From assembly GCF_019704555.1 (NCBI RefSeq), contig NZ_AP024745.1:8378501-8442500 (forward strand): 64,000 nt of DNA, written 5' to 3'. Below, one piece after another: positions 1 through 64,000 of this stretch. The position numbers were made by a program, and so were the translations under genes. Within the stretch, counting starts at the first letter, position 1, and every line of letters begins with the position of its first letter. The notes under the pieces were generated by a model. That model was not told where the DNA came from. It searched no databases and worked only from the letters and a program-made list of their open reading frames with translations. This stretch comes from Actinoplanes sp. L3-i22. GTDB lineage: Bacteria; Actinomycetota; Actinomycetes; Mycobacteriales; Micromonosporaceae.

Positions 1-4
1 GAGC

Positions 5-175
5 GGCCGGAGTCTCCTGACTCCCGGATCGCCGTTCCCCGCTCGCCTTCCGGCCCGGACGGGCCGTGGCGGGCTGCCGCCGCAGCGGATCGCTCCCCGG
101 TCACAGTGGCGGGACCGTCCCGGACTCGCACCGGGTTCCTCCGCGACCGCTCGGCGATCACTCTTTCCTACCGCC
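5..175 (-). promoter_or_regulatory. cobalamin (B12) riboswitch, reading leftward out of the window
   Basis: On the minus strand the stretch carries the hallmarks of the cobalamin riboswitch in the right order. GGTGCGAGTCCGGG lies at 132-119, the highly conserved CCCGCCACTGTG box at 113-102, then GGGGAGCGA, and near the 3' end AGTCAGGAGACTCC (about 22-9). The 5' boundary near 175 is approximate and the expression platform runs off the left edge. It should control a gene left of position 1 on the minus strand, probably in B12 synthesis or uptake or a B12-replaceable enzyme. That gene is not visible, so the target is unknown. Confidence 0.85.
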
Positions 176-396
176 GGTCCGCCCGTCAAACAGCGACCAG
201 GCAGATCACACGCCCGCCGCGCCCGGCAACCCCGCCTGCCACCTCAGCCGCAGCCGACAGTGTCGGCCCGGCCCGCGCGCCGCTCGCGCTCCCCGGCTGG
301 CACTCACGGTCCTTCCCGGCCCTCGAAACAGCCCTCAGCGCCGGCCTGCACCGCGGGACGCGGCTGGGCGGTGACCCGGCAACCGGGTCGCGTGGG

Positions 397-545
397 TTCT
401 TTTGAACCGTGACCACCCACGGACGTCGCCCTTGCGGGTCTCGTGTTCTGGGCGCCCCGCGCCCTTGCGAGACCCGGAAGGGTCCCCGCGGGAGCGACGA
501 TCCGGACCCCGGCGGACCGAGGCAAAAATGAACTTGATCTTGAAG
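397..545 (+). repeat. dispersed intergenic element, copy 1 of 4
   Basis: First copy of a roughly 145-bp element found four times in the window. It holds the invariant 30-bp block (473-502). A nested hairpin has outer arms GGGTCTCG/CGAGACCC and inner arms GGGCGC/GCGCCC. An outer CGTCGC/GCGACG pairing spans them. A small leading hairpin GGTTC-TTTT-GAACC is at 395-408. The 3' third is the most diverged of the four copies but keeps the GAGGCAAAAATGAACTTGATC-like end. It lies between the riboswitch region and the citrate synthase terminator. No protein gene is supported in 180-600. Confidence 0.85.
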
Positions 546-604
546 TAGGTCCTGCTCGAAGAGCAGCCGCACCGTCCACCCTGGGCGATCGGGGACGCGA
601 AAAC

Positions 605-630
605 GCCCCACCGGATTTCCGGTGGGGCGC
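605..630 (-). terminator. bidirectional intrinsic terminator after citrate synthase
   Basis: A 12-bp GC-rich stem (CGCCCCACCGGA with its complement) closes over a 2-nt gap, or a 3-5 nt loop if it frays. It is flanked by AAAA on the left and GTTTTC on the right, so a T-tract follows the stem on either strand. It sits 98 nt beyond the citrate synthase stop and is the natural end of that transcript. It may also stop rightward transcription through repeat copy 1. Confidence 0.8.
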
Positions 631-727
631 GTTTTCAAAAGTCTTTCCGCCAGTGCCGGCGCCGAACTCCGCCTCTTGAGTCCGGGCCGTGTCGTTCAGT
701 TCTTTCCCAGAATTGCCGTGGAACTTC

Positions 728-2011
728 TCAGCGCTGCGACATCGGAACGAAGTCGCGGACCGGCGCGCCGGTGTAGATCTGCCGCGGGCGACCGATCTTG
801 TTCGCCGGGTCGTGCATCATCTCGCGGTACTGAGCGATCCAGCCCGGAAGACGCCCGATGGCGAACAGCACCGTGAACATCTTCGTCGGGAAGCCCATGG
901 CCTTGTAGATCAGGCCGGTGTAGAAGTCGACGTTCGGGTACAGCTTGCGGGAGACGAAGTAGTCGTCGTGGAGCGCGATCTCCTCGAGCTTGAACGCGAT
1001 CTCCAGCAGCGGGTCCGGGTTGTCCAGGGTCGACAGCATCTCCTGGGCGGCCTTCTTGACGATGGCGGCGCGCGGGTCGTAGTTCTTGTAGACCCGGTGG
1101 CCGAAGCCCATCAACTTGACGCCCTTCTCCTTGTTCTTCACTCGCGTGACGAAGGAGTTGACGTCGCCGCCGTCCTTGCGGATCTGCTCGAGCATCTCGA
1201 GCACCGCCGCGTTGGCGCCGCCGTGCAACGGGCCGGAGAGGGCGTTGATGCCGGCCGAGACCGAGGCGAACAGGTTCGCCTGGGCCGAGCCGACCATCCG
1301 GACGCTCGACGTGGAGCAGTTCTGCTCGTGGTCGGCGTGCAGCACGAACAGCATGTCGAGGATCTTCGCGACCTTCGGGTCGACGTCGTAGTTGACGGTC
1401 GGCAGGCCGAAGGTGAGGCGCAGGAAGTTCTCGACGTAGTCGAGCGAGTTGTCCGGGTACGGCAGCGGGTGACCGATCGACTTCTTGTACGCGTACGCCG
1501 CGATCGTCGGAAGTTTCGCCATCAGCCGGATTGCGGAGATATCGACCTGCTCGTCGTCCAGCGGGTCGAGCGCGTCCTGGTAGAAGGTGGACAGCGCGGT
1601 GACCGCCGAGGAGAGCACCGCCATCGGGTGCGCGTCACGCGGGAAACCGGAGAAGAAGGTCCGCATCTCCTCCTGGAGGAGCGTGTGCACACGGATCTTG
1701 TCGCCGAAGTCGCGCAGCTGAGCCTCGGTCGGGAGCTCGCCGTTCATCAGGAGGTACGAGACCTCCAGGAACGACGACTTCCCGGCCAGCTGCTCGATCG
1801 GGTATCCGCGGTAGCGGAGAATTCCGGCGTCACCGTCGATGTAGGTGATCGCCGAGGTGGTCGATGCGGTGTTGACGAAACCGACGTCGAGTGTGACGAA
1901 ACCGGTCTCCTTCAGCAGAGCACTGACGTCGATGCCGCCCGGCCCGTCGACGGCGTCGGTGACGCCCATCGACAATTGGCCACCGGGGTGGTCGAGCTTG
2001 ACATCCGTCAT
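728..2011 (-). CDS. gltA: citrate synthase (type II, hexameric family)
   Basis: Condenses oxaloacetate and acetyl-CoA to citrate at the entry of the TCA cycle in the cytosol. The 427-aa product matches the length of type II enzymes. The active-site blocks are visible: SGPLHGGAN (substrate His), MGFGHRVYKNYDPR (second His and Arg) and PNVDFYTGL (catalytic Asp). The N-terminal segment before the TSAITYIDGD block is the short beta-rich domain of this family. The ATG start is preceded by GAGGGAA at good spacing. The gene stands alone, ends at a strong hairpin, and is divergent from the Usp gene across a 183-bp promoter region. Assignment is secure; whether it is the main citrate synthase or a paralogue cannot be told. 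Confidence 0.95.
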   Translation of the reverse strand: MTDVKLDHPGGQLSMGVTDAVDGPGGIDVSALLKETGFVTLDVGFVNTASTTSAITYIDGDAGILRYRGYPIEQLAGKSSFLEVSYLLMNGELPTEAQLRDFGDKIRVHTLLQEEMRTFFSGFPRDAHPMAVLSSAVTALSTFYQDALDPLDDEQVDISAIRLMAKLPTIAAYAYKKSIGHPLPYPDNSLDYVENFLRLTFGLPTVNYDVDPKVAKILDMLFVLHADHEQNCSTSSVRMVGSAQANLFASVSAGINALSGPLHGGANAAVLEMLEQIRKDGGDVNSFVTRVKNKEKGVKLMGFGHRVYKNYDPRAAIVKKAAQEMLSTLDNPDPLLEIAFKLEEIALHDDYFVSRKLYPNVDFYTGLIYKAMGFPTKMFTVLFAIGRLPGWIAQYREMMHDPANKIGRPRQIYTGAPVRDFVPMSQR

Positions 2012-2108
2012 GTATTTCCCTCACTTCACCGGCAGATGTCCCAAAGATTTTGCCGTTCACCGTAAACCCTCAACCTGAATGGGTCATCAGGTGGCCACCC
2101 GGTGAGGC

Positions 2109-2127
2109 ATTGGTCACCAGTCCCTAT
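2109..2127. promoter_or_regulatory. possible DosR/DevR-type box
   Basis: Read on the minus strand this is ATAGGGACTGGTGACCAAT, which keeps the GGGACT half-site of the mycobacterial/actinobacterial DosR box and a weaker second half. It is centred about 50 bp upstream of the start expected from the putative promoter at 2134-2161, a usual DosR position, and Usp genes are classical DosR targets. A perfect 10-bp palindrome GGTGGCCACC lies just left (2090-2099). Single-site match; tentative. Confidence 0.35.
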
Positions 2128-2133
2128 GGACCG

Positions 2134-2161
2134 TTGCGCCATAGATAATGATCGGTATATT
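2134..2161 (+). promoter_or_regulatory. putative promoter of the Usp gene
   Basis: TTGCGC (2134-2139) and TATATT (2156-2161) are separated by 16 bp in an AT-richer patch, 33 nt upstream of the Usp start codon. This is a sequence-pattern call only. Confidence 0.4.
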
Positions 2162-2194
2162 GCGAGAACGTTACGGGGAGCGGAGGTCGGACCG

Positions 2195-3052
2195 ATGCAG
2201 ATCCCGAATCGGCCGCCCGTGGTGGTCGGCGTCAACAAGACCGCGGCCGGTCTGGCCGCCGTGCGCCTCGGCGCGCGCGAGGCGGTCTCCCGAGGCACTT
2301 CACTGTTCGTGGTGCACGCCTTCACCTGGAACGCGGCGGGGGACCGCCAGGTCGCCTCACGCGTCGTCGAGGAGGCGGTCACCACCGCCCAGCGTTCCAC
2401 ACCCGGCGTCGATGTGCGCGGTCAACTCGTGGATGGATCACCCGGATCGGTGCTGCGCCGGTACAGCCGGACCGCCACGATCCTGGTCGTCGGCGCGCGG
2501 CCGGGCGGGTCGGCGCTGCTGGAGGTGGTGACCCAGGCCTGGTGCCCGGTGATCGTGACGCACGGTCCGCGGCCGCCGGCCGGCCGGGTGCTGGCCGCGG
2601 TGGACGGTTCCGGGCCGTCCGTCCTGGCGCTCCGGTTCGCCGCCGAGATGGCCCGCCGCCGGGGGCGCCGGCTGGACGTGGCGTACGCGACCGGCGAGAG
2701 CGAGGGCGGCGAGAGCGCCGGGGCCCGGGTGCTCGACGAGGTGATCGCCGCGGTGCCGGACCTGCCGCCGCTGCGCCGCCGGCTGCTGACCGGGACACCG
2801 GCCGCCGCCCTGGAACGCGCGTCCCGGCGCTCCGCGCTGCTCGTGCTCGGGCCGCGCGGGACCGGTGGCGCCGCCCGGTTCGGGTCGGTGGCCTACGAGA
2901 TGCTCCGGCACAGCGGCTGCCCGACCGCCTTCGTCCACGGCCGCCGCGAGCCGGCCGCCCGCAAGGGCCGGGAGAATCGTGGGCCGGCCACGCACAAAGG
3001 TGGCGGGAAGTCGGAACCCGGCCACTCGACCACCCGCGCGTTGCTACGGTGA
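2195..3052 (+). CDS. tandem universal stress protein (UspA) family protein
   Basis: A 285-aa cytosolic protein built of two Usp domains, roughly residues 8-128 and 130-265. Usp proteins bind ATP or cAMP and are tied to dormancy, hypoxia and stress survival; the exact role is usually unknown. The second domain has a near-canonical nucleotide loop (GPRGTGGAARFGSVA); the first is more degenerate (GARPGGS). The ATG at 2195 was chosen over earlier in-frame starts because GGAGG lies 8 nt before it and the Usp fold begins at once (VVVGVNK). The gene is divergent from citrate synthase and carries the DosR-like box upstream. A basic C-terminal tail of about 30 residues is outside the fold. Confidence 0.8.
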   Translation: MQIPNRPPVVVGVNKTAAGLAAVRLGAREAVSRGTSLFVVHAFTWNAAGDRQVASRVVEEAVTTAQRSTPGVDVRGQLVDGSPGSVLRRYSRTATILVVGARPGGSALLEVVTQAWCPVIVTHGPRPPAGRVLAAVDGSGPSVLALRFAAEMARRRGRRLDVAYATGESEGGESAGARVLDEVIAAVPDLPPLRRRLLTGTPAAALERASRRSALLVLGPRGTGGAARFGSVAYEMLRHSGCPTAFVHGRREPAARKGRENRGPATHKGGGKSEPGHSTTRALLR

Positions 3053-3092
3053 GCAAAAGCTAAGTCTTAGGGCAAAACGGGAGGAATGCCCG

Positions 3093-5423
3093 GTGCGCTC
3101 CGTGCTCCCGCCCGCCATCGCCCGCCGCCAATGGCAGATCATGGCCGCCTTCGGGGTCGTCGTGACCGCGGTCTACACCGCCTACTCGTCGACCGGCCTC
3201 GCCTCCGGAAGCCTGGTCCTGCTCGGTGTGCTGACCGTGGTGGCCTGCTTCCTCGGTCCCCGTCGCTGGGGCGCCGAGCCACCTGCTGCGTGGCTGATGA
3301 TGGCCCTGGCCGCGCTGCTGTTCCTGGTCGGGCTGCTGATCCGGCCGACCGTCACCAACCTGGCGATGCCGCTGCCGCTGCTCGCCGACGTGGCCACGTT
3401 CAGCGGCTACCTGCTGCTCGGCGGCTTCCTGTTCATGCTGTTGCGGGCCCGGCAGAGCCTGGAGAAGCACGCCGTGCTGGACGGGCTGATCGTCTGCCTG
3501 GCCGCCGGGGTGACCAGCACGCTGCTGCTCGCCGCGCCGGCCGCGGCGATCTCCGGGCGGCCCGCGCTGCTCTCCATCATCCAGAGCAGCTATCCGCTCT
3601 TCGACGTGATGCTCGCGCTGCTCGTGATCAACCTGGCCTTCACCACCAAGACCTGGCCGGTCAGCATGGTCGCGCTGCTGGTGATGATGGTCGGACTGTT
3701 CCTCGGGGACACCGCGTACGCGATCGTCGGCGTGAACGGCCAGATCTACGCGTCCCCGCTGCTCAACCTGCCGTACGTGCCGGCGTACACGGCGCTGGGC
3801 GTGGCCGCGCTGCATCCGTCCGTGGTGGAGATGAGCCGGGCCGATCGGCTGCCCGTGCAGGCCTGGTCCTGGCAGCGCCTGGCGGTGCTGGTGCCGGCCC
3901 TGTTCCTGCCGTTCGGCCTGCTCCTGACGACCGGTACCAGCGCCGCCTCGCACCGGCTGCTGATCGCGGTCGCCGGCGCCCTGATGGTGGTGCTGCTGCT
4001 GTTCCGGGCGATCTCCGCGGTGCAGGGCCAGGTCGCCGCGCAGCTGCACTCCGAGCACCAGGCCACCCACGACCCGCTCACCTCGCTGCCGAACCGGCAG
4101 TCGATGTCCAGTGAGATCGAGCGGCTGGTCACCACCGTCGACCCGCACGGGCCGGACCGGGTCTGGGTGTACATGCTCGACCTGGACGGCTTCAAGTGGG
4201 TCAACGACTCGTGGGGGCACGACACCGGCGACCAGCTGGTGATCGAGGTCGGCCGGCGGCTGCGCGCCGCGGTGCCGGAGTCGGTGCCGGTGGCCCGGGT
4301 CGGCGGCGACGAGTTCCTGCTCGCCTTCGTCGGCGACAAGGCCGGCGCGCTGCGCCTGGTCGACGACGTCCGCGGCTGTTTCGCCCGGCCGCTGCCGGTG
4401 CGCGACACCGAGGTGGTGATCAGCGCGTCGATCGGGATCGCGCACTCCAGCGGCGACGCGATGCGCTCCGCGGTGACCGCCGAGGCGCTGATGCGCGACG
4501 CCGACACCGCGATGTACCGCGCCAAGGGCGAGGGCCCGGGCCGGTCCACGATCTTCGACACCACCATGCACGAGCAGGTGCGCGAGCGGATCGAGCTGGA
4601 GGTGGCGCTGCGGCAGGCGCTGGCGAACAACCAGCTGTACGTGGTCTACCAGCCGATCGTGCGGCTGGAGACCGGGATGCCGGTGGGCGCCGAGGCACTG
4701 GTCCGCTGGGAGCACCCGGAGCGCGGCTCGATCCCGCCGATGCTGTTCATCCCGATCGCCGAGGACGCCGGGCTGATCTCCGAGATCGGCACGTTCGTCC
4801 GGACCGAGGCGCTGCGCCAGCTCGGCGTCTGGCGCTCGCAGGGGGTCGTCTCGGAGAGCTTCTACCTGTCGATCAACGTGTCGCCGCGCCAGCTGAGCGA
4901 GGCGGAGCTGCCACTGGTGCTCTCCGGCGAGCTGTTCCGGTTCGGCGTGCCGGCCCAGTGCGTGGCGCTGGAGATGACCGAGTCGGTGATGGTGGACGGC
5001 TCCAGCGTCACCGCCCGGGTGCTGCACGAGCTGCGTCAGCTCGGCGTGAAGCTGCTGGTCGACGACTTCGGTACGGGCTTCTCCGCGCTCGGCTACCTGC
5101 GCCAGTTCCCGGTCACCGGCGTCAAGATCGACCGCTCGTTCGTGACCGGGCTCGGCAAGAACGACCAGGACGACGAGATCGTCCGGGCGGTCGTCGCGAT
5201 GAGCCACGCGCTGGGCCTGAGCGTGATCGCCGAGGGGGTGGAGACCCCGTTGCAGCGGGAGGCGCTCTACCACTTCGGCGTGGTCAACGGGCAGGGCTGG
5301 CTGTGGGGCCGCGGGGTGATCGCGGCCGAGTTCGCCGAGACCTGGCACCTGACCGCGGCGCTGCCCGAGGTGCCGCTGCCGGTCGCCGCGGTCACCAGCA
5401 GCGGCCGCCACCGCCGGGATTAG
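3093..5423 (+). CDS. membrane-anchored GGDEF-EAL protein (c-di-GMP cyclase/phosphodiesterase)
   Basis: A 776-aa protein with about eight hydrophobic segments in the first 300 residues, then a diguanylate cyclase domain with intact GGDEF at residue 404, and a C-terminal EAL domain. The EAL residues are present: EALVRW at 534, SINVSPRQL, EMTESVM, LLVDDFGTG, KIDRSFV and IAEGVET. Both synthesis and hydrolysis of c-di-GMP are therefore possible; which dominates cannot be read from sequence. GTG at 3093 is chosen because GGGAGGAA precedes it by 6 nt, just ahead of the first membrane segment; the frame is open further upstream, overlapping the Usp gene. The membrane part is probably the signal-sensing region. 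The gene ends in a 4-nt convergent overlap with the next gene. Confidence 0.9.
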   Translation: MRSVLPPAIARRQWQIMAAFGVVVTAVYTAYSSTGLASGSLVLLGVLTVVACFLGPRRWGAEPPAAWLMMALAALLFLVGLLIRPTVTNLAMPLPLLADVATFSGYLLLGGFLFMLLRARQSLEKHAVLDGLIVCLAAGVTSTLLLAAPAAAISGRPALLSIIQSSYPLFDVMLALLVINLAFTTKTWPVSMVALLVMMVGLFLGDTAYAIVGVNGQIYASPLLNLPYVPAYTALGVAALHPSVVEMSRADRLPVQAWSWQRLAVLVPALFLPFGLLLTTGTSAASHRLLIAVAGALMVVLLLFRAISAVQGQVAAQLHSEHQATHDPLTSLPNRQSMSSEIERLVTTVDPHGPDRVWVYMLDLDGFKWVNDSWGHDTGDQLVIEVGRRLRAAVPESVPVARVGGDEFLLAFVGDKAGALRLVDDVRGCFARPLPVRDTEVVISASIGIAHSSGDAMRSAVTAEALMRDADTAMYRAKGEGPGRSTIFDTTMHEQVRERIELEVALRQALANNQLYVVYQPIVRLETGMPVGAEALVRWEHPERGSIPPMLFIPIAEDAGLISEIGTFVRTEALRQLGVWRSQGVVSESFYLSINVSPRQLSEAELPLVLSGELFRFGVPAQCVALEMTESVMVDGSSVTARVLHELRQLGVKLLVDDFGTGFSALGYLRQFPVTGVKIDRSFVTGLGKNDQDDEIVRAVVAMSHALGLSVIAEGVETPLQREALYHFGVVNGQGWLWGRGVIAAEFAETWHLTAALPEVPLPVAAVTSSGRHRRD

Positions 5424-5959
5424 GGGAACTCGTAGAGCCAGAACGACTGGGCGTCCATCCGGGTCGGCACGGCCTTGCCGGCGACCCGGCTCAGGATCAC
5501 CCCGATCAGCCGGGGCAGCTGGTGCCGGTCCTCGTTGTAGGTGCAGATGTCCACGAACACCTTGCCGTCGACCGCGCCGATCGGCTGGTACAGCGTGCGC
5601 AGCAGCTCGACGAAGACCCCGGCGCCGCGCGAGCCGCGGGCCGCGCCGACGAACAGCACGTAGAAGATCCGCCGCTGGGCGTACAGCTCGGGCCAGTGGT
5701 GCGCGAAGTAGTCCGGCGAGATCAGCGAGACCGCGCTCAGCTCGGTGGTCATCGCGGCCAGCCCGACGACGTCGCCCGCGGCGTCGCGCGCCACGTACTT
5801 GTCCGCCCGCGGGTCGGCCATCAGCTCGTCGAACTCGACCTGGTGCAGCACGTGCCGGTTCACCGCGAGGATCGCCAGCTCGGAAAAGGCGTCGCGGTAG
5901 AAGCCCCAGGCCGGGTCGAGCAGCTCGGCCGGCAGCACCGGCATGACGTCCACGCGCAT
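5420..5959 (-). CDS. GNAT-like hypothetical protein
   Basis: A 179-aa protein with an N-acetyltransferase feel: a strand pattern YVARDAAGDVVGLAAM followed by IFYVLFVGAARGSRGAGVFVELL. The RGSRGAG stretch sits where the acetyl-CoA-binding loop of GNAT enzymes lies. Substrate unknown, and the family match is loose. The start is set at the second in-frame ATG (MRVDVMPVLP), where the fold begins; an upstream in-frame start at 5995 would add 12 residues. It is convergent with the GGDEF-EAL gene, the two stop codons overlapping. Confidence 0.55.
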   Translation of the reverse strand: MRVDVMPVLPAELLDPAWGFYRDAFSELAILAVNRHVLHQVEFDELMADPRADKYVARDAAGDVVGLAAMTTELSAVSLISPDYFAHHWPELYAQRRIFYVLFVGAARGSRGAGVFVELLRTLYQPIGAVDGKVFVDICTYNEDRHQLPRLIGVILSRVAGKAVPTRMDAQSFWLYEFP

Positions 5960-6088
5960 GACTGGCCCCCGTGAAGTTGTCCCGCTTCCCGACAAACCTC
6001 TCAGTCCCCCTGGTGCCGCGCGGGCAACTCCGGCATTATTCGCTCACGGATTTGCCCGGGTGATCCCGATCACCAGGTGGGAGGCGTG

Positions 6089-6214
6089 ATGTCGGAACTG
6101 TTCGGCGCCGAGGGCCACGCCCTCTGGCTCACCGCCGTGCTGCTGGCCCTGGTCGCCGGTCTCGGCGTGGCGCTGGTCGCGGCGACCCGCGGTGGGCTGC
6201 CACCGCGCCGATAA
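6089..6214 (+). CDS. small single-span membrane protein (41 aa)
   Basis: ATG at 6089, preceded by GGGAGG at 5-nt spacing, opens a 41-codon frame ending at TAA 6212-6214. The product is one hydrophobic helix ([20 protein letters not shown]) flanked by a short acidic N-terminus (MSELFGAEGHA) and a basic C-terminus (TRGGLPPRR), a classic Nin-Cout-ambiguous micro-protein. It ends 7 nt before the exonuclease III start, so it probably heads that transcript. No function can be assigned. The good ribosome site and codon use are the only support. Confidence 0.5.
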   Translation: MSELFGAEGHALWLTAVLLALVAGLGVALVAATRGGLPPRR

Positions 6215-6221
6215 TGGGTGG

Positions 6222-6995
6222 ATGCGCTTCGCCACCTGGAACGTCAACTCGGTCAAGGCCCGGCTCCCCCGCCTGCTCGACTGGCTGGAGAGCGCCGCTC
6301 CCGACGTGGTCTGCCTCCAGGAGACCAAGGTCGCCGCGGACGGCTTCCCGTCCGCCGAGGTCGCCGAGCTGGGCTACGAGACCGCGGAATACGGTCAGGG
6401 CCGCTGGAACGGTGTCGCGATCCTGTCCCGGGTCGGGATCGCCGAGGTCCGCCGCGGCTTCCCCGGCGAGCCCGGCTATCCGGACCCCGAGGCCCGCGCC
6501 GTCTCCGCGGTCTGCGACAAGATCAAATTCATGTCGGTGTACGTGCCCAACGGCCGGACCCCGGACGACCCGCACTACACCTACAAACTGGAGTGGCTGC
6601 GCGCCCTGCGCCTGACGCTCGCCACGGATCTGGCCGCCGGTCCCCTGGTGGTGGCCGGTGACTTCAACGTCGCGCCGACCGACGCGGACGTCTGGGACCC
6701 GGCGGTCTTCGCCGGCTCGACCCACGTCACGCCCCCGGAACGCGAGGCGATCGCCGCGCTGCGCGACCTCGGCCTCACCGACGTGCCGGCCCGGGCGATG
6801 AAGGGCGACCACCCGTTCACCTATTGGGATTACCGGGCGGGCATGTTCCACCAGAACAAGGGCATGCGCATCGATCACGTCTACACCAGCGCGGACCTGG
6901 CCGCCGCGGTGACGGATGCCGTGGTGGATCGCGAGGCGCGCAAGGGCAAGGGCCCGTCCGACCACGCGCCGGTGATCGTCGATCTGAAGCGCTGA
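6222..6995 (+). CDS. xthA: exodeoxyribonuclease III (AP endonuclease family)
   Basis: A 257-aa Mg2+-dependent endonuclease/exonuclease/phosphatase-fold enzyme that cleaves at abasic sites and trims 3' ends in base excision repair. The motifs appear in order: WNVNSVKARL, CLQETKV (metal-binding Glu), GRWNGVAILSR, YVPNGR (catalytic Tyr), GDFNVAPTDADVW (Asp/Asn), MRIDHVY and SDHAPVIVDL (catalytic Asp-His). The length is normal. The ATG at 6222 gives MRFATWNVNSVKA, the expected N-terminus; the upstream in-frame start would add residues outside the fold. The gene follows the small membrane protein closely. Confidence 0.92.
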   Translation: MRFATWNVNSVKARLPRLLDWLESAAPDVVCLQETKVAADGFPSAEVAELGYETAEYGQGRWNGVAILSRVGIAEVRRGFPGEPGYPDPEARAVSAVCDKIKFMSVYVPNGRTPDDPHYTYKLEWLRALRLTLATDLAAGPLVVAGDFNVAPTDADVWDPAVFAGSTHVTPPEREAIAALRDLGLTDVPARAMKGDHPFTYWDYRAGMFHQNKGMRIDHVYTSADLAAAVTDAVVDREARKGKGPSDHAPVIVDLKR

Positions 6996-7090
6996 CCGGG
7001 TTCCGCGGGCCCGCGTACCGCCCGGTTCGCCGGACGACCCCGTAGGCTGAGGGACGTTCTGCACGACTCGGCGGGGAGACGGGAGGGACG

Positions 7091-8782
7091 ATGACTTCGC
7101 GGACACCGCGGGTGACGACGGTCCCGGTGGCCACGCCGCTGCTGCTGCGGGCCACGTTCGACGCGGCGACCGAGGCGGTGCTGCTCTGCTCGGCCGCCGA
7201 CGACACCATCCTGCTGGCCAATCCGGCGGCCTGTGCGCTCGTGCCCGGCCTGCGGCCCGGCGATCCGCTGACCGCGGCGCCGCTGCCCGAGCTGGCCGCC
7301 GCCGTGACCGAGGGCGCCGATTCCTTCCGGTCCGAGCACCACCGCCGCTTTCTGTACGGGCACCGCCGCGACCTGGACAACGCCCACTACGCCTGGTTCC
7401 TCCGCGACCACACCGACGAACGGGACCGGACCGCCGCCCTGGAGGCCGAGCGGTCCCGGGCCGCGTTCCTGGCCGACGCCGGCCGCCGGCTCTCCGCCTC
7501 GCTGAACCCGCGCCGGGTCCGCCGCACCACGGTCGAGCTCGCCGTCGAGCACCTGGCCGACGCGGCCGTGGTGATCCTCCCGCCGGACCGGCGCCGGAAC
7601 TGCGCCTGGAGCAGTGCGCCCGGCCACCCGGTCGAGGAGGGCCTGTTCGGCGAGGAGACGCTCGGCGACGTGCCCGGCCTGCGCGAGGTGATCGACGGCT
7701 TCCCGCCGATCCCGAGCCGCTGGCTGGACGCGTCGCAGGTGCCCGGCTGGCTGTTCCCGGCCGACCTCGGCCCGATCGGCGCGCTGCTGGTCACGCCGCT
7801 GCCGGGCAACGCCGAGCCGGCCGGCGCGCTGATCCTGGCCCGGACCGGCGCCGACGCCGTCTTCAGCCCGGCGGACGAGGCGCTCGCCCGGGTGTTCGCC
7901 GCCCGGGCCGGCGCGGCCCTCTCCGCCGCCGCGCTCTACCAGGAGCAGGTCGAGACCGCCGCGGTGCTGCAGGCCGACCTGCTGCCGCCGGCGCTGCCCC
8001 CGACCGAGGGCTTCGAGCTGGCCGGGACGTACCAGGCGGCCCGCGAGACGATGCTGATCGGCGGCGACTTCTACGAGGTCTTCGGCCCGACCGCGACCAG
8101 CGAGGACACCGTGATCGCGCTCGGCGACGTGTGCGGCACCGGGCCGGAGGCGGCCGTCCTGACCGGCAAGGTCCGCCAGACGCTGCGCGCGCTGCGCCTG
8201 GTCGGCGCCGATCCGGAGACCATGCTGCGGGTGCTCAACCAGGCGCTGACCGAGTCCGCCCGGCGCCAGCGGTTCGTCACCCTGGTGGTCGGCGCGGTCA
8301 CCCGGGCCGACCACGGCCGGGTCCGGCTCGAGCTGGCCGCCGGCGGCCACCCGCCGCCCCTGGTGCTGCGCACCGACGGGACCGTCGAGGAGGTGCCGAC
8401 CAGCGGGACGCTGATCGGCGTCATGCCGCACACGTCGATCCACCCGGCCACCGCCGAGCTCGCCCCCGGCGAGTTGTGCCTGCTCTACAGCGACGGGCTG
8501 ACCGAGGCCCGGGGTGGCCCGACCGGTGTCGAGCAGTTCGGTGAGGCCCGGCTGCACCGCGCGCTCGCCGACTGCGCGGGCCTGCCCGGCGCGGTCACCC
8601 TGGAGCGCCTGCGCCAGCTCGTCTCCGACTGGGTGCACGGCGGCACCACCGACGACATCGCGATGCTGGCGGTCCGCGCGCACCCCCGGCCGCCGCTGAG
8701 CCTGCGCGGCGGCGGCGCGAACCAGTCGCCGTACCTGACCGCCGCCCGGCACGGTGACCGGCGGGTGCGCCCACGCGCATGA
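7091..8782 (+). CDS. PAS/GAF-SpoIIE serine phosphatase
   Basis: A 563-aa soluble PP2C-type phosphatase of the SpoIIE/RsbU class, which dephosphorylates anti-anti-sigma (STAS) proteins in partner-switching control of stress sigma factors. Residues 18-115 look PAS-like (VLLCSAADDTILLANPAA), 150-290 GAF-like, and 310-540 carry the phosphatase signatures GGDFYEVF, ALGDVCGTGPEAA, GGHPPPLVL, YSDGLTEAR and TDDIAMLAV. The start has GGGAGGGAC at good spacing. The stop is 16 nt before a B12-binding protein, so the two are very likely co-transcribed; the neighbour is a plausible input for the enzyme. No STAS or RsbW-type gene is adjacent. Confidence 0.88.
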   Translation: MTSRTPRVTTVPVATPLLLRATFDAATEAVLLCSAADDTILLANPAACALVPGLRPGDPLTAAPLPELAAAVTEGADSFRSEHHRRFLYGHRRDLDNAHYAWFLRDHTDERDRTAALEAERSRAAFLADAGRRLSASLNPRRVRRTTVELAVEHLADAAVVILPPDRRRNCAWSSAPGHPVEEGLFGEETLGDVPGLREVIDGFPPIPSRWLDASQVPGWLFPADLGPIGALLVTPLPGNAEPAGALILARTGADAVFSPADEALARVFAARAGAALSAAALYQEQVETAAVLQADLLPPALPPTEGFELAGTYQAARETMLIGGDFYEVFGPTATSEDTVIALGDVCGTGPEAAVLTGKVRQTLRALRLVGADPETMLRVLNQALTESARRQRFVTLVVGAVTRADHGRVRLELAAGGHPPPLVLRTDGTVEEVPTSGTLIGVMPHTSIHPATAELAPGELCLLYSDGLTEARGGPTGVEQFGEARLHRALADCAGLPGAVTLERLRQLVSDWVHGGTTDDIAMLAVRAHPRPPLSLRGGGANQSPYLTAARHGDRRVRPRA

Positions 8783-8798
8783 TGGGTACTACACACAC

Positions 8799-9836
8799 AT
8801 GACCACGTCGGCCGCCTCCCGCGCCCTGTCCGACCCCGATCTCTCGGCGGAGTACCTCCACCTGATCGGGGACGGTGACGAGCACGCCGCCACCGAGCTG
8901 GCCGTGACGCTGCTCGAGGACGGTGTCCCCGCGCAACGGATCATGGTCGACCTGATCGGCGGCACGCAGGGCCGGGTCGGTGAGCTGTGGGCGGCCAACG
9001 AGTGGTCGGTGGCCCGCGAGCACGCCGCCACCGCGGTCAGCGAGCGGGTGCTGGCCGCGGTCGCCGCCCGCGTCCCGGTCCGCCCGCACCGCGGCCGGGT
9101 CGCCCTGGCCTGCGTGGACGGCGAGTGGCACGGCCTGCCGGCGCGGATCCTGGGCGAGCTGTTCCGGATCGACGGGTGGCGGGTCGACTTCCTCGGCGCC
9201 AGCGTGCCCGGGCCGCACCTGATCACCCACCTGCACCAGACCGGGCCGGACGCGGTCGCGCTGAGCTGCATGATCCCGACCCGGCTGCCGCGGGCGCACG
9301 CCGCGATCACGGCCTGCCGGGCAGCCGGCGTCCCGGTGATCGCCGGCGGCCGCGGGTTCGGGCCGGGCGGCCGCTGGGCGGAACGTCTCGGCGCCGACGC
9401 CTGGGCCGGCACCGCCGAGGAGGCGATCACCCGCCTGGCGACCGACTGGCCGCCGGCCCCGGCCCCGGAGTTCCCGGCGGACTTCCTGGGCGACGAGGAG
9501 TACACGCACCTGGTGCGCTCCCGCCCGCAGCTGATCGAGACCGCGATGCGGCGGCTGGCCGAGGCGTACCCACCGGTCGACGAGTACGACGAGCAGCAGC
9601 TCGAGGCGACGATGGAGGACTTCGGCCACATCGCGGACTTCCTGGCCGCGTCGCTCTACATCGACGAGCCGCAGATCTTCCTGGACTTCACCGCCTGGAC
9701 CGCCGCGGTGCTGGCCGCCCGCGACGTCCCGGCCGCGGCCCTGCGCGCCGGCCTGCACCTGATCCGCGGCCAGCTGATCGACTTCCCCAAGGCCACCGCC
9801 ACCCTCGACCAGGCCCTGGCGGGCGTCAAACCATAA
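8799..9836 (+). CDS. stand-alone cobalamin-binding protein with CarH-like photoreceptor residues
   Basis: A 345-aa protein. Residues 18-92 form a helical bundle like the B12-binding-2 cap, 98-225 a Rossmann-type B12-binding domain, and 235-345 an uncharacterised helical domain. The cap holds W64-x9-E74-H75, the Wx9EH signature of CarH/LitR photoreceptors, and GEWHG places H111 as lower-ligand candidate, 36 residues after H75 (35 in Thermus CarH, H142 to H177). The residue after W64 is Ala, where CarH has the His that ligates cobalt after illumination. There is no MerR DNA-binding domain. It follows the SpoIIE phosphatase by 16 nt. A light- or B12-state input to that enzyme is inferred. The start at 8799 lacks a clear ribosome site. 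Confidence 0.75.
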   Translation: MTTSAASRALSDPDLSAEYLHLIGDGDEHAATELAVTLLEDGVPAQRIMVDLIGGTQGRVGELWAANEWSVAREHAATAVSERVLAAVAARVPVRPHRGRVALACVDGEWHGLPARILGELFRIDGWRVDFLGASVPGPHLITHLHQTGPDAVALSCMIPTRLPRAHAAITACRAAGVPVIAGGRGFGPGGRWAERLGADAWAGTAEEAITRLATDWPPAPAPEFPADFLGDEEYTHLVRSRPQLIETAMRRLAEAYPPVDEYDEQQLEATMEDFGHIADFLAASLYIDEPQIFLDFTAWTAAVLAARDVPAAALRAGLHLIRGQLIDFPKATATLDQALAGVKP

Positions 9837-9947
9837 GACCGAAAACCCGATTGCGACGTACGGCCGGAGCCCCGCCCACCCCGGCCCGGAAGCGCCGAAC
9901 GGCGGCCACCCCGGCTGGATGGCCGCCGTCCGTGCCGGTCGGATCGC

Positions 9948-10196
9948 TCAGCTGCGACGGAACGCGTAGCTCCGCCCACCGCCCGCGGACGCCGCCCGGC
10001 CCGCACGGGCCCGGTCGGACCGGGCGCGGGCGGCCTGCCGGCTGTCCTGGGCGCCGTGGTGCGCGGCCGCCGCGGTGTCGTCGTCCGGCTGCTCGTGCCC
10101 GCCTGCGCGGCGGGCCGGACCGGACAGGGCCGCGGCGATGTCCTTGCGGGCCAGGTCGTCGAGGTTCGGGTGAATCTTGAAGGGTTCTACAGGCAT
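9948..10196 (-). CDS. small hypothetical protein (82 aa)
   Basis: An ATG at 10196 is preceded by GGAGG at 7-nt spacing, the best evidence that this frame is real. The product starts MPVEPFKIHPNLDDLARKDI, then becomes a low-complexity Ala/Arg-rich tail (DDDTAAAAHHGAQDSRQAARARSDRARAG) ending SYAFRRS. It is soluble and charged with no recognised domain. It is isolated between the B12-binding gene (convergent) and a 360-bp non-coding stretch. Confidence 0.55.
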   Translation of the reverse strand: MPVEPFKIHPNLDDLARKDIAAALSGPARRAGGHEQPDDDTAAAAHHGAQDSRQAARARSDRARAGRAASAGGGRSYAFRRS

Positions 10197-10557
10197 GCCG
10201 GTACCTCCGATGAAGCCGGTTCGGATGGGGAGCCGGTGATCGGTGCTGCACACAGGAGAAGGCCGCGAAGCAAGCCGGAAAGGCCGTGCTGGACCCGTCG
10301 CCGCGGCTCGGCCGGTGGACCGATGACCAGCGCGAAGGAGCGATCCACGAAAGCGCCCCGCGGGGACCGGTGCGGTCCGGCGGCGGGGGGTCGGGGATGC
10401 CCGGGTACGGATCACAGCATGGGCCGAACCTATGACCCGGAGCCGGGGGCGCGCCACCGATTTATTCGCGGGCTGACGGCCGTACCGTCGCAATCGTGGC
10501 GGACCGGAAGAGGGCCGCCGCCGGGCCGGAACAGCGCACCGTGCCCAGGGAATGACG
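10197..10557. other. intergenic stretch without a supported gene
   Basis: About 360 bp between the small gene at 9948 and the LamG terminator. The short open frames on both strands lack ribosome sites and have poor codon bias. The right-hand part holds AT-rich TTTATTCG. It presumably contains the promoter of the small minus-strand gene; no further element was recognised. Confidence 0.5.
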
Positions 10558-10558
10558 G

Positions 10559-10588
10559 CGCGGGCCGGCCGTGATCGGCCGGCCCGCG
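10559..10588 (-). terminator. strong hairpin downstream of the LamG gene
   Basis: A perfect 13-bp stem (CGCGGGCCGGCCG and its complement) closes a TGAT loop, 23 nt past the stop of the LamG-like gene. There is no T-tract, as is common for actinobacterial terminators. Confidence 0.65.
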
Positions 10589-10610
10589 AAGAAAGCGGAG
10601 AGCGAACCGG

Positions 10611-11351
10611 TCAGCCGAGCTGGATGTACACGTCGTCGAGCTGGCCGTGGTACATGTCGCTGGAGGCGCCGAAGTTCGGGCCGCCGATGCGCAGCGGCAT
10701 GGTGTTGTCCACCGAGAGGGTGGCCGGGATGGTCGCCTTCTTGCCGGCGACGCCGTCGACCGAGATGCCCAGGGCGGTGGCCGAGCGCTCGCAGACGATC
10801 TTGTGCCAGGCGCCGTCGGCGATCGGCTTGGCGGACGTCGCGGTGAAGGTCTCCGCGGTGCCCTTGCCGGTCATCGCGCACTGCGCGCGGCCGGTCTTGC
10901 CGGTGAGCTGCAGCTTCCAGGCGCTGTCCGTGCCGGCCAGGCCCTTCTGCATGATGTTGGCCTTGCCCTTCATCTGGGCCGCCGCGACGCGGACGGTGGC
11001 CGCCCAGCGGAAGTTGCGGACGCCCGGGTTCAGGTCGGGAGAGTTCGGCGCCTCGAGGATCGCGCGGGCGCACGGCGTGGTGGCCGCGCAGGCGACCGGG
11101 AAGGCGGCGTAGCGGCCGGCGCCCTCGGTGGTGATCGCCACGGTGCCGCTGTCCGCGCCGCGCACGGTCAGGCTGGAGCCCTTGCCGGACAGGTCGGAGA
11201 TCTTGCCGGCGGTCGCACCGCCGTCGAAGTTGTAGCGCGCCACCAGGGCCGGCGGCGGGTTTTCCGTGGTGGCAGCCGGTGCGGCGGCCGCGGGGGCGGC
11301 CATCGCCGGAACCGTCAGGAGCGCCAGTGCGGAGAGTTTGAACAGCCTCAT
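10611..11351 (-). CDS. secreted LamG-like (concanavalin A-fold) protein
   Basis: A 246-aa protein with a Sec signal peptide (MRLFKLSALALLTVPAMAAPAAAA, cleavage near residue 24). The rest folds as a LamG/pentraxin-like jellyroll: LVARYNFDGGATAGKISDLSGKG, later ADGAWHKIVCERSATALGISVDG, ending GQLDDVYIQL. Such domains bind carbohydrate or act as extracellular recognition modules. No catalytic motif is present. Two pairs of Cys (ACAATTPCA; QCAM with VCERS) could form disulfides. It is single and minus-strand, ended by a strong hairpin. The ligand is unknown. Confidence 0.75.
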   Translation of the reverse strand: MRLFKLSALALLTVPAMAAPAAAAPAATTENPPPALVARYNFDGGATAGKISDLSGKGSSLTVRGADSGTVAITTEGAGRYAAFPVACAATTPCARAILEAPNSPDLNPGVRNFRWAATVRVAAAQMKGKANIMQKGLAGTDSAWKLQLTGKTGRAQCAMTGKGTAETFTATSAKPIADGAWHKIVCERSATALGISVDGVAGKKATIPATLSVDNTMPLRIGGPNFGASSDMYHGQLDDVYIQLG

Positions 11352-11416
11352 GTCCTGAAGATGCCTGATAATGCCGGTTTAGGGGGTAATAAACCCGACT
11401 AAGTAGATCGTACGAG

Positions 11417-11794
11417 TCAGAGAAGTTCCGCCGCCTCGGCGATCAGGCACACCGCGACCAGGCGCAGCAGCGGCCACCCGGCGGCGCTCCAGCCGGCCAC
11501 GGTGGTCGGCGCGAAGCCCGGCTCGGGCAGCGGGCGGCGCATCCGGACGGCCGCGGCGGCGATGCTGCGGGCGTACGCCGCGAGCCCCTCCGCGTCGACC
11601 GCCCGGCCGGCGCCGAGCAGCGCCTCCCGGACCGCCGCGGCGTGCTGGTCGACGGTGGCCAGCAGGCCCGGCTCGGCGAACGCGGCCGCGAGCCCGTCCA
11701 CGCCGACCCGGGCCATCATCTCGTCGAGGAACAGGTCGGCGGGAACGGCGGCGGCGGTGGCGATGGCGGCGAAGGCGGTGCTCTCGTTCGTCAT
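11417..11794 (-). CDS. small hypothetical protein, possibly DUF6401-like
   Basis: A 125-aa, Ala-rich helical soluble protein ending in a W-containing motif (GWSAAGWPLLRLVAVCLIAEAAEL). That ending reminds me of the small DUF6401 proteins found near natural-product genes in Micromonosporaceae; this is recollection, not a verified match. It is encoded alone on the minus strand between the LamG gene and hrpA. No catalytic residues are recognisable. Confidence 0.55.
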   Translation of the reverse strand: MTNESTAFAAIATAAAVPADLFLDEMMARVGVDGLAAAFAEPGLLATVDQHAAAVREALLGAGRAVDAEGLAAYARSIAAAAVRMRRPLPEPGFAPTTVAGWSAAGWPLLRLVAVCLIAEAAELL

Positions 11795-11878
11795 GCCGAG
11801 AACCCTAGGAGGCCGGGCGGGGTCACGACAGGGGCGTAACCCAACAGCACCGCACGCGCACCGAACCGCACCCGGCGT

Positions 11879-14800
11879 TTACATCGGCAGGGCGTCCATC
11901 GCCTTGAAGATCCGTTTGTCCGATACCGAGTAGGCGGTGCCGAGTGCCTGGGCGAAGAAGTTGACCCGCAGTTCCTCGATCATCCAGCGGATCTCGCGCA
12001 GCCCCTCGGAGGCCGGCCCGCCGACCGGCGCCTCCGCCTTGAGCTCGCGATACTCCGTCTCGATCTCGTGGATCTGGGTGGTCAGCTGGCGGTCCCGGCC
12101 GACGCTGCCGCCGAGCCGGTCCATCCGGTAGGCGATGCCCTTGAGGTAGCGCGGCAGGTGGTGCAGCTGCCGCCAGCCGGTCTCGGTGACGAAGCCCGGA
12201 TAGACCAGCGCCTTGAGCTGCTGTCGGATGTCGGCCATCGCGTGCAGCAGCGCCGGGTCCCGGGTGGTCTTGATCCGCTGCTCCACGTCGTACGCCGTGG
12301 CCAGCACCGCCTGGACCTGGGTGACGACGTTGGCGACCGCGTCGACCAGGTCCTCCCGGACGGTGTCGCGCAGCGAGGCGAACTCGACCGACGACCAGAC
12401 CGGTCCCCCGGCGTCGGCGACGAGCTTGTCGACCGCCGCGCCGGCGCAGTCGTCGAGCAGGTCCGCGATCGACCGGTACGGGTTCGACCGGGACAGCTCC
12501 AGCTTGGCCCGGTTGTCCAGCCGGCCCTGCAGGAACCGGGCCGCCGGCGGCAGCGTGAGCAGCAGCAACCGCCGGGTGCCGGCCCGCATGGCGACGCGCT
12601 GCTCGGCCTCGGTCTCGAACACCTTGACGCCGATGCTGGCGCCCTCGTCGACCAGGGCCGGCCAGACGTTCACGTCGTAGCCGCCGCGGCGCTGCACGAC
12701 CCGGTGCGGGATCGCCCCGAAGTCGTTGGTGGTGATCCCGGTGCGCTCCAGCGAGCCGGCCGCCCGCGAGATGGTGGCCTGCACCTTCGGCGCCAGCTGG
12801 CGGCGCAGCACCTCCAGGTCACGGCCCTCGGCGACCACCTCGCCGGCCTCGCTGACGATCCGGAAGTTCATCCGCAGGTGGTCCGGCACCTGGTCGGGCC
12901 GCCACGCGTCGCGCGGCACCACCGTGCCGGTCAGCCGGCGCAGCTCGGCGCCGATCGCGTCGGGCAGCGGGCCGCGGCGCGGCGGCACCCGGTCGAGGAC
13001 CGCGCCGGCCCAGTCCGGGACCGGGACGAAGCTGGTCCGCAGCGCCTTCGGCAGCGCCCGGATCAGGGCGATCACCACGTCCTTGCGGAAGCCGGGGACC
13101 GACCAGCCGAAGTCCTCCGCGTCCACCTTGTTGATCAGGTCGAGCGGGATCCGGACGGTGACGCCGTCGGCGTGCGAGTTCGGCTCGAACTCGTACAGCA
13201 GCGGCAGTTTGATGCCGGCCGACAGCCAGGCGTCCGGGAAATTGTTCGGGTCGACCGTGTCCCGGCCGGCGTTGACGACGTCCTCCCGGGTGAACGTGAG
13301 CAGTTCCGGATCGTCCCGGTGCGCTTTCTTCCACCAGCCGTCGAAATGGCGGGAGGAGACCACGTCCGCCGGAATGCGGGCGTCGTAGAGGCCGTAGACC
13401 ACCTCGTCGTCGACGACGATGTCCCGGCGCCGCGCGCGATTCTCGATCTCGGTCATCTGGCGCAGCAGCCGGCGATTGCTGTCGAAGAACTTGTGGTGGG
13501 TCTCCCAGTCCCCCTCGACCAGCGCGTGCCGGATGAACAGCTCGCGGGCGACCACCGGGTCGATCCGGCCGTACTGCACACGCCGGCGCGGGACGATCGG
13601 CAGGCCGTACAGCATGACCTTCTCGAAGGCCATCACCGCGCCCATCTTCCGATCCCAGTGCGGCTCGCTATAACTGCTCTTGACCAGGTGCGGAGCGAGT
13701 TTCTCGGCCCATTCCGGCTCGATCCGGGCGTTCACCCGGGCCCAGAGCCGGCTGGTCTCGACCAGCTCCGCCGACATCATCCATTTCGGCTGCCGCTTGA
13801 ACAGCACCGAGCCGGGGAAGACCGCGAACTTCGCGCCCCGGGCGCCCAGGTATTCGCGCTTCTCCGGGTCCTTGAAACCGATGTGACTGAGCAGACCCGC
13901 GAGCAGGGCGGTATGCACCGGCTGCGGCGCGACTCCGGCGTCCCAGTCCTCTTTCAAATTCAGATCGAGGGTACGGACCACCGACCGCAACTGCGTGTAG
14001 ATGTCCTGCCATTCCCGGACCCGCAGGTAGTTCAGGAATTCCGCGCGACAGAGCCGGCGGAACTGGTTCCCGGACAGTTCCTGCTGTTTCTCCCGCAGAT
14101 AGCGCCACAGGTTCAGGTACGTGAAGAAGTCCGATTCCTTGTCCACGAACCGGGAGTGCTTCTCGTCGGCCTGCTGCTGCTTCTCGGTCGGCCGCTCGCG
14201 CGGGTCCTGGATCGAGAGGGCGGCCGCGATCACCATCACCTCGGCGACGCACTCCTGCTTGTCCGCCTCGATCACCATCCGGGCCAGCCGCGGGTCGACC
14301 GGGAGCTGCGCGAGCTGGCGGCCCATCGGGGTGAGCTTGCCGGCGGTCAGGGCGCCGAGCTCCTCGAGGAGCTTGATGCCGTCGGTGACGTTCCGCTTGT
14401 CCGGCGGGTCGATGAACGGGAACTTGCCGAGATCGCCGAGGCCCAGGTTGGTCATCTGCAGGATGACCGAGGCCAGGTTGGTGCGCAGGATCTCCGGCTC
14501 GGTGAACTCCGGGCGGCCGGCGAAGTCCTCCTCCGAGTAGAGCCGGATGCAGATGCCGTCCGACGTCCGGCCGCAGCGGCCCATCCGCTGGTTCGCGCTG
14601 GCCTGGGAGACCGCCTCGATCGGCAGCCGCTGCACCTTGAGGCGGTGCGAGTACCGGCTCATCCGGGCGGTGCCGGGGTCGATCACGTAGCGGATGCCGG
14701 GCACCGTCAGCGACGTCTCGGCGACGTTGGTGGCCAGCACGATCCGCCGGCCGGTGTGCCGCTCGAACACCTTGTGCTGCTCGGCGGCGGACAGCCGGCC

Positions 14801-15793
14801 GTAGAGCGGGACGATCTCGGTGTTGCGCAGGTTCCGCTTCTCCAGCACGTCCGCGGTGTCCCGGATGTCCCGCTCGCCGGAGAGGAAGACCAGGATGTCG
14901 CCGTCGCGCGGCAGCTCGTCGACCGCGGCCGAGATGCCCTCGGTCTGATCGATCGGCTCCTCGCGGATCTCGTCGTCGTCCAGGACCGCCGTGGTGACCA
15001 GCGGGCGGTAGCGGACCTCGACCGGGAACGTCCGGCCGGACACCTCGATCACCGGCGCCGGCTTGCCGTTCGCGTCGGCGAAGTGCTCGGCGAACCGCTG
15101 GGTCTCGATCGTCGCCGAGGTGATGATCAGCTTCAGGTCGGGCCGCCGGGGCAGCAGGTCGCGCAGGTAGCCGAGGATGAAGTCGATGTTGAGGCTGCGC
15201 TCGTGCGCCTCGTCGATGATCAGCGTGTCGTAGCGGCGCAGCATCCGGTCGGTCTGGATCTCGGCCAGCAGGATGCCGTCGGTCATCACCTTGACCAGCG
15301 TGTCGTCGCCGGACTGGTCGGTGAACCGGACCTTGTAGCCGACCGTGGTGCCGAGCGGCCGGTCCAGCTCCTCGGCGATCCGCTCGGCGACCGTGCGGGC
15401 GGCGATCCGGCGCGGCTGGGTGTGCCCGATCTGGCCGCGCACGCCGCGCCCCAGCTCGAGGCAGATCTTCGGGATCTGGGTGGTCTTGCCGGAGCCGGTC
15501 TCGCCGGCCACGACCACGACCTGGTGGTCGCGGATCGCGGCGGCGATGTCGTCCTTGCGGGCGCTGACCGGCAGGGCCGGCGGGTAGGCGATCGGGGGCA
15601 CGCCGGCGGCCCGGCTCTCCCGGCGCTGCTCGGCGGCCACCACCTCGGTGACGATCTCGGCGAGGGCGGCGCTCTTCGCGTCGTCGTCGCGGATCCGTCT
15701 GGTGCCTTCGAGGCGGCGTCCGAGCCGGTGCTCGTCACGGGGAAGAAGCTGGGAGATCCGGCTGCGGAGCTCTGAAGAAGGCGATGTCGACAT
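11879..15793 (-). CDS. hrpA: ATP-dependent RNA helicase HrpA
   Basis: A 1304-aa DEAH-box helicase, close to the usual HrpA length of about 1300. The motifs are in order: Walker A GETGSGKTTQIPK (about residue 96), TQPRRIAARTVAERIAEE, DEAHERSLNIDF, SATIE, then the second RecA domain with TNVAETSLTVPGIRYVID and QRMGRCGRTSDG. Helicase-associated (HA2)/OB regions and the long DUF3418-type C-terminal half follow, down to the last residues. It remodels RNA or ribosomal complexes in the cytosol; HrpA in E. coli acts on stalled ribosomes. A stand-alone minus-strand gene. Confidence 0.93.
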   Translation of the reverse strand: MSTSPSSELRSRISQLLPRDEHRLGRRLEGTRRIRDDDAKSAALAEIVTEVVAAEQRRESRAAGVPPIAYPPALPVSARKDDIAAAIRDHQVVVVAGETGSGKTTQIPKICLELGRGVRGQIGHTQPRRIAARTVAERIAEELDRPLGTTVGYKVRFTDQSGDDTLVKVMTDGILLAEIQTDRMLRRYDTLIIDEAHERSLNIDFILGYLRDLLPRRPDLKLIITSATIETQRFAEHFADANGKPAPVIEVSGRTFPVEVRYRPLVTTAVLDDDEIREEPIDQTEGISAAVDELPRDGDILVFLSGERDIRDTADVLEKRNLRNTEIVPLYGRLSAAEQHKVFERHTGRRIVLATNVAETSLTVPGIRYVIDPGTARMSRYSHRLKVQRLPIEAVSQASANQRMGRCGRTSDGICIRLYSEEDFAGRPEFTEPEILRTNLASVILQMTNLGLGDLGKFPFIDPPDKRNVTDGIKLLEELGALTAGKLTPMGRQLAQLPVDPRLARMVIEADKQECVAEVMVIAAALSIQDPRERPTEKQQQADEKHSRFVDKESDFFTYLNLWRYLREKQQELSGNQFRRLCRAEFLNYLRVREWQDIYTQLRSVVRTLDLNLKEDWDAGVAPQPVHTALLAGLLSHIGFKDPEKREYLGARGAKFAVFPGSVLFKRQPKWMMSAELVETSRLWARVNARIEPEWAEKLAPHLVKSSYSEPHWDRKMGAVMAFEKVMLYGLPIVPRRRVQYGRIDPVVARELFIRHALVEGDWETHHKFFDSNRRLLRQMTEIENRARRRDIVVDDEVVYGLYDARIPADVVSSRHFDGWWKKAHRDDPELLTFTREDVVNAGRDTVDPNNFPDAWLSAGIKLPLLYEFEPNSHADGVTVRIPLDLINKVDAEDFGWSVPGFRKDVVIALIRALPKALRTSFVPVPDWAGAVLDRVPPRRGPLPDAIGAELRRLTGTVVPRDAWRPDQVPDHLRMNFRIVSEAGEVVAEGRDLEVLRRQLAPKVQATISRAAGSLERTGITTNDFGAIPHRVVQRRGGYDVNVWPALVDEGASIGVKVFETEAEQRVAMRAGTRRLLLLTLPPAARFLQGRLDNRAKLELSRSNPYRSIADLLDDCAGAAVDKLVADAGGPVWSSVEFASLRDTVREDLVDAVANVVTQVQAVLATAYDVEQRIKTTRDPALLHAMADIRQQLKALVYPGFVTETGWRQLHHLPRYLKGIAYRMDRLGGSVGRDRQLTTQIHEIETEYRELKAEAPVGGPASEGLREIRWMIEELRVNFFAQALGTAYSVSDKRIFKAMDALPM

Positions 15794-15857
15794 GGCGCGG
15801 ACAAGAATAGGCGGATCCGGCCGGAACCGCCTGGTGATTAACGCCGCTCCCGGCCGG

Positions 15858-16940
15858 TCACTCGTGCGGCGGGTTGTCGATCAGCCACTGGTCGATCGTG
15901 TCGTCCTTGACCGCGGCGAACATCTCGGTGGCGGCCGCCATGTCCAGTTGCACGGCGGAGCCGGCCGGGGTCTTCAGGTTCGCCGAGGTGTACGGCACGG
16001 TCGCGTACCCGATGTTGCGCGGCCGGATGTCCCGCACCGCGAAGACCAGGTCCCGCAGGTCCAGGTTCTCGTCGACGGTCAGCGAGTCGGCCGCGATGCC
16101 GAGCAGCGTGTCCAGCTCCAGCGGCTTGTAGAGCAGGTTCTTGTCGGCCACCTTCTTGATCACCGACTGGACCACGAGCTGCTGGTTCTTGATCCGGCCG
16201 AAGTCGCCGCCGGGCACGTTGTAGCGCTGCCGCATGAACTCCTCGGCGATGTCGCCGTCCATGTCGTGGCAGCCCTGCTTCCACTCCCGGGTCGAGAACG
16301 TGGACTTGACGTCGTACGGCACGCAGACGTTCACGCCGTCGACCGCGTCGACCAGGTCCCGGATGCTGGCGAAGTTGGCGATCATGGCGCCGTCCAGCGG
16401 GATGCCGGTCAGTTTCCGCACCGTGGTGGCGGTGAGCGCGGCTCCCCCGTACGCGAAAGCGGCGTTGATCTTGTTCTTGCCGCCCTTCCAGGGTCCGCCG
16501 GCGGGCACCTCGACATAGCTGTCGCGCGGGATCGAGATGATCGTGGCCTTGTCCCGGCTACGGGCGATGTGCACCAGCATGATGGTGTCCGAGCGCTCGC
16601 CGATCGGGCTCTTCTCCCCCGGCTCGACGGCCCGCGAGTCGGAACCGAGCAGCAGCAGGTTCAGCGGGCCGGACGCCCAGTTCTGCTTGCTCTGCTCGGC
16701 CTCCCCGGGCGCGGCCGAGGGCAGCAGCGACGCCCGGTCCACCTTGTCGGTGTACCGGTTCACCAGGTAGTAGCCGCCACCGGCCACACCGGACGACACG
16801 ACCAGCACCAGCGCCCCGAGCATGATCAGGGCCTTCTGCCAGCCCGACCGCCGCCCGAACCAGCCACGCCGCTTCGGCGCCTCCTCGGCGGTGGCCGGCA
16901 GGATCCCGGGGTCGGCGTCCGGATCTTGTTCTGCATTCAC
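15858..16940 (-). CDS. LytR-CpsA-Psr (LCP) family cell-wall glycopolymer ligase
   Basis: A 360-aa protein with one membrane anchor at about residues 34-58 (ALIMLGALVLVVSSGVAGGG) and an extracellular LCP domain: LLLLGSDSR, RSDTIMLVHI, ATIISIPRDSYV, GKNKINAAFAYGG and NQQLVVQSVIKK. LCP enzymes transfer polyprenyl-linked glycopolymers to peptidoglycan. The Arg and Asp residues that bind the pyrophosphate lipid are in GSDSR, RSDT and IPRDS. The start is a GTG giving a hydrophilic lead (NAEQDPDADPG); a TTG 39 nt upstream is less likely. The gene is upstream of hrpA on the same strand, 64 bp away. Confidence 0.88.
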   Translation of the reverse strand: MNAEQDPDADPGILPATAEEAPKRRGWFGRRSGWQKALIMLGALVLVVSSGVAGGGYYLVNRYTDKVDRASLLPSAAPGEAEQSKQNWASGPLNLLLLGSDSRAVEPGEKSPIGERSDTIMLVHIARSRDKATIISIPRDSYVEVPAGGPWKGGKNKINAAFAYGGAALTATTVRKLTGIPLDGAMIANFASIRDLVDAVDGVNVCVPYDVKSTFSTREWKQGCHDMDGDIAEEFMRQRYNVPGGDFGRIKNQQLVVQSVIKKVADKNLLYKPLELDTLLGIAADSLTVDENLDLRDLVFAVRDIRPRNIGYATVPYTSANLKTPAGSAVQLDMAAATEMFAAVKDDTIDQWLIDNPPHE

Positions 16941-17092
16941 CCGGCTCACTGTGCCGAACGGCCAAGTTGGACAGATCAACCGAACGGATCAAACTCGGCG
17001 GCCGGGATGGACCGTGACCACCCCGTGTCCTCTTGACGGGGTGAATCGATATCCCGGATGACGGGATACCGATAACCGAATCGAGGTCGAGG

Positions 17093-17470
17093 GTGATCGT
17101 TGTCGCAGAGGACCACGACGACATCCGGTACGTGCTGAAGCGTTCCCTGGAACGCGCCGGTCATCGGGTGGTGGTCGCCGCCGACGGGGCCACCGCGCTG
17201 GCCGCGATCAAGGAGCATCGGCCGGACCTGGTGGTCACGGACGTCGACATGCCGCAGATGACCGGTCTCGATCTGTGCCGGGCGATCCGGGCCGACGACG
17301 ATCTGCGGCACATCCCGATCGTGGTGGCCAGCGGGTCGCTGATGCCCGGGGACCGGCAGGCCAGCGACGCGGGCGCGTCGGCGACGCTGCTCAAACCGTT
17401 CCTGCCGGCCCAGCTGCTGGCCCTGGTCGCCGCCCTCCTCCCGCAAGGCGTCGAGGACGTCGTCAAGTAA
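17093..17470 (+). CDS. single-domain response regulator (receiver only)
   Basis: A 125-aa CheY-like receiver with no output domain. E6/D7 form the acidic pocket, D50 (VVTDVDMPQ) is the phospho-acceptor, S in VVASGS the switch residue, and K in LLKPF the conserved Lys. It probably acts by protein-protein contact in a phosphorelay. GTG start. It is convergent with the CHASE-PAS histidine kinase (stops 6 nt apart), which is the obvious candidate partner. Confidence 0.88.
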   Translation: MIVVAEDHDDIRYVLKRSLERAGHRVVVAADGATALAAIKEHRPDLVVTDVDMPQMTGLDLCRAIRADDDLRHIPIVVASGSLMPGDRQASDAGASATLLKPFLPAQLLALVAALLPQGVEDVVK

Positions 17471-17476
17471 CCACCG

Positions 17477-19831
17477 CTAATCCTGGTGCTGGTGATCCGG
17501 CACCGGGGCGCGCAGGCGGGCGGCCGCCGGGTCGTGGGAAGACGGCTCGGCGGCCGGGAGCGCGGACAGCCCGGGCAACCGGCTGTCCATGATCGCGGCC
17601 CGCTCGGCGAGCGCCCGGTCCAGCGCGGCGCGCACCTTCGCGTCGTCCTCTTCCACGGGTTCGGTCGGGATGTGCCTCATGTCGAGCTCCTCCTGGTTAG
17701 CGGCGACCGGCAGGGTGAAGTGGAACCGGGTGCCCCCGCCGGGGTTGTCCTCGACACCGATCTCGCCGCCGTGCCGCTCCACGACGCGGCGGCAGATGGC
17801 CAGGCCGAGCCCGGTGCCGTCGTACCCGGCCGAGCCCGGTGCCCGGTGGAACGAGTCGAAGACCCGGGGCTTGTCCGGGTCCGGGATGCCGATGCCGGCG
17901 TCGGCCACCACGATCCGCACCCAGCCCGGCGCGGCGTCGGCGGCGGTGACGTCGGCGTACGGCGCGGCGCCCGGCCGCACGTACTTGAAGGCGTTGCCGA
18001 TCAGGTTGTCCAGCACGTGCCGGAGCATCGCCGGGTCGGCGCGGACCCCGGGCAGCGGGCCGACCGTCCACGACGGCCGCGGCCCCCCGGTGCTGCGCAG
18101 GCTCGCGGCCCGCTCCTGCAGCGCCTCCCGGACCAGCGGCTCCAGCGGCAGGTCGGCGAGGCTCAGCGCGGCGTCCCGGGCGGTGCTGTACGCCAGCAGC
18201 GTCTCGATCAGCGCGTCCATCCGGTCCACGGCCCGCATGATCCGCAGCAGCGAGCTCCGCACCTCGGCCGCGTCGCCGGGGTCGTCCAGGGCCAGCTCGC
18301 AGTGCCCCCGCACGATCGCCAGCGGTGACTTCAGGTCGTGCGCCACCACGCCCGCGAAGATCGCCAGGTCCTTCTCGTACTGCCGCAGGTCGGTGATGTC
18401 CCGGAAGACCGCGACCGCGCCGCGCAGCCCGGCGCTCGGGTCCAGCGGTCGCGCGTCGACCCCGAGCAGCACCCCGTCCGGCCGGTTGGCGTTGCGGATG
18501 AGCACCTCACCGGTCACGTCCGGCTCGCCGCGCATGGCCCGGATCAGCGGCATCTCGTCGACCGGCATCGGCGTGCTCCCGTCGGCCCGGAACGCCCCGT
18601 AGTGCTCCTGCCAGGCCCCCGGGTCGTCGTTGGACTCGGTGACCCCCATCAGCCGCTTGGCCGCCGGGTTCTCCAGCAGCACCCGGCCGGAGCCGTCCAC
18701 GACGCTGACCCCGTCCCCGATCGTCGTCATGATCGCGCCGAGCAGCCCGGCCTGCCGGCGGCTCTCCGCCTCGGCGCCGCGCAGCTCGGCGGTGGCCTGC
18801 TCGACCCGTTCGCGGGCCCGGGTGCGGCCGGTGGCCAGCACGTAGACCAGCCAGGCCAGGATGCCGGTGAGGATCAGGCCGCCGGCCAGGACGGTGACCG
18901 GCAGGTGCCCGCCGGCCCCCGGGAGGCGGCCCGAGTCGGCGCGCAGGCCCAGCTCCCAGACGTGGTCGGCGACCGGCAGCGTCATCGACCGGGTCAGGTC
19001 CGGGTCGCCGGGCACCGGCTGCCGGGCGACCCGGGCGCGGCTGCCGTCGCTGTTGACCGCGACCAGGGTGCCGTCCAGCTGGCCCTGGCTGACCGTGGCC
19101 AGTACGCCGGAGAGGAAGTCGCCGCCGCGCAGGCCGAGGACCAGCCAGCCGCGGAAGACCGGATCGTTGGCGCGGGTCCGGACCGGGGCGGCGAAGACGA
19201 ACGACTGCTGGCGCTCGGCGGCCGGCACCTTGCGGTCGCGGAGCAGGACGTACGTGTCGGACACCGTGCTGCCGCCGATCTGCCGCGCGGTCCGCAGCGC
19301 GTCGGCGGGCTGCGCCACCCCGCTCAGGTCGGTGCCGGCCGAGCCGGTGGCGGTGTCGTGCTCGTTCAGGATCCGGCTGAAGACCGGGAAGTAGTGCTCA
19401 CTCGCGCCCGCCCGCGGGTGCAGGGTCAGCCCGCTCGCGCCGGCCGCCCGCCAGCGCTCCTGGGCGGCGGGCACGTCCGCGGTGGTGACCGGGACGACGT
19501 AGGCGATCGCCACCACCCCGAGCAGCCCGGCGCTGTCCAGCGGCGCGCTGGCCTGGTCGAAGTCGTCCCAGGTGACGGTCTCGTCGGTGGCCAGCCCGGC
19601 GGCGACGGCCTCCAGCAGGTCGCGGTACCGGTCGGTCTCGGCGTGCACCGCGGACAGCGCCATCTCGGCGCGCTGGTCCATCACCCGGCGGGTGTTCTCC
19701 CGCTGGGCGGCGCGCAGGCCGGCCACGGTGAGCAGGGTGGCGAGCAGGCCGCAGAGCACGACGGCGGCCGCCAGCGCCGGGCCGGTGTACCGGCTCCGAA
19801 CAGGTCCCGCCGCCGACCGTCCCCCCACCAT
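17477..19831 (-). CDS. CHASE-PAS hybrid-less sensor histidine kinase
   Basis: A 784-aa membrane kinase. A membrane helix near 18-37 is followed by an extracellular CHASE domain (about 55-290), a second helix (about 315-337), a coiled stretch, a PAS domain (about 360-470, TIGDGVSVVDGSGRVLLENPA), HisKA with H498 (VVAHDLKSPLAIV), and HATPase_c with NLIGNAFKYV, VADAGIGIPD and GTGLGLAICRRVVE. The C-terminal 70 residues are charged and disordered. CHASE domains sense small extracellular ligands. ATG at 19831 is preferred because the in-frame ATG at 19870 lies inside the terminator hairpin of the upstream gene; neither has a clear ribosome site, so it may be leaderless. Confidence 0.88.
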   Translation of the reverse strand: MVGGRSAAGPVRSRYTGPALAAAVVLCGLLATLLTVAGLRAAQRENTRRVMDQRAEMALSAVHAETDRYRDLLEAVAAGLATDETVTWDDFDQASAPLDSAGLLGVVAIAYVVPVTTADVPAAQERWRAAGASGLTLHPRAGASEHYFPVFSRILNEHDTATGSAGTDLSGVAQPADALRTARQIGGSTVSDTYVLLRDRKVPAAERQQSFVFAAPVRTRANDPVFRGWLVLGLRGGDFLSGVLATVSQGQLDGTLVAVNSDGSRARVARQPVPGDPDLTRSMTLPVADHVWELGLRADSGRLPGAGGHLPVTVLAGGLILTGILAWLVYVLATGRTRARERVEQATAELRGAEAESRRQAGLLGAIMTTIGDGVSVVDGSGRVLLENPAAKRLMGVTESNDDPGAWQEHYGAFRADGSTPMPVDEMPLIRAMRGEPDVTGEVLIRNANRPDGVLLGVDARPLDPSAGLRGAVAVFRDITDLRQYEKDLAIFAGVVAHDLKSPLAIVRGHCELALDDPGDAAEVRSSLLRIMRAVDRMDALIETLLAYSTARDAALSLADLPLEPLVREALQERAASLRSTGGPRPSWTVGPLPGVRADPAMLRHVLDNLIGNAFKYVRPGAAPYADVTAADAAPGWVRIVVADAGIGIPDPDKPRVFDSFHRAPGSAGYDGTGLGLAICRRVVERHGGEIGVEDNPGGGTRFHFTLPVAANQEELDMRHIPTEPVEEDDAKVRAALDRALAERAAIMDSRLPGLSALPAAEPSSHDPAAARLRAPVPDHQHQD

Positions 19832-19851
19832 AAAGAGCGTAAGCCGCAAAA

Positions 19852-19886
19852 CGCCCCCATCGACCGGCATTCGGCCAATGGGGGCG
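19852..19886 (-). terminator. intrinsic terminator of the glucosaminidase gene
   Basis: Arms CGCCCCCAT and ATGGGGGCG (9 bp) enclose a 17-nt loop with a minor inner GGC/GCC pairing. On the minus strand TTTT follows immediately. It lies 8 nt past the stop of the gene at 19895 and overlaps the upstream start option of the histidine kinase. Confidence 0.75.
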
Positions 19887-19894
19887 GGCGGTTG

Positions 19895-21040
19895 CTATTT
19901 CCAGGTGTCGTAGGCGTACAGGTTGTACGCGGTCATGATCCCGGTCACCTTGGTGTAGTAGTTCGGGTCGGTGGCGTACCCGGCCTTCCACACCTGCCAG
20001 ATGAAGTTGTTCGCGTCCCTGGTGTAGGCGAACGCCGGCGTGTACCGCTTGTTGACCTTCAGGAAGTTCCCGTGGTCGCGGAACGAGTGGGCCATCGTGG
20101 CGTACGTCCGGAACGCGTCCGACATCGGGAAGCAGTTCCCGGCCTTGTCGCACTCGGTCGTCGCGTAGACGTGACAGCCGTTGGCGAGCGTCCCGTACGC
20201 GCCGTTCTGGCACTTGATCCCGAAGAAGTTCCGATCGGCCGCGGCCAGCCCGCTCCGGCCCCAGCCGGACTCCAGGATGGCCTGGGCGATCGTCACCGAC
20301 GGCGGGACGCCGTACTGCCGCCAGCCGAGCTGGGCGCCGGCCACCGCGGCCGCGATGAACTGGGCCTGGGTCATGCTGGGCGTGGCCGGCGCGGTGGCCG
20401 AGGACGGCGCGCACGGCTTCAGGGCGGCGGAGACGACGTAGGCGTGCGCGAGGTACCGCCCGTCGGTCAGCTGGTCCCACAGGTTCGTGGTCCGGACCGT
20501 CCCGCGGACGCTGGACCCCGGCACGGAGCAGACCAGCTGCACCGCGCCGCCGTTCGCGACCTTGCGCACCGGCACGCCGCTGGCCGACGGCGTGGTCCGC
20601 ACGTTCACCGGTCCGTCCGCGGTCTTCACCCGGCCGGCGACGTACGCCGGAGTGGTCTCGGTCTTGGGTTTGGGTTTGGTCTTGACCTTCTCGGCGACCG
20701 GCGCGGCGCCGCACGCGGGCGCCTTCCCGACCGTGGTCAGGTACGAGTCGGACACGTAGTACCCGCTGGACAGCTTGTCCCAGACGGCCGTCGTGCGCAG
20801 CTTGCCGCGCACGCTCTGCCCGGTCACCGTGCACGCCACGGTAACCTTCTGCCCGTCGTGCAGGGTTCCCTTGATCTCGGCCGCGAGCGACGGCCTGGCA
20901 CGGACCTTGAGCTGGCTGTTGACGTCGACGACGGCGGTCACCCCGGCCGCCTGGGCGGCCGACGGGGCTACGCCCAGCCCGGCCCCGGCGGCAAGCACCA
21001 GCAGCGTGCCGGTGAGCAGTCGTCGGGAGCTGTGCCTCAT
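19895..21040 (-). CDS. secreted glucosaminidase-type peptidoglycan hydrolase with two SH3 repeats
   Basis: A 381-aa exported protein with a signal peptide of about 31 residues ending SAAQAA. Two bacterial SH3-like repeats (about 35-110 and 135-210) share V.VR..PS and VRGKLRTTAVWDKL / VRGTVRTTNLWDQL blocks and are joined by a Lys/Pro linker (KVKTKPKPKTETTP). The C-terminal domain (about 225-381) is of the FlgJ/GH73 mannosyl-glycoprotein endo-N-acetylglucosaminidase class: PSVTIAQAILESGWGRS (catalytic Glu), NFFGIKC, FRTYATMAHSFRDHGNFL and WKAGYATDPNYYTKV. It cleaves cell-wall glycan, probably in growth or spore-wall turnover. AAGGGGAC precedes the ATG. It is divergent from the PAP2 gene. Confidence 0.88.
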   Translation of the reverse strand: MRHSSRRLLTGTLLVLAAGAGLGVAPSAAQAAGVTAVVDVNSQLKVRARPSLAAEIKGTLHDGQKVTVACTVTGQSVRGKLRTTAVWDKLSSGYYVSDSYLTTVGKAPACGAAPVAEKVKTKPKPKTETTPAYVAGRVKTADGPVNVRTTPSASGVPVRKVANGGAVQLVCSVPGSSVRGTVRTTNLWDQLTDGRYLAHAYVVSAALKPCAPSSATAPATPSMTQAQFIAAAVAGAQLGWRQYGVPPSVTIAQAILESGWGRSGLAAADRNFFGIKCQNGAYGTLANGCHVYATTECDKAGNCFPMSDAFRTYATMAHSFRDHGNFLKVNKRYTPAFAYTRDANNFIWQVWKAGYATDPNYYTKVTGIMTAYNLYAYDTWK

Positions 21041-21205
21041 GTAAACGTCCCCTTCGTTCCGGTCGGCATCGGTACGAAGATCCACGCCGCCCGGTGCGCG
21101 GGCGGAACGCAAACGGGAGCACGTGGGTTGCCAGGCATCAAAAGTCGCGGGACTGGGAAAGGGCGTGTCCACATCAGGAGCAACGGACAAGATCAGGGAG
21201 AGGCG

Positions 21206-22108
21206 ATGACGGCGGTCACCACACGTCGCGTACGGCCCCGCGAGAAATCCACAACCGGCGGATGGCACGCGATATCTCCGCTGGTCATCGCGCTGCTGGC
21301 GGCCGGGGCAGCGTTCCTCGTCTATCGAATCTTCATTCGTACGGGGCTCGGCCAGACGATAGATAGCGTCTCGATGCGCGGCGGTGATATAAACCACCCG
21401 CAGGTCAACGAGGTGCTCAGCCGTACGCTCAACGCCACCCAGCTGGTCGTGCTCGGCATCGTCTGCCTGATCGCCGTCGTCGTCGGCATCCTGCGCCGGC
21501 GCTTCGACCTGTCGGTCGGCGCGGCCCTGCTGGTGATCTCCGTGAACGTCGCGGTGCAGCAGCTCAAGTCCCACCTGGACCGGCCCGACCTGGACGGCAC
21601 GTCGATGCCGAACTCGTTCCCCAGCGGGCACACCGCGGCCGCCGCGTCGGTCGCGTTCGTGCTGATCCTGGCGTTCCCGCGGGCCATGCGCGGCGCGATG
21701 GGCCTGCTCGGCGCCGCCTACGTGGCGATCGTCGCGGTCGCCACCGTCTGGGCCGAGTGGCACCGCCCCAGCGACACCGTCGCGGCGCTGCTGATCGTGC
21801 TGGCCCTGGGCTCGCTGATCATGTGGGTGATCCGGCTGCGCCGCTCCGGCCCGCGCGCCTCGATCACCCCGGCCCGGTTCGCCACGCTGCCGCTCGCCCT
21901 GGTCGGCACCATCTGCACCGCGGCTTGCCTGTTCGGCCTGGCTTCGGTAGCGATGTCCGAGCGCGTCATGCCGGATCTGGTCTCCGGCCGGTTCGCGTTC
22001 CTGACCGGTGTGGCGGGGATCATGGCCGCCGTCGCCGGAACGTTCTATTTCTGGGTGCGGATCACCGCTGGTGACCCGTTGCCCGAACAGGGAGGCAAAA
22101 CCCGATGA
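21206..22108 (+). CDS. PAP2-family membrane phosphatase
   Basis: A 300-aa integral membrane protein with about seven helices and a PAP2/phosphatidic-acid phosphatase core: KSHLDRP, FPSGHTAAAAS and WAEWHRPSDT supply the Lys/Arg, Ser-Gly-His and His-Asp catalytic parts. The first motif is shorter than the canonical KX6RP, and the third lacks its usual Ser-Arg. Family members dephosphorylate lipid phosphates such as undecaprenyl diphosphate at the outer membrane face. ATG at 21206 follows AGGGAGAGG. The stop overlaps the next start (ATGA), so the two genes are translationally coupled. It is divergent from the cell-wall hydrolase, which fits an envelope role. Confidence 0.85.
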   Translation: MTAVTTRRVRPREKSTTGGWHAISPLVIALLAAGAAFLVYRIFIRTGLGQTIDSVSMRGGDINHPQVNEVLSRTLNATQLVVLGIVCLIAVVVGILRRRFDLSVGAALLVISVNVAVQQLKSHLDRPDLDGTSMPNSFPSGHTAAAASVAFVLILAFPRAMRGAMGLLGAAYVAIVAVATVWAEWHRPSDTVAALLIVLALGSLIMWVIRLRRSGPRASITPARFATLPLALVGTICTAACLFGLASVAMSERVMPDLVSGRFAFLTGVAGIMAAVAGTFYFWVRITAGDPLPEQGGKTR

Positions 22109-22722
22109 CCACCCCCGACGACCAGTCCACCCCCGCCCCGGTGCCGCCGGTGCCGCCGGTCGACGACCCGGCCGCGGCCGCGCCGCAGGCCACCGGCACC
22201 GTTCCGCCCGGCCCGGCCGGCGTCCCCCAGCTTCCGGCGCAGACTCTCGGCGACCCGAAGCACGCCGGCCCCACCGTCGTGGTCGGCAGCTACCCCGAGT
22301 ACGCCCTGGCCCAGCAGGCCGTCGACTACCTCTCCGACAACAAGTTCCCGGTCGAACGCACCTCGATCATCGGCACCGACCTGCGCCTGGTCGAGACGGT
22401 CCTGGGCCGCCTCACCACGGCCCGGGCGGCGGCGGCCGGCGCGGCCAGCGGCGCCTGGTTCGGCCTGTTCATCGGCGTGCTGTTCGGCCTGTTCAGCGAC
22501 TCGAACTGGTTCGCGGTCATCCTGACCACGGTCCTGGTCGGCGCGGTCTGGGGCGCGGTCTTCGGCGCCATCGCGCACGCCGCGACCGGCGGCCGCCGCG
22601 ACTTCACGTCCCGCAGTTCGCTGCAGGCCGCGCAGTATGCGGTGCTGGCCGACGCCGAGGTCGCCGACGAGGCCAAGACCCTGCTGATCCGCCTCAACTG
22701 GCAGGCCAGCGGCGCCCAGTAG
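22105..22722 (+). CDS. general stress protein (YflT/GSP17M-like) with glycine-zipper membrane segment
   Basis: A 205-aa protein. A Pro/Ala-rich disordered lead (1-50) is followed by the ferredoxin-like GSP fold (VVVGSYPEYALAQQAVDYLS, then FPVERTSIIGTDLRLVETV), a hydrophobic hairpin (AAAAGAASGAWFGLFIGVLFGLF...VILTTVLVGAVWGAVFGAIAHAA), and a closing strand-helix (YAVLADAEVADEAKTLLIRL). Such proteins are induced by general stress in Bacillus and actinomycetes; their biochemistry is unknown. Start and stop overlap the PAP2 gene by 4 nt. The gene is convergent with the sigma factor across repeat copy 2. Confidence 0.75.
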   Translation: MTTPDDQSTPAPVPPVPPVDDPAAAAPQATGTVPPGPAGVPQLPAQTLGDPKHAGPTVVVGSYPEYALAQQAVDYLSDNKFPVERTSIIGTDLRLVETVLGRLTTARAAAAGAASGAWFGLFIGVLFGLFSDSNWFAVILTTVLVGAVWGAVFGAIAHAATGGRRDFTSRSSLQAAQYAVLADAEVADEAKTLLIRLNWQASGAQ

Positions 22723-22811
22723 CCCGCCGACCGCGCCGAGACGCCCGGAAACGACGCCGGGCCACGCTGCCGCTCATCGCGGTGCCGCGGTCCGGCGTCG
22801 TCGTTCCCGAA

Positions 22812-22957
22812 GATCAAATTCTTTTTTGCCTACGCTGCGGCCAATAACTGATCGTCGCTCCCGCGGGGACCCTTCCGGGCCTCGCAGGGCGCTGGCGCGC
22901 CCAGAACGCGAGACCCTCCAGGGCGACGTCCGCGGGTGGTCCCGGTTTAAAAGGACC
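22812..22957 (-). repeat. dispersed intergenic element, copy 2 of 4
   Basis: A full copy on the minus strand, starting 6 nt past the stop of the SigB/SigF-type gene. The invariant 30-bp block is 22850-22879. The outer hairpin arms are GGGTCTCG and CGAGGCCC, so one A-U pair becomes U-G when read on the minus strand. The inner arms are GGGCGC and GCGCCC with loop GCCA. It ends GTAGGCAAAAAAGAATTTG. A rightward open frame through it (LRPITDRRSRGDPSG) recurs in copy 3 and is judged a by-product of the repeat. Confidence 0.85.
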
Positions 22958-22963
22958 AGAAGA

Positions 22964-23737
22964 TCAGAGCTGGGCGTCGAGCTGGTTGCGGAGCTTGGCG
23001 AGGGCCTTGGTCAGCAGCCGGGAGACGTGCATCTGGGAGATCCCGATCTGGTCGGCGATCTGCGACTGCGTCAGGTTCCCGTAGAACCGCAGGGTCAGGA
23101 TCCGCTGCTCACGCTCGTCCAGCGTGGCCAGCGCCGGCCCCAGGGCCACCCGGGTCTCGGCCAGTTCGTACTCGTGGTCCTCGCCGCCGAGCGTGTCACC
23201 CAGCTCGGTCGAGCCGTCGGCGCTGATCGGCGTGGAGAGCGACGTCGCGTTGTAGGCGCGGGCGCCTTCCAGGCCCTCCAGCACCTCCTCCTCGCTGATC
23301 CCGAGGTGCCCGGCGATGTCCGGCACCGTCGGCGACCGGCCCAGCTTGTGGGTCAGCGTGCTGTTCGCCTCGGTGATCGCCAGCCGCAGCTCCTGCAGCC
23401 GGCGCGGCACCCGCACGGACCAGGTCCGGTCCCGGAAGTGCCGCTTGATCTCGCCGATGATGGTCGGGATCGCGTAGCCGGCGAAGTCGACACCGCGCTC
23501 GGGGTCGAACTTGTCGACCGCCTTGATCAGGCCGACCGTCGCGGTCTGGACCAGGTCGTCGGTCGGCTCGCCGCGGCCGGAGTAACGGTTGGCGAGGTGG
23601 CGGGCGAGAGGCAGCCAGGCCTCGATCGCACGGTCCCGGATCCGGGTCCGGTCCCGGCCCGGGGTCATCACCGCCATCGCGTCGAGCAGTTCGGTCGCGG
23701 TGGTCTCGGGTGCGCTATGAACCTCGATCACTGTCAT
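22964..23737 (-). CDS. SigB/SigF-family RNA polymerase sigma factor
   Basis: A 257-aa group 3 sigma factor for general stress or developmental genes. Region 2 has DDLVQTATVGLIKAVDKFDPERGVDFAGYAIPTIIGEIKRHFRD, with the typical TIIGEIKRHFRD of SigB/F/G proteins, then region 3 (RVPRRLQELRLAITEANSTL) and region 4 (LDEREQRILTLRFYGNLTQSQIADQIGISQMHVSRLLTKAL). ATG at 23737 follows GGAGG at 8 nt; the earlier in-frame start lies outside the domain. Its control by partner switching would connect to SpoIIE phosphatases such as the one at 7091, though no RsbW/STAS gene is adjacent. Repeat copy 2 sits in its 3' region. Confidence 0.92.
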   Translation of the reverse strand: MTVIEVHSAPETTATELLDAMAVMTPGRDRTRIRDRAIEAWLPLARHLANRYSGRGEPTDDLVQTATVGLIKAVDKFDPERGVDFAGYAIPTIIGEIKRHFRDRTWSVRVPRRLQELRLAITEANSTLTHKLGRSPTVPDIAGHLGISEEEVLEGLEGARAYNATSLSTPISADGSTELGDTLGGEDHEYELAETRVALGPALATLDEREQRILTLRFYGNLTQSQIADQIGISQMHVSRLLTKALAKLRNQLDAQL

Positions 23738-23814
23738 GGGTGGTCCTCCATCAGCGGGCAGAGAGCCGTGCCCGCACGCGGCGACCGTTCTGTAAAGCTG
23801 TCCTGACAAGCCAC

Positions 23815-23845
23815 GCTAGCCGACAAGACTAGCTCTGACTAGCCG
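23815..23845. promoter_or_regulatory. direct CTAGC repeats in the sigma factor/ppgK promoter region
   Basis: CTAGCCGA at 23815, CTAGC at 23828 and CTAGCCGA at 23838; GACTAGC recurs exactly 10 bp apart (23826 and 23836), one helical turn. A GAGTGACTC dyad follows at about 23852. The site lies 78-108 nt upstream of the sigma factor start and about 135 nt upstream of ppgK. It looks like an operator; the protein is unknown. Confidence 0.35.
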
Positions 23846-23978
23846 AAAGTATGAGTGACTCTACGTGAATGCGGGAACTACGGACTGAATTCACTCGTGG
23901 GAGCGCGGAGGATTCGGCGTGGAGCCTTCGTGGTAAACAGCACGGGCGAGTGACCAGCGGGAAGACGGGAAGACACGG

Positions 23979-24820
<842 letters not shown>

Positions 24821-24821
<1 letters not shown>

Positions 24822-25288
24822 TGGCCCGCACGATCGCCACGAACACCCGGGCGAGCCGGGACGAGCTGGTCGCGTTCCTGCGCCCGCGGCACCACGCGAT
24901 CCTGATGACGGTCCGCAAGGACGGGACCCCGCAGTCGTCGCCGAACACGTGTGGCGTCGACGCCGAGGGCCGGATCGTGATCTCCAGCTATCCGGAGCGG
25001 GCCAAGGTCGCGAACATCCGGCGCAACCCGCGGGTGACGCTCTGCGTGCTCTCCGACGAGTGGAACGGCCCGTGGGTCCAGGTCGACGGCACCGCCGAGG
25101 TGATCGACCTGCCGGACGCGGTCGAGCCGCTGGTGGAGTACTTCCGCTGCATCTCCGGCGAGCACTCGAACTGGGACGAGTACCGGCAGGCCATGCGTGA
25201 CCAGGGCAAGTGCCTGATCCGCGTGACCGTCGACGCCTGGGGCCCGATCGCCACCGGCGGCTTCCCGGCCCGCCTCGCCGAGGACTAG
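24821..25288 (+). CDS. PPOX-class split-barrel flavin/F420 protein
   Basis: A 155-aa protein of the pyridoxamine-5'-phosphate oxidase-like split-barrel fold, probably a homodimer binding F420 or FMN. Features are LVAFLRPRHHAILMTVRKDGTPQSSP, GRIVISSYPERAKVANIRRNPRVTLCVLS and PWVQVDGTAEVIDLPDA, the pattern of actinobacterial F420-dependent PPOX enzymes. The substrate is unknown. It starts on the last base of the ppgK stop, indicating one operon, although no biochemical link is obvious. A strong terminator follows. Confidence 0.85.
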
Positions 25289-25303
25289 AGAAGCCAAAAA
25301 AGG

Positions 25304-25351
25304 CCATACGGCCGGCACCCCCCAGGAGGTAAAGGGGTGCCGGCCGTACGG
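25304..25351. terminator. bidirectional terminator between convergent genes
   Basis: An 18-bp stem with one non-Watson-Crick position (arms 25304-25321 and 25334-25351; core TACGGCCGGCACCCC). On the plus strand GTTTCCC follows; on the minus strand a T6 run follows (25295-25300 as A on plus). The loop contains AGGAGGT, a ribosome-site look-alike with no start codon behind it. Confidence 0.85.
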
Positions 25352-25445
25352 TTTCCCTACCCTCTTCGCAGGGGGTCAGGTGCGCTGTCCGGCGGGCGTC
25401 GGGGGACGCCCCAGCACACCGGAACGAAGAGGGCTCAACAAGTCA

Positions 25446-26051
25446 TCAGGCGGTGCGGTCCCCGCCGAGCTGGGCGAGGCCCTCGGAGCCGGCGACCTCC
25501 GCGTCCAGCAGGTACAGGAGCGTGTCGCGGTGCATCGCGGCGATCGGCTCCAGCAGGTCGGGGTGGCGCAGCAGCGTGGCGGCCTCCCGGTCCCGGACGT
25601 CCGGCTGCAACAGCCGGCGGAACTCGCTGGGCAGCCCACCGGTGCGGCGAGCGTGCGGCCGAGGCCGCGGGTCCGACATCGGCACCGCGGCGATCACCGC
25701 GTCCACCCCGCGGCGGGCCAGCATCGGGTCGGCGAGCAGGCACGCGGCCCAGCTGACGACGACCTCGTCGACCCAGGTACGCCAGCCCTCGCCGTCGGCG
25801 TACTCGTCCTCGGGCTCGCTGCCGGCCTTCCAGTCCAGCAGCGCGGACCCGCCGGGCCCGGCGATGGCGACCAGCGCGGCGTCGATCTCGGTCGGGTAGC
25901 GCAGCCAGGCGGCGACCGTCACGGCCTGCCGGGCCTGCAGCTCGGAGAGCGTGTGCGCGACCGTGTTCGACTCCCCACCGGGGTACGCCCGGGCCAGCCA
26001 GTGGGTGCTGGCGGCGATCACCGGGGACAGTGCGGTCGACGGTCCGGCCAC
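25446..26051 (-). CDS. hypothetical protein, helical, unknown function
   Basis: A 201-aa soluble protein with no recognised domain. It has a long helical N-terminus (THWLARAYPGGESNTVAHTLSELQARQAVTVAAWLRYP), an acidic middle (GSEPEDEYADGEGWRTWVDEVVVSWAACLLADP) and a basic loop, and ends DRTA. GTG start with AGGAG at 6-7 nt. It stands alone on the minus strand behind a strong shared terminator. Confidence 0.65.
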   Translation of the reverse strand: MAGPSTALSPVIAASTHWLARAYPGGESNTVAHTLSELQARQAVTVAAWLRYPTEIDAALVAIAGPGGSALLDWKAGSEPEDEYADGEGWRTWVDEVVVSWAACLLADPMLARRGVDAVIAAVPMSDPRPRPHARRTGGLPSEFRRLLQPDVRDREAATLLRHPDLLEPIAAMHRDTLLYLLDAEVAGSEGLAQLGGDRTA

Positions 26052-26705
26052 GACGTTCTCCTTACCTCAGGCGCCGGGCCGGTGTTCGGCTGGCGTCGAA
26101 GGGATAACTCGGTCGCGCGGGCGGCCCCTTGAGCCAGGTTCCTCGATGGCAACGCACGGCAACCGAGGCACACCCGAGGGCCGGGAGGACACCCGATCGG
26201 ATGTACGTCGTGATCGCCGTGGCCGTCCGCGCCGCGCCGCGCCGCCCGCACGTCTCGGCCCGGTGCCGTTCTCGCGACATCCGCGGCGGGCGCCGTGACC
26301 GGGCGGACCGCGCGTGACCGAGGTGACGGATGGGCCCCCGACGACCCGCACGGGGATCAGGACAGCCACGGTGGCCAGCGCGTTCACCGGGACGGCCGGG
26401 TCCGCGGCGACGGCAGCGCGCGACGGGAACCCGATCTTGCTCGCTGGAGCGGTTCCCTCGCTGCGGGTGAGGCGCACTCGGAGCCTGTTGCCGGAAGGTG
26501 AACTTGTCGTGTTTTCCAGCAGCGCGCGGCCCCGTACGGATGCGAAGCGGTAGGGGTTCTCCGGTAGGTTTGGCGCATCGGCGATCGGCCGGTTCGCGGA
26601 ACCCCCAGCGTTTCAGAATCTCCACTCCGGAGAAGTCATAGGACGACCGCGACGGTTTTTTCGGTCGCCGGGTCCTGCTGAGCCCCTCTGACTACGGTGG
26701 AGATC
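26052..26705. other. 650-bp stretch without a convincing gene, upstream of glgE
   Basis: Several short overlapping open frames occur on both strands (for example a 79-codon GTG frame from 26314 on plus), but none has a good ribosome site and codon bias is mixed. It must hold the promoters of the divergent hypothetical gene and of the glgE operon. A hairpin-like GCGAC-TTTTTT-GTCGC motif lies at about 26649-26671, and the sequence is locally AT-richer near 26500-26640. No further element was recognised. Confidence 0.45.
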
Positions 26706-28670
26706 ATGACCGGTCGCTTCCCCATCGAAGACGTGACACCGGCTGTGTCCGGTGGCCGCTACCCCGCCAAGGCGGTGGTCGGTGAACTCGTACCGGTTTC
26801 CGCGGTGTCCTATCGCGAAGGTCATCACGCACTGGGTGTGAACGTGGTATGGCGTGGCCCCGACGGGCTGACGCAGGCGTTCACGCGGATGACCCCCGGC
26901 GCGCCGGGCCTCGACCAGTGGCACGCGACGATCCGCCCGGACGAGGTGGGCCGGTGGACGTTCACGGTGGAGGCGTTCGACGATCCGTACCGGACGTGGC
27001 GCGACGCCGTGGTGAAGAAGATCGGCGCCGGCCAGGGCGCCGAGGACCTGGCGAACGACCTCGCCGAGGGCGCCGACGTGCTGGAGCTGGCGGTCAAGAT
27101 CGTGCCGGCCGACCAGGAGGAGCGGGTCCGCGACGCGGCCGCGGCGCTGCGCGATCAGCAGCGGTCGCTGTTCTCCCGGGTCACCCCGGCGCTGGACCTG
27201 GAGGAGCTGCTCTGGCACAACCCGGTGCGGCAGCTGGTCACCACCACCCGCTCGTTCGCCGTCTGGGTCGATCGCGAGCGCGCCCTCTACTCGGCGTGGT
27301 ACGAGTTCTTCCCCCGCTCCGAGGGCGCCGAGATCGGGCCGGACGCCACGCCGATCAGGCACGGCAACTTCCGGACCGCCGCGGAGCGCCTGCCGGCCGT
27401 CGCCGAGATGGGCTTCAACGTCGTCTACCTGCCGCCGATCCACCCGATCGGCAAGATCAACCGTAAGGGCCGCAACAACACCCTGGTGGCCCGTCCCGAG
27501 GACGTCGGCTCGCCCTGGGCGATCGGCTCGGACGAGGGCGGCCACGACGCGATCCACCCGCAGCTCGGCACGCTGGAGGACTTCGTGTTCTTCCGCGAGC
27601 GGGCCGAGGAGCTGGGCATGGAGGTGGCGCTCGACCTCGCGCTGCAGGCCGCGCCGGACCACCCGTGGGTCACCGAGCACCCGGAGTTCTTCACCACGAA
27701 GGCCGACGGCACCATCGCGTACGCCGAGAACCCGCCCAAGAAGTACCAGGACATCTACCCGATCAACTGGGACAACGACTACCGCACGCTGCGCGACGAG
27801 GTCTACCGCGTGGTGATGCACTGGGTGAACAACGGCGTGCGGATCTTCCGCGTCGACAACCCGCACACCAAGGCGGTCAACTTCTGGCAGTGGCTGATCC
27901 CCAAGGTCAAGGAGTCGCACCCGGACGTGCTGTTCCTGGCCGAGGCGTTCACCCGGCCGGCCATGATGAACGGGCTCGGCAAGATCGGCTTCACCCAGTC
28001 GTACACGTACTTCACCTGGCGCACCAGCGCCGCCGAGATGCGCGAGTACATGGAGCAGCTGCTCACCTCGCTGGACTGGATGCGGCCGAACTTCTGGCCC
28101 AACACGCCGGACATCCTGCACGAGTCGCTGCAGCACGGCGGCCCGGCGATGTTCAAGATCCGCGCGGTGCTGGCCTCGATGCTCACCCCGTCCTGGGGGA
28201 TGTACTCCGGTTACGAGCTGTTCGAGCACGTGCCCCGGCCGGGCTCGGAGGAGTACCTCGACAACGAGAAGTTCGAGCTCAAGCCCCGGGACTACGCGGC
28301 CGCCGAGCGGGCCGGGCGCTCGCTCGCGCCGTACCTGACCAAGCTGAACCGGACCCGCGAGCGGAATCCTGCCCTGCACTGGCTCCGTAACCTGCGATTC
28401 CACGAGATCGACAACGGCGCGCTGCTGTGCTTCTCCAAGCGCGACGCCGAGACCGGCAACACCGTGCTGGTCATCGTCTCCTTCGACGCCACGAATGTGC
28501 AGTGGGGCAACACCACACTCGACATGCCCGCCCTCGGGCTCGACTGGCACGACCGCTTCACCGTGGTCGACCAGATCTCCGGGGCGACGTACGAGTGGGG
28601 GCAGTACAACGCGGTCCGGATCGACCCCTATGTCGAGCCGGCGCACATCTTCATCGTGCAGGCGGGGTAG
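26706..28670 (+). CDS. glgE: alpha-1,4-glucan:maltose-1-phosphate maltosyltransferase
   Basis: A 654-aa GH13_3 enzyme that extends alpha-1,4-glucan with maltose from maltose-1-phosphate. The N-terminal domain (to about 110) is beta-rich; a helical insert follows, then the TIM barrel. Nucleophile D384 (FRVDNPHTK) and acid/base E413 ([10 protein letters not shown]) are 29 residues apart, as in Streptomyces GlgE (D394/E423). The phosphate-site context [15 protein letters not shown] is present. ATG at 26706 has GGTGGAG upstream. It is first of a four-gene operon glgE-treS-mak-glgB, giving the whole trehalose-to-glucan route. Confidence 0.95.
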
Positions 28671-28681
28671 GGGGAACAACT

Positions 28682-30439
28682 GTGGAGCTGACTGGCGAGC
28701 ACGACCCGGCTGAGGGAAGTCACACCGAGGACGGGGTGGTCGAACACCCGGACTCGTCCGACTTCGGTCATGCCCGGGCGCTCCCGGCCGACCGGACCTG
28801 GTTCCAGCGTGCGGTCTTCTACGAGGTGCTGGTCCGGGCGTTCTACGACTCCGGGTCGGACGGCGGCGGCGACCTGCGCGGCCTGATCGAGCGGCTGGAC
28901 TACCTGCAGTGGCTGGGCGTGGACTGCCTCTGGCTGCCGCCGTTCTACGACTCGCCGCTGCGCGACGGTGGCTATGACATCCGGGACTTCTACAAGGTGC
29001 TGCCGGAGTTCGGCACGGTCGAGGACTTCGTGGCCCTGCTGGACGCGGCGCACAAGCGCGGCATCCGGGTGATCACCGACCTGGTCATGAACCACACGTC
29101 GGACTCGCACCCGTGGTTCCAGGCGTCCCGGCACGAGCCGGACGGGCCGTACGGCGACTTCTACGTCTGGAACGACACCAGCGAGAAGTACCAGGACGCG
29201 CGGATCATCTTCGTCGACACCGAGGAGTCGAACTGGACGTTCGACCCGGTGCGACGGCAGTTCTACTGGCACCGGTTCTTCTCCCACCAGCCCGACCTCA
29301 ACTACGAGAACCCGGCCGTCCAGGAGGCCATGCTCGACGTGCTCCGGTTCTGGCTGGACCTGGGCATCGACGGCTTCCGGCTGGACGCGGTCCCCTACCT
29401 CTTCGAGGAGGAGGGCACCAACTGCGAGAACCTGCCGCAGACCCACGCGTTCCTGAAGCACTGCCGCAAGGTGATCGACGACGAGTTCCCCGGCCGGGTG
29501 CTGCTGGCCGAGGCGAACCAGTGGCCGGCCGACGTGGTGGAGTACTTCGGCGACGCGAAGTCCGGCGGCGACGAGTGCCACATGGCGTTCCACTTCCCGC
29601 TGATGCCGCGCATCTTCATGGCCGTACGCCGGGAATCCCGTTTTCCGATCTCGGAGATCCTGGCCCAGACGCCGGCCATCCCGGAGAACACCCAGTGGGG
29701 CATCTTCCTGCGGAACCATGACGAGCTCACGCTCGAGATGGTCACCGACGAAGAGCGCGACTACATGTACTCGGAGTACGCCAAGGACCCGCGGATGAAG
29801 GCCAACGTCGGCATCCGCCGCCGGCTGGCCCCGCTGCTGGAGAACGACCGGAACCAGATCGAGCTGTTCACCGCGCTGCTGCTGTCGCTGCCCGGTTCGC
29901 CGGTGCTCTACTACGGCGACGAGATCGGGATGGGCGACAACATCTGGCTCGGCGACCGGGACGGCGTGCGCACCCCGATGCAGTGGACGCCGGACCGCAA
30001 CGCCGGCTTCTCCACCGCCACACCGGGCCGGCTCTACCTGCCGGTCAACCAGGACCCGGTGTACGGCTACCAGGCGGTCAACGTGGAGGCCCAGCGGGAC
30101 AGCGCGACGTCGCTGCTGAACTGGACCCGGACGATGCTCGCGGTACGCCGGCGACACGAGGCGTTCGCCGTCGGCACGTTCCGTGAGCTGGGCGGCAGCA
30201 ACCCCTCGGTGCTGGCCTACCTGCGGGAGTACGGCGACGACGTGGTCCTCTGCGTCAACAACCTGTCCCGTTTCCCGCAGCCGATCGAGCTCAACCTGCA
30301 GCACTGGAACGGGTACACGCCGGTGGAGCTGACCGGTCACGTCAACTTCCCCCGCGTCGGACAGTTGCCGTACCTTCTGACCCTTCCGGGACACGGCTTC
30401 TACTGGTTCCAGTTGTGCGGGTCTGAGGAGAAGCAATGA
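28682..30439 (+). CDS. treS: trehalose synthase (maltose alpha-D-glucosyltransferase)
   Basis: A 585-aa GH13_16 enzyme interconverting trehalose and maltose. Blocks seen: [49 protein letters not shown] with nucleophile D235, [10 protein letters not shown] with acid/base E277, and [13 protein letters not shown]. It is monofunctional, with no fused maltokinase domain. The GTG start lies 11 nt after the glgE stop; about 40 acidic residues precede the catalytic domain ([18 protein letters not shown]). The stop overlaps the maltokinase start (ATGA). Confidence 0.95.
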
Positions 30440-31749
30440 CGCTGCCTTATGCCGAGTGGTTACCGAAACAACGCTGGTACGCCGGGCGCAGCCGGGTGCT
30501 CGCGGACGTCAAACAGGCGTCCGCCACCCCGCTCGGCGACGATCTCGAGCTGGTGCTGATCGACGTCTCGTACACCGACGGCAGCTCGGAGCGCTACCAG
30601 GTGGTGGTCGCCTGGGGTTCGCTGCCGATCCCGGAGTACAGCGCGGTCGCCACGATCGGCGCCGACGACGAGGGCCGGACCGGCTACGACGCGCTCTACG
30701 ACGCCGAGGCCGCCCGGTTCCTGCTGGGTCTGATCGACCGGTCCGAACCGGTCGGCGACCTGACCTTCGAGAAGGAGCCGGACGTCGAGCTGCCGCTGGA
30801 GAGCTGGCCGCGGGTGTTCGACGCCGAGCAGAGCAACACCAGCGTGATCTTCGAGCAGGACGCGATCCTCAAGCTGTTCCGCCGGGTCACCTGCGGGATC
30901 AACCCGGACATCGAGCTGAACCGGGTGCTCGGCCGGGCCGGCAACCCGCACGTGGCCCGGTTGCTCGGCTCGTTCGAGGCGTCCGACAACGGCGGCCAGT
31001 GCGCGCTCGGCATGGTCACCGCGTACGCGGCGAACTCGGCCGAGGGCTGGGCGATGGCCACCGCGTCGGCCCGCGACCTGTTCGCCGACGCCGAGTTCCG
31101 CGCCGACCAGGCCGGCGGTGACTTCCAGGGCGAGTCCTACCGGCTCGGCGAGGCGGTCGCCTCGGTGCACCTGACCCTGGCCGAGGAGCTCGGCGCCGGC
31201 CCGGCGCCGTTCCCGCTCGACGCGGTGCTGGCCCGGCTGCGGACGGCCGCCGACGCGGTGCCCGAGCTGCAGCAGTACGTGCCGGCCATCACCGAGCAGT
31301 TCACCGCCCGGACCGGCGAGCAGGTGATCGTCCAGCGGGTGCACGGCGACCTGCACCTCGGGCAGGTGCTACGCACCCCGGAGGCCTGGCTGCTGATCGA
31401 CTTCGAGGGCGAGCCGGGCCAGCCCCTGGACGAGCGGCGACTGCCCGACTCGCCGCTGCGGGACGTCGCCGGCGTGCTGCGCTCCTACGAGTACGCGGCG
31501 TACCAGTTGCTCGTCGACCAGGACGACGACGAGCACCTGGCGGCCCGGGCCCGCGAGTGGGTGGACCGCAACCGGGCGGCGTTCTGCGACGGGTACGCGC
31601 ACGCCTCCGGCGTGGACCCGCGCGATCAGGGTGCGCTGCTGGCGGCGTACGAACTGGACAAGGCGGTCTACGAGGCCGCCTACGAAGCCCGACACCGCCC
31701 CGGCTGGCTGCGGATCCCCCTCCGCTCCATCGCCCGGCTGGTCGGCTGA
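30436..31749 (+). CDS. mak: maltokinase (Pep2), makes maltose-1-phosphate
   Basis: A 437-aa aminoglycoside-phosphotransferase-fold kinase phosphorylating maltose with ATP to feed GlgE. It opens with the typical [18 protein letters not shown] cap domain. The catalytic loop is [12 protein letters not shown] (catalytic Asp) and the metal-binding motif is [12 protein letters not shown]. It ends with the family's long helical C-terminus. It overlaps treS by 4 nt and is followed 6 nt later by glgB, so all four products should be made together; TreS and Pep2 form a complex in mycobacteria. Confidence 0.94.
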
Positions 31750-31755
31750 CCCCCT

Positions 31756-33924
31756 ATGTCAGAGGAAGCGAAGATGATCGGGCACACCACCTCCCGCCTG
31801 GCCGCCGACGAGCGCGCCATGAACGCCGTGATCGCCGGCGACACGCACGATCCGCACGCCGTCCTCGGGGCGCACCCCGGCGGGGGCCACACCGTCATCC
31901 GGACCCTGCGCAAGGGCGCGAAGGCCGTCACCGTCCTGCACGAGGACGAGCGGTACGAGACGACCCTGGTCCACCCGGACGGGATCTTCGCGGCCGAACT
32001 GCCCGGGCTGGTCCTGGACTACCGCCTCGACGTGGACGGGACGCAGGTCGACGACCCGTACCGGCATCTGCCCTCCCTGGGCGAGCTGGACCTGCACCTG
32101 ATCGGCGAGGGCCGGCACGAGAAACTGTGGAAGGTGCTGGGCGCGCAGCCGCGCGGCGCCGGCGTGGCGTTCGCGGTGTGGGCGCCGAGCGCCCGCGGCG
32201 TGCAGGTGGTCGGCGACTTCACCGGCTGGGGGCCGTTCGACGGGTGGCCGATGCGGTCGCTCGGCTCCAGCGGGGTGTGGGAGATCTACGTCCCGGCCGC
32301 GCACGTCGGCTCCAAGTACAAGTTCAAGATCCTGGGCCGGGACGGGCAGTGGCGCGAGCACGCCGACCCGCTCGCCCAGCACACCGAGATCCCGCCGGCC
32401 ACCGCCTCGGTGGTCTTCGAGTCGTCCTACGAGTGGCACGACGAGCAGTGGCTGCGCGAGCGGGCCGGCAAGGCCTGGCACCAGGAGCCGACCAGCTGCT
32501 ACGAGGTGCACCTGGGCTCGTGGCGGCCCGGCCTCTCCTACGTCGAGCTGGCCACCCAGCTGGTCGACTACGTGGTCGAGACCGGCTTCACGCACGTCGA
32601 GCTGATGCCGGTGATGGAGCACCCGTTCGGTGGCTCGTGGGGCTACCAGGTCACCGGGTACTTCGCGCCGACCTCCCGGTTCGGGAACCCCGACGAGTTC
32701 CGCTACCTGGTCGACAAGCTGCACCAGGCCGGGATCGGCGTGATCCTGGACTGGGTGCCGGCCCACTTCCCGAAGGACGAGTGGGCCCTGGCCCGCTTCG
32801 ACGGCACCCCGCTCTACGAGCACGGCGACTGGCGGCGCGGCGAGCACCCCGACTGGGGCACCTACGTGTTCGACTTCGGCCGCAAGGAGGTCCGCAACTT
32901 CCTGGTCGCCAACGCGCTCTACTGGTGCGAGGAGTTCCACGCGGACGGCCTGCGCGTCGACGCCGTCGCGTCGATGCTCTACCTGGACTACTCCCGCAAG
33001 GACGGGGAGTGGACCCCGAACCAGTACGGCGGCCGGGAGAACCTCGACGCGATCAGCTTCCTGCAGGAGATGAACGCGACCGTCTACAAGAACCACCCCG
33101 GCGTCGTCACCATCGCCGAGGAGTCCACCGCGTGGCCGGGCGTCACCCGCCCGACCCACCTCGGCGGCCTGGGCTTCGGCTTCAAGTGGAACATGGGCTG
33201 GATGAACGACACCCTCTCCTACATGGAGAAGGAGCCGATCTACCGGCAGTGGCACCACCACCAGATGACCTTCGCCACCGTGTACGCGTGGAGCGAGAAC
33301 TACATCCTGCCGATCAGCCACGACGAGGTGGTGCACGGCAAGGGCTCGCTGACCGGCAAGATGCCCGGCGACCTGTGGCAGAAGCTGGCCAACACCCGGG
33401 CGCTGCTCGGCTTCATGTGGGCGTTCACCGGCAAGCAGCTGCTGTTCATGGGCGCCGAGATGGGCGACCTGCGGGAGTGGAGCGAGGAGCGCGGGCTGGA
33501 CTGGGCGCTGCTCGACGACCCGCAGTTCGGCGGGATCAAGGGCCTGGTCGCCGACCTGAACCGGGTCTACAAGGAGACGCCGGCGATCTGGACGCAGGAC
33601 ACCTCCCCGTCCGGCTTCCGCTGGATCACCAGCGACGACTCGCAGCACAACACGTTCTCGTTCGTCCGGTTCGCGCCGAACGGCGACCCGATGGCGTGCA
33701 TCGTCAACTTCGCCGCGGTCCCGCACGAGAACTACCGGATCGGCCTGCCCCGCGGCGGCCGCTGGCTGGAGGCGGTCAACACCGACAGCGAGCTCTACGG
33801 CGGCTCGGGGGTCGGCAACCTGGGCGCGGTCCAGTCCGACGACATCCCGTGGCACGGCTTCGACCACTCGGCCGCCCTGCGCGTGCCGCCGCTCGGCGCG
33901 CTCTGGCTCAAGCTCGAGAAGTGA
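31756..33924 (+). CDS. glgB: 1,4-alpha-glucan branching enzyme
   Basis: A 722-aa GH13_9 enzyme that introduces alpha-1,6 branches. Domains: N1 and CBM48 ([28 protein letters not shown]), then the barrel with [19 protein letters not shown], nucleophile D402 ([17 protein letters not shown]), acid/base E455 ([12 protein letters not shown]) and [13 protein letters not shown], then the beta C-domain. The length is normal. It is last in the GlgE operon and branches the linear glucan produced by GlgE. A strong hairpin follows the stop. Confidence 0.95.
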
Positions 33925-33934
33925 CCGTGTGATC

Positions 33935-33966
33935 GGCGGGGGACGGGCTCCGGCCCGTCCCCCGCC
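33935..33966 (+). terminator. hairpin terminator of the glgE-treS-mak-glgB operon
   Basis: A perfect 14-bp stem (13 bp core, arms 33935-33948 and 33953-33966, starting GGCGGGGGACGGG) with a TCCG tetraloop, 10 nt past the glgB stop. There is no T-tract. Confidence 0.75.
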
Positions 33967-34020
33967 GCCGTCCAGTGGCGGCGCGCCCGCCCCGACAGCC
34001 CGGCCGGCCGGGCAACCGCT

Positions 34021-34074
34021 GCCGGACGGGGAAGCGCTGCCGGGCGGGGAAGCGCTGCCGGGCGGGGAAGCGCT
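34021..34074. repeat. three tandem 18-bp units
   Basis: GCCGG(A/G)CGGGGAAGCGCT repeated three times head to tail in the spacer between glgB and a DUF4240 gene. Units 2 and 3 are identical; unit 1 differs at one base. It is 18 bp, so no frame is broken, but no gene crosses it. A probable slippage repeat. Confidence 0.8.
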
Positions 34075-34100
34075 CGCTCAGCGCGGAAAAGCCGGCGCGA

Positions 34101-34673
34101 CTAGCGGTGGCGGCCGGGCGGGAACAGCTCGCTCAGCCGCGGAAAGCGCCGCCGCATCTCCGCCGCGTCGTCGAAGTCCCACTCGGGATCCACCGGCCCG
34201 GGGTCGAACCGCAACGGCCGGCCCCGCTCCCGCAGCAGGTCCCGAAGCTCCTTCACCCCGGTCCGCTCGTGGTAGACCGGACTCGCGACGTAGGCCAGGC
34301 TCTCCCACTCCGGCCACTCGTCGTCGGTCCAGTGCCGCGTCGTGCGACCGCCCAGCCGCTGGATCGCCGGCAGCCCGGCCAGCGTGTCCGGATCGGCGGC
34401 GGCCGCCTCGAACGCGGCCCGGCCCTGCCCGACCAGCCAGGGCTGGAAATACCAGAACCCGTCGCCCGAGCAGAGCCCGCCACAGATCAGGTAGGCCGCG
34501 CCCCACATCAGGTTGGTGTCGACCCGGTCGCGCAGCTCCTGCAGGCGGACCTCGAAATCCTCGATGTCCGCCGGGTCGAGCCCGCGCAGCGCCCCGGCCA
34601 GCCGCCCGTCACGATCGCCGGGACCCTCGCGCCCGCTGTCCTCGATCAGCCGCCAGAACCCGTCCATGTCCAT
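34101..34673 (-). CDS. DUF4240 domain protein
   Basis: A 190-aa soluble protein opening MDMDGFWRLIEDSGRE, the characteristic start of DUF4240 proteins. It continues with LRGLDPADIEDFEVRLQELRDRVDTNLMWGAAYLICGGLCSGDGFWYFQPWLVGQG. The family is widespread in actinomycetes and has no known biochemical role; a DNA-associated (WGR-linked) context has been noted for some members. It sits 12 nt after the GNAT gene on the same strand and is probably co-transcribed with it. Confidence 0.75.
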   Translation of the reverse strand: MDMDGFWRLIEDSGREGPGDRDGRLAGALRGLDPADIEDFEVRLQELRDRVDTNLMWGAAYLICGGLCSGDGFWYFQPWLVGQGRAAFEAAAADPDTLAGLPAIQRLGGRTTRHWTDDEWPEWESLAYVASPVYHERTGVKELRDLLRERGRPLRFDPGPVDPEWDFDDAAEMRRRFPRLSELFPPGRHR

Positions 34674-34685
34674 GCGACGATCCCA

Positions 34686-35234
34686 TCACGCCGGTACGAC
34701 AGTTTCCCGGGCCAGCCACTCCGGGGCGAGAATCCCGAACAGCAGGTCGTCGGTCCACTCGCCCTTGATGAAGGTCTGCTGCCGCAGCAGCCCCTCCCGG
34801 GTGAACCCGAGCCGCGCCATCAGCGCCGCCGACGGCGTGTTCCGCGCGTCGCACTCGCCCATCACCCGGTGCAGCCCCTGCAGGCGGAACAACCGGTCCA
34901 GGACGGCGCTCACGGCCTCGGTCGCAAAACCCTTCCCCTGGTACGGCGTAGCCAGCGTGAACCCGATCTCGGCCTGCTTGTGGTTGTCGTGCAGCCGGAC
35001 GGCCACGTCCCCGATCAGCTCCCGGGACGCGGTCAGCTCGATCGCGTACTGGAACCAGCCGGGCTGGTCGGGCGAGCCGGCCGCGAAGTTCCGCACCGCG
35101 GTCTCGGCCTTCCCGATCGGGAACGGCGCGTCCCAGGACTGGTAGCGCGCCACCGCCGGATCCGACCGGTACGCCGCCAGCGGCACCGCGTCCGCCGCCC
35201 GGAACCTCCGCAGGACCAACCGTTCCGTCGCCAT
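34686..35234 (-). CDS. GNAT N-acetyltransferase, RimJ/RimL type
   Basis: A 182-aa acetyl-CoA-dependent acyltransferase of the ribosomal-protein-alanine acetyltransferase class. TERLVLRRFRAADAVPLAAYRSDP is the standard N-terminus. AEIGFTLATPYQGKGFATEAVSAVLD holds the Q/RxxGxG/A acetyl-CoA loop, followed by GECDARNTPSAALMARLGFTREG. The natural substrate is unknown (protein N-termini or small amines are possible). The ATG at 35234 has a GGCGGGTG ribosome site; a GTG 6 nt upstream is an alternative. Confidence 0.85.
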   Translation of the reverse strand: MATERLVLRRFRAADAVPLAAYRSDPAVARYQSWDAPFPIGKAETAVRNFAAGSPDQPGWFQYAIELTASRELIGDVAVRLHDNHKQAEIGFTLATPYQGKGFATEAVSAVLDRLFRLQGLHRVMGECDARNTPSAALMARLGFTREGLLRQQTFIKGEWTDDLLFGILAPEWLARETVVPA

Positions 35235-35276
35235 CAGCACCCGCCGAGCCTACCCAAGCCTCGGTAGGATCAAAGT

Positions 35277-35525
35277 ATGACCGTCAAACTCAGCATCAGC
35301 GTGCCCGACGACGTGGCCGCCTATCTGCAGAGCCGGGGCAACGCCTCCGCCGCGGTGACCGAGGCGGTCCGCCGCGTGCTGCCGGACGCCCGTCGGGCTC
35401 GCCAGCGCGCCGCGGCGCACGCGTTCGGCGAGTTCCTCCGCTCCCGCACGCCGGAGCAGGCCGACGCCGCCCGTGACCTGATCGAGAGCAGCAACGACAT
35501 CGCGCTGCGCGACGCCGAATGGTGA
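35277..35525 (+). CDS. antitoxin-like ribbon-helix-helix protein
   Basis: An 82-aa protein whose start KLSISVPDDVAAYLQSRGNASAAVTEAVRRVL matches ribbon-helix-helix (CopG/MazE-type) DNA-binding antitoxins: a short strand followed by two helices. The C-terminal half is a charged helix, probably the toxin-binding part. Its stop overlaps the start of a MazF-like gene by 7 nt, the usual antitoxin-first layout. It should repress its own promoter. Confidence 0.78.
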   Translation: MTVKLSISVPDDVAAYLQSRGNASAAVTEAVRRVLPDARRARQRAAAHAFGEFLRSRTPEQADAARDLIESSNDIALRDAEW

Positions 35526-35836
35526 ACCGCGGCCAGATCTGGACGCTGCTGCGCGGTGGCGCCCAGCACCGGGTGCTGGTGATCAGCAACGACGAGTACA
35601 ACGCGGTGGACGAACTCGCGATCTGGGCGCTCGCGGTGGTCCGGGACGTGCCGCACCCGAATCACCTGGCCGTCCGGCTGGAGCCCGGCGATCCGCTGGC
35701 GGGCGCCTTCGTCCGGATTCACAGCGTGGTCCAGATCCTCGACCGGACCGCGCTGCGCGACAACCACGGCTACGTCTCGCACCGGACCATGAACGCCGTC
35801 GAGCACGCCGTCCGCGAACTCCTCGACCTGCCGTGA
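35519..35836 (+). CDS. MazF/PemK-family endoribonuclease toxin
   Basis: A 105-aa protein with the PemK/MazF beta-barrel signatures NRGQIWTLLRGGAQHRVLVISNDEYNAV, HLAVRLEPGDPLAGAFVRIHSVVQIL and DRTALRDNHGYVSHRTMNAVEHAVRELL. MazF toxins cut mRNA or tRNA at short motifs. It overlaps its putative antitoxin by 7 nt. The first-block Arg-Gly and the central Ser in VLVISND sit as expected, so activity is plausible. Cleavage specificity cannot be predicted. Confidence 0.75.
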   Translation: MVNRGQIWTLLRGGAQHRVLVISNDEYNAVDELAIWALAVVRDVPHPNHLAVRLEPGDPLAGAFVRIHSVVQILDRTALRDNHGYVSHRTMNAVEHAVRELLDLP

Positions 35837-36556
35837 TCAGACCTCGACCACGTCCGCGATGATCACGGTGACGTTGTCCGGGGCGCCGTTCTCCAGCGTC
35901 CGGTTGATCAGCTCGGCCGCGCAGGTCCGCCGGTCCGGGTTGTCCCGCAGCGTCTGGGCGATCACCGCGTCCTCCACGTAGTCGGAGAGGCCGTCGCTGC
36001 ACAGCAGGTACCGGTCGGCGACCCGGGCCGGGATCATCCGGCCGGCCGGGCGGAACGGGCCGCCCTGCACGGCCTGGGTGACCAGCGCGCGCTGCGGGTG
36101 CCGGCGGGCGTCGTCCGGCGTCAGCACGCCCTGGTCGACCAGCGCCTGCACATACGTGTCGTCCCGGGTGAGCTGCTGGAACTCGCCGTCGCGGAGCAGG
36201 TAGCAGCGGGAGTCGCCGACGTTGAGGGCGGCCAGCCGGTCCCCGGAGAGCAGCAGCGCGGTCACCGTGGTGCCCATGCCGTCCCGGGCGTCGTCCTCGG
36301 CGACCGACTTCTCGATCTGCTTGTTCGCCACCTGGAGCGCCTCGATCAGATCCTGCAGCGGCTCCCCGGTGTCCGGTTTCTGGTCGACGCCGCCGAGCAC
36401 CTGCACCAGGATGTCGCTCGCCAGCTCACCGGCGGGCAAACCGCCCATGCCGTCCGCGACCACGAAGAGGCGATTTCCGACGAAAACCGAGTCTTCGTTG
36501 TTGGACCGGACCAGGCCCTGATCAGTGGCGGCGACCGCCCGGACAGCAAGCGTCAT
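35837..36556 (-). CDS. PP2C-family Ser/Thr phosphatase
   Basis: A 239-aa soluble phosphatase of the PstP/Stp type. Metal- and phosphate-binding motifs are complete: [62 protein letters not shown] and [13 protein letters not shown]. It reverses Ser/Thr kinase signalling. Unlike mycobacterial PstP it has no membrane segment. It is convergent with the toxin gene, the two ending within 1 nt. A kinase lies 2.8 kb away beyond tex. Confidence 0.92.
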
Positions 36557-36790
36557 GCAGCAACAATGCCAAAGCCCCGAAGGGTTGTCTCTAGTAAACG
36601 TCCCACTCCACGCCGGCCGCGTCCGCCCGGAACGCGTTTCCGCAGGTCGCGACGGGGCACCCGGTCGGGCGGTTCACTCGGGAGCCAGACATCGGCTGGG
36701 CGCGTCGCGGGCGCCCTACGGGTGATCATCTACCGCCGGGTGTGCGGGGCGGCGCGACAAGCCGCCGCGGGCTCGGTAACAATCGTCGTC

Positions 36791-39271
36791 GTGACGACAG
36801 CGATCCATCAGCGCATTGCCTCCGAGCTCGGGGTCCGCGAAGGGCAGGTCACCGCCGCGGTCGAGCTGCTCGACGGCGGCGCCACCGTGCCGTTCATCGC
36901 CCGCTATCGCAAGGAGATCACCGGCACCCTCGACGACACCCAGCTGCGCACCCTCGAGGAGCGCCTGGGCTACCTGCGGGAGCTGGAGGACCGGCGGGCC
37001 GCGGTGCTGGAGTCGATCAGCTCGCAGGGCAAGCTGGACGACGCGTTGAAGCAGCAGATCCTCGAGGCGGACACCAAGGCCCGGCTGGAGGACATCTACC
37101 TCCCGTTCAAGCCGAAGCGCCGCACCAAGGCACAGATCGCCCGTGAGGCGGGCCTGGAGCCCCTCGCGGACGGTCTGCTGGGTGACCCCACCGTCGACCC
37201 GAAAGCGGCCGCTGAGGCGTTCGTGGACGCCGAGAAGGGCGTCGCGGACGGCCAGGCGGCGCTGGACGGCGCCCGGTCCATCCTGATCGAGCGGTTCGCC
37301 GAGGACGCCGACCTGATCGGCGAGCTGCGCGAGCAGATGTGGACGCGGGGCCGGCTGGTCGCGAAGGTGCGCGACGGCAAGCAGACCGACGGGGCGAAGT
37401 TCTCCGACTACTTCGACTTCGCCGAGCCGTACGCCAAGCTCCCCTCGCACCGCATCCTGGCGATGCTCCGTGGCGAGAAGGAGGAGGTCCTGGACCTCAC
37501 CATGGAGCCGCACCCGGAGGAGGACGAGGGCTACTTCGAGGGCCGCATCGCCGGGCGCAACCAGATCACCGACCTGAAGCGTCCCGGCGACAAGTGGCTG
37601 GTCGACACGGTCCGCTGGGCCTGGCGCACCCGGATCCTCATCCACCTCGGCGCCGACCTGCGGGTCCGGCTGCGGGAGTCGGCCGAGGACGAGGCGGTCC
37701 GCGTCTTCGCGGCGAACCTGCGCGATCTGCTGCTCGCGGCTCCGGCCGGGACTCGCGCCACGATGGGCCTGGACCCCGGTTTCCGTACGGGCGTGAAGGT
37801 CGCCGTCGTCGACGCCACCGGCAAGTGCGTCGACACCGCCGTGATCTACCCGCACGTCCCGCAGAACAAGTGGGACGAGTCGATCCACAAGCTGGCCGCG
37901 CTCGCCTCCAAGCACAACGTCGAGCTGATCGCGATCGGCAACGGCACCGCCTCGCGGGAGACCGACAAGCTCGCCACCGAGCTGATCAAGAAGCACCCGG
38001 ACGCGAAGCTGACCAAGGTGGTCGTCTCCGAGGCCGGCGCGTCGGTCTACTCCGCCTCCGCGTACGCCTCGCAGGAGCTGCCCGGCATGGACGTGTCGCT
38101 GCGCGGCGCGGTCTCCATCGCCCGCCGCCTGCAGGACCCGCTGGCCGAGCTGGTCAAGATCGACCCGAAGTCGATCGGCGTCGGGCAGTACCAGCACGAC
38201 CTGTCCGAGGTGAAGCTGGCCCGCTCGCTCGACGCGGTCGTCGAGGACTGTGTGAACGGCGTCGGCGTGGACGTCAACACCGCCTCCGCGCCGCTGCTCA
38301 CCCGGGTCTCCGGGATCACCGCCGGCCTGGCCGAGAACATCGTGCTGCACCGCGACCAGAACGGCCCGTTCAAGAACCGCAACGAGATCAAGAAGGTCGC
38401 CCGGCTCGGCCCGAAGGCGTTCGAGCAGTGCGCCGGCTTCCTCCGGATCCGCGAGGGCGAGGACCCGCTGGACTTCTCCAGCGTGCACCCCGAGTCGTAC
38501 CCGCTGGTCCGGACGATCGCCGCGGCGGCCGGCTCGGACGTCAAGACGATGATCGGCAACAGCCCGCTGCTCAAGGGCATCCGGCCGGACCGGTTCGTCA
38601 CCGACACGGTCGGCCTGCCGACCATCACCGACATCCTCAAGGAGCTGGAGAAGCCGGGCCGGGACCCGCGGCCGGCGTTCACCACCGCCACCTTCGCCGA
38701 GGGCGTCGAGAAGATCGCCGACCTCAAGCCCGGCATGGTCCTGGAGGGCCAGGTCACCAACGTGGCCGCGTTCGGCGCGTTCGTCGACATCGGCGTCCAC
38801 CAGGACGGCCTGGTGCACGTCTCGGCGCTGTCCGAGAAGTTCGTCCAGGACCCGCGCGAGGTGGTCAAGTCCGGCGACGTGGTGAAGGTCCGCGTGCTGG
38901 AGGTCGACCCGGTCCGCAAGCGGATCTCGCTGACCATGCGCCTCTCCGACGAGCCGAACCGGAACCGCCCGCCGCGCGAGGACCGCGCCCCGGGCGCCCC
39001 GGCGGGCCAGGGCGGCGGCCAGGGTGGTCAGCGCGGCGGTCAGGGTGGCGGTCAGGGCGGCCAGCGCGGCGGTCAAGGCGGTGGCCAGGGCGGTCAGCGC
39101 GGCGGCCAGCGCGGTGGTGGTGGCCAGGGCGGCGGCGGTCAGCGCGGCGGCCAGCCCCGGCAGGGCGGCGGCGGCCAGGGCGGTCAGCGCGGCGGCAGCA
39201 GTGGCGGTGGCAACTTCGGCAACGACGCGATGGCCGACGCCCTACGCCGGGCCGGCCTCGCCAAGGACTGA
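36791..39271 (+). CDS. tex: Tex-family S1 RNA-binding protein with RGG-like tail
   Basis: An 826-aa nucleic-acid-binding transcription accessory protein. It has the N-terminal helical region ([24 protein letters not shown]), the YqgF-like RNase H fold ([32 protein letters not shown]), the helix-hairpin-helix pair ([46 protein letters not shown]) and an S1 domain at about 645-720 ([31 protein letters not shown]). The last 95 residues are unusual: a low-complexity Gly/Gln/Arg tract of [12 protein letters not shown] repeats, then a closing helix [18 protein letters not shown] start at 36791. An RNA-handling role is inferred from the family. Confidence 0.93.
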
Positions 39272-39277
39272 GGACGG

Positions 39278-39310
39278 GGAGCCCGCGCTGTCGTGGACGG
39301 CGCGGGCTCC
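39278..39310. terminator. bidirectional terminator between tex and the kinase gene
   Basis: An 11-bp perfect stem (GGAGCCCGCGC at 39278-39288, complement at 39300-39310) with an 11-nt loop sits 6 nt past the tex stop and 5 nt past the convergent kinase stop. No T-tract. Confidence 0.7.
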
Positions 39311-39315
39311 GTACG

Positions 39316-41157
39316 TCAATCCCAGATTTTGATGTCGCTGAAAGCGACCTCGAACGGCCCGGTCCGGGCCGGCGTGGCCAGGTCGTTGCTGACCCCGAGC
39401 ACGACCCGCCCGCGGGCCAGCTCCGGCTCGGTCAGCGGGAACGTCCCGGCGGACTGCCCGTCCTGGAGCACCTCGACCGAGTCGCCCCGGACCCGCACCC
39501 CGATCCGGACCGGCTTGCCGTAGAGCGCGATCGGCCGGCTCAGCACCAGAGTGTTCTTCAGAACGATGTCGCTGTCGGTGTGCACGCTCAGGTACGCGTG
39601 CTTCTCGCACACCCGCAGCTGGTAGCCGCCCGGCTTCCCGGCGAACGCCTTGTCGTCGAAGTGGAACCAGATCGCGGCGCAGCTGTACTCGGTGTCCAGG
39701 CGCACGCCGACCTCGGCGGTCATGTCGGTCACCGCGTCACGCGGGCCCCGGCACCGGTACGTCCCCGCGGTCTCCCGCCGGGCGACCAGCACCCCGCCGG
39801 CGAACGCGCAGCTCGCCTGGGCGTCCGACTGCGCGGTCGCCTGCCAGAGCCCGGCCGAGGCCAGCCGGTCGGTGAGCCGGGGCGCCGCGGCCGACGTCGT
39901 GGCCGACTCCGGGGTGGCCGGCGCGCCGCCGTCCGCCGCCGTGCCCCCGTGGTTGAACCGGTCCCGCAGCAGGTAGCCGATCATCCCGACGCCGGCCGCG
40001 ATGACCAGCACGGTGACCGCGGCGAGCAGGGCCGGCAGCACCCGGCGGCGGGGGCGCCCGGCCGGCCGCGCGCCGAGCAGCGTGGTGTCCCGGACCGCCT
40101 CGATCGGCACCGTGACGATCGAGTTCTCGTTGTAGCCGACCAGGCCGGGCGGAATGTCCAGGGCGGAGGCCGGGGCGAGCGCGGCGGCCGCCACCCGGGT
40201 CGACGGGCCGGTGTCCGAGGGCAGCGCGAACCCGGTCACCGCCTGGGCCTCGGCCGCGGCGGCGCGCAGGTCGGGCTGGTCGGCCAGGGCGGCCGCGACG
40301 GCCACCGGCCGCTCCCCGGAGATCAGCAGGTCGAGCAGCTCCCGGGCGCTCGGCCGGTTCGCCGGATCCTTCTCCAGGGCGTGCGCGACCAGGTCCCGCA
40401 GCGGCTGGGAGAGCCCGTCGAGGCGGGGCGGCTTGGTCAGGATGCGGGCCGCGGTCGCGGTCGGCGAGTCGGCGTAGAACGGGGTCTTGCCGGTCCCCGC
40501 GTACGTCACCACGCCGCCCCAGGCGAACACGTCGGCGGCCGGCGTGACCTCCGGGGCGTCGTCGGTGTCGAACCGCTCCGGCGCCATGTAGGCCACCGTG
40601 CCGACCATCTGGTCCGGGCGGGTGTTGCCGCTGGTCGCCGACATCGCCCGGGCGATCCCGAAGTCGATCACCTTGGGGCTGCCCGGCGCGAGCAGCACGT
40701 TGCGCGGCTTGAGATCGCGGTGGATCACGCCGGCGCCGTGGATCGCGGTCAGCGCGGTGGCCACCCCGATCGCCACGCTGTGCAGGTTCGCCGAGGTCAG
40801 CGGGCCGCGCTCCTCGACCACCTCGGCCAGGGTCGGGCCGTCGACGTACTCCACCACCAGATACGGCTGCTCGTGGTCCGGGTCGGCGTCGAGCACCTCG
40901 GCGGTGCAGAACGGCGGCACCTGCCGGACCCGTTCCACCTCGCTGCGGAACCGCCGGCGGAACTCGTCGTCGTGCGCCAGATCGACCCGCACCACTTTGA
41001 CCGCGACCAGGATCGTGCTGTTCCGCTTGCGGCCCAGGTAGACCGTGCCCATGCCGCCCTCACCGAGCCGGCCGAGCACCTCGTAGTCGCCGAGCTCGCG
41101 CGGATCGTGGGGACGCAACGGTTGCGTCCGTTCGCCCGGCACCGTGCTGTCGACCAT
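39316..41157 (-). CDS. membrane Ser/Thr protein kinase with extracellular jellyroll sensor
   Basis: A 613-aa PknB-type kinase. Kinase domain about 22-280: GRLGEGGMGTVYLG, VAVKVV (Lys), VIHRDLKPRNVLL (HRD), VIDFGIARAM (DFG) and GTVAYMAPERF. It is followed by an Ala-rich juxtamembrane linker, one membrane helix near 382-402 (VLPALLAAVTVLVIAAGVGMIGYLL) and a roughly 150-residue extracellular domain with four Cys and a LamG/glucanase-like jellyroll pattern (YSCAAIWFHFDDKAFAGKPGGYQLRVCEK; FSDIKIWD), possibly a glycan sensor. ATG at 41157 follows GGCAGGAAG; the upstream in-frame start is less likely. It is tail to tail with tex. Confidence 0.9.
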   Translation of the reverse strand: MVDSTVPGERTQPLRPHDPRELGDYEVLGRLGEGGMGTVYLGRKRNSTILVAVKVVRVDLAHDDEFRRRFRSEVERVRQVPPFCTAEVLDADPDHEQPYLVVEYVDGPTLAEVVEERGPLTSANLHSVAIGVATALTAIHGAGVIHRDLKPRNVLLAPGSPKVIDFGIARAMSATSGNTRPDQMVGTVAYMAPERFDTDDAPEVTPAADVFAWGGVVTYAGTGKTPFYADSPTATAARILTKPPRLDGLSQPLRDLVAHALEKDPANRPSARELLDLLISGERPVAVAAALADQPDLRAAAAEAQAVTGFALPSDTGPSTRVAAAALAPASALDIPPGLVGYNENSIVTVPIEAVRDTTLLGARPAGRPRRRVLPALLAAVTVLVIAAGVGMIGYLLRDRFNHGGTAADGGAPATPESATTSAAAPRLTDRLASAGLWQATAQSDAQASCAFAGGVLVARRETAGTYRCRGPRDAVTDMTAEVGVRLDTEYSCAAIWFHFDDKAFAGKPGGYQLRVCEKHAYLSVHTDSDIVLKNTLVLSRPIALYGKPVRIGVRVRGDSVEVLQDGQSAGTFPLTEPELARGRVVLGVSNDLATPARTGPFEVAFSDIKIWD

Positions 41158-41228
41158 GTTCTTCCTGCCCCCCAGGTTCCCGCTCGCAGCACTGTATAGG
41201 GCAGGTTCGACATCAAGTTGCCCCGGTG

Positions 41229-42788
41229 TCATGGACAACCGTTCCTATCCAGCGCGCCCATGAGTACGTCTTGGGTGCTGGGCCTGTCCCGAACGGTGTT
41301 GGACAGGCTGGTTGCCCGCTTTCGCTGGCCCGGCGGCTGTACCGATCGTGTCGGTGCAGCCGGTCGGGCCGGGCGGGGTCCCTCGCGCTCAAGGTGGGCT
41401 GTGGCCGGGGCTGGGCGAGGCCGCACTCCATCACTGCGGTGGGGTGCGGGCGTTCCAGTCCGTCGCCGGGCAGCGTGCCCTTGCGCGCGCCGTCCGATCA
41501 CGAGCGATGCCGCCTCGTGCCGGGAGGTCTTGTGATGTGGGGTGCTGGTCGGCCGTTGCCAATGCTCCGCTCCCCACTTCGAGGTGTACGCCGGATCGAC
41601 CGCCACGATCGTCACCCCGGCCAGGTCGGCCTGGGCGATCAGCCGGGCGCGGAGTCGGGCGGCCGGGAACCGGGAGACCAGCCTGCGGAACCGTTTGTTA
41701 CGGCCGAACCGCTCACGACCTCTACTGTCCGTGAAGTCGAGGTTCTCGATCGCGATCGTGGTCACGCCCTGCTGCCGGGCCCAGTGCAGCAGCCGCGTGG
41801 TGGCATGCCGGATCTGCCCGTCACGGTGGTCGGCGTTCTCGGACAGGTCGTAGCCGAACCGGCGCGGCGCCCCGACCGGATTCCCGTGCGTGTCGAGGCG
41901 CCAGGCGGCGTAGTGGTCATCGTTGGTGTCGACGCCGATCACCGTGCCGGCGACCGCGGCCGCAAGGCTGGGCTGCACGGTCGGGGCGAGCTGCCACGCG
42001 GCGGTCAGATACCAGCGGTCCCGGCCGGGATCGTGGCGGATCGTGTACGCCACCGCGAGGTTCGCGTTTACTCGGTCCCGCCAGTCGGCGCCGCGATGAG
42101 CGAAAGCGGCCGGGATGGCCAGCACATAGCGGCTGCGGGGCGCATTGGCCAGATGCGCCAGCCGGGCCGGGAGTCTGATGCTGACCTGACCGTCCGGGGT
42201 GACCCGAATCGTCTCGTTGCCGAACCGCTTGCCGGACTCTCCGTCAGCGGTGAGGAACATTCGTGCGTCGGCCCACCGCTGCCGCCACTGGTCGAGGGTG
42301 AGTCCGGCCTGGTCGAGGTGATGGCGGGCGGTCACGAGGCGCCGGGCTTTCCGGAACCATTCCTGCCGGCTGGCATACCCGGCCGGCGGCCGTTTCCGGG
42401 TCTCGGGTGCTCGGGTGGGACGGCCCAGCGGCAGGCCCAGCCGAGTATCGATCGCGGCGATCCCGGCCGCCAGGTCGGCCAGATGCGCCGTTTGCGCCCG
42501 GCGGGCGAGGGCCCATTGGGCGTTGGTGGCTTTGGTGATCGCGCCCGCCCACCGCGCCGACGACTCGCCGGTCAACTCCCGCTTGCGGCGTGCCCAGTCC
42601 TGGCTGCTGTGACCGGTCCCGCCCGCGCACCGGGCCGCCAGATCCCGGGCAGCGAGGGTCCCGAGGAACACCCCGACCTCACGCATCACCTGCTGCTCAC
42701 CAGCAGAGAGCCGCAACCTCGTGCGGACAGCCACACCGGACGGACCCGCCGCCACGAACGGCGGCGCCAACGACCGCAACACCGACAC
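41229..42788 (-). CDS. TnpB-related protein (IS200/IS605 accessory type), probably inactive or repurposed
   Basis: A 519-aa protein of the actinobacterial TnpB-related group. RuvC-I (TVIGVDTNDDHYAAWRLDTHG) and RuvC-II (VTTIAIENLDFTDSRGRERFG) keep their acidic residues. The third RuvC acid is not in its usual DxNAA context: the aligned stretch is TSRHEAASLVIGRRAQG. The CxxC zinc finger expected between RuvC-II and III is absent (YTSKWGAEHWQRP). The C-terminal 70 residues are basic and Pro-rich. There is no TnpA partner and no clear element ends. GTG start without a visible ribosome site. The 3' end carries a strong hairpin. It could be a decaying insertion sequence or a domesticated RNA-guided DNA-binding protein. 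Confidence 0.8.
   Translation of the reverse strand: MSVLRSLAPPFVAAGPSGVAVRTRLRLSAGEQQVMREVGVFLGTLAARDLAARCAGGTGHSSQDWARRKRELTGESSARWAGAITKATNAQWALARRAQTAHLADLAAGIAAIDTRLGLPLGRPTRAPETRKRPPAGYASRQEWFRKARRLVTARHHLDQAGLTLDQWRQRWADARMFLTADGESGKRFGNETIRVTPDGQVSIRLPARLAHLANAPRSRYVLAIPAAFAHRGADWRDRVNANLAVAYTIRHDPGRDRWYLTAAWQLAPTVQPSLAAAVAGTVIGVDTNDDHYAAWRLDTHGNPVGAPRRFGYDLSENADHRDGQIRHATTRLLHWARQQGVTTIAIENLDFTDSRGRERFGRNKRFRRLVSRFPAARLRARLIAQADLAGVTIVAVDPAYTSKWGAEHWQRPTSTPHHKTSRHEAASLVIGRRAQGHAARRRTGTPAPHRSDGVRPRPAPATAHLEREGPRPARPAAPTRSVQPPGQRKRATSLSNTVRDRPSTQDVLMGALDRNGCP
41282..41308. other. perfect 8-bp hairpin at the 3' end of the TnpB-related gene
   Basis: GCCTGTCC (41282-41289) and GGACAGGC (41301-41308) enclose an 11-nt loop inside the last 30 codons of the TnpB-related gene. 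In TnpB loci the guide (omega) RNA is formed from the 3' end of the gene and downstream sequence, and is structured there. This is consistent with, but does not prove, a retained RNA. Confidence 0.45.
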
Positions 42789-42856
42789 CCCGAAAACGCT
42801 AGCGCGTACTCACGGGTGCACCTGAACAGCACAAGGCACTGAACCGTGGTGCTGCG

Positions 42857-42893
42857 CATACCCAGAGATCGGGTCATACCCTGAGATCCGGGT
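42857..42893. promoter_or_regulatory. tandem 18/19-bp operator-like repeats upstream of pspC
   Basis: CATACCC(A)GAGATCGGGT (42857-42874) is followed directly by CATACCC(T)GAGATCCGGGT (42875-42893). Each unit contains an ACCC-N7/8-GGGT dyad. They lie 110-146 nt upstream of the PspC-like gene and 69 nt upstream of the TnpB-related gene in the divergent promoter region. They look like adjacent binding sites for a dimeric regulator; the regulator is unknown. Confidence 0.5.
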
Positions 42894-43002
42894 CCGGGTG
42901 GGATCCGGGCGTTGCCGGATGGAAAGTGTCGTAGCCGGGTAGCAAGCTTGAGGCATCACCTCCTCACCGGGGAGGGCAACCAAGGAAAGTGAGCGACCCG
43001 CC

Positions 43003-43251
43003 ATGAACGCCGTGCACGACACGATGGCCCGCCAAGGTCTGGTCCGCCCGCGTGACGGCCGCATGCTCGGTGGCGTCTGCGCGGGCCTGGGGCGCCGATT
43101 CGGGCTCGACCCGTGGATCGCCCGCCTGCTCTTCGTCCTGATCCTCTTCATCATCCCGGGCAGCCAGATCCTGATCTACCCGGTCCTCTGGGTCCTGATG
43201 CCGTCCGAGGCGACCGACTACAGCCCGCACACGCCGCCGACCACCTGGTGA
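43003..43251 (+). CDS. PspC-domain membrane protein
   Basis: An 82-aa protein that is essentially one PspC domain: RPRDGRMLGGVCAGLGRRFGLDPWIARLLFVLILFIIPGSQILIYPVLWVLMP. That gives an amphipathic N-terminal helix with the GGVCAGLG motif followed by a membrane hairpin. PspC proteins take part in envelope-stress sensing; short actinobacterial versions are uncharacterised. The ribosome site is weak (AGGAAAG, about 15 nt upstream). Tandem operator-like repeats lie in its promoter. Confidence 0.85.
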   Translation: MNAVHDTMARQGLVRPRDGRMLGGVCAGLGRRFGLDPWIARLLFVLILFIIPGSQILIYPVLWVLMPSEATDYSPHTPPTTW

Positions 43252-43285
43252 CCCCGCCCGGCCCGGCCCTTCCTGGGAGTCGCTC

Positions 43286-43558
43286 ATGACCGTCGTCGGC
43301 ACGCTCATCGTCGAGGGGCCCGCGCGGTCACTCACCACCCTCGCCCGGGCCGTCCCGATCACCGTGGACGGCGCGGTCAAGGGGCAGGTCCGGGCCGGGA
43401 GACGACTCGCGCTGGCGCTCGCGCCGGGCACGCACTCGGTGCGGGCCGGCGGGGGCACGCCGCTGCCGGTCCGGCTCGGGCCGGGCCTGACCACCCGGGT
43501 CCGGGTCGAGCGCGACGGCGCCGGCAAGCTGCACCTCACGGAGATCAACCCCGATTGA
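43286..43558 (+). CDS. small hypothetical protein (90 aa), beta-rich
   Basis: A 90-aa soluble protein, MTVVGTLIVEGPARSLTTLA onward, with alternating strands (ITVDGAVKGQVRAGRRLALALAPGTHSVRAG). The pattern resembles a PEGA-like or carrier-type beta sandwich (turn motif PGTHSVRAG). No catalytic residues. It follows pspC by 34 nt on the same strand and may share its transcript. Function unknown. Confidence 0.6.
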   Translation: MTVVGTLIVEGPARSLTTLARAVPITVDGAVKGQVRAGRRLALALAPGTHSVRAGGGTPLPVRLGPGLTTRVRVERDGAGKLHLTEINPD

Positions 43559-43574
43559 GGGGTACGGCCGCGGG

Positions 43575-44096
43575 TCAGCCCACCAGCTTCTTCAGGGCGC
43601 CCGTGAGCTGCAGGTCGTCGAGGTAGCTCCGGGTCACCATCGTCCCGGCGGCGTCGAGCAGGACGTAGGTGCTCTGCTCGACGATGGTGAACTTGGTCCA
43701 GATCCTGAGTTTCGGATCGTTCAGGTGGGTCACCGCGCCCACCTTCATGTCCGACACGAACTCGTGCATCGCCTTGACCGTGCCCATCCCGGCGACGCCC
43801 AGGAACGTGAGCCGGTCGCCGTACTCCTCGTGGAAGTCGCCGACCGACTGGGCCTGCCCGGCGCACGTCGCGCACCACGGGGCCCAGAACCAGAGCACGG
43901 CCGGCTTCCCGGCGAGCTGGGCGGCGTCGTAGGGGGCGCCGTCCAACGTCGTACCGGTGAATCGCAAGGCATCCGGGAGTGGCGCGCCGGAGCCGGACCC
44001 GGCAGTGACCGGGGCCGAGGTCGCCGCGGGCGGCGCGGCGCAGCCGGCGGCGAGCATCGCCAGCGGCAGGGTCAGCAGGGCACGACGGGTGGTCAT
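43575..44096 (-). CDS. thioredoxin-fold lipoprotein (TlpA/redoxin type)
   Basis: A 173-aa exported lipoprotein. The twin-Arg/hydrophobic lead TTRRALLTLPLAMLAAGCAAP has a lipobox LAAGC, so the mature protein is anchored outside the membrane by the Cys. After a disordered linker comes the thioredoxin fold LAGKPAVLWFWAPWCATCAGQAQSVGDFHEEYGDRLTFLGVAG with a WCATC redox pair, and the cis-Pro-region equivalent is FTIVEQSTYVLLD. It probably reduces or oxidises extracytoplasmic thiols. It lies downstream of the NuoF-like and ferric-reductase-like genes on the same strand, which suggests electron supply from them. Confidence 0.82.
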   Translation of the reverse strand: MTTRRALLTLPLAMLAAGCAAPPAATSAPVTAGSGSGAPLPDALRFTGTTLDGAPYDAAQLAGKPAVLWFWAPWCATCAGQAQSVGDFHEEYGDRLTFLGVAGMGTVKAMHEFVSDMKVGAVTHLNDPKLRIWTKFTIVEQSTYVLLDAAGTMVTRSYLDDLQLTGALKKLVG

Positions 44097-44151
44097 GGGC
44101 ACCTCGAGGGTGAGGGCCGGCGGCCCGGGCGGGCCGCCGGCGGCGACGAAC

Positions 44152-45630
44152 TCAGTGCGCGGACGCGGCCGGGTCGATCAGGCGCAGGGCGAGCGCCGGG
44201 CAGACGTTGACCGCCTTGCGCGCGCCGTCCTCGAGCCACGGCGGCAGCGGCGTCTGCGGGAACGCCGGGAAGCCGTTGTGGTCCAGCCGGATGATCTCCG
44301 GGGCGACCGCCGAGCAGAGCCCGTGCCCGTCGCACCGCGACCAGTCCAGGGCCAGCTTCCTGGCCCCCTTCTCGGCGGTGTACGGCAGCGGCAGGATGCC
44401 CTTGGTCTGCTTGCCGCAGCCCTCGCCGTTGGCGTGCGCCTCGACGTCCTTCTGGAACACCTCGAGCGCGGAGAGCGCGAACCGCGACGTGCCGTCCGGG
44501 TGGCTGCACGCGCCCCGGCCCTTGACCAGGCCGGCCGCCTGGCGGACCTGCTCCAGGGCGGATCCGCCGAGCGACACCAGGGTGACCGCCCGGGCCAGGT
44601 CCGGCAGGCCGAGCCGGCACGGGCCGCACTGGCCCGCCGACTCGCCGGCCAGGTACTGCACGACCTGGGCGACCTCGCCGAGCGCGCACGTCTTGGAGCC
44701 GATCGGGATCAGCATGCCGGCGCCGAGCGTGCCACCGACCTTGGCGAAGCCCTTACGGGAGATCGTCACGGTCTTCGCCTGCTCGGCGGTGATCCACTTG
44801 CCGTGGTAGCCGCCGACCAGCAGGCCCGGGCCGATGTCCGCGCCGCACATGGTGAGCACGTCCATCAGCGGGGTGCCGCTGGGCGCCTCGACCACCGCGG
44901 GGGCGCTGGACGCGCCGCCGACGGTGAGCATGACGGTGCCCGGCTCCTCCGGGATGCCGACCGAGTTGTACTCCCACGGGCCGAGCCGGGCCGCGATCGC
45001 CAGCTGCGAGTACGTCTCGGCGTTGGAGAGCAGGGTGGGCAGCCCCATCACGCCGTTGTCGCTGGACCGGACCTTGCGGCCGGGCGGGATGTGCGCCTCG
45101 CCGTTGATCCCGCGGACCAGCGCGCCGCCCTCACCGGAGATGAACCGGTGCGGGACCGTGACGATCCGGGTCGGGCACGGCATCTTCCGCTCGGCGAGCG
45201 CCGCCATCAGCGAGTTCTGCCCGATGCCGTCGTCCGCGACGCCGATCACGATCTCCTCGGCGTCCAGGGCGGCGGCGGCCAGCGCCGCGCCGTCCAGGAT
45301 CAGGTGCGGCCCGCGGGTCAGGATCGCCTTGTCCTTCCAGGACGGCGGCTCCCCCTCGGTGGCGTTCACCACGATCACCGGGGGCAGGTCCTGACGCTTG
45401 CACGAGTCGATCACGGCGCGGACCTTGCGGGCGAACGGGAAGCCCGCGCCGCCGCGTCCGCGCAGCTCGATCCGGTCGGTGAGCCCGATCAGCTCACCGG
45501 AGGACAGGGCCGCGAACCCGCCGTGCACCTCCTGGTGCGCCTGCAGGTCGAGGCGGCCGTACTCGTCGTAGCCCGCGGTGATCCGCGGGACGCCGATCGA
45601 CGTGACCGGCGGAACCTGTGCGGTGCTCAA
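44152..45630 (-). CDS. NuoF-like flavo-iron-sulfur protein with C-terminal ferredoxin
   Basis: A 492-aa protein homologous to the 51-kDa (NuoF/HoxF) subunit. Features are the FMN-binding LRGRGGAGFPFARKVRA and VNATEGEPPSWKDK, a SLBB-like part, and the 4Fe-4S ligands in SAGQCGPCRLG plus a distal Cys (GRGACSHPDG). A fused C-terminal ferredoxin domain has CDGHGLCSAVAPEIIRLDHNGFPAF and VNVCPALAL, a 3Fe-4S/4Fe-4S pattern. It is not part of a nuo operon. Its TTG start overlaps the stop of the ferric-reductase-like gene, so it probably passes NAD(P)H electrons to that membrane protein. TTG with GGAG directly before it makes the start uncertain. Confidence 0.85.
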   Translation of the reverse strand: MSTAQVPPVTSIGVPRITAGYDEYGRLDLQAHQEVHGGFAALSSGELIGLTDRIELRGRGGAGFPFARKVRAVIDSCKRQDLPPVIVVNATEGEPPSWKDKAILTRGPHLILDGAALAAAALDAEEIVIGVADDGIGQNSLMAALAERKMPCPTRIVTVPHRFISGEGGALVRGINGEAHIPPGRKVRSSDNGVMGLPTLLSNAETYSQLAIAARLGPWEYNSVGIPEEPGTVMLTVGGASSAPAVVEAPSGTPLMDVLTMCGADIGPGLLVGGYHGKWITAEQAKTVTISRKGFAKVGGTLGAGMLIPIGSKTCALGEVAQVVQYLAGESAGQCGPCRLGLPDLARAVTLVSLGGSALEQVRQAAGLVKGRGACSHPDGTSRFALSALEVFQKDVEAHANGEGCGKQTKGILPLPYTAEKGARKLALDWSRCDGHGLCSAVAPEIIRLDHNGFPAFPQTPLPPWLEDGARKAVNVCPALALRLIDPAASAH

Positions 45631-47327
45631 CTCCGGTCACCGCGCAACTGCGAGAAGTACGAGTCGTCGTCGTCCCGGGCCCGGCCCCGGCCCACCGGCG
45701 CGTCGCCCCGGCCCGGGTCGGCGGCCGGCCGGCGACGCCGGGTCCCGGTGTCGACCAGCGACTCCTCGTCCTCGGCCAGGTCGACGAACTGGCTGCGGCT
45801 GTGCCGGCCGTCGTCGGCGCGGCGGCGGCCACCGCTGCGCGGCTCGTCGTCGTCCTCGAAACGCGGGGCGCGCTGACGCGGGACGTCCTCGTAGCGGGGC
45901 TCGTCGTCGGCGCGGCGGCGGCCCGCCGGGGCGGGGGCGCCACGGGGACGTTCGTCCTCGTAGTAGTCCTCCTCGGCGTACCGGCGCATGCGGGTCTGGG
46001 TGTCCTCCATCCGCATCCGGGTCTGCGTGTCGTCCATCCGCATCCGCGTCCCGGTCTCCTCGGGGCGCATCCGCGTGCCGGTGTCGTCCGGGCGCAGCCG
46101 GGTGCCGGTGTCCTCGGGACGCAGCCGGGTACCGGTGTCCTCCATCGAGGTGCGGGACCGGCGGGCGCGCGGCTCCTCCTCGTCGTCGGCGAAACGGCGG
46201 CCACGTGGGCGCGGGCCGTCGTCGTAGTACTCGTCCTGGCGACGCGGGCGCGGGGCGGGCTCCTCGTACCGGTCGTCGTCGAAGTCACGCCGCGACACCG
46301 CCCGGGTCGGCTCGTCGAAGCGGTCGTCGTCGGCGGCGCGGCGCTGGCGCGGGGCGGGCGCCTCGAGCTCACGCATGTCGCGCCGGTCGGCGATCGGCTC
46401 CTGGGCCATCGGGGCCACGGCCGGGCTGACCGGGGCCGCGGGCGGCGCGGCCGGGGCCGCGGCGGGCACCCAGCTGTTCACCGCCGGAGCGGCCTGGACC
46501 AGGTCGCCACCCGGCTGCTCGCGGTCGCGGCCGCCACCCCACCGGTTGCGCGGGGCGCTGGAGGTGGGCACCACGCCGGTGCTGGCGGACGGCTTGGGGG
46601 CGCCGATCCCGGCGGCGGACGAGAAGTCCTTGCGCCGGTTCAGGCTGACCGAGAGCCGCACGGCCAGGCCGATGAGCACCATCAGCACGCAGACCACGTA
46701 GCTGACGATGACCCAGGTCGCCGCGGCGCGGCCGGCGCTGAGACCGTGGACCAGGGCGGTCGGCCAGATCAGGTACGAGATCGAGTGGATCGCGCGCCAC
46801 ATCCACGGCTTGCCGCGGCCGATGAACCGGGCCCGCATCAGGCCGGTCCAGGTGACCAGCACCATGATGTAGCCGGAGAGCTGGCCGAGGCCGATGTACA
46901 GCGTGTTGGTCGGCGTGATGAACGGGATGAAGATGTCGATCACACGGATGTGAGATTCGACGGTCTTGGTCCAGAGGTGGAACGCCAGCGCGGACATCGC
47001 CATCACGCCGGTGGTCCGGTGGGTGGACTGGAGCAGCACCCTCTGCCGGATGGTGAGGACCAGGCGGTCGGTGGAGACCAGGCCGACCATGATGGTGATC
47101 GAGAGTGACACAAGGGTGAGGACACCCATGTAGTACTCCGAGTACATGAAGAAGTAGACGTATCCGACGCGACCGGGGCCGGTCATCATCGCGACCGCCC
47201 AGACTGCCGCCAGGACGCTTACCACCAGCAGGATGACCGCGCCTGTGGGCACGGAGCCCTTACCGGTGGAGCCGATGTCGACCGCGACCCTACTCGCGGC
47301 GCCTTCTTTGTTCTTCGACCGGGCCAT
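45627..47327 (-). CDS. ferric-reductase-like haem membrane protein with repeat-rich cytoplasmic tail
   Basis: A 566-aa protein. Residues 20-240 hold about six membrane helices with two His pairs (STHRTTGVMAMSALAFHLW; RAIHSISYLIWPTALVHGL) fitting the b-haem ligands of the ferric-reductase-like transmembrane domain. The remaining 320 residues are a highly charged disordered tail containing six tandem nonapeptides of type [ED][DE]T[GQ]TR[LM]R[PM], and a further DTGTR near the end. ATG at 47327 has GAGGAG at 4 nt. It is translationally coupled to the NuoF-like gene. I infer transmembrane electron transfer from NAD(P)H to an external acceptor, possibly the redoxin lipoprotein. Confidence 0.82.
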   Translation of the reverse strand: MARSKNKEGAASRVAVDIGSTGKGSVPTGAVILLVVSVLAAVWAVAMMTGPGRVGYVYFFMYSEYYMGVLTLVSLSITIMVGLVSTDRLVLTIRQRVLLQSTHRTTGVMAMSALAFHLWTKTVESHIRVIDIFIPFITPTNTLYIGLGQLSGYIMVLVTWTGLMRARFIGRGKPWMWRAIHSISYLIWPTALVHGLSAGRAAATWVIVSYVVCVLMVLIGLAVRLSVSLNRRKDFSSAAGIGAPKPSASTGVVPTSSAPRNRWGGGRDREQPGGDLVQAAPAVNSWVPAAAPAAPPAAPVSPAVAPMAQEPIADRRDMRELEAPAPRQRRAADDDRFDEPTRAVSRRDFDDDRYEEPAPRPRRQDEYYDDGPRPRGRRFADDEEEPRARRSRTSMEDTGTRLRPEDTGTRLRPDDTGTRMRPEETGTRMRMDDTQTRMRMEDTQTRMRRYAEEDYYEDERPRGAPAPAGRRRADDEPRYEDVPRQRAPRFEDDDEPRSGGRRRADDGRHSRSQFVDLAEDEESLVDTGTRRRRPAADPGRGDAPVGRGRARDDDDSYFSQLRGDRS

Positions 47328-47703
47328 TAACTCCTCGTTTTCCGCAACGGTCACGTCCCGTGGGCGGTGGGACGCCGGCGCTCGTGGGGAACGCCCCGTG
47401 CTCAAGTTGTTCCGGACCCGTCCGTGGCGTCGCTTTCCCCTGCATTGCCCCGGCCGCGTCCTCCCCGGATTACGTGCCGGGCGGGGCTTCGGTTGAACGC
47501 GTGCGAAATTTCTGGGCGACTCTTTTTAGTGATCGCCTCGCTACTTTTCGCACATGCCGTGTGACCTGCGGGAATGACGATTTTCCAGGGTTCTTAAGCA
47601 AGAAATAAGGTGCGCCGGGGAGTGACCGCCACCACCCGGTGAACCATTCGGGCCGACCCGGCGAACTTACTGGTGAAGGGGACGTCCGAGAAGGGGGATC
47701 GAC
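47328..47703. other. promoter region without a supported gene
   Basis: About 375 bp between two divergently transcribed genes (starts at 47327 minus and 47704 plus). The middle (47510-47610) is markedly AT-richer than its surroundings, with CTTTTTAGTG and TTCTTAAGCAAGAAATAAGG. The latter contains TTCTTAAGCAAGAA, an inverted repeat TTCTT-AAGC-AAGAA. This is likely where the promoters lie. No reading frame is convincing. Confidence 0.5.
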
Positions 47704-48504
47704 GTGCGGCATCTCACCGCGCTGCTCTGGGCCACGCTCGCCGGGGCCGCACTGGGCGCCGGCGGCCTGACCGCGCCGGCCGACGCCGACGTGCCGGGGT
47801 TCAGCGTGCGCCTGACCACGCCCGCCACATTCCAGGCCGGCGGCACTACGAAGACGATCACCGCGGTGGCCTCGTCGGACCAGACGCGGTGCCGGAAGGT
47901 GCGCTGGACGCTGGTGGTGACCGGCGGCAAGGTGCCACTGAACCAGATCCGGGTGACCCGCGTCGAGAACAACCGCGAGTTCGCCACCCAGGTCAGCACG
48001 TCCGGCAACACCGCCACGATCATCGACGACCAGGTCGACCCGGGCACGCTCTGCCGCGGCCGCACGGTCACCGGCCAGTGGCTGGTCGGCTTCACCGGCC
48101 GGGACGGCGGCGAGGTCCGCTTCGAGGCGCAGGCCGACGACGCGCAGAACACCCGGCTCACCTCGATCAGCAGCACCACCGAGGTGACCACCAAGGTCGC
48201 CACCGCCTCACCCGCGCCCACGCCGACGAAGACCACCAAGGCGCCCACGGCGTCGGCGTCGCCCACCGAGGACGACCCGATCGAGGAGGTCACCGAGCCG
48301 ACCCAGCCGGCCAACCGGACGACCAGCGCGTCGGCCCTGGTGCCCGCGTCCACCGACCAGAGCAACCTGCTCGGCCCGGGGCTGATCGTCGGCGGCGTGT
48401 TCTTCTTCCTCGGCCTGATCCTGCTACTGCGTCTGCGCTCCCGGACGAAGGAGGCGCGCCGCCAGTCCCAGACCTTGCCGACCGGTTTCTACACGATGCC
48501 GTAA
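47704..48504 (+). CDS. secreted or cell-surface protein with C-terminal membrane anchor
   Basis: A 266-aa protein with a signal peptide (about 1-29, ending APADADV), an extracellular beta-rich domain with two Cys (TRCRKVRWTLVV; TLCRGRTVTGQWLVGF), a Thr/Pro/Ser-rich linker (about 165-215), a membrane helix (LLGPGLIVGGVFFFLGLILLLRL) and a basic cytoplasmic end. This is the architecture of a surface protein tethered by a stalk. The domain was not recognised. GTG start with GGGGG 6 nt upstream. Confidence 0.7.
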   Translation: MRHLTALLWATLAGAALGAGGLTAPADADVPGFSVRLTTPATFQAGGTTKTITAVASSDQTRCRKVRWTLVVTGGKVPLNQIRVTRVENNREFATQVSTSGNTATIIDDQVDPGTLCRGRTVTGQWLVGFTGRDGGEVRFEAQADDAQNTRLTSISSTTEVTTKVATASPAPTPTKTTKAPTASASPTEDDPIEEVTEPTQPANRTTSASALVPASTDQSNLLGPGLIVGGVFFFLGLILLLRLRSRTKEARRQSQTLPTGFYTMP

Positions 48505-48617
48505 TCCGTCCGGTTATTCCCATATCTCCCGGGTGATTTGCCCACTAAACGGGGCTTTGGGGTCTACGGTGCCTTTACCGTGATCCACATCGTCACCGTC
48601 CACCCGGGAAGGCCTTC

Positions 48618-49223
48618 GTGACTCGTACCGCCAAAATCGCGGGCGCGGTCGGCGCACTAGCCCTCGCCGCCGTCGCCGTGCCCGCCGGCGTCTCCTTCGC
48701 CGGCACCGACCGGACGTCCGCCGCACCCGCGCCGGACACCCGGCCGGCCACCACCCAGGAAGAGAGTTTCCTGGGTGGCGTGCCCCAGGTCCCGGCCGCG
48801 CTGCAGCCGCCCGCCGGCAACGAGCTGCACGCGGTGCTCAAGGCCCGCGGCGTCCAGGTCTACGAATGCAAGCGCGGCACGTGGCAGCCGCTCGAACCGG
48901 CCGCGTCGCTGACCGGCGTGACCATGAGCCCGGTCAAGAAGGTCACCGCCGTCCACTTCCGCGGCCCGGCCTGGGTCTCCGACCAGGACGGCTCGATGGT
49001 CCAGGGCATCGACCCGATCACCACGCCGGCCCCGGACCCCGCGAACGTCCCGCAGGTCCTCTACAAGGCCACGGCCAACCGCGGCGGCGGCCTGTTCGGC
49101 GCGGTCACCTACATCCAGCGCATCGACCCGCACGGCGGCGCCGCCCCCTCGACAAGCTGCGGCGGCAACGACCCGGTGGCGGTCCCCTACCGAGCCGTGT
49201 ACCGATTTTTCACGAAAAAATAG
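48618..49223 (+). CDS. secreted DUF3455 protein
   Basis: A 201-aa exported protein. The signal peptide is about 1-29 (IAGAVGALALAAVAVPAGVSFA). The body has the DUF3455 hallmark VPAALQPPAGNELHAVLKARGVQVYECKRGTWQPLEPAASL, then VHFRGPAWVSDQDGSMVQG and VTYIQRIDPHGGAAPSTSCGGNDPVAVPYRAVYRF. The family occurs in bacteria and fungi and its function is unknown. Two Cys may form a disulfide. GTG start with GGGAAGG upstream. It ends against repeat copy 3, convergent with a PP2C gene. Confidence 0.82.
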   Translation: MTRTAKIAGAVGALALAAVAVPAGVSFAGTDRTSAAPAPDTRPATTQEESFLGGVPQVPAALQPPAGNELHAVLKARGVQVYECKRGTWQPLEPAASLTGVTMSPVKKVTAVHFRGPAWVSDQDGSMVQGIDPITTPAPDPANVPQVLYKATANRGGGLFGAVTYIQRIDPHGGAAPSTSCGGNDPVAVPYRAVYRFFTKK

Positions 49224-49231
49224 CCCAGACC

Positions 49232-49370
49232 TTAAAGATCTTCATTGCCTCGGCTGCGGCCAATAACTGATCGTCGCTCCCGCGGGGACCCTTCCGGGCC
49301 TCGCAAGGGCGCGGGGCGCCCAGAACACGAGACCCGCAAGGGCGATGTCCGAGGGTGGTTGCGGTCTAAA
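49232..49370 (-). repeat. dispersed intergenic element, copy 3 of 4
   Basis: A copy on the minus strand beginning 15 nt past the stop of the PP2C gene at 49386. The invariant block is 49269-49298. The outer hairpin is GGGTCTCG/CGAGGCCC (one U-G pair on the minus strand) and the inner is GGGCGC/GCGCCC with loop CCC. It ends GAGGCAATGAAGATC. Its other edge touches the stop of the DUF3455 gene. Confidence 0.85.
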
Positions 49371-49385
49371 ACCCGGCACCCCGGA

Positions 49386-50258
49386 TCAGGTGACAGTCAG
49401 GACTATGGCGGTGGCGTTGTCCTGACCGCCGGCCGACAGGGTGGCTTCGAGCAGGGCGTTCACCGCGGCGGTCGGGGAGCCTGCGGCAAGGAGCCCGGTG
49501 AGGGACTCGTAGTCCAGCTGGCCCGAAACGCCGTCGGTGCACAGGAGCAGACGGTCCCCGGGGTGCAGCGGGACGTCGAGAACGTCCGGCGGCGGCTCGT
49601 CCGGGTGCCCGGCGTAGCGGGTCAACCGGTAACCGTCGGCGTGCGCCCGGGGGTCGGTGGCGGCATACCAGCCGTGGATCAGACCCAGCCAGGCGATCGT
49701 GTGATCGACGGTGAGGAGTTCCAGGAGGCCGCCCCGCAGGCGATACGCCCGGGAGTCGCCGAGCTGCACGATCCGGACAGCGGGTTCGGACTCCGGCAGG
49801 TCGGCCGGCACCTCGGCAGGTTCGGGCGCCGGCGGGTCGGCCCGCACGTCGGCAGGCGGGACCGGGCCGCGACCGGAAGCCCGGGAACCGTCGAGAGCCG
49901 CGGAACGGCCGGGGCCGTCCGGGGGGACTCCGATCAGGGCGGTGAGGGTGCAGCCGGTGAGGTCGTGCAGGGTGCGGGCTTTACGCCGTACGGCGGAATG
50001 CACTTGGGCGACAGCGGCCCGCAGCGCGGACGGGGATGGACCACCGCATTCCCTCGCGAAGGTGTCGACCGCGATGCGGCCGGCGGCCGCGCTGCCCTCC
50101 CCCGCGCCCATCCCGTCGGCGACGATCGCGAGCGGCCGATCCGGGTCGAGATGCAGCACGTCGTAGTTCCGGTCGTACCGATCCCCGGTCACGCTCCCGG
50201 CCGCCGCGCGCACGGACCGCTTCCCGATCCGCCACACGACCCCATCGGAACCGCTCAC
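49386..50258 (-). CDS. PP2C-like Ser/Thr phosphatase (divergent)
   Basis: A 290-aa phosphatase. It has GDRYDRNYDVLHLDPDRPLAIVADGMGAGEGSAAA, GCTLTALIGV, VRIVQLGDSRAYRLRGG, LLCTDGVSGQLD and AGGQDNATAIVLTV, so the metal-binding Asp residues are present. A Pro/Ala/Asp-rich insert of about 45 residues sits between strands (residues 130-175). GTG at 50258 is chosen for GGAGG at 7 nt; the frame is open further upstream through tandem repeats. It differs from the canonical PP2C at 35837 and probably serves a distinct pathway. Confidence 0.85.
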   Translation of the reverse strand: MSGSDGVVWRIGKRSVRAAAGSVTGDRYDRNYDVLHLDPDRPLAIVADGMGAGEGSAAAGRIAVDTFARECGGPSPSALRAAVAQVHSAVRRKARTLHDLTGCTLTALIGVPPDGPGRSAALDGSRASGRGPVPPADVRADPPAPEPAEVPADLPESEPAVRIVQLGDSRAYRLRGGLLELLTVDHTIAWLGLIHGWYAATDPRAHADGYRLTRYAGHPDEPPPDVLDVPLHPGDRLLLCTDGVSGQLDYESLTGLLAAGSPTAAVNALLEATLSAGGQDNATAIVLTVT

Positions 50259-50447
50259 GCCAGACCCTCCACCCAAATCCGATAAATCCGCACACGCCCC
50301 AAGCCCGCGGTCACCGGCCCAGTGAAGCGCCCGGCGGCAAGGCCCGCGCAATCGGGCCGGCCCCGGAACCACCGGCGGCGAGACCCCCGGCAGCAGGTCC
50401 CGGACGCACCGCCGGCCGGGCCCCGGCAACGAGCCCAGAAACCGGCG

Positions 50448-50535
50448 GCGGGACGGGTGGCCGCGCAGGGCCACGGCGGGACGGGGTGGCCGCGCAAAGA
50501 CCGCGGCGGGACGGGGTGGCCGCGCAGAGGCCGCG
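50448..50535. repeat. three tandem about 30-bp units plus downstream GGTGAG run
   Basis: GCGGGACGGG(G)TGGCCGCGCA plus 10 variable bases is repeated at 50448, 50476 and 50506 (28, 30 and 30 bp). Just beyond, within the last codons of the minus-strand gene at 50541, lies a GGGTGA run (50556-50581) giving Leu-Thr repeats and, on the plus strand, a G-quadruplex-capable pattern of three GGG runs plus GG. Probably slippage-prone DNA. Confidence 0.75.
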
Positions 50536-50540
50536 GCGGG

Positions 50541-51152
50541 TCAGGGCTCGCCGACGGTGAGGGTGAGGGTGAGGGTGAGGTGGGCGCGGGCGGCCTCGAC
50601 CAGCGCCTCCGGCTCGTCCGCATGGAAGCGGATCTGAGTCACCGCCTCCCCCCGGGTCTTGCGGACCGGAACCACCAGCGGCCCCACCAGCCGCACGTCG
50701 ACGCTGGTCTGACTGGCCATCCCCAGCGACAGCACCCCGTCCTCCACCTGTGTCTGCCCACCCGGCGGCAGCGACCGCCGGCGCACCTCGAGCCCGGCGA
50801 TCTGATCCCACCGCAGCGGCAGGTCGAGCGTGATGCTGTTGCGGATCCGCAGCCCGGACGGCCCGACGACATGCTGGTGGACGTGCATCGTGGCGAGCAG
50901 CCCGACCATCCAGATCAGCCCGTAGACACCGAGCCCGAGCGCCACCCCGCGAACCGCCGCCCACGGCAGGATCAGGTGCAGGATCGGCAGCTCGATCGCG
51001 GAGACGACCAGGAACGCGCCGAGGATCAGGTTGACCGCGCGATGGTAGGTGAAGCGTCGCGCCCCGGCCTCGATCGCGACCGGCCGGCGGAAGACCCAGC
51101 GGAACAGCGCGGCCCAGAGCCGCAGCTCGTAGCGGATCACCGAGCGGATCAC
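50541..51152 (-). CDS. membrane protein with PH-like C-terminal domain
   Basis: A 203-aa protein with two membrane helices (about 40-60 NLILGAFLVVSAIELPILHLI and 68-90) and a cytosolic beta-rich domain resembling bacterial PH domains (GLRIRNSITLDLPLRWDQIAGLEVRRRSLPPG). It ends in the repeat-encoded LTLTLTLTVGEP. The GTG start overlaps the stop of the MarR gene (GTGA), so it is coupled to the regulator and is probably its regulon member. Function unknown. Confidence 0.7.
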   Translation of the reverse strand: MIRSVIRYELRLWAALFRWVFRRPVAIEAGARRFTYHRAVNLILGAFLVVSAIELPILHLILPWAAVRGVALGLGVYGLIWMVGLLATMHVHQHVVGPSGLRIRNSITLDLPLRWDQIAGLEVRRRSLPPGGQTQVEDGVLSLGMASQTSVDVRLVGPLVVPVRKTRGEAVTQIRFHADEPEALVEAARAHLTLTLTLTVGEP

Positions 51153-51613
51153 GAGGTCACCCCCGGCTGGTGGACGAGGCCGAGCCCGTGCAGCGTGGCC
51201 AGCACGTCGTCGAGGCCGGCGAGCAGCGCGTCGAAGCGCGCGGCCGGCATGTGCGCGAACAGCTGCCGCCCGAACTCCCGCTGCTGGGCGGTGATCCCGG
51301 CGAGCAGCTCGGTGCCCCGGGCCGTGCAGGTGACCAGGGCCGCGCGCCGGTCGGTGGGGTGCGCCTCGCGGGTCACCAGGCCGCCGGCGACCAGCCCGTC
51401 GACCAGGCCGGTGATCGCCCGCGGGGTCACCTTGAGCGCGTCGGCGAGGGCGCGCTGCGGGCTGGGACCCATCTCGCGCAGCGCCCAGAGCAGCGTCATC
51501 CGGGAGACGCTGAGCCCCTGCGCGGCGAGGCTCTTGGTCATGTCGTCGTTGAGCAGCACGACCAGCTCGATGATCCGGTCGAGTCCGGCGGCGTAGCGTT
51601 CGTCGTCACCCAT
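51149..51613 (-). CDS. MarR-family transcriptional regulator
   Basis: A 154-aa winged-helix regulator. The core is LSVSRMTLLWALREMGPSPQRALADALKVTPRAITGLVDGLVAGGLVTREAHPTDRRAALVTCTARG, with the DRR wing motif. Flanking helices form the dimer domain. The ATG at 51613 is preferred because the palindrome TGTAGGGCCTACA lies 20-33 nt upstream, where an autoregulatory operator is expected; in-frame ATGs inside the palindrome are less likely. It is coupled to the membrane protein downstream. The ligand is unknown. Confidence 0.88.
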   Translation of the reverse strand: MGDDERYAAGLDRIIELVVLLNDDMTKSLAAQGLSVSRMTLLWALREMGPSPQRALADALKVTPRAITGLVDGLVAGGLVTREAHPTDRRAALVTCTARGTELLAGITAQQREFGRQLFAHMPAARFDALLAGLDDVLATLHGLGLVHQPGVTS

Positions 51614-51633
51614 ATCGTGAAGGTACAACATCA

Positions 51634-51646
51634 TGTAGGGCCTACA
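51634..51646. promoter_or_regulatory. palindromic operator of the marR gene
   Basis: TGTAGG-G-CCTACA is a perfect 6+1+6 palindrome just upstream of the MarR start and downstream of the cellulase terminator. Its position and symmetry fit autoregulation by a MarR dimer. Confidence 0.6.
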
Positions 51647-51663
51647 CAATACTCGGAAAAAGA

Positions 51664-51695
51664 ACCCCCGCCCCGGGCATGAACGGGGCGGGGGT
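51664..51695 (-). terminator. intrinsic terminator of the cellulase gene
   Basis: An 11-bp perfect stem (ACCCCCGCCCC at 51664-51674, complement at 51685-51695) with a 10-nt loop. On the minus strand TTCTTTTTCC follows. It lies 17 nt past the cellulase stop. Confidence 0.85.
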
Positions 51696-51712
51696 CCGGT
51701 CGTGCGGCCGGG

Positions 51713-53491
51713 CTACAGCGCCGGGTAGGCGTTCGCCATCAGCTGCTGGAACTGGGCGGAGAACCAGGCGCCGGAGATCGGCGCGTTCGGCAGGGCGCCG
51801 CTCATGCTGTTGCCGTTGCGGGCGTTACCGGTGTAGGTCGGGTCGCACATCCGGTCGAAGCCCTTGCCCTCGTCGTTCGGGATCAGCGAGGAGGAGCCGT
51901 CCGACTCGCCCGGGGGCTTGACCCAGACGTAGGCGTCGATGCCCGCGGCCGGGGCGGCCTTGGGACGCTCGCCGAGGCCGGCGCCGGACTGGTTGCACCA
52001 GTTGCCGGCGTGGATCCGGCGGTCGATGCGGGAGCCGTCGACGTACGTGTTGACGTCGGTCGAGGTGCTCGCCGCGGTGGGCCGGGCCGAGCCGCCCCAG
52101 CCGTTGCGGGAGGTGTCGATCAGCATCCCGATGTTGCTGTTGAAGCCGATCGAGACCAGCTTGGTCCGGAACGCCTGGGCGAACGTCAGCTCGTCGGTGT
52201 ACTGGTTCCAGTCCACCCACTTCGACTGCCGGACGCTCTGGCCACCGACCGTGGTGGTCGGCTGGACCCACGGCTCGGACAGCGCCGAGTAGTTGGCCGT
52301 GTTGGTGATGAAGCCGGTGACGTTGTTGACGCTGCCGGACGCCTGGGCGGCCTGGAGCATGATGTCCGCGGTCGGGCTGAAGTTCGAGTCCCAGCCGATC
52401 CAGCCGTGGTGCGCGGCGTCGACGTAGTTGTAGGTGTTGCTCAGCGCGCCGAGCTTGTTCAGGGCGTAACCGATGCCCTGCACGTACCCGCCGTTGGCCT
52501 TCATCGTGTCGCACATCGCCGTGCCGCCGGCCTGGCCGGAGGTGTTGGTGACGAGGTTCGGCAGCGAGTCGATCTCGACGATGTTGATGATCCGCAGGCT
52601 CTTGTACTTCGCGTCGGCCTGGATCGCGGCGATCGGGTCGATGTACTCGGTCTTGTAGCGCGGCAGGTCGTTCGGGCCGAGCTCACCGTTCGAGGCGAGA
52701 GCGGCGCAGTCCCGGCCGGGCAGGTTGTAGATCACGAACTGGATGTAGCCGGCGCCCTGCGCGAGAGCCGCGTCCAGGTGCGCCCGGACCCCCATCGCGC
52801 CGTTCGAGCTGCTGCTCGTGGTGCCCTCGATCGCGGCGATCCGGTCCAGCCAGACCGCGGTCGGGTTGTTCGAGACGCGGCTGCCGCCGGTCTCGGCGTC
52901 GGCCTTCGCCTTCCACTCCGGGTTCACGTAGCCCTTGACGCCGGCGTACGGGTTGTCCACCTTCACGCCCGGGCTCGTCGAGGTCGACGGCGACACGCTG
53001 GTGGAGGGCGACACGCTGGTCGACGGGGAGACGCTGGTGGACGGGCTCGACGAGGGCGAGCCGGGCGTCGTGGCGCCGGTGCAGGCGGTCCCGTTCAGCT
53101 TGAACGTGGCCGGGGTGGCGTTCGTCCCCGAGTAGTTCGCGTTGAAGCCGAAGTTCGCCGTCCCGTTGGTGGCGAGCGAGGCCGCCCACGACGGGTTCGT
53201 CGCGGTCACGTTCTGCCCGGACTGGGTGATCGTGGCGCTCCAGCCTTGCGTGATCGTCTGGTTACCGGCGAAGGCCCAGGTCAGGTTCCAGCCACCGGAG
53301 ATCGGGTCGCCGAGGTTGGTGACGACGACGTTGCCGGTGAAGCCGGTGGACCACTGGTTCACCGTGTAGTCGACACGACAGCCGGCGGCCGCGCTGGCAT
53401 CGGTCGACATCGCGACCGCGCCGGCGCCGGCCACGACACTCACGACGGCGGCTGCCGTGAGGGCTCGTGCCCGGGTGGAGATGGATCTCAT
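51713..53491 (-). CDS. secreted family 6 cellulase with N-terminal CBM2
   Basis: A 592-aa extracellular glycosidase. The signal peptide is about 1-34 (ALTAAAVVSVVAGAGAVA...ASAAA). A family 2 cellulose-binding module is at about 36-137 (CRVDYTVNQWSTGFTGNVVVTN; ISGGWNLTWAF; C-terminal Cys). The linker is a PSTSV repeat (SPSTSVSPSTSV), and the GH6 catalytic domain is about 170-592. GH6 signatures include YIQFVIYNLPGRDCAAL (catalytic Asp region), IVEIDSLPNLV, YVDAAHHGWIGW, FNSNIGMLIDTSRNGWGG and DAYVWVKPPGESDG. It releases cellobiose from cellulose by inversion. ATG at 53491 follows GAGGAG. A CebR-type operator lies 102 nt upstream of the start codon. Confidence 0.93.
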   Translation of the reverse strand: MRSISTRARALTAAAVVSVVAGAGAVAMSTDASAAAGCRVDYTVNQWSTGFTGNVVVTNLGDPISGGWNLTWAFAGNQTITQGWSATITQSGQNVTATNPSWAASLATNGTANFGFNANYSGTNATPATFKLNGTACTGATTPGSPSSSPSTSVSPSTSVSPSTSVSPSTSTSPGVKVDNPYAGVKGYVNPEWKAKADAETGGSRVSNNPTAVWLDRIAAIEGTTSSSSNGAMGVRAHLDAALAQGAGYIQFVIYNLPGRDCAALASNGELGPNDLPRYKTEYIDPIAAIQADAKYKSLRIINIVEIDSLPNLVTNTSGQAGGTAMCDTMKANGGYVQGIGYALNKLGALSNTYNYVDAAHHGWIGWDSNFSPTADIMLQAAQASGSVNNVTGFITNTANYSALSEPWVQPTTTVGGQSVRQSKWVDWNQYTDELTFAQAFRTKLVSIGFNSNIGMLIDTSRNGWGGSARPTAASTSTDVNTYVDGSRIDRRIHAGNWCNQSGAGLGERPKAAPAAGIDAYVWVKPPGESDGSSSLIPNDEGKGFDRMCDPTYTGNARNGNSMSGALPNAPISGAWFSAQFQQLMANAYPAL

Positions 53492-53592
53492 CAGGACTCC
53501 TCGAGGCGTGCGGCGGCGCCAGAGATCAGCGCCTATGGGAGCGGCGGCCGACACATCGGTGGGGATCGTTGGCCGACGCGGACAGCATTACA

Positions 53593-53606
53593 TGGGAGCG
53601 CTCCCA
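53593..53606. promoter_or_regulatory. CebR-type cellobiose operator
   Basis: TGGGAGCGCTCCCA is the exact 14-bp palindrome bound by the LacI-family repressor CebR in Streptomyces and relatives, released by cellobiose or cellotriose. It lies 102 bp upstream of the cellulase start and 85 bp upstream of the ECF sigma gene start, so repression of the cellulase in the absence of cello-oligosaccharides is expected. No CebR gene is in this window. Confidence 0.88.
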
Positions 53607-53690
53607 GCGCAACGATCCCGAAACAGAAGGGCAATGGGGCGTTCATGGTGCAACAACCGGGTCCCCGGCGGCCATAGGTGTGATGTGACC

Positions 53691-54224
53691 ATGCTGACCG
53701 TGACCGACGAGGACATCGGGACTCTCTTCGACCGCCATGCCCGGGCCGTCTACAACCACGCCTTCCGGCTGACCGGCTCGTGGTCCCTCGCCGAGGAGAT
53801 CGTCCAGGCCACCTTCCTGACCGCCTGGCAGCGCCGGGCCGGCATCCGCCTCGTCGACGGCTCGCCGCTGCCCTGGCTGCTGGTCACCGCCGGCAACCAC
53901 GCCCGCACCGAGCAGCGCACGCTGGCCCGCTGGCGCCGCCGGCTGCTGCACTCCCCGGTCGCGGACGTCGAGGCCGATCCGGCGGACGACGTGGCCGGGC
54001 GCCTCGACGACGAGCGCCGGATGCGGGACCTGCTCGACGCGATGCGGAAACTCCCGCGCGCCGAGCGCGAGGCGGTCGCCCTCTGCCTGTGGTCCGGCGT
54101 CGGCTATCCCGAGGCCGCGGCCGTCCTCGGCGTCTCCGAGACCGCCGTGCGCAGCCGGGTCAGCCGGGCGCGCTCCCGATTGAGCCGGCTGCTCGCCACC
54201 GCCGTACCGGAAGGAATTCGATGA
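53691..54224 (+). CDS. ECF-type RNA polymerase sigma factor
   Basis: A 177-aa sigma-70 of the extracytoplasmic-function class. Region 2 is IGTLFDRHARAVYNHAFRLTGSWSLAEEIVQATFLTAWQRRAGIR, then a short linker and region 4 (LPRAEREAVALCLWSGVGYPEAAAVLGVSETAVRSRVSRARSRLSRLL). ATG 53691 or the GTG two codons upstream is the start; no strong ribosome site is visible. Its stop overlaps the next gene's ATG, so the downstream membrane protein is the likely anti-sigma or partner. It is divergent from the cellulase. Confidence 0.88.
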   Translation: MLTVTDEDIGTLFDRHARAVYNHAFRLTGSWSLAEEIVQATFLTAWQRRAGIRLVDGSPLPWLLVTAGNHARTEQRTLARWRRRLLHSPVADVEADPADDVAGRLDDERRMRDLLDAMRKLPRAEREAVALCLWSGVGYPEAAAVLGVSETAVRSRVSRARSRLSRLLATAVPEGIR

Positions 54225-55072
54225 TCGCCAACCTTGAGCCGCCGGCGGAGCGTGACCTGCCGCCCGCTCGCGCCGCGCGAATGCGCGCCACGCTCCTGAG
54301 CGCCGCAAAACCGAAGACCCGGCGCTGGGTGCGCCTCGCGGTGGCGGCCTCGCTCACGGCCGCGGTCGCTGTCGCGATTGCCGGGGTACGGCCGCAGCGG
54401 CTGCCCACCACGCTCGCGCTCGGCCCGGACCAGCTCTCGTCAACCCTGGAAGCCGTCGTCGACCACTGCCTCGGGCAGCGCTACGACCTGGCCGAGCGGA
54501 CAGCCGTGGCCGACATCCCGGTGGTCACCGCACGGGACGTCGCGGTCGCCGCCGAGTCGCGGGGCCAGGCGATCGCCCTCTTCGTCACCGACCAGGGCTT
54601 CTTCGCCTGCACCCTGGACCAGATCGTCCGCCCGATCATCGGCGTGCGGATCCAGGCCGGGGGCGGCCTCACCGGCGGCGGGTGGAACGGCGGGCGCGAC
54701 TGGCTGCCCGGCCCGGTGCAGGTCCTGATGAGCGGCGCCGCGGTCCCGGAGACGGGCCCGGCCGAGATGAGCCTGGTCGGGCGGGTCAGCTCCCGGGTCG
54801 CCCGGCTGGTCGCCGAGGACGGCACGCACACCGTCGAGGCGCGGCTCGCGAACGGCATGTTCGGCCTGCTCGCGGGCACCGACGAGGTGGCCTACGCGGG
54901 GCAGCTGGTCGCCTACGACGCGGGCGGCGCGGAGATCTCCCGGGAGCCGATGTTCCCGCAGGCCACCGACGACCGCTGCTGGACCGGCCCGGACGGCGCG
55001 ATCCTCTACCCGGATCCGAGCTACCCCGGACCGGCCGGGAGGTGCCTCCCGGCCGAGCCCTGGGGGCACTGA
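54221..55072 (+). CDS. single-pass membrane protein coupled to the ECF sigma factor (possible anti-sigma partner)
   Basis: A 283-aa protein. A short cytosolic N-terminus (about 1-38, basic) is followed by one membrane helix at about 40-56 (RLAVAASLTAAVAVAIAGV) and a 225-residue outer domain that is beta-rich with three Cys (VVDHCLGQRY; FFACTLDQ; DDRCWTGP). It overlaps the sigma gene by ATGA with GGAAGGA upstream. The layout is that of an ECF regulator, but no zinc anti-sigma (HxxxCxxC) motif is present and the N-terminal part is too short for a usual anti-sigma domain. The role is inferred from position only. Confidence 0.7.
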   Translation: MIANLEPPAERDLPPARAARMRATLLSAAKPKTRRWVRLAVAASLTAAVAVAIAGVRPQRLPTTLALGPDQLSSTLEAVVDHCLGQRYDLAERTAVADIPVVTARDVAVAAESRGQAIALFVTDQGFFACTLDQIVRPIIGVRIQAGGGLTGGGWNGGRDWLPGPVQVLMSGAAVPETGPAEMSLVGRVSSRVARLVAEDGTHTVEARLANGMFGLLAGTDEVAYAGQLVAYDAGGAEISREPMFPQATDDRCWTGPDGAILYPDPSYPGPAGRCLPAEPWGH

Positions 55073-55077
55073 CCGCC

Positions 55078-56601
55078 CTACGGCGTCAGGTGGACGCCGC
55101 CGCCACCGCGCTTGGCCTCGTACATCGAGGCGTCGGCGTGCTGCATCAGGACCCCGAAGTCGATCGCGTGCCGCGGGAACAGTGACACCCCGATGCTCGC
55201 GCCGATCTGCACCGAGCGGCCGTCGATCTGGAACGGCTCGCGCAGCCGCTCGCAGATCCGCTCGCCGACCCGGACCGCCCCGGCCTCGTCCGGGTTCGCG
55301 GTGACCAGCACCGAGAACTCGTCGCCACCGAGCCGGGCGGCCAGGTCCGGCTTGCGGATCAGGCCGTCCAGGCGCTTCGCCACCAACTGCAGCAGCACGT
55401 CGCCGGCGTGGTGCCCGATCGTGTCGTTGACCTGCTTGAACCCGTTCAGGTCGAGCAGCAGCAGGCCCAGCCGGGTGCCGGTGGCCATGGCGATCTCGAC
55501 CGCCTGCTCACCCCGGTCCAGCAGCGCCTTGCGGTTCGGCAGGCCGGTCAGCGAGTCGTGGAACGCCTGCCGGGTCAGCTCCTGCATGTGCTGCCGGTTC
55601 GCCTCCCGCATCCGGGCGCTGTCCATGATCAGCGCGCCCTCGGCGGCCAGCTGCTGGGCCAGGATCCGGTCCCGCGCGGTCCACTCCCGGGCGCCCGACG
55701 AGTCCCCGCACATCACCATGCCGACCGGTCCGAAACCGGTCATCAACGGCATCGCGATGAACGAGCCCAGCTCCAGCGTCTGCGCCATCCCACCGGGCCG
55801 GGTCTTGGCCGTCGCGGTGTTCCCGACCAGCACCGGCTCGCCCGACTCGACCGTGCTGCGCCACACCGGCGACTCGATCGCGGACTTGCCGACCAGGTTC
55901 TCCCGCAGCGTGCCGAGCCGTTCGTCGGGGCAGCCGACGCCGTAGACGTACCGGATCCGGCCGTCGTTGTCGATCAGGTGCAGGGCGGCGTGCTCGGTGC
56001 GGAACGCCGTGGCGCACGAGTGGGTCAGCAGCTCGGCCGCCTCCTCCACGCTGCCCGCGGTCATCCCCTTCTCGAACAGCTCCTGGATCGTCGAGCTGGT
56101 GTGCGCCACGAACTGCCGGGCCTTCTCCGCGAACAGCCCCTGCAGGGTGGTGGCGAAGTGCAGCGCGACCGTCGAGATGGTGTCCTGGCGCAGCTCCGCC
56201 AGCAGGTCCCCGGTCAGCAGCAGCACGCCGACGGTCTGGCCGCCGATCCGCAGGCGGATCGCCATCTGCTGGCCGCTGACCACCGGCGGTCCACCGGCCG
56301 CGGCCCGGAAGACCTTGCCGGCGACCAGTTGGTCCCGCCGGCCCGGCTCACCGAACTGGGCGGTCGCCCCCATCAGCCCGCTCTCCGAGTCCAGCTCGAA
56401 GACGGTCGCCGCGGTCAGCCCGGCGAGCTCCCGCAGGTGCGGAGTCATCAGGTCGAGCACGTGCTGCACCGAAGGGGTGTCCTTGGTCATGAAGCCGACC
56501 AGCTCGGCCAACAGCAGAACCTGCCGGTCAGGTTCCGCGCCAGTAACGCCGGCGGCCTCCACCAGAGGTCCGGCTGTGTGCAATCCGCTGCCCACGCTCA
56601 T
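55078..56601 (-). CDS. GAF-GAF-GGDEF diguanylate cyclase
   Basis: A 507-aa soluble c-di-GMP synthase. There are two GAF-like modules (about 25-155 and 165-320: AALHLIDNDGRIRYVYGVG; GSFIAMPLMTGFGPVGMVMCGD), a helical linker, and a GGDEF domain (about 335-505) with DSLTGLPNRKALLDR, LLLLDLNGFKQVNDTIGHHAGDVLL and ARLGGDEFSVLV intact. There is an RxxD-type region before the active loop (RKPDLAARLGGDEF), so product inhibition is possible. ATG at 56601. It is convergent with the gene at 54221, 5 nt apart. Confidence 0.9.
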   Translation of the reverse strand: MSVGSGLHTAGPLVEAAGVTGAEPDRQVLLLAELVGFMTKDTPSVQHVLDLMTPHLRELAGLTAATVFELDSESGLMGATAQFGEPGRRDQLVAGKVFRAAAGGPPVVSGQQMAIRLRIGGQTVGVLLLTGDLLAELRQDTISTVALHFATTLQGLFAEKARQFVAHTSSTIQELFEKGMTAGSVEEAAELLTHSCATAFRTEHAALHLIDNDGRIRYVYGVGCPDERLGTLRENLVGKSAIESPVWRSTVESGEPVLVGNTATAKTRPGGMAQTLELGSFIAMPLMTGFGPVGMVMCGDSSGAREWTARDRILAQQLAAEGALIMDSARMREANRQHMQELTRQAFHDSLTGLPNRKALLDRGEQAVEIAMATGTRLGLLLLDLNGFKQVNDTIGHHAGDVLLQLVAKRLDGLIRKPDLAARLGGDEFSVLVTANPDEAGAVRVGERICERLREPFQIDGRSVQIGASIGVSLFPRHAIDFGVLMQHADASMYEAKRGGGGVHLTP

Positions 56602-56771
56602 GGCCCTATGGTCGGCGTCAACCGGGCGGGGTTGAGCCGGGATGGCCGTGTGCGTGGTCGCAGTTCGGGAGCGACGCGGTTCCCGGATGGCTGAAAACGC
56701 CGTATGTCCTGGTCATCGACATGCTGGGCGGTTACCGTCAGGACACCTCGTCAGGGTGACCGGAGGGGACT

Positions 56772-57278
56772 GTGAACGCGTACCGGAAACTGGTGGCCGT
56801 CGCGGCGGTCACCCTCTTCCTCTCGGCCGCCGCGGCCGCCGCCGTGCTGTCCCGCGTCGACCGGACGGCGCCGGCCTACGTCCCGGTCGCCCTGCCACGC
56901 ACCGGCTTCGGCGCGCGGCCGGAGCCCTGGCCCAGCGCGTCCGGCCCGGCCGCCGAGCTGGAGTTCACCCACCGGGACGACCTGGCCACGCTCGACCTGA
57001 CCGGGCAGTACGCGGCCGAGCTCGCCGCTGCCGCCGGCGACCACACCGACCCGGCCTCGATCCTCGCCGAGCACCAGCGGCTGCGCCGGGCGCTGGCCAG
57101 CGACGAGCACCCGGTCGTCCTCCTCCGGACCACCGACCTGCGGCATCCGGCGAGCGACCCCGGGACGTGGCTGACGGTCGCCCTCGGCGACTTCCCCAGC
57201 TCGGCCGCCGTGACCGCCTGGTGCCACTCGGTCCCCACCGCCCACTGCCTCCCCCGCCGCCTCGACCCACCCCGCTGA
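56772..57278 (+). CDS. exported hypothetical protein
   Basis: A 168-aa protein with an N-terminal hydrophobic helix (LVAVAAVTLFLSAAAAAAVLS) that acts as signal or anchor. An extracytoplasmic part of about 140 residues follows, with two Cys near the C-terminus (AWCHSVPTAHCLP), probably a disulfide. GTG start with GGAGGGG at 3-4 nt. No domain recognised. It is followed by the C-rich spacer. Confidence 0.65.
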   Translation: MNAYRKLVAVAAVTLFLSAAAAAAVLSRVDRTAPAYVPVALPRTGFGARPEPWPSASGPAAELEFTHRDDLATLDLTGQYAAELAAAAGDHTDPASILAEHQRLRRALASDEHPVVLLRTTDLRHPASDPGTWLTVALGDFPSSAAVTAWCHSVPTAHCLPRRLDPPR

Positions 57279-57284
57279 CCCACC

Positions 57285-57655
57285 CCGCCGCACGCTCCCC
57301 TCCCCCGCCGCACCGCGCCCCGTCGCACCGCACCCCGCGCCCCGTCGCACCCGCGCGGCACCGCACCCCGCGCCCCACTGCCGCGCCTCGCCGCACTGCC
57401 GCGCCCCGCACCACCCCGCGCCGCGCCGCGCACCGCCGCCCCGCACCGCCCCGCACCACCCCGCACCACCCCGCGCCGCGCACCGCCGCCCCGCCACGCG
57501 CCGCGCACCGCCGCCCGCGCCAGCTCCGCACCACGCCGCGCCCCGACCCGGCCCGCGCGGCCCCGGGCCCCGCCGCGCCCGCCCCGCCACACGCCGGCCC
57601 GCGCCACCACGCCGCCGCACCGCGCCGCCACGGCCCGGCCCGCGGCGGCGCGGCA
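57285..57655. repeat. strand-asymmetric C-rich low-complexity region
   Basis: About 370 bp consisting almost wholly of C-rich degenerate units (CCGCACC, CCCCGCGCC, GCCGCGC) on the plus strand, with G confined to CG steps and little A/T. No single period holds across it, but short words such as CGCACCGC and CACCCCGCG recur many times. It separates the exported protein from the HAD gene. Open frames here are artefacts of the composition. Confidence 0.7.
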
Positions 57656-57708
57656 CACTGTGTTCCGCGTCGCGTCGGGCCGGCCCGCTCATCCGGGATA
57701 CTGCGTCG

Positions 57709-58374
57709 ATGACGATCGAGGCGCTGATCTTCGACTTCGACGGCCTGCTGATGGACACCGAGAGCACGCTGCTGGACAGCTGGCGCTGGGAGTGGCGGCA
57801 GCACGGCCTGGAGCTCGACGAGGCCGGGTTCTTCGCGGAGCACGGCGGGGACGTCAGCGAGCTGCGCTACACCGTGCTGGCCGCCGCCGTCGGGCCGGAC
57901 TTCGATCGGGCGGCCAGCCACGCCCGCCGCCGCGCCTACCGCGAGCGGGTGCACGCCGGCCTGGCCCTGAACCCCGGCATCGCCGCCTGGCTCGACGAGG
58001 CCGGACGCCTCGGCCTGCGGCTCGCGGTGGCCAGCAGCTCCCCGGCCTGGTGGGTGCGGGGCGAGCTGGCCCGGACCGGTGACCTGGCCCGCTTCGAGGT
58101 CCTGGCCTACGGCGACGAGGTCGCCGCGCACAAGCCGGACCCGGCGGTCTACCACCTGGCACTGGCCCGCCTCGACCTGAAGTCGGAGCAGGCGGTCGCC
58201 TTCGAGGACAGCCCGCACGGCGTCACCGCCGCCCAGTCCGCCGGCCTGCGCTGCGTCGCGATCCCGAACCCGTTCACCCCGGCGACCCGGTACACCCACG
58301 CGGACGTCGTGCTGCCGAGCGCCACCACGACAACCCTCAGCGAGGCCCTGACCCGCGCAACCCACGACTTCTAG
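57709..58374 (+). CDS. HAD-superfamily hydrolase (beta-phosphoglucomutase-like subfamily)
   Basis: A 221-aa enzyme with motif I FDFDGLLMDTES (nucleophile and acid Asp), motif II VASSSP, motif III Lys in AAHKPDPAVY and motif IV FEDSPHGVTAA. The cap is the helical C1 type of subfamily IA, so it is a phosphatase or mutase acting on a small sugar phosphate or similar. The substrate cannot be read. ATG start immediately after the C-rich spacer. The 3' end lies inside a series of short repeats. Confidence 0.88.
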   Translation: MTIEALIFDFDGLLMDTESTLLDSWRWEWRQHGLELDEAGFFAEHGGDVSELRYTVLAAAVGPDFDRAASHARRRAYRERVHAGLALNPGIAAWLDEAGRLGLRLAVASSSPAWWVRGELARTGDLARFEVLAYGDEVAAHKPDPAVYHLALARLDLKSEQAVAFEDSPHGVTAAQSAGLRCVAIPNPFTPATRYTHADVVLPSATTTTLSEALTRATHDF

Positions 58375-58505
58375 CCACCCCCACAACCCACGCGACCCGC
58401 AGCTTCTGGCCACCCGCGCAGCCCGCACAACCCGCGCAGCCCGCGCAGCCCGCGCAGCCCGCGCAGCCCGCAACTTCTAGCCACCCGCGCGACCTTCTAG
58501 CCACC
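58366..58505. repeat. short repeats around the HAD gene stop: TTCTAGCCACCC copies and a 9-bp array
   Basis: TTCT(A/G)GCCACCC occurs four times (about 58369, 58404, 58477 and 58494); the first copy contains the HAD stop codon. Between the second and third is a tandem CAGCCCGCG array (about five to six units, 58418-58470). The repeated words look like slippage or duplication of the gene's 3' end. Confidence 0.7.
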
Positions 58506-58611
58506 CGCCGAGCCAGCCACCTGCCGAGCCGGGGACGCCCGCCGCCTCGCAAACCCCTCAAATCTCGCCTATCCGGAAAATCCCCCACGGCTCAGGACGC
58601 TGGAAGGCGGC

Positions 58612-58770
58612 GGGCCACGAAGACCCACACGACGCGACGGGCCACGAAGACCCACACGACGCGACGGGCCACGAAGACCCACACGACGCGACGGGCCGCG
58701 AAAGCCCACACGACGCGACGGGCCGCGAAAGCCCACACGACGCGACGGGCCGCGAAAGCCCACGCGACAC
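58612..58770. repeat. six tandem 27-bp units in two subtypes
   Basis: Units start at 58612, 58639, 58666, 58693, 58720 and 58747. The first three read GGGCCACGAAGACCC and the last three GGGCCGCGAAAGCCC, each followed by ACACGACGCGAC (last unit varied). On the minus strand each unit can form a small hairpin in which the subtype change alters a U-G pair to C-G. No spacers, so it is not CRISPR. It lies 42 nt upstream of the acyl-CoA dehydrogenase start. Confidence 0.85.
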
Positions 58771-58811
58771 GGGACTCTTAGATTTCCGCGGGACGGGGAA
58801 TGTAGGCCCGC

Positions 58812-59954
58812 ATGCTCGTCGGAGATCTTTACGCGTTTCAGGGACTGCTGTCCGAGGACGAGGCCGCGACCGTGCACCGGGTCCGCGACTTCCTGGCGGC
58901 CGAGGTGACCCCGATCGCCAACGAATACTGGGCCCGGGCCGAGTTCCCGACCCACCTGATCAAGCAGTTCGCCGGCCTCGGCCTGGCCGGCCAGGAACGC
59001 TCGTCGCTGCTCAACGGCTGGCTGGCGCTCGAGATGGCGCACGCGGACGCCTCGATGGCGACGTTCTACGGCGTCCACGCCGGGCTCGCGATGGGCAGCA
59101 TCCAGTCCTGCGGCTCGCCGGAGCAGCGCGAACGCTGGCTGCCCGGGATGACCGCGTTCGATCAGGTCGGCGCGTTCGCGCTGACCGAGCCGACCGGTGG
59201 CTCGGACGTGGCCGCCGGGCTGCGCACCACGGCCCGCCGGGACGGTGACACCTGGGTGCTGAACGGGCAGAAGCGCTGGATCGGCAACGCCACCTTCGCC
59301 GACCTGATCGTGGTCTGGGCCCGGGACGTCGAGGACGACCAGGTGAAGGGCTTCGTCGTGCCGGGCGGCACGCCCGGCTTCACGGCCACCAAGATCGAGA
59401 ACAAGATCGCGCTGCGGATCGTGCAGAACGCCGACATCACGCTCACCGACGTGCGCGTGCCCGAGGCGGACCGGCTGCAGAACGCGAACTCGTTCAAGGA
59501 CACCGCCAAGATCCTGCGCCAGACCCGCAGCGGGGTGGCCTGGGAGGCGGTCGGGGTGATGCTCGCGGCCTACGGGATCGCCCTGAAGTACGCCGGCGAG
59601 CGCGAGCAGTTCGGCCGACCGATCGCGAAGTTCCAGCTGGTCCAGGACCTGCTCGTACGGATGCTCGGGAACGTCACCGGCTCGCTCGGGATGTGCGTGC
59701 GGCTGGCCCAGTTGCAGGACGCCGGGCAGTACCGGGACGAGCACTCGGCGCTGGCCAAGGCGTACTGCACGACCCGGATGCGCGAGGTCGTCGGCTGGGC
59801 CCGGGAGCTGCTCGCCGGCAACGGCATCGTGCTGGACTACGACATCGGTCGCTTCGTGGCCGACGCCGAGGCCCTCTACTCCTACGAGGGAACCCGGGAG
59901 ATCAACACGCTGATCGTCGGACGCGCGATCACCGGCCACGGCGCCTTCGTGTAG
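58812..59954 (+). CDS. acyl-CoA dehydrogenase, glutaryl-CoA dehydrogenase-like
   Basis: A 380-aa FAD enzyme. Signatures are GAFALTEPTGGSDVAAGLRTTARRDGDTWVLNGQKRWIGNA (FAD/substrate) and YAGEREQFGRPIAKFQLVQDLL. The C-terminal catalytic region YSYEGTREINTLIVGRAITG places the base Glu as in glutaryl-CoA dehydrogenase, which oxidises and decarboxylates glutaryl-CoA in lysine/tryptophan breakdown. The close match of this last block supports that subfamily, but other short-chain substrates remain possible. The ribosome site is weak (GGGGAATG region). The 27-bp array is directly upstream and repeat copy 4 downstream. Confidence 0.88.
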   Translation: MLVGDLYAFQGLLSEDEAATVHRVRDFLAAEVTPIANEYWARAEFPTHLIKQFAGLGLAGQERSSLLNGWLALEMAHADASMATFYGVHAGLAMGSIQSCGSPEQRERWLPGMTAFDQVGAFALTEPTGGSDVAAGLRTTARRDGDTWVLNGQKRWIGNATFADLIVVWARDVEDDQVKGFVVPGGTPGFTATKIENKIALRIVQNADITLTDVRVPEADRLQNANSFKDTAKILRQTRSGVAWEAVGVMLAAYGIALKYAGEREQFGRPIAKFQLVQDLLVRMLGNVTGSLGMCVRLAQLQDAGQYRDEHSALAKAYCTTRMREVVGWARELLAGNGIVLDYDIGRFVADAEALYSYEGTREINTLIVGRAITGHGAFV

Positions 59955-60020
59955 CGGCCGGGGTTTCCGCGGCCACCCGCGGATGAGGAGAGCGGTGAAC
60001 CCGTACACGGGTTTTGTGGG

Positions 60021-60167
60021 TTGACCGCAACCACCCACGGACGTCGCCCTGTAGGGTCTCGCGTTCTGGGCGCCCCACGCCCTGCGAGACCCGGAAGGGT
60101 CCCCGCGGGAGCGACGATCAGTTATCGGCCGCAGCCGAGGCAATAAAGAACTTGAATTTGATCTTTG
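60021..60167 (+). repeat. dispersed intergenic element, copy 4 of 4
   Basis: A plus-strand copy beginning 66 nt past the acyl-CoA dehydrogenase stop and ending 66 nt before glyS. The invariant block is 60090-60119. The outer hairpin is GGGTCTCG/CGAGACCC (fully paired); the inner is shortened to GGGCG/CGCCC. The leading GGTTG-ACCG-CAACC hairpin is intact. The 3' end (CGGCCGCAGCCGAGGCAATA onward) matches copies 2 and 3 and includes a CGGC-CGCA-GCCG hairpin. Confidence 0.85.
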
Positions 60168-60233
60168 TGACGCGTGCCGGACGCGGCGAATGCGATTGCT
60201 CACCCTCCGTCGCCTCCCCCTAGACTTCGGCGC

Positions 60234-63173
<2,940 letters not shown>

Positions 63174-63276
63174 GCTCCCCCGGCCGGCGCGGCGGACCTT
63201 CCCGCCCGCGCCGGCCGGCCCGCTCGCCCCCGCCGACCTGCTCGACCCCGCCGGCCCGCTCGGCGCGGGTGGGCGG

Positions 63277-63948
63277 TCAGGCCGGGCGGAGCGCATGGAG
63301 ACCCGGCCGGCCACGGATGATCCACTCGGCGACGACGATGTTGATGATCCAGCCGGCGGCCATCGCCACCGCGCGCCCGCCCATCCCCGGCGTCACCCCG
63401 GCGACGGCGAACGGCAGGTGCGTGAAGACCTGCGTGCCCGCGCCCTGGGCCAGCGCATACGCCCGGATCATCCAGGCCCGGTGGCTCGCGATCTCCCGCC
63501 GCCGGATCGTCGTCACGGCCAGCACCAGCGACGCGAGCATCCCGCTCCCGACGATCAGGCGGGTGACCTCGACGACCACGCCGTCGACCGGCGGCACGTC
63601 GTAGAAGACCGCCATCCACATCCCGCTGACCGCGACCACCACCCCGGCCGCGACCAGGCCCCGGCCGGCAATCCGGTGCCAGCGGCGATGCCGGTTGCGG
63701 AAGCCGGGGGCGAACTGGAACGCCCCGGCCACGCAGTACAGCACCGCGGCGATGATGTGCGCGACGACCGGCAGCGGCATGGCGAAGAAGCGCGCGTTCT
63801 CCTCGGTGACCGGCGCGCCGGTGGCCAGTTGGCCGAGCCGGATCACCCCGGCGAGCGAGGGCACCAGGCTGAGCGCGATCAGCGCCGCGGGAATCCGCCA
63901 CCCGCCTCGTCCGGACCGTCGCCGCACCAGCCCCGCATTCGTCGTCAT
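63277..63948 (-). CDS. DUF2306 membrane protein
   Basis: A 223-aa integral membrane protein with about six helices. The DUF2306 pattern is visible: HIIAAVLYCVAGAFQFAPGFRNRHRRWHRIAGR, then TIRRREIASHRAWMIRAYALAQGAGTQVFTHLPF. The conserved His and Arg residues (RRWHRIAGR; SHRAWMIR) resemble those of haem- or cofactor-binding membrane families, but no function is known. ATG start. It is convergent with glyS across a GC-rich spacer; the right window edge (63949-64000) holds its upstream region. Confidence 0.82.
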   Translation of the reverse strand: MTTNAGLVRRRSGRGGWRIPAALIALSLVPSLAGVIRLGQLATGAPVTEENARFFAMPLPVVAHIIAAVLYCVAGAFQFAPGFRNRHRRWHRIAGRGLVAAGVVVAVSGMWMAVFYDVPPVDGVVVEVTRLIVGSGMLASLVLAVTTIRRREIASHRAWMIRAYALAQGAGTQVFTHLPFAVAGVTPGMGGRAVAMAAGWIINIVVAEWIIRGRPGLHALRPA

Positions 63949-64000
63949 GCGTCGATGGTGCCGCCGGAAAAAGGCTCCGACACCGGTCCAAAGAACGGTC

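Follow-up and report, generated by a model that had tools for sequence, protein, structure and literature searches.

A dispersed family of structured, probably mobile intergenic elements in Actinoplanes

Introduction

The BOX elements of Streptococcus are shorter than about 200 bp, intergenic and present in many copies, have a predicted RNA fold and are enriched between convergent genes (PMC3049150). They are described as modular (boxA, boxB and boxC), with a fold derived from one genome, and are proposed to be parasitic and non-autonomous, with a mobilizer that is not clear in that account (PMC3049150). The same source describes SPRITE, a pneumococcal repeat that resembles a simple terminator, lies near gene 3' ends and is enriched between convergent genes (PMC3049150). 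In enterobacteria, the 127-bp ERIC or RU-1 elements are described as intergenic, multi-copy, mobile and MITE-like (PMC2759123, PMC2229807). The movement and persistence of repeats such as BOX and ERIC are a standing question. REP/RAYT systems comprise hundreds of structured intergenic repeats.

Here we describe an element family found in a 64,000-nt stretch of Actinoplanes sp. L3-i22 (assembly GCF_019704555.1, contig NZ_AP024745.1, positions 8,378,501-8,442,500), hereafter the window. Like BOX, the Actinoplanes element is short, intergenic, multi-copy, folded and enriched between convergent genes, but it differs from BOX, as characterized in the source cited above, in its compensatory changes across species and its TTGATCTT-like tail. 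To our knowledge, no sequence is common to the two, which are set apart by description. Compared likewise by description, it shares with ERIC/RU-1 the size class, intergenic location, multiple copies and mobility, but unlike those MITE-like elements it has no terminal inverted repeats detectable at the four window copies. The location near gene 3' ends and the convergent-gene enrichment recall SPRITE as outlined there, whereas the Actinoplanes element has several helices and about 148 nt, and its tail, not a hairpin, abuts the stop codon.

Results

Copies in the window and in other genomes

The family model places all four originally predicted copies where they had been reported in the window, with the following features.

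402..549, + strand: copy 1 (family model match, 123.5 bits); to its right lies a citrate synthase gene (PF00285) in convergent orientation, which ends at 728
425..485, + strand: P1-P2-P3 nested hairpin of copy 1 (fold and covariation)
473..502, + strand: 30-bp block of copy 1, exact match
521..541, + strand: AT-rich 3' tail of copy 1 (GGCAA...TTGATCTT)
22802..22950, - strand: copy 2 (model match, 116.1 bits); on one side a YflT-domain gene (+) ending at 22722, on the other a sigma-70-type gene (-) ending at 22964
22806..22816, unstranded: one arm of a direct repeat, on the tail side of copy 2, 91% identical to its partner at 22956-22966
22850..22879, - strand: 30-bp block of copy 2, exact match
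22956..22966, unstranded: direct-repeat partner at the 5' end of copy 2
49221..49369, - strand: copy 3 (model match, 92.7 bits); on one side a DUF3455 gene (+) ending at 49223, on the other a PP2C/SpoIIE-like gene (-) ending at 49386
49269..49298, - strand: 30-bp block of copy 3, exact match
60020..60167, + strand: copy 4 (model match, 117.5 bits); the acyl-CoA dehydrogenase gene before it (+) ends at 59954, and the fused glycyl-tRNA synthetase alpha/beta gene after it (+) has its predicted start at 60234
60090..60119, + strand: 30-bp block of copy 4, exact match

As had been predicted, the copies do not differ in the 30-bp block, each has the nested hairpin, and all four lie outside predicted genes. 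The A-rich end reported to follow GAGGC holds for three copies, but copy 2 has GTAGGC; the A-rich start of this end runs into a TTGATCTT-like tail. The G+C content of the copies (0.63-0.66) is slightly under that of the window (0.716). No terminal inverted repeats were detected at the four copies; the inverted pairs there belong to internal hairpins, apart from a palindrome in the tail of copy 3 and a pair at copy 1 that extends outside its ends. Copies 1, 3 and 4 have no flanking direct repeat, and the 11-nt repeat around copy 2 may be a target duplication or another copy of the tail motif.

With up to three mismatches allowed, the block has at least 195 matches in the 12.0-Mb L3-i22 chromosome, and the reversed block, used as a control, has none. 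Chance is therefore excluded as the origin of the copies, and local duplication is likewise ruled out. The count of 195 is a lower bound because some copies in this chromosome, found by a later model, bear other versions of the block. Approximately two hundred dispersed copies of about 148 nt, together with the conserved fold described below, bear out the claim of a genome-wide structured family; confinement to the window, which had been raised as a check, does not apply, since copies lie far outside it and in related genomes. The predicted spacing of one copy per 16 kb is correct within the window, but the chromosome average is about one per 62 kb.

The family is present in 54 of 67 Actinoplanes genomes, with copy numbers from none detected to at least 195; four genomes (G005, G028, G041 and G065) had no match with either model. 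Divergent relatives occur in other Micromonosporaceae, most clearly in one genus. Beyond this family, a search of 98 genomes of the class, a sample with one other member of the Micromonosporaceae, recovered the L3-i22 genome itself and three weak matches unlike the element. Searches of plasmids and phages gave no element match. The original prediction that the family is not a described one agrees with Rfam, where only a cobalamin riboswitch reached the gathering cut-off in the window and no family did so at 15 related loci, and with our literature searches, which turned up no description of it. One reverse frame is open across 119 nt in 76 of 79 copies; open frames are common at such G+C, and the 1-nt length differences between copies make a coding role less likely.

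Conserved fold of the plus strand

The plus strand carries a conserved fold. When copies 1-4 are folded as RNA, 0, 0, 1 and 4 of 200 shuffled sequences, respectively, fold equally well or better. In an alignment of 35 diverse copies (A6), 97.0% of pair cells are standard, compared with a mean of 85.4% after shuffling and a maximum of 51.1% on sliding, and 11 of the 26 pairs show two-sided changes. A model-fitted alignment (A7) is 90.5% paired, versus 67.2% in its control. The strand assignment follows from the G-U bias, with 82 G-U versus 0 A-C cells in A6 and 136 versus 1 in a further alignment (A1), and the alignment fold is stronger in the forward (-38.5) than in the reverse (-26.2) direction. 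A proposed outer helix from the 5' end to the block (P0) is unsupported, its middle pair being non-standard in 28 of 35 rows. Private variants among L3-i22 copies are no rarer in the block (5 in 30 columns) than elsewhere (14 in 68 and 14 in 42), so the invariance of the block, through which many copies were themselves recovered, is not on its own proof of selection on each copy.

Position relative to genes

The element lies at the 3' ends of genes. Of 79 copies examined, none overlaps a gene and 58 lie between convergent genes, against a baseline of 50 in 232 gene pairs (12/49 in the window and 38/183 at other loci). For 70 of the 79 copies the tail faces the end of a gene, at a median gap of 8.5 nt, and in 40 of these 70 cases the tail side lies between -15 and +20 nt from the facing stop codon. 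Both here and in other genera, tails vary in length and are strings of TTGATCTT-like repeat units. On the other side, T-rich sequence precedes L3-i22 copies, and TTGATCT or TGATCTT stands directly upstream of 5 of 65 (0.43 expected). No conserved promoter was seen upstream of the element. The T-rich sequence would suit insertion behind intrinsic terminators, but upstream folding does not exceed that of shuffles (mean z of -0.57, with 9/57 at z < -2 and 8/57 downstream). Elements in single or low copy have ordinary genes as neighbours (for instance dnaJ, rsmE and folE, as judged by eye from their translations), and a partner gene beside them was rejected on this ground.

Insertion polymorphism and concerted evolution

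Insertion is polymorphic between species. At one locus, 6 of 30 orthologous loci have the element, and in 16 the same two genes stand without it, which indicates that the element inserts; one more has an N run with the element ends visible, and seven have another neighbour. One insert (L003) has TTGATCT at both ends, not seen at empty sites. At the copy-2 locus, the element lies between the genes or beside the gene end in 8 of 30 genomes, five times in one orientation and three times in the other, a pattern of recurrent insertion. Many sites are common to several species, and orientation is kept in 15 of 16 pairs of an L3-i22 site and another genome; of the eight same-site pairs considered below, one (L002/L042) is in opposite orientation. 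The relevant forks of a one-gene tree for the order of gains and losses lacked resolution.

Copies within a genome are homogenized and mosaic. Mean pairwise identity is 85.7% within L3-i22, where 'near-identical' in the original prediction was generous, and 0.832 within A. cyaneus, versus 0.729 between the two. Eight same-site pairs from these genomes have identities of 0.667-0.768, and in seven of them at least 89% of L3-i22 copies are closer than the same-site copy; the exception is L075/L047 (39%). All 57 haplotypes are distinct, and 403 of 780 site pairs show all four combinations, although recurrent mutation at constrained sites can also yield these, and the sites counted include some from the poorly aligned tail and some that pair with one another. 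The closer resemblance to copies in the same genome than to same-site copies, together with the mosaics, points to concerted evolution.

Discussion

We consider it likely that these copies form an undescribed Micromonosporaceae family of small, non-autonomous, structured mobile elements in the general class of BOX and ERIC. Compared by description, the Actinoplanes element has the short dispersed intergenic copies, structure and convergent-gene enrichment of that class, and its fold is unusually elaborate and covarying for it. We hypothesize that insertion next to gene 3' ends is the work of machinery acting in trans, which would use the TTGATCTT-like tail and the structured strand, the latter either as RNA or as single-stranded DNA. 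Sequence could then pass between copies through ectopic gene conversion or through repeated replacement of copies at sites already occupied, and the inserted strand, putatively transcribed, may have its fold kept by selection at some sites. Against a mobile element stand the Y1 and reverse transcriptase (RT) searches, which found no mobilizer, and a fully fixed host-functional set could also be homogenized.

Such a set, serving at convergent gene ends as terminators, shields that keep antisense read-through out of the gene beside the tail, or dispersed small RNAs, is a possibility that we regard as unlikely, as is the accompanying notion that each copy is kept by selection and any mobility is ancient. 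It would account for the tails close to facing stop codons, the orientation kept between genomes, and three head-to-head pairs in L3-i22 whose 5' ends face each other. Likewise, in G013 and G016, where a single copy each was detected, the element has stayed at one and the same dnaJ-side site and three of its pairs are compensated, although two pairs are broken in one of these genomes and the G016 copy is antisense within the dnaJ-rsmE gene order. The host-functional reading is harder to reconcile with four genomes without a match, widely varying copy number, 16 relatives that manage without the element at one locus, and an upstream region with neither a conserved promoter nor folding beyond shuffles.

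Two readings name a kind of mobilizer. A bacterial SINE-like retroposon, in which structured RNA is reverse-transcribed in trans and copying starts or slips at the TTGATCTT-like tail, would fit the plus-strand fold with its G-U bias, the variable-length tails and the insertions, and mosaics could stem from template switching. We nevertheless think it improbable: RVT_1 matches occur in 45 of 67 genomes, but L3-i22 has one weak match (42.7 bits), and G038 and G060, each with at least 46 element matches, have none. The element also differs from a retron ncRNA in not lying beside an RT, as 20 RT loci (about 11 kb each) had no element match within about 5 kb (best E 0.18); by eye, the sequence conserved upstream of retron-type RTs in other species is a different one, and the best PADLOC retron-related models at two of the 20 loci were RT_other and RT_outgroup. 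The RTs recovered here were rejected as partner on these grounds. Improbable as well, in our judgement, is a DNA transposon relict (a MITE, REP/RAYT or IS200/IS605 derivative) moved by a transposase. In size, structure, position and patchiness the element resembles MITEs or REPs, and the direct repeat at copy 2 and the TTGATCT/TGATCTT excess would agree with transposition. However, the window copies lack terminal inverted repeats, three of the four lack a flanking direct repeat, and they are G+C-rich where the MITE criterion is AT-rich. The Y1 transposase (PF01797), found in 20 of 67 genomes, has no match in the copy-rich L3-i22, G027, G037 and G060 and is ruled out as the mobilizer in L3-i22. 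This absence of Y1 (TnpA-REP) from a copy-rich genome sets the element apart from REP/RAYT systems, and the REP/RAYT version is already largely refuted. A broader SINE-like system also strikes us as improbable; in it, spread would be RNA-borne, the TTGATCTT-like tail would target gene 3' ends, preferred sites would be genus-wide, constant recopying would keep copies uniform, and the RNA would serve the host at convergent ends.

With its strand-specific covariation, clean empty sites, and sister species of low and high copy number, the family is a good handle on how such repeats move and persist, and its concerted evolution is measurable site by site in Actinoplanes. Many Micromonosporaceae genomes would gain an unannotated RNA-like family, and a mobilizing or homogenizing factor is predicted in antibiotic-producing bacteria.

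Copy number and setting of the element

Exactly four strong matches to the family model occur in the window (92.7-123.5 bits; the runner-up scores 14.5 bits), and these recover all four copies of the original prediction. As proposed there, all four share the 30-bp block without difference. Each is a structured repeat of about 148 nt with an AT-rich 3' end, the tail:

402-549, + strand, element copy
22802-22950, - strand, element copy 2, between a YflT-domain gene and a sigma-70-type gene
49221-49369, - strand, element copy
60020-60167, + strand, element copy

The window spans positions 8,378,501-8,442,500 of a single contig of 12,014,766 bases. With up to three mismatches, the block occurs 99 times on one strand of the L3-i22 genome and 96 times on the other, and a reversed control pattern has no match in the whole genome. 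Because the model search also finds copies with variant blocks, the sum of 195 is a lower bound, and the genome carries at least 195 copies. Their spread is uneven, as no exact-block copy among the first 100 listed falls between 3.82 and 5.37 Mb. Three fetched loci (L066, L068 and L077) hold two oppositely oriented copies head to head, with 5' ends facing. The exact 30-mer was found in 22 stretches, all from Actinoplanes cyaneus, in a collection that may not include the L3-i22 record.

The predicted intergenic location holds in a sample of 79 copies (57 of the at least 195 in L3-i22 and 22 from A. cyaneus): none has an overlap above 60 nt with a well-scoring ORF, where ORFs were our own calls scored by codon-position G+C. 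Convergent genes surround 58 of the 79; the others are antisense to a co-directional pair (11), sense to one (5), between divergent genes (3) or have one side undetermined (2). As a baseline, neighbouring ORF pairs are convergent in 12 of 49 cases within the window and in 38 of 183 from other Actinoplanes loci. The tail-side gene has its end facing the element in 70 of 79 copies, with a median gap of 8.5 nt (within -15 to +20 nt in 40 of the 70), and the 5'-side gene likewise in 63 of 79, with a median gap of 158 nt.

A conserved fold

The consensus of 35 diverse Actinoplanes copies (alignment A6) has a small 5' hairpin, a long P1-P2 stem with an apical P3, and a short P4 hairpin overlapping the invariant block. 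Of 910 pair cells, 97.0% are standard, compared with a mean of 85.4 after shuffling and no more than 51.1 in slid versions. Two-sided changes occur in 11 of 26 pairs, with a covariation score of 0.347 against 0.138. A 48-row alignment including other genera has 90.5% standard pairs against 67.2, although it was fitted to the model and is hence biased towards the model's own structure. In its paired columns A6 has 82 G-U/U-G cells and not one A-C/C-A cell; in a second alignment (A1) the counts are 136 and 1. This excess indicates that the folding strand is the + strand, as first written; the folding molecule may also be single-stranded DNA of that strand.

Distribution among relatives

Search model R1 matches 54 of 67 congeneric genomes (E <= 0.001), with from 0 to at least 46 matches per genome. 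Model R2, built from more diverse copies, matches 48 of 200 sampled Micromonosporaceae (E <= 1e-4); of the 48, 32 are congeneric (the sample has 36 such genomes) and the other 16 come from seven genera. Three R1-negative genomes (G021, G025, G054) are R2-positive, and four (G005, G028, G041, G065) match neither model. A second search of 14 of the 16 non-congeneric genomes gave matches at E <= 0.01 in every one, and six genomes of one genus (g19) had 16-34 matches apiece, many of them weak. In the non-congeneric matches that were read (19 sequences and more), most have the core GCGGGAGC in common, together with a tail resembling TTGATCTT. Among 98 genomes of the class, there are just three matches beyond L3-i22, weak and unlike the element in appearance; isolated weak matches elsewhere in Micromonosporaceae may therefore include chance ones. 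Plasmids and phages gave no match to the element.

Insertion, probable exchange and possible selection

The tail-side gene of the L3-i22 copy at 10.66 Mb (L003) is present in all 67 congeneric genomes. Among 30 loci compared, the junction holds the element in six (G000, G040 and G014 at 139-145 bits; G037, G038 and G060 at 62-66 bits), and in G031 element ends are visible around an N run. Sixteen loci share the left gene but lack the element, with the genes nearly abutting or overlapping in 15 and other sequence in between in G047; seven have a different neighbour. The one-gene tree does not resolve the key forks and allows either a single gain with losses or several gains. The G031 genome also has N runs, and GATGTGTATAAGAGACAG in its sequence (L216), which we take to be a Nextera transposon end, is probably an assembly artefact.

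The gene at the copy-2 locus has a match in 63 of 67 genomes; the comparison covered 30 loci. The element lies 0-91 nt from the gene end in seven; the G027 copy is 948 nt from it, on the sigma-gene side. Five of the eight copies are oriented like copy 2, and the other three (G001, G029, G027) the opposite way. Twelve other genomes have no element there, with at most 257 nt from gene end to sigma motif. That a single intergenic site holds the element in either orientation speaks for repeated insertion.

Flanks of L3-i22 loci, compared for about 57 of the at least 195 copies, are matched by 7 of 22 A. cyaneus loci and by 10 of 28 loci from other genomes (28 genomes, each represented by a single top-scoring copy; three of the ten aligned on one side only). 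By script count, orientation is the same in 15 of 16 such pairs, three of which match one member of a head-to-head pair; L002/L042 are opposite. The element sequence does not follow the site, which makes the pattern one of concerted evolution. Mean identity is 0.857 within L3-i22, 0.832 within A. cyaneus and 0.729 between them, and in eight same-site pairs it is 0.667-0.768; in seven of these, at least 89% of L3-i22 copies surpass the same-site copy in similarity (39% in the exception, L075/L047). Turnover is not instant, as closer relatives at the same site differ at only 14 (L097/L109) and 12 (L086/L087) of 149 columns. Common-variant haplotypes are all distinct among the 57 L3-i22 copies, and all four combinations occur at 403 of 780 site pairs (232 of 421 more than 40 columns apart) and at 265 of 561 in A. 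cyaneus. This mosaicism points to exchange of sequence between copies, although recurrent mutation at few-state sites, pairing partners and tail misalignment would inflate the counts.

Copies could be selected in place. In G013 and G016, with a single R1 match each (further divergent copies may exist), an element is kept beside dnaJ with three compensated pairs amid largely unlike intergenic DNA, which favours such selection; two pairs are broken in one of the genomes. However, private variants in L3-i22 are no rarer in the block than elsewhere, so the block's invariance may reflect recent homogenisation. An exact 27-mer occurs in 55 of 57 L3-i22 copies, many of them found via that 27-mer. A short TCCGGT/TTCCGG tandem repeat immediately precedes the G013 copy (L094).

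Candidate mobilising machinery and neighbouring sequences

A Y1 transposase (PF01797) is encoded in 20 of 67 genomes and absent from L3-i22, G027, G037 and G060. RVT_1 matches occur in 45 of 67, weakly in L3-i22 and not in G038 or G060. Similar reverse transcriptases of retron-type appearance occur in 18 of 20 fetched loci (L243-L258, L260, L261) and belong to a set common to many Actinoplanes; for two checked with PADLOC, the best models were RT_other and RT_outgroup. The element was sought in the 20 loci and not found (best E 0.18). By eye, a conserved stretch bounded by GGCAGCGTG...CACGCTG precedes the gene in most of the 18, with L260 a clear exception.

A second repeat accompanies the element in ten A. 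cyaneus loci, at about 100-200 nt on its upstream side. This near-perfect palindrome, CCGGCTGGT...ACCAGCCGG, is long, its loop is short, and its arms carry paired changes:

A. cyaneus loci with the second repeat: L032, L034, L036, L037, L038, L048, L049, L047, L033, L031

Relation to known repeats

A cobalamin riboswitch (11-140, - strand) is the sole match in the window at Rfam gathering level, consistent with the prediction that the element is no described family. Judged from open-licence literature and Rfam 15, the family appears new: we found no description in the former and no family in the latter. The genome paper on Actinoplanes sp. SE50/110 mentions, in its available text, only unspecified short repetitive elements (PMC3364876). 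A survey of 40 bacterial genomes reports 92 families of stem-loop repeats (PMC2267715), and any actinobacterial family among them might be related to this one. BOX, RUP and SPRITE are, in the excerpted account, short repeats with secondary structure that are enriched between convergent genes and held to be parasitic and non-autonomous (PMC3049150). Compared by these partial descriptions, the Actinoplanes family works like that class of repeats, and differs in its fold of several helices, which shows compensatory changes between species, in a tail set against the stop codon, and in copies homogenised at shared sites.
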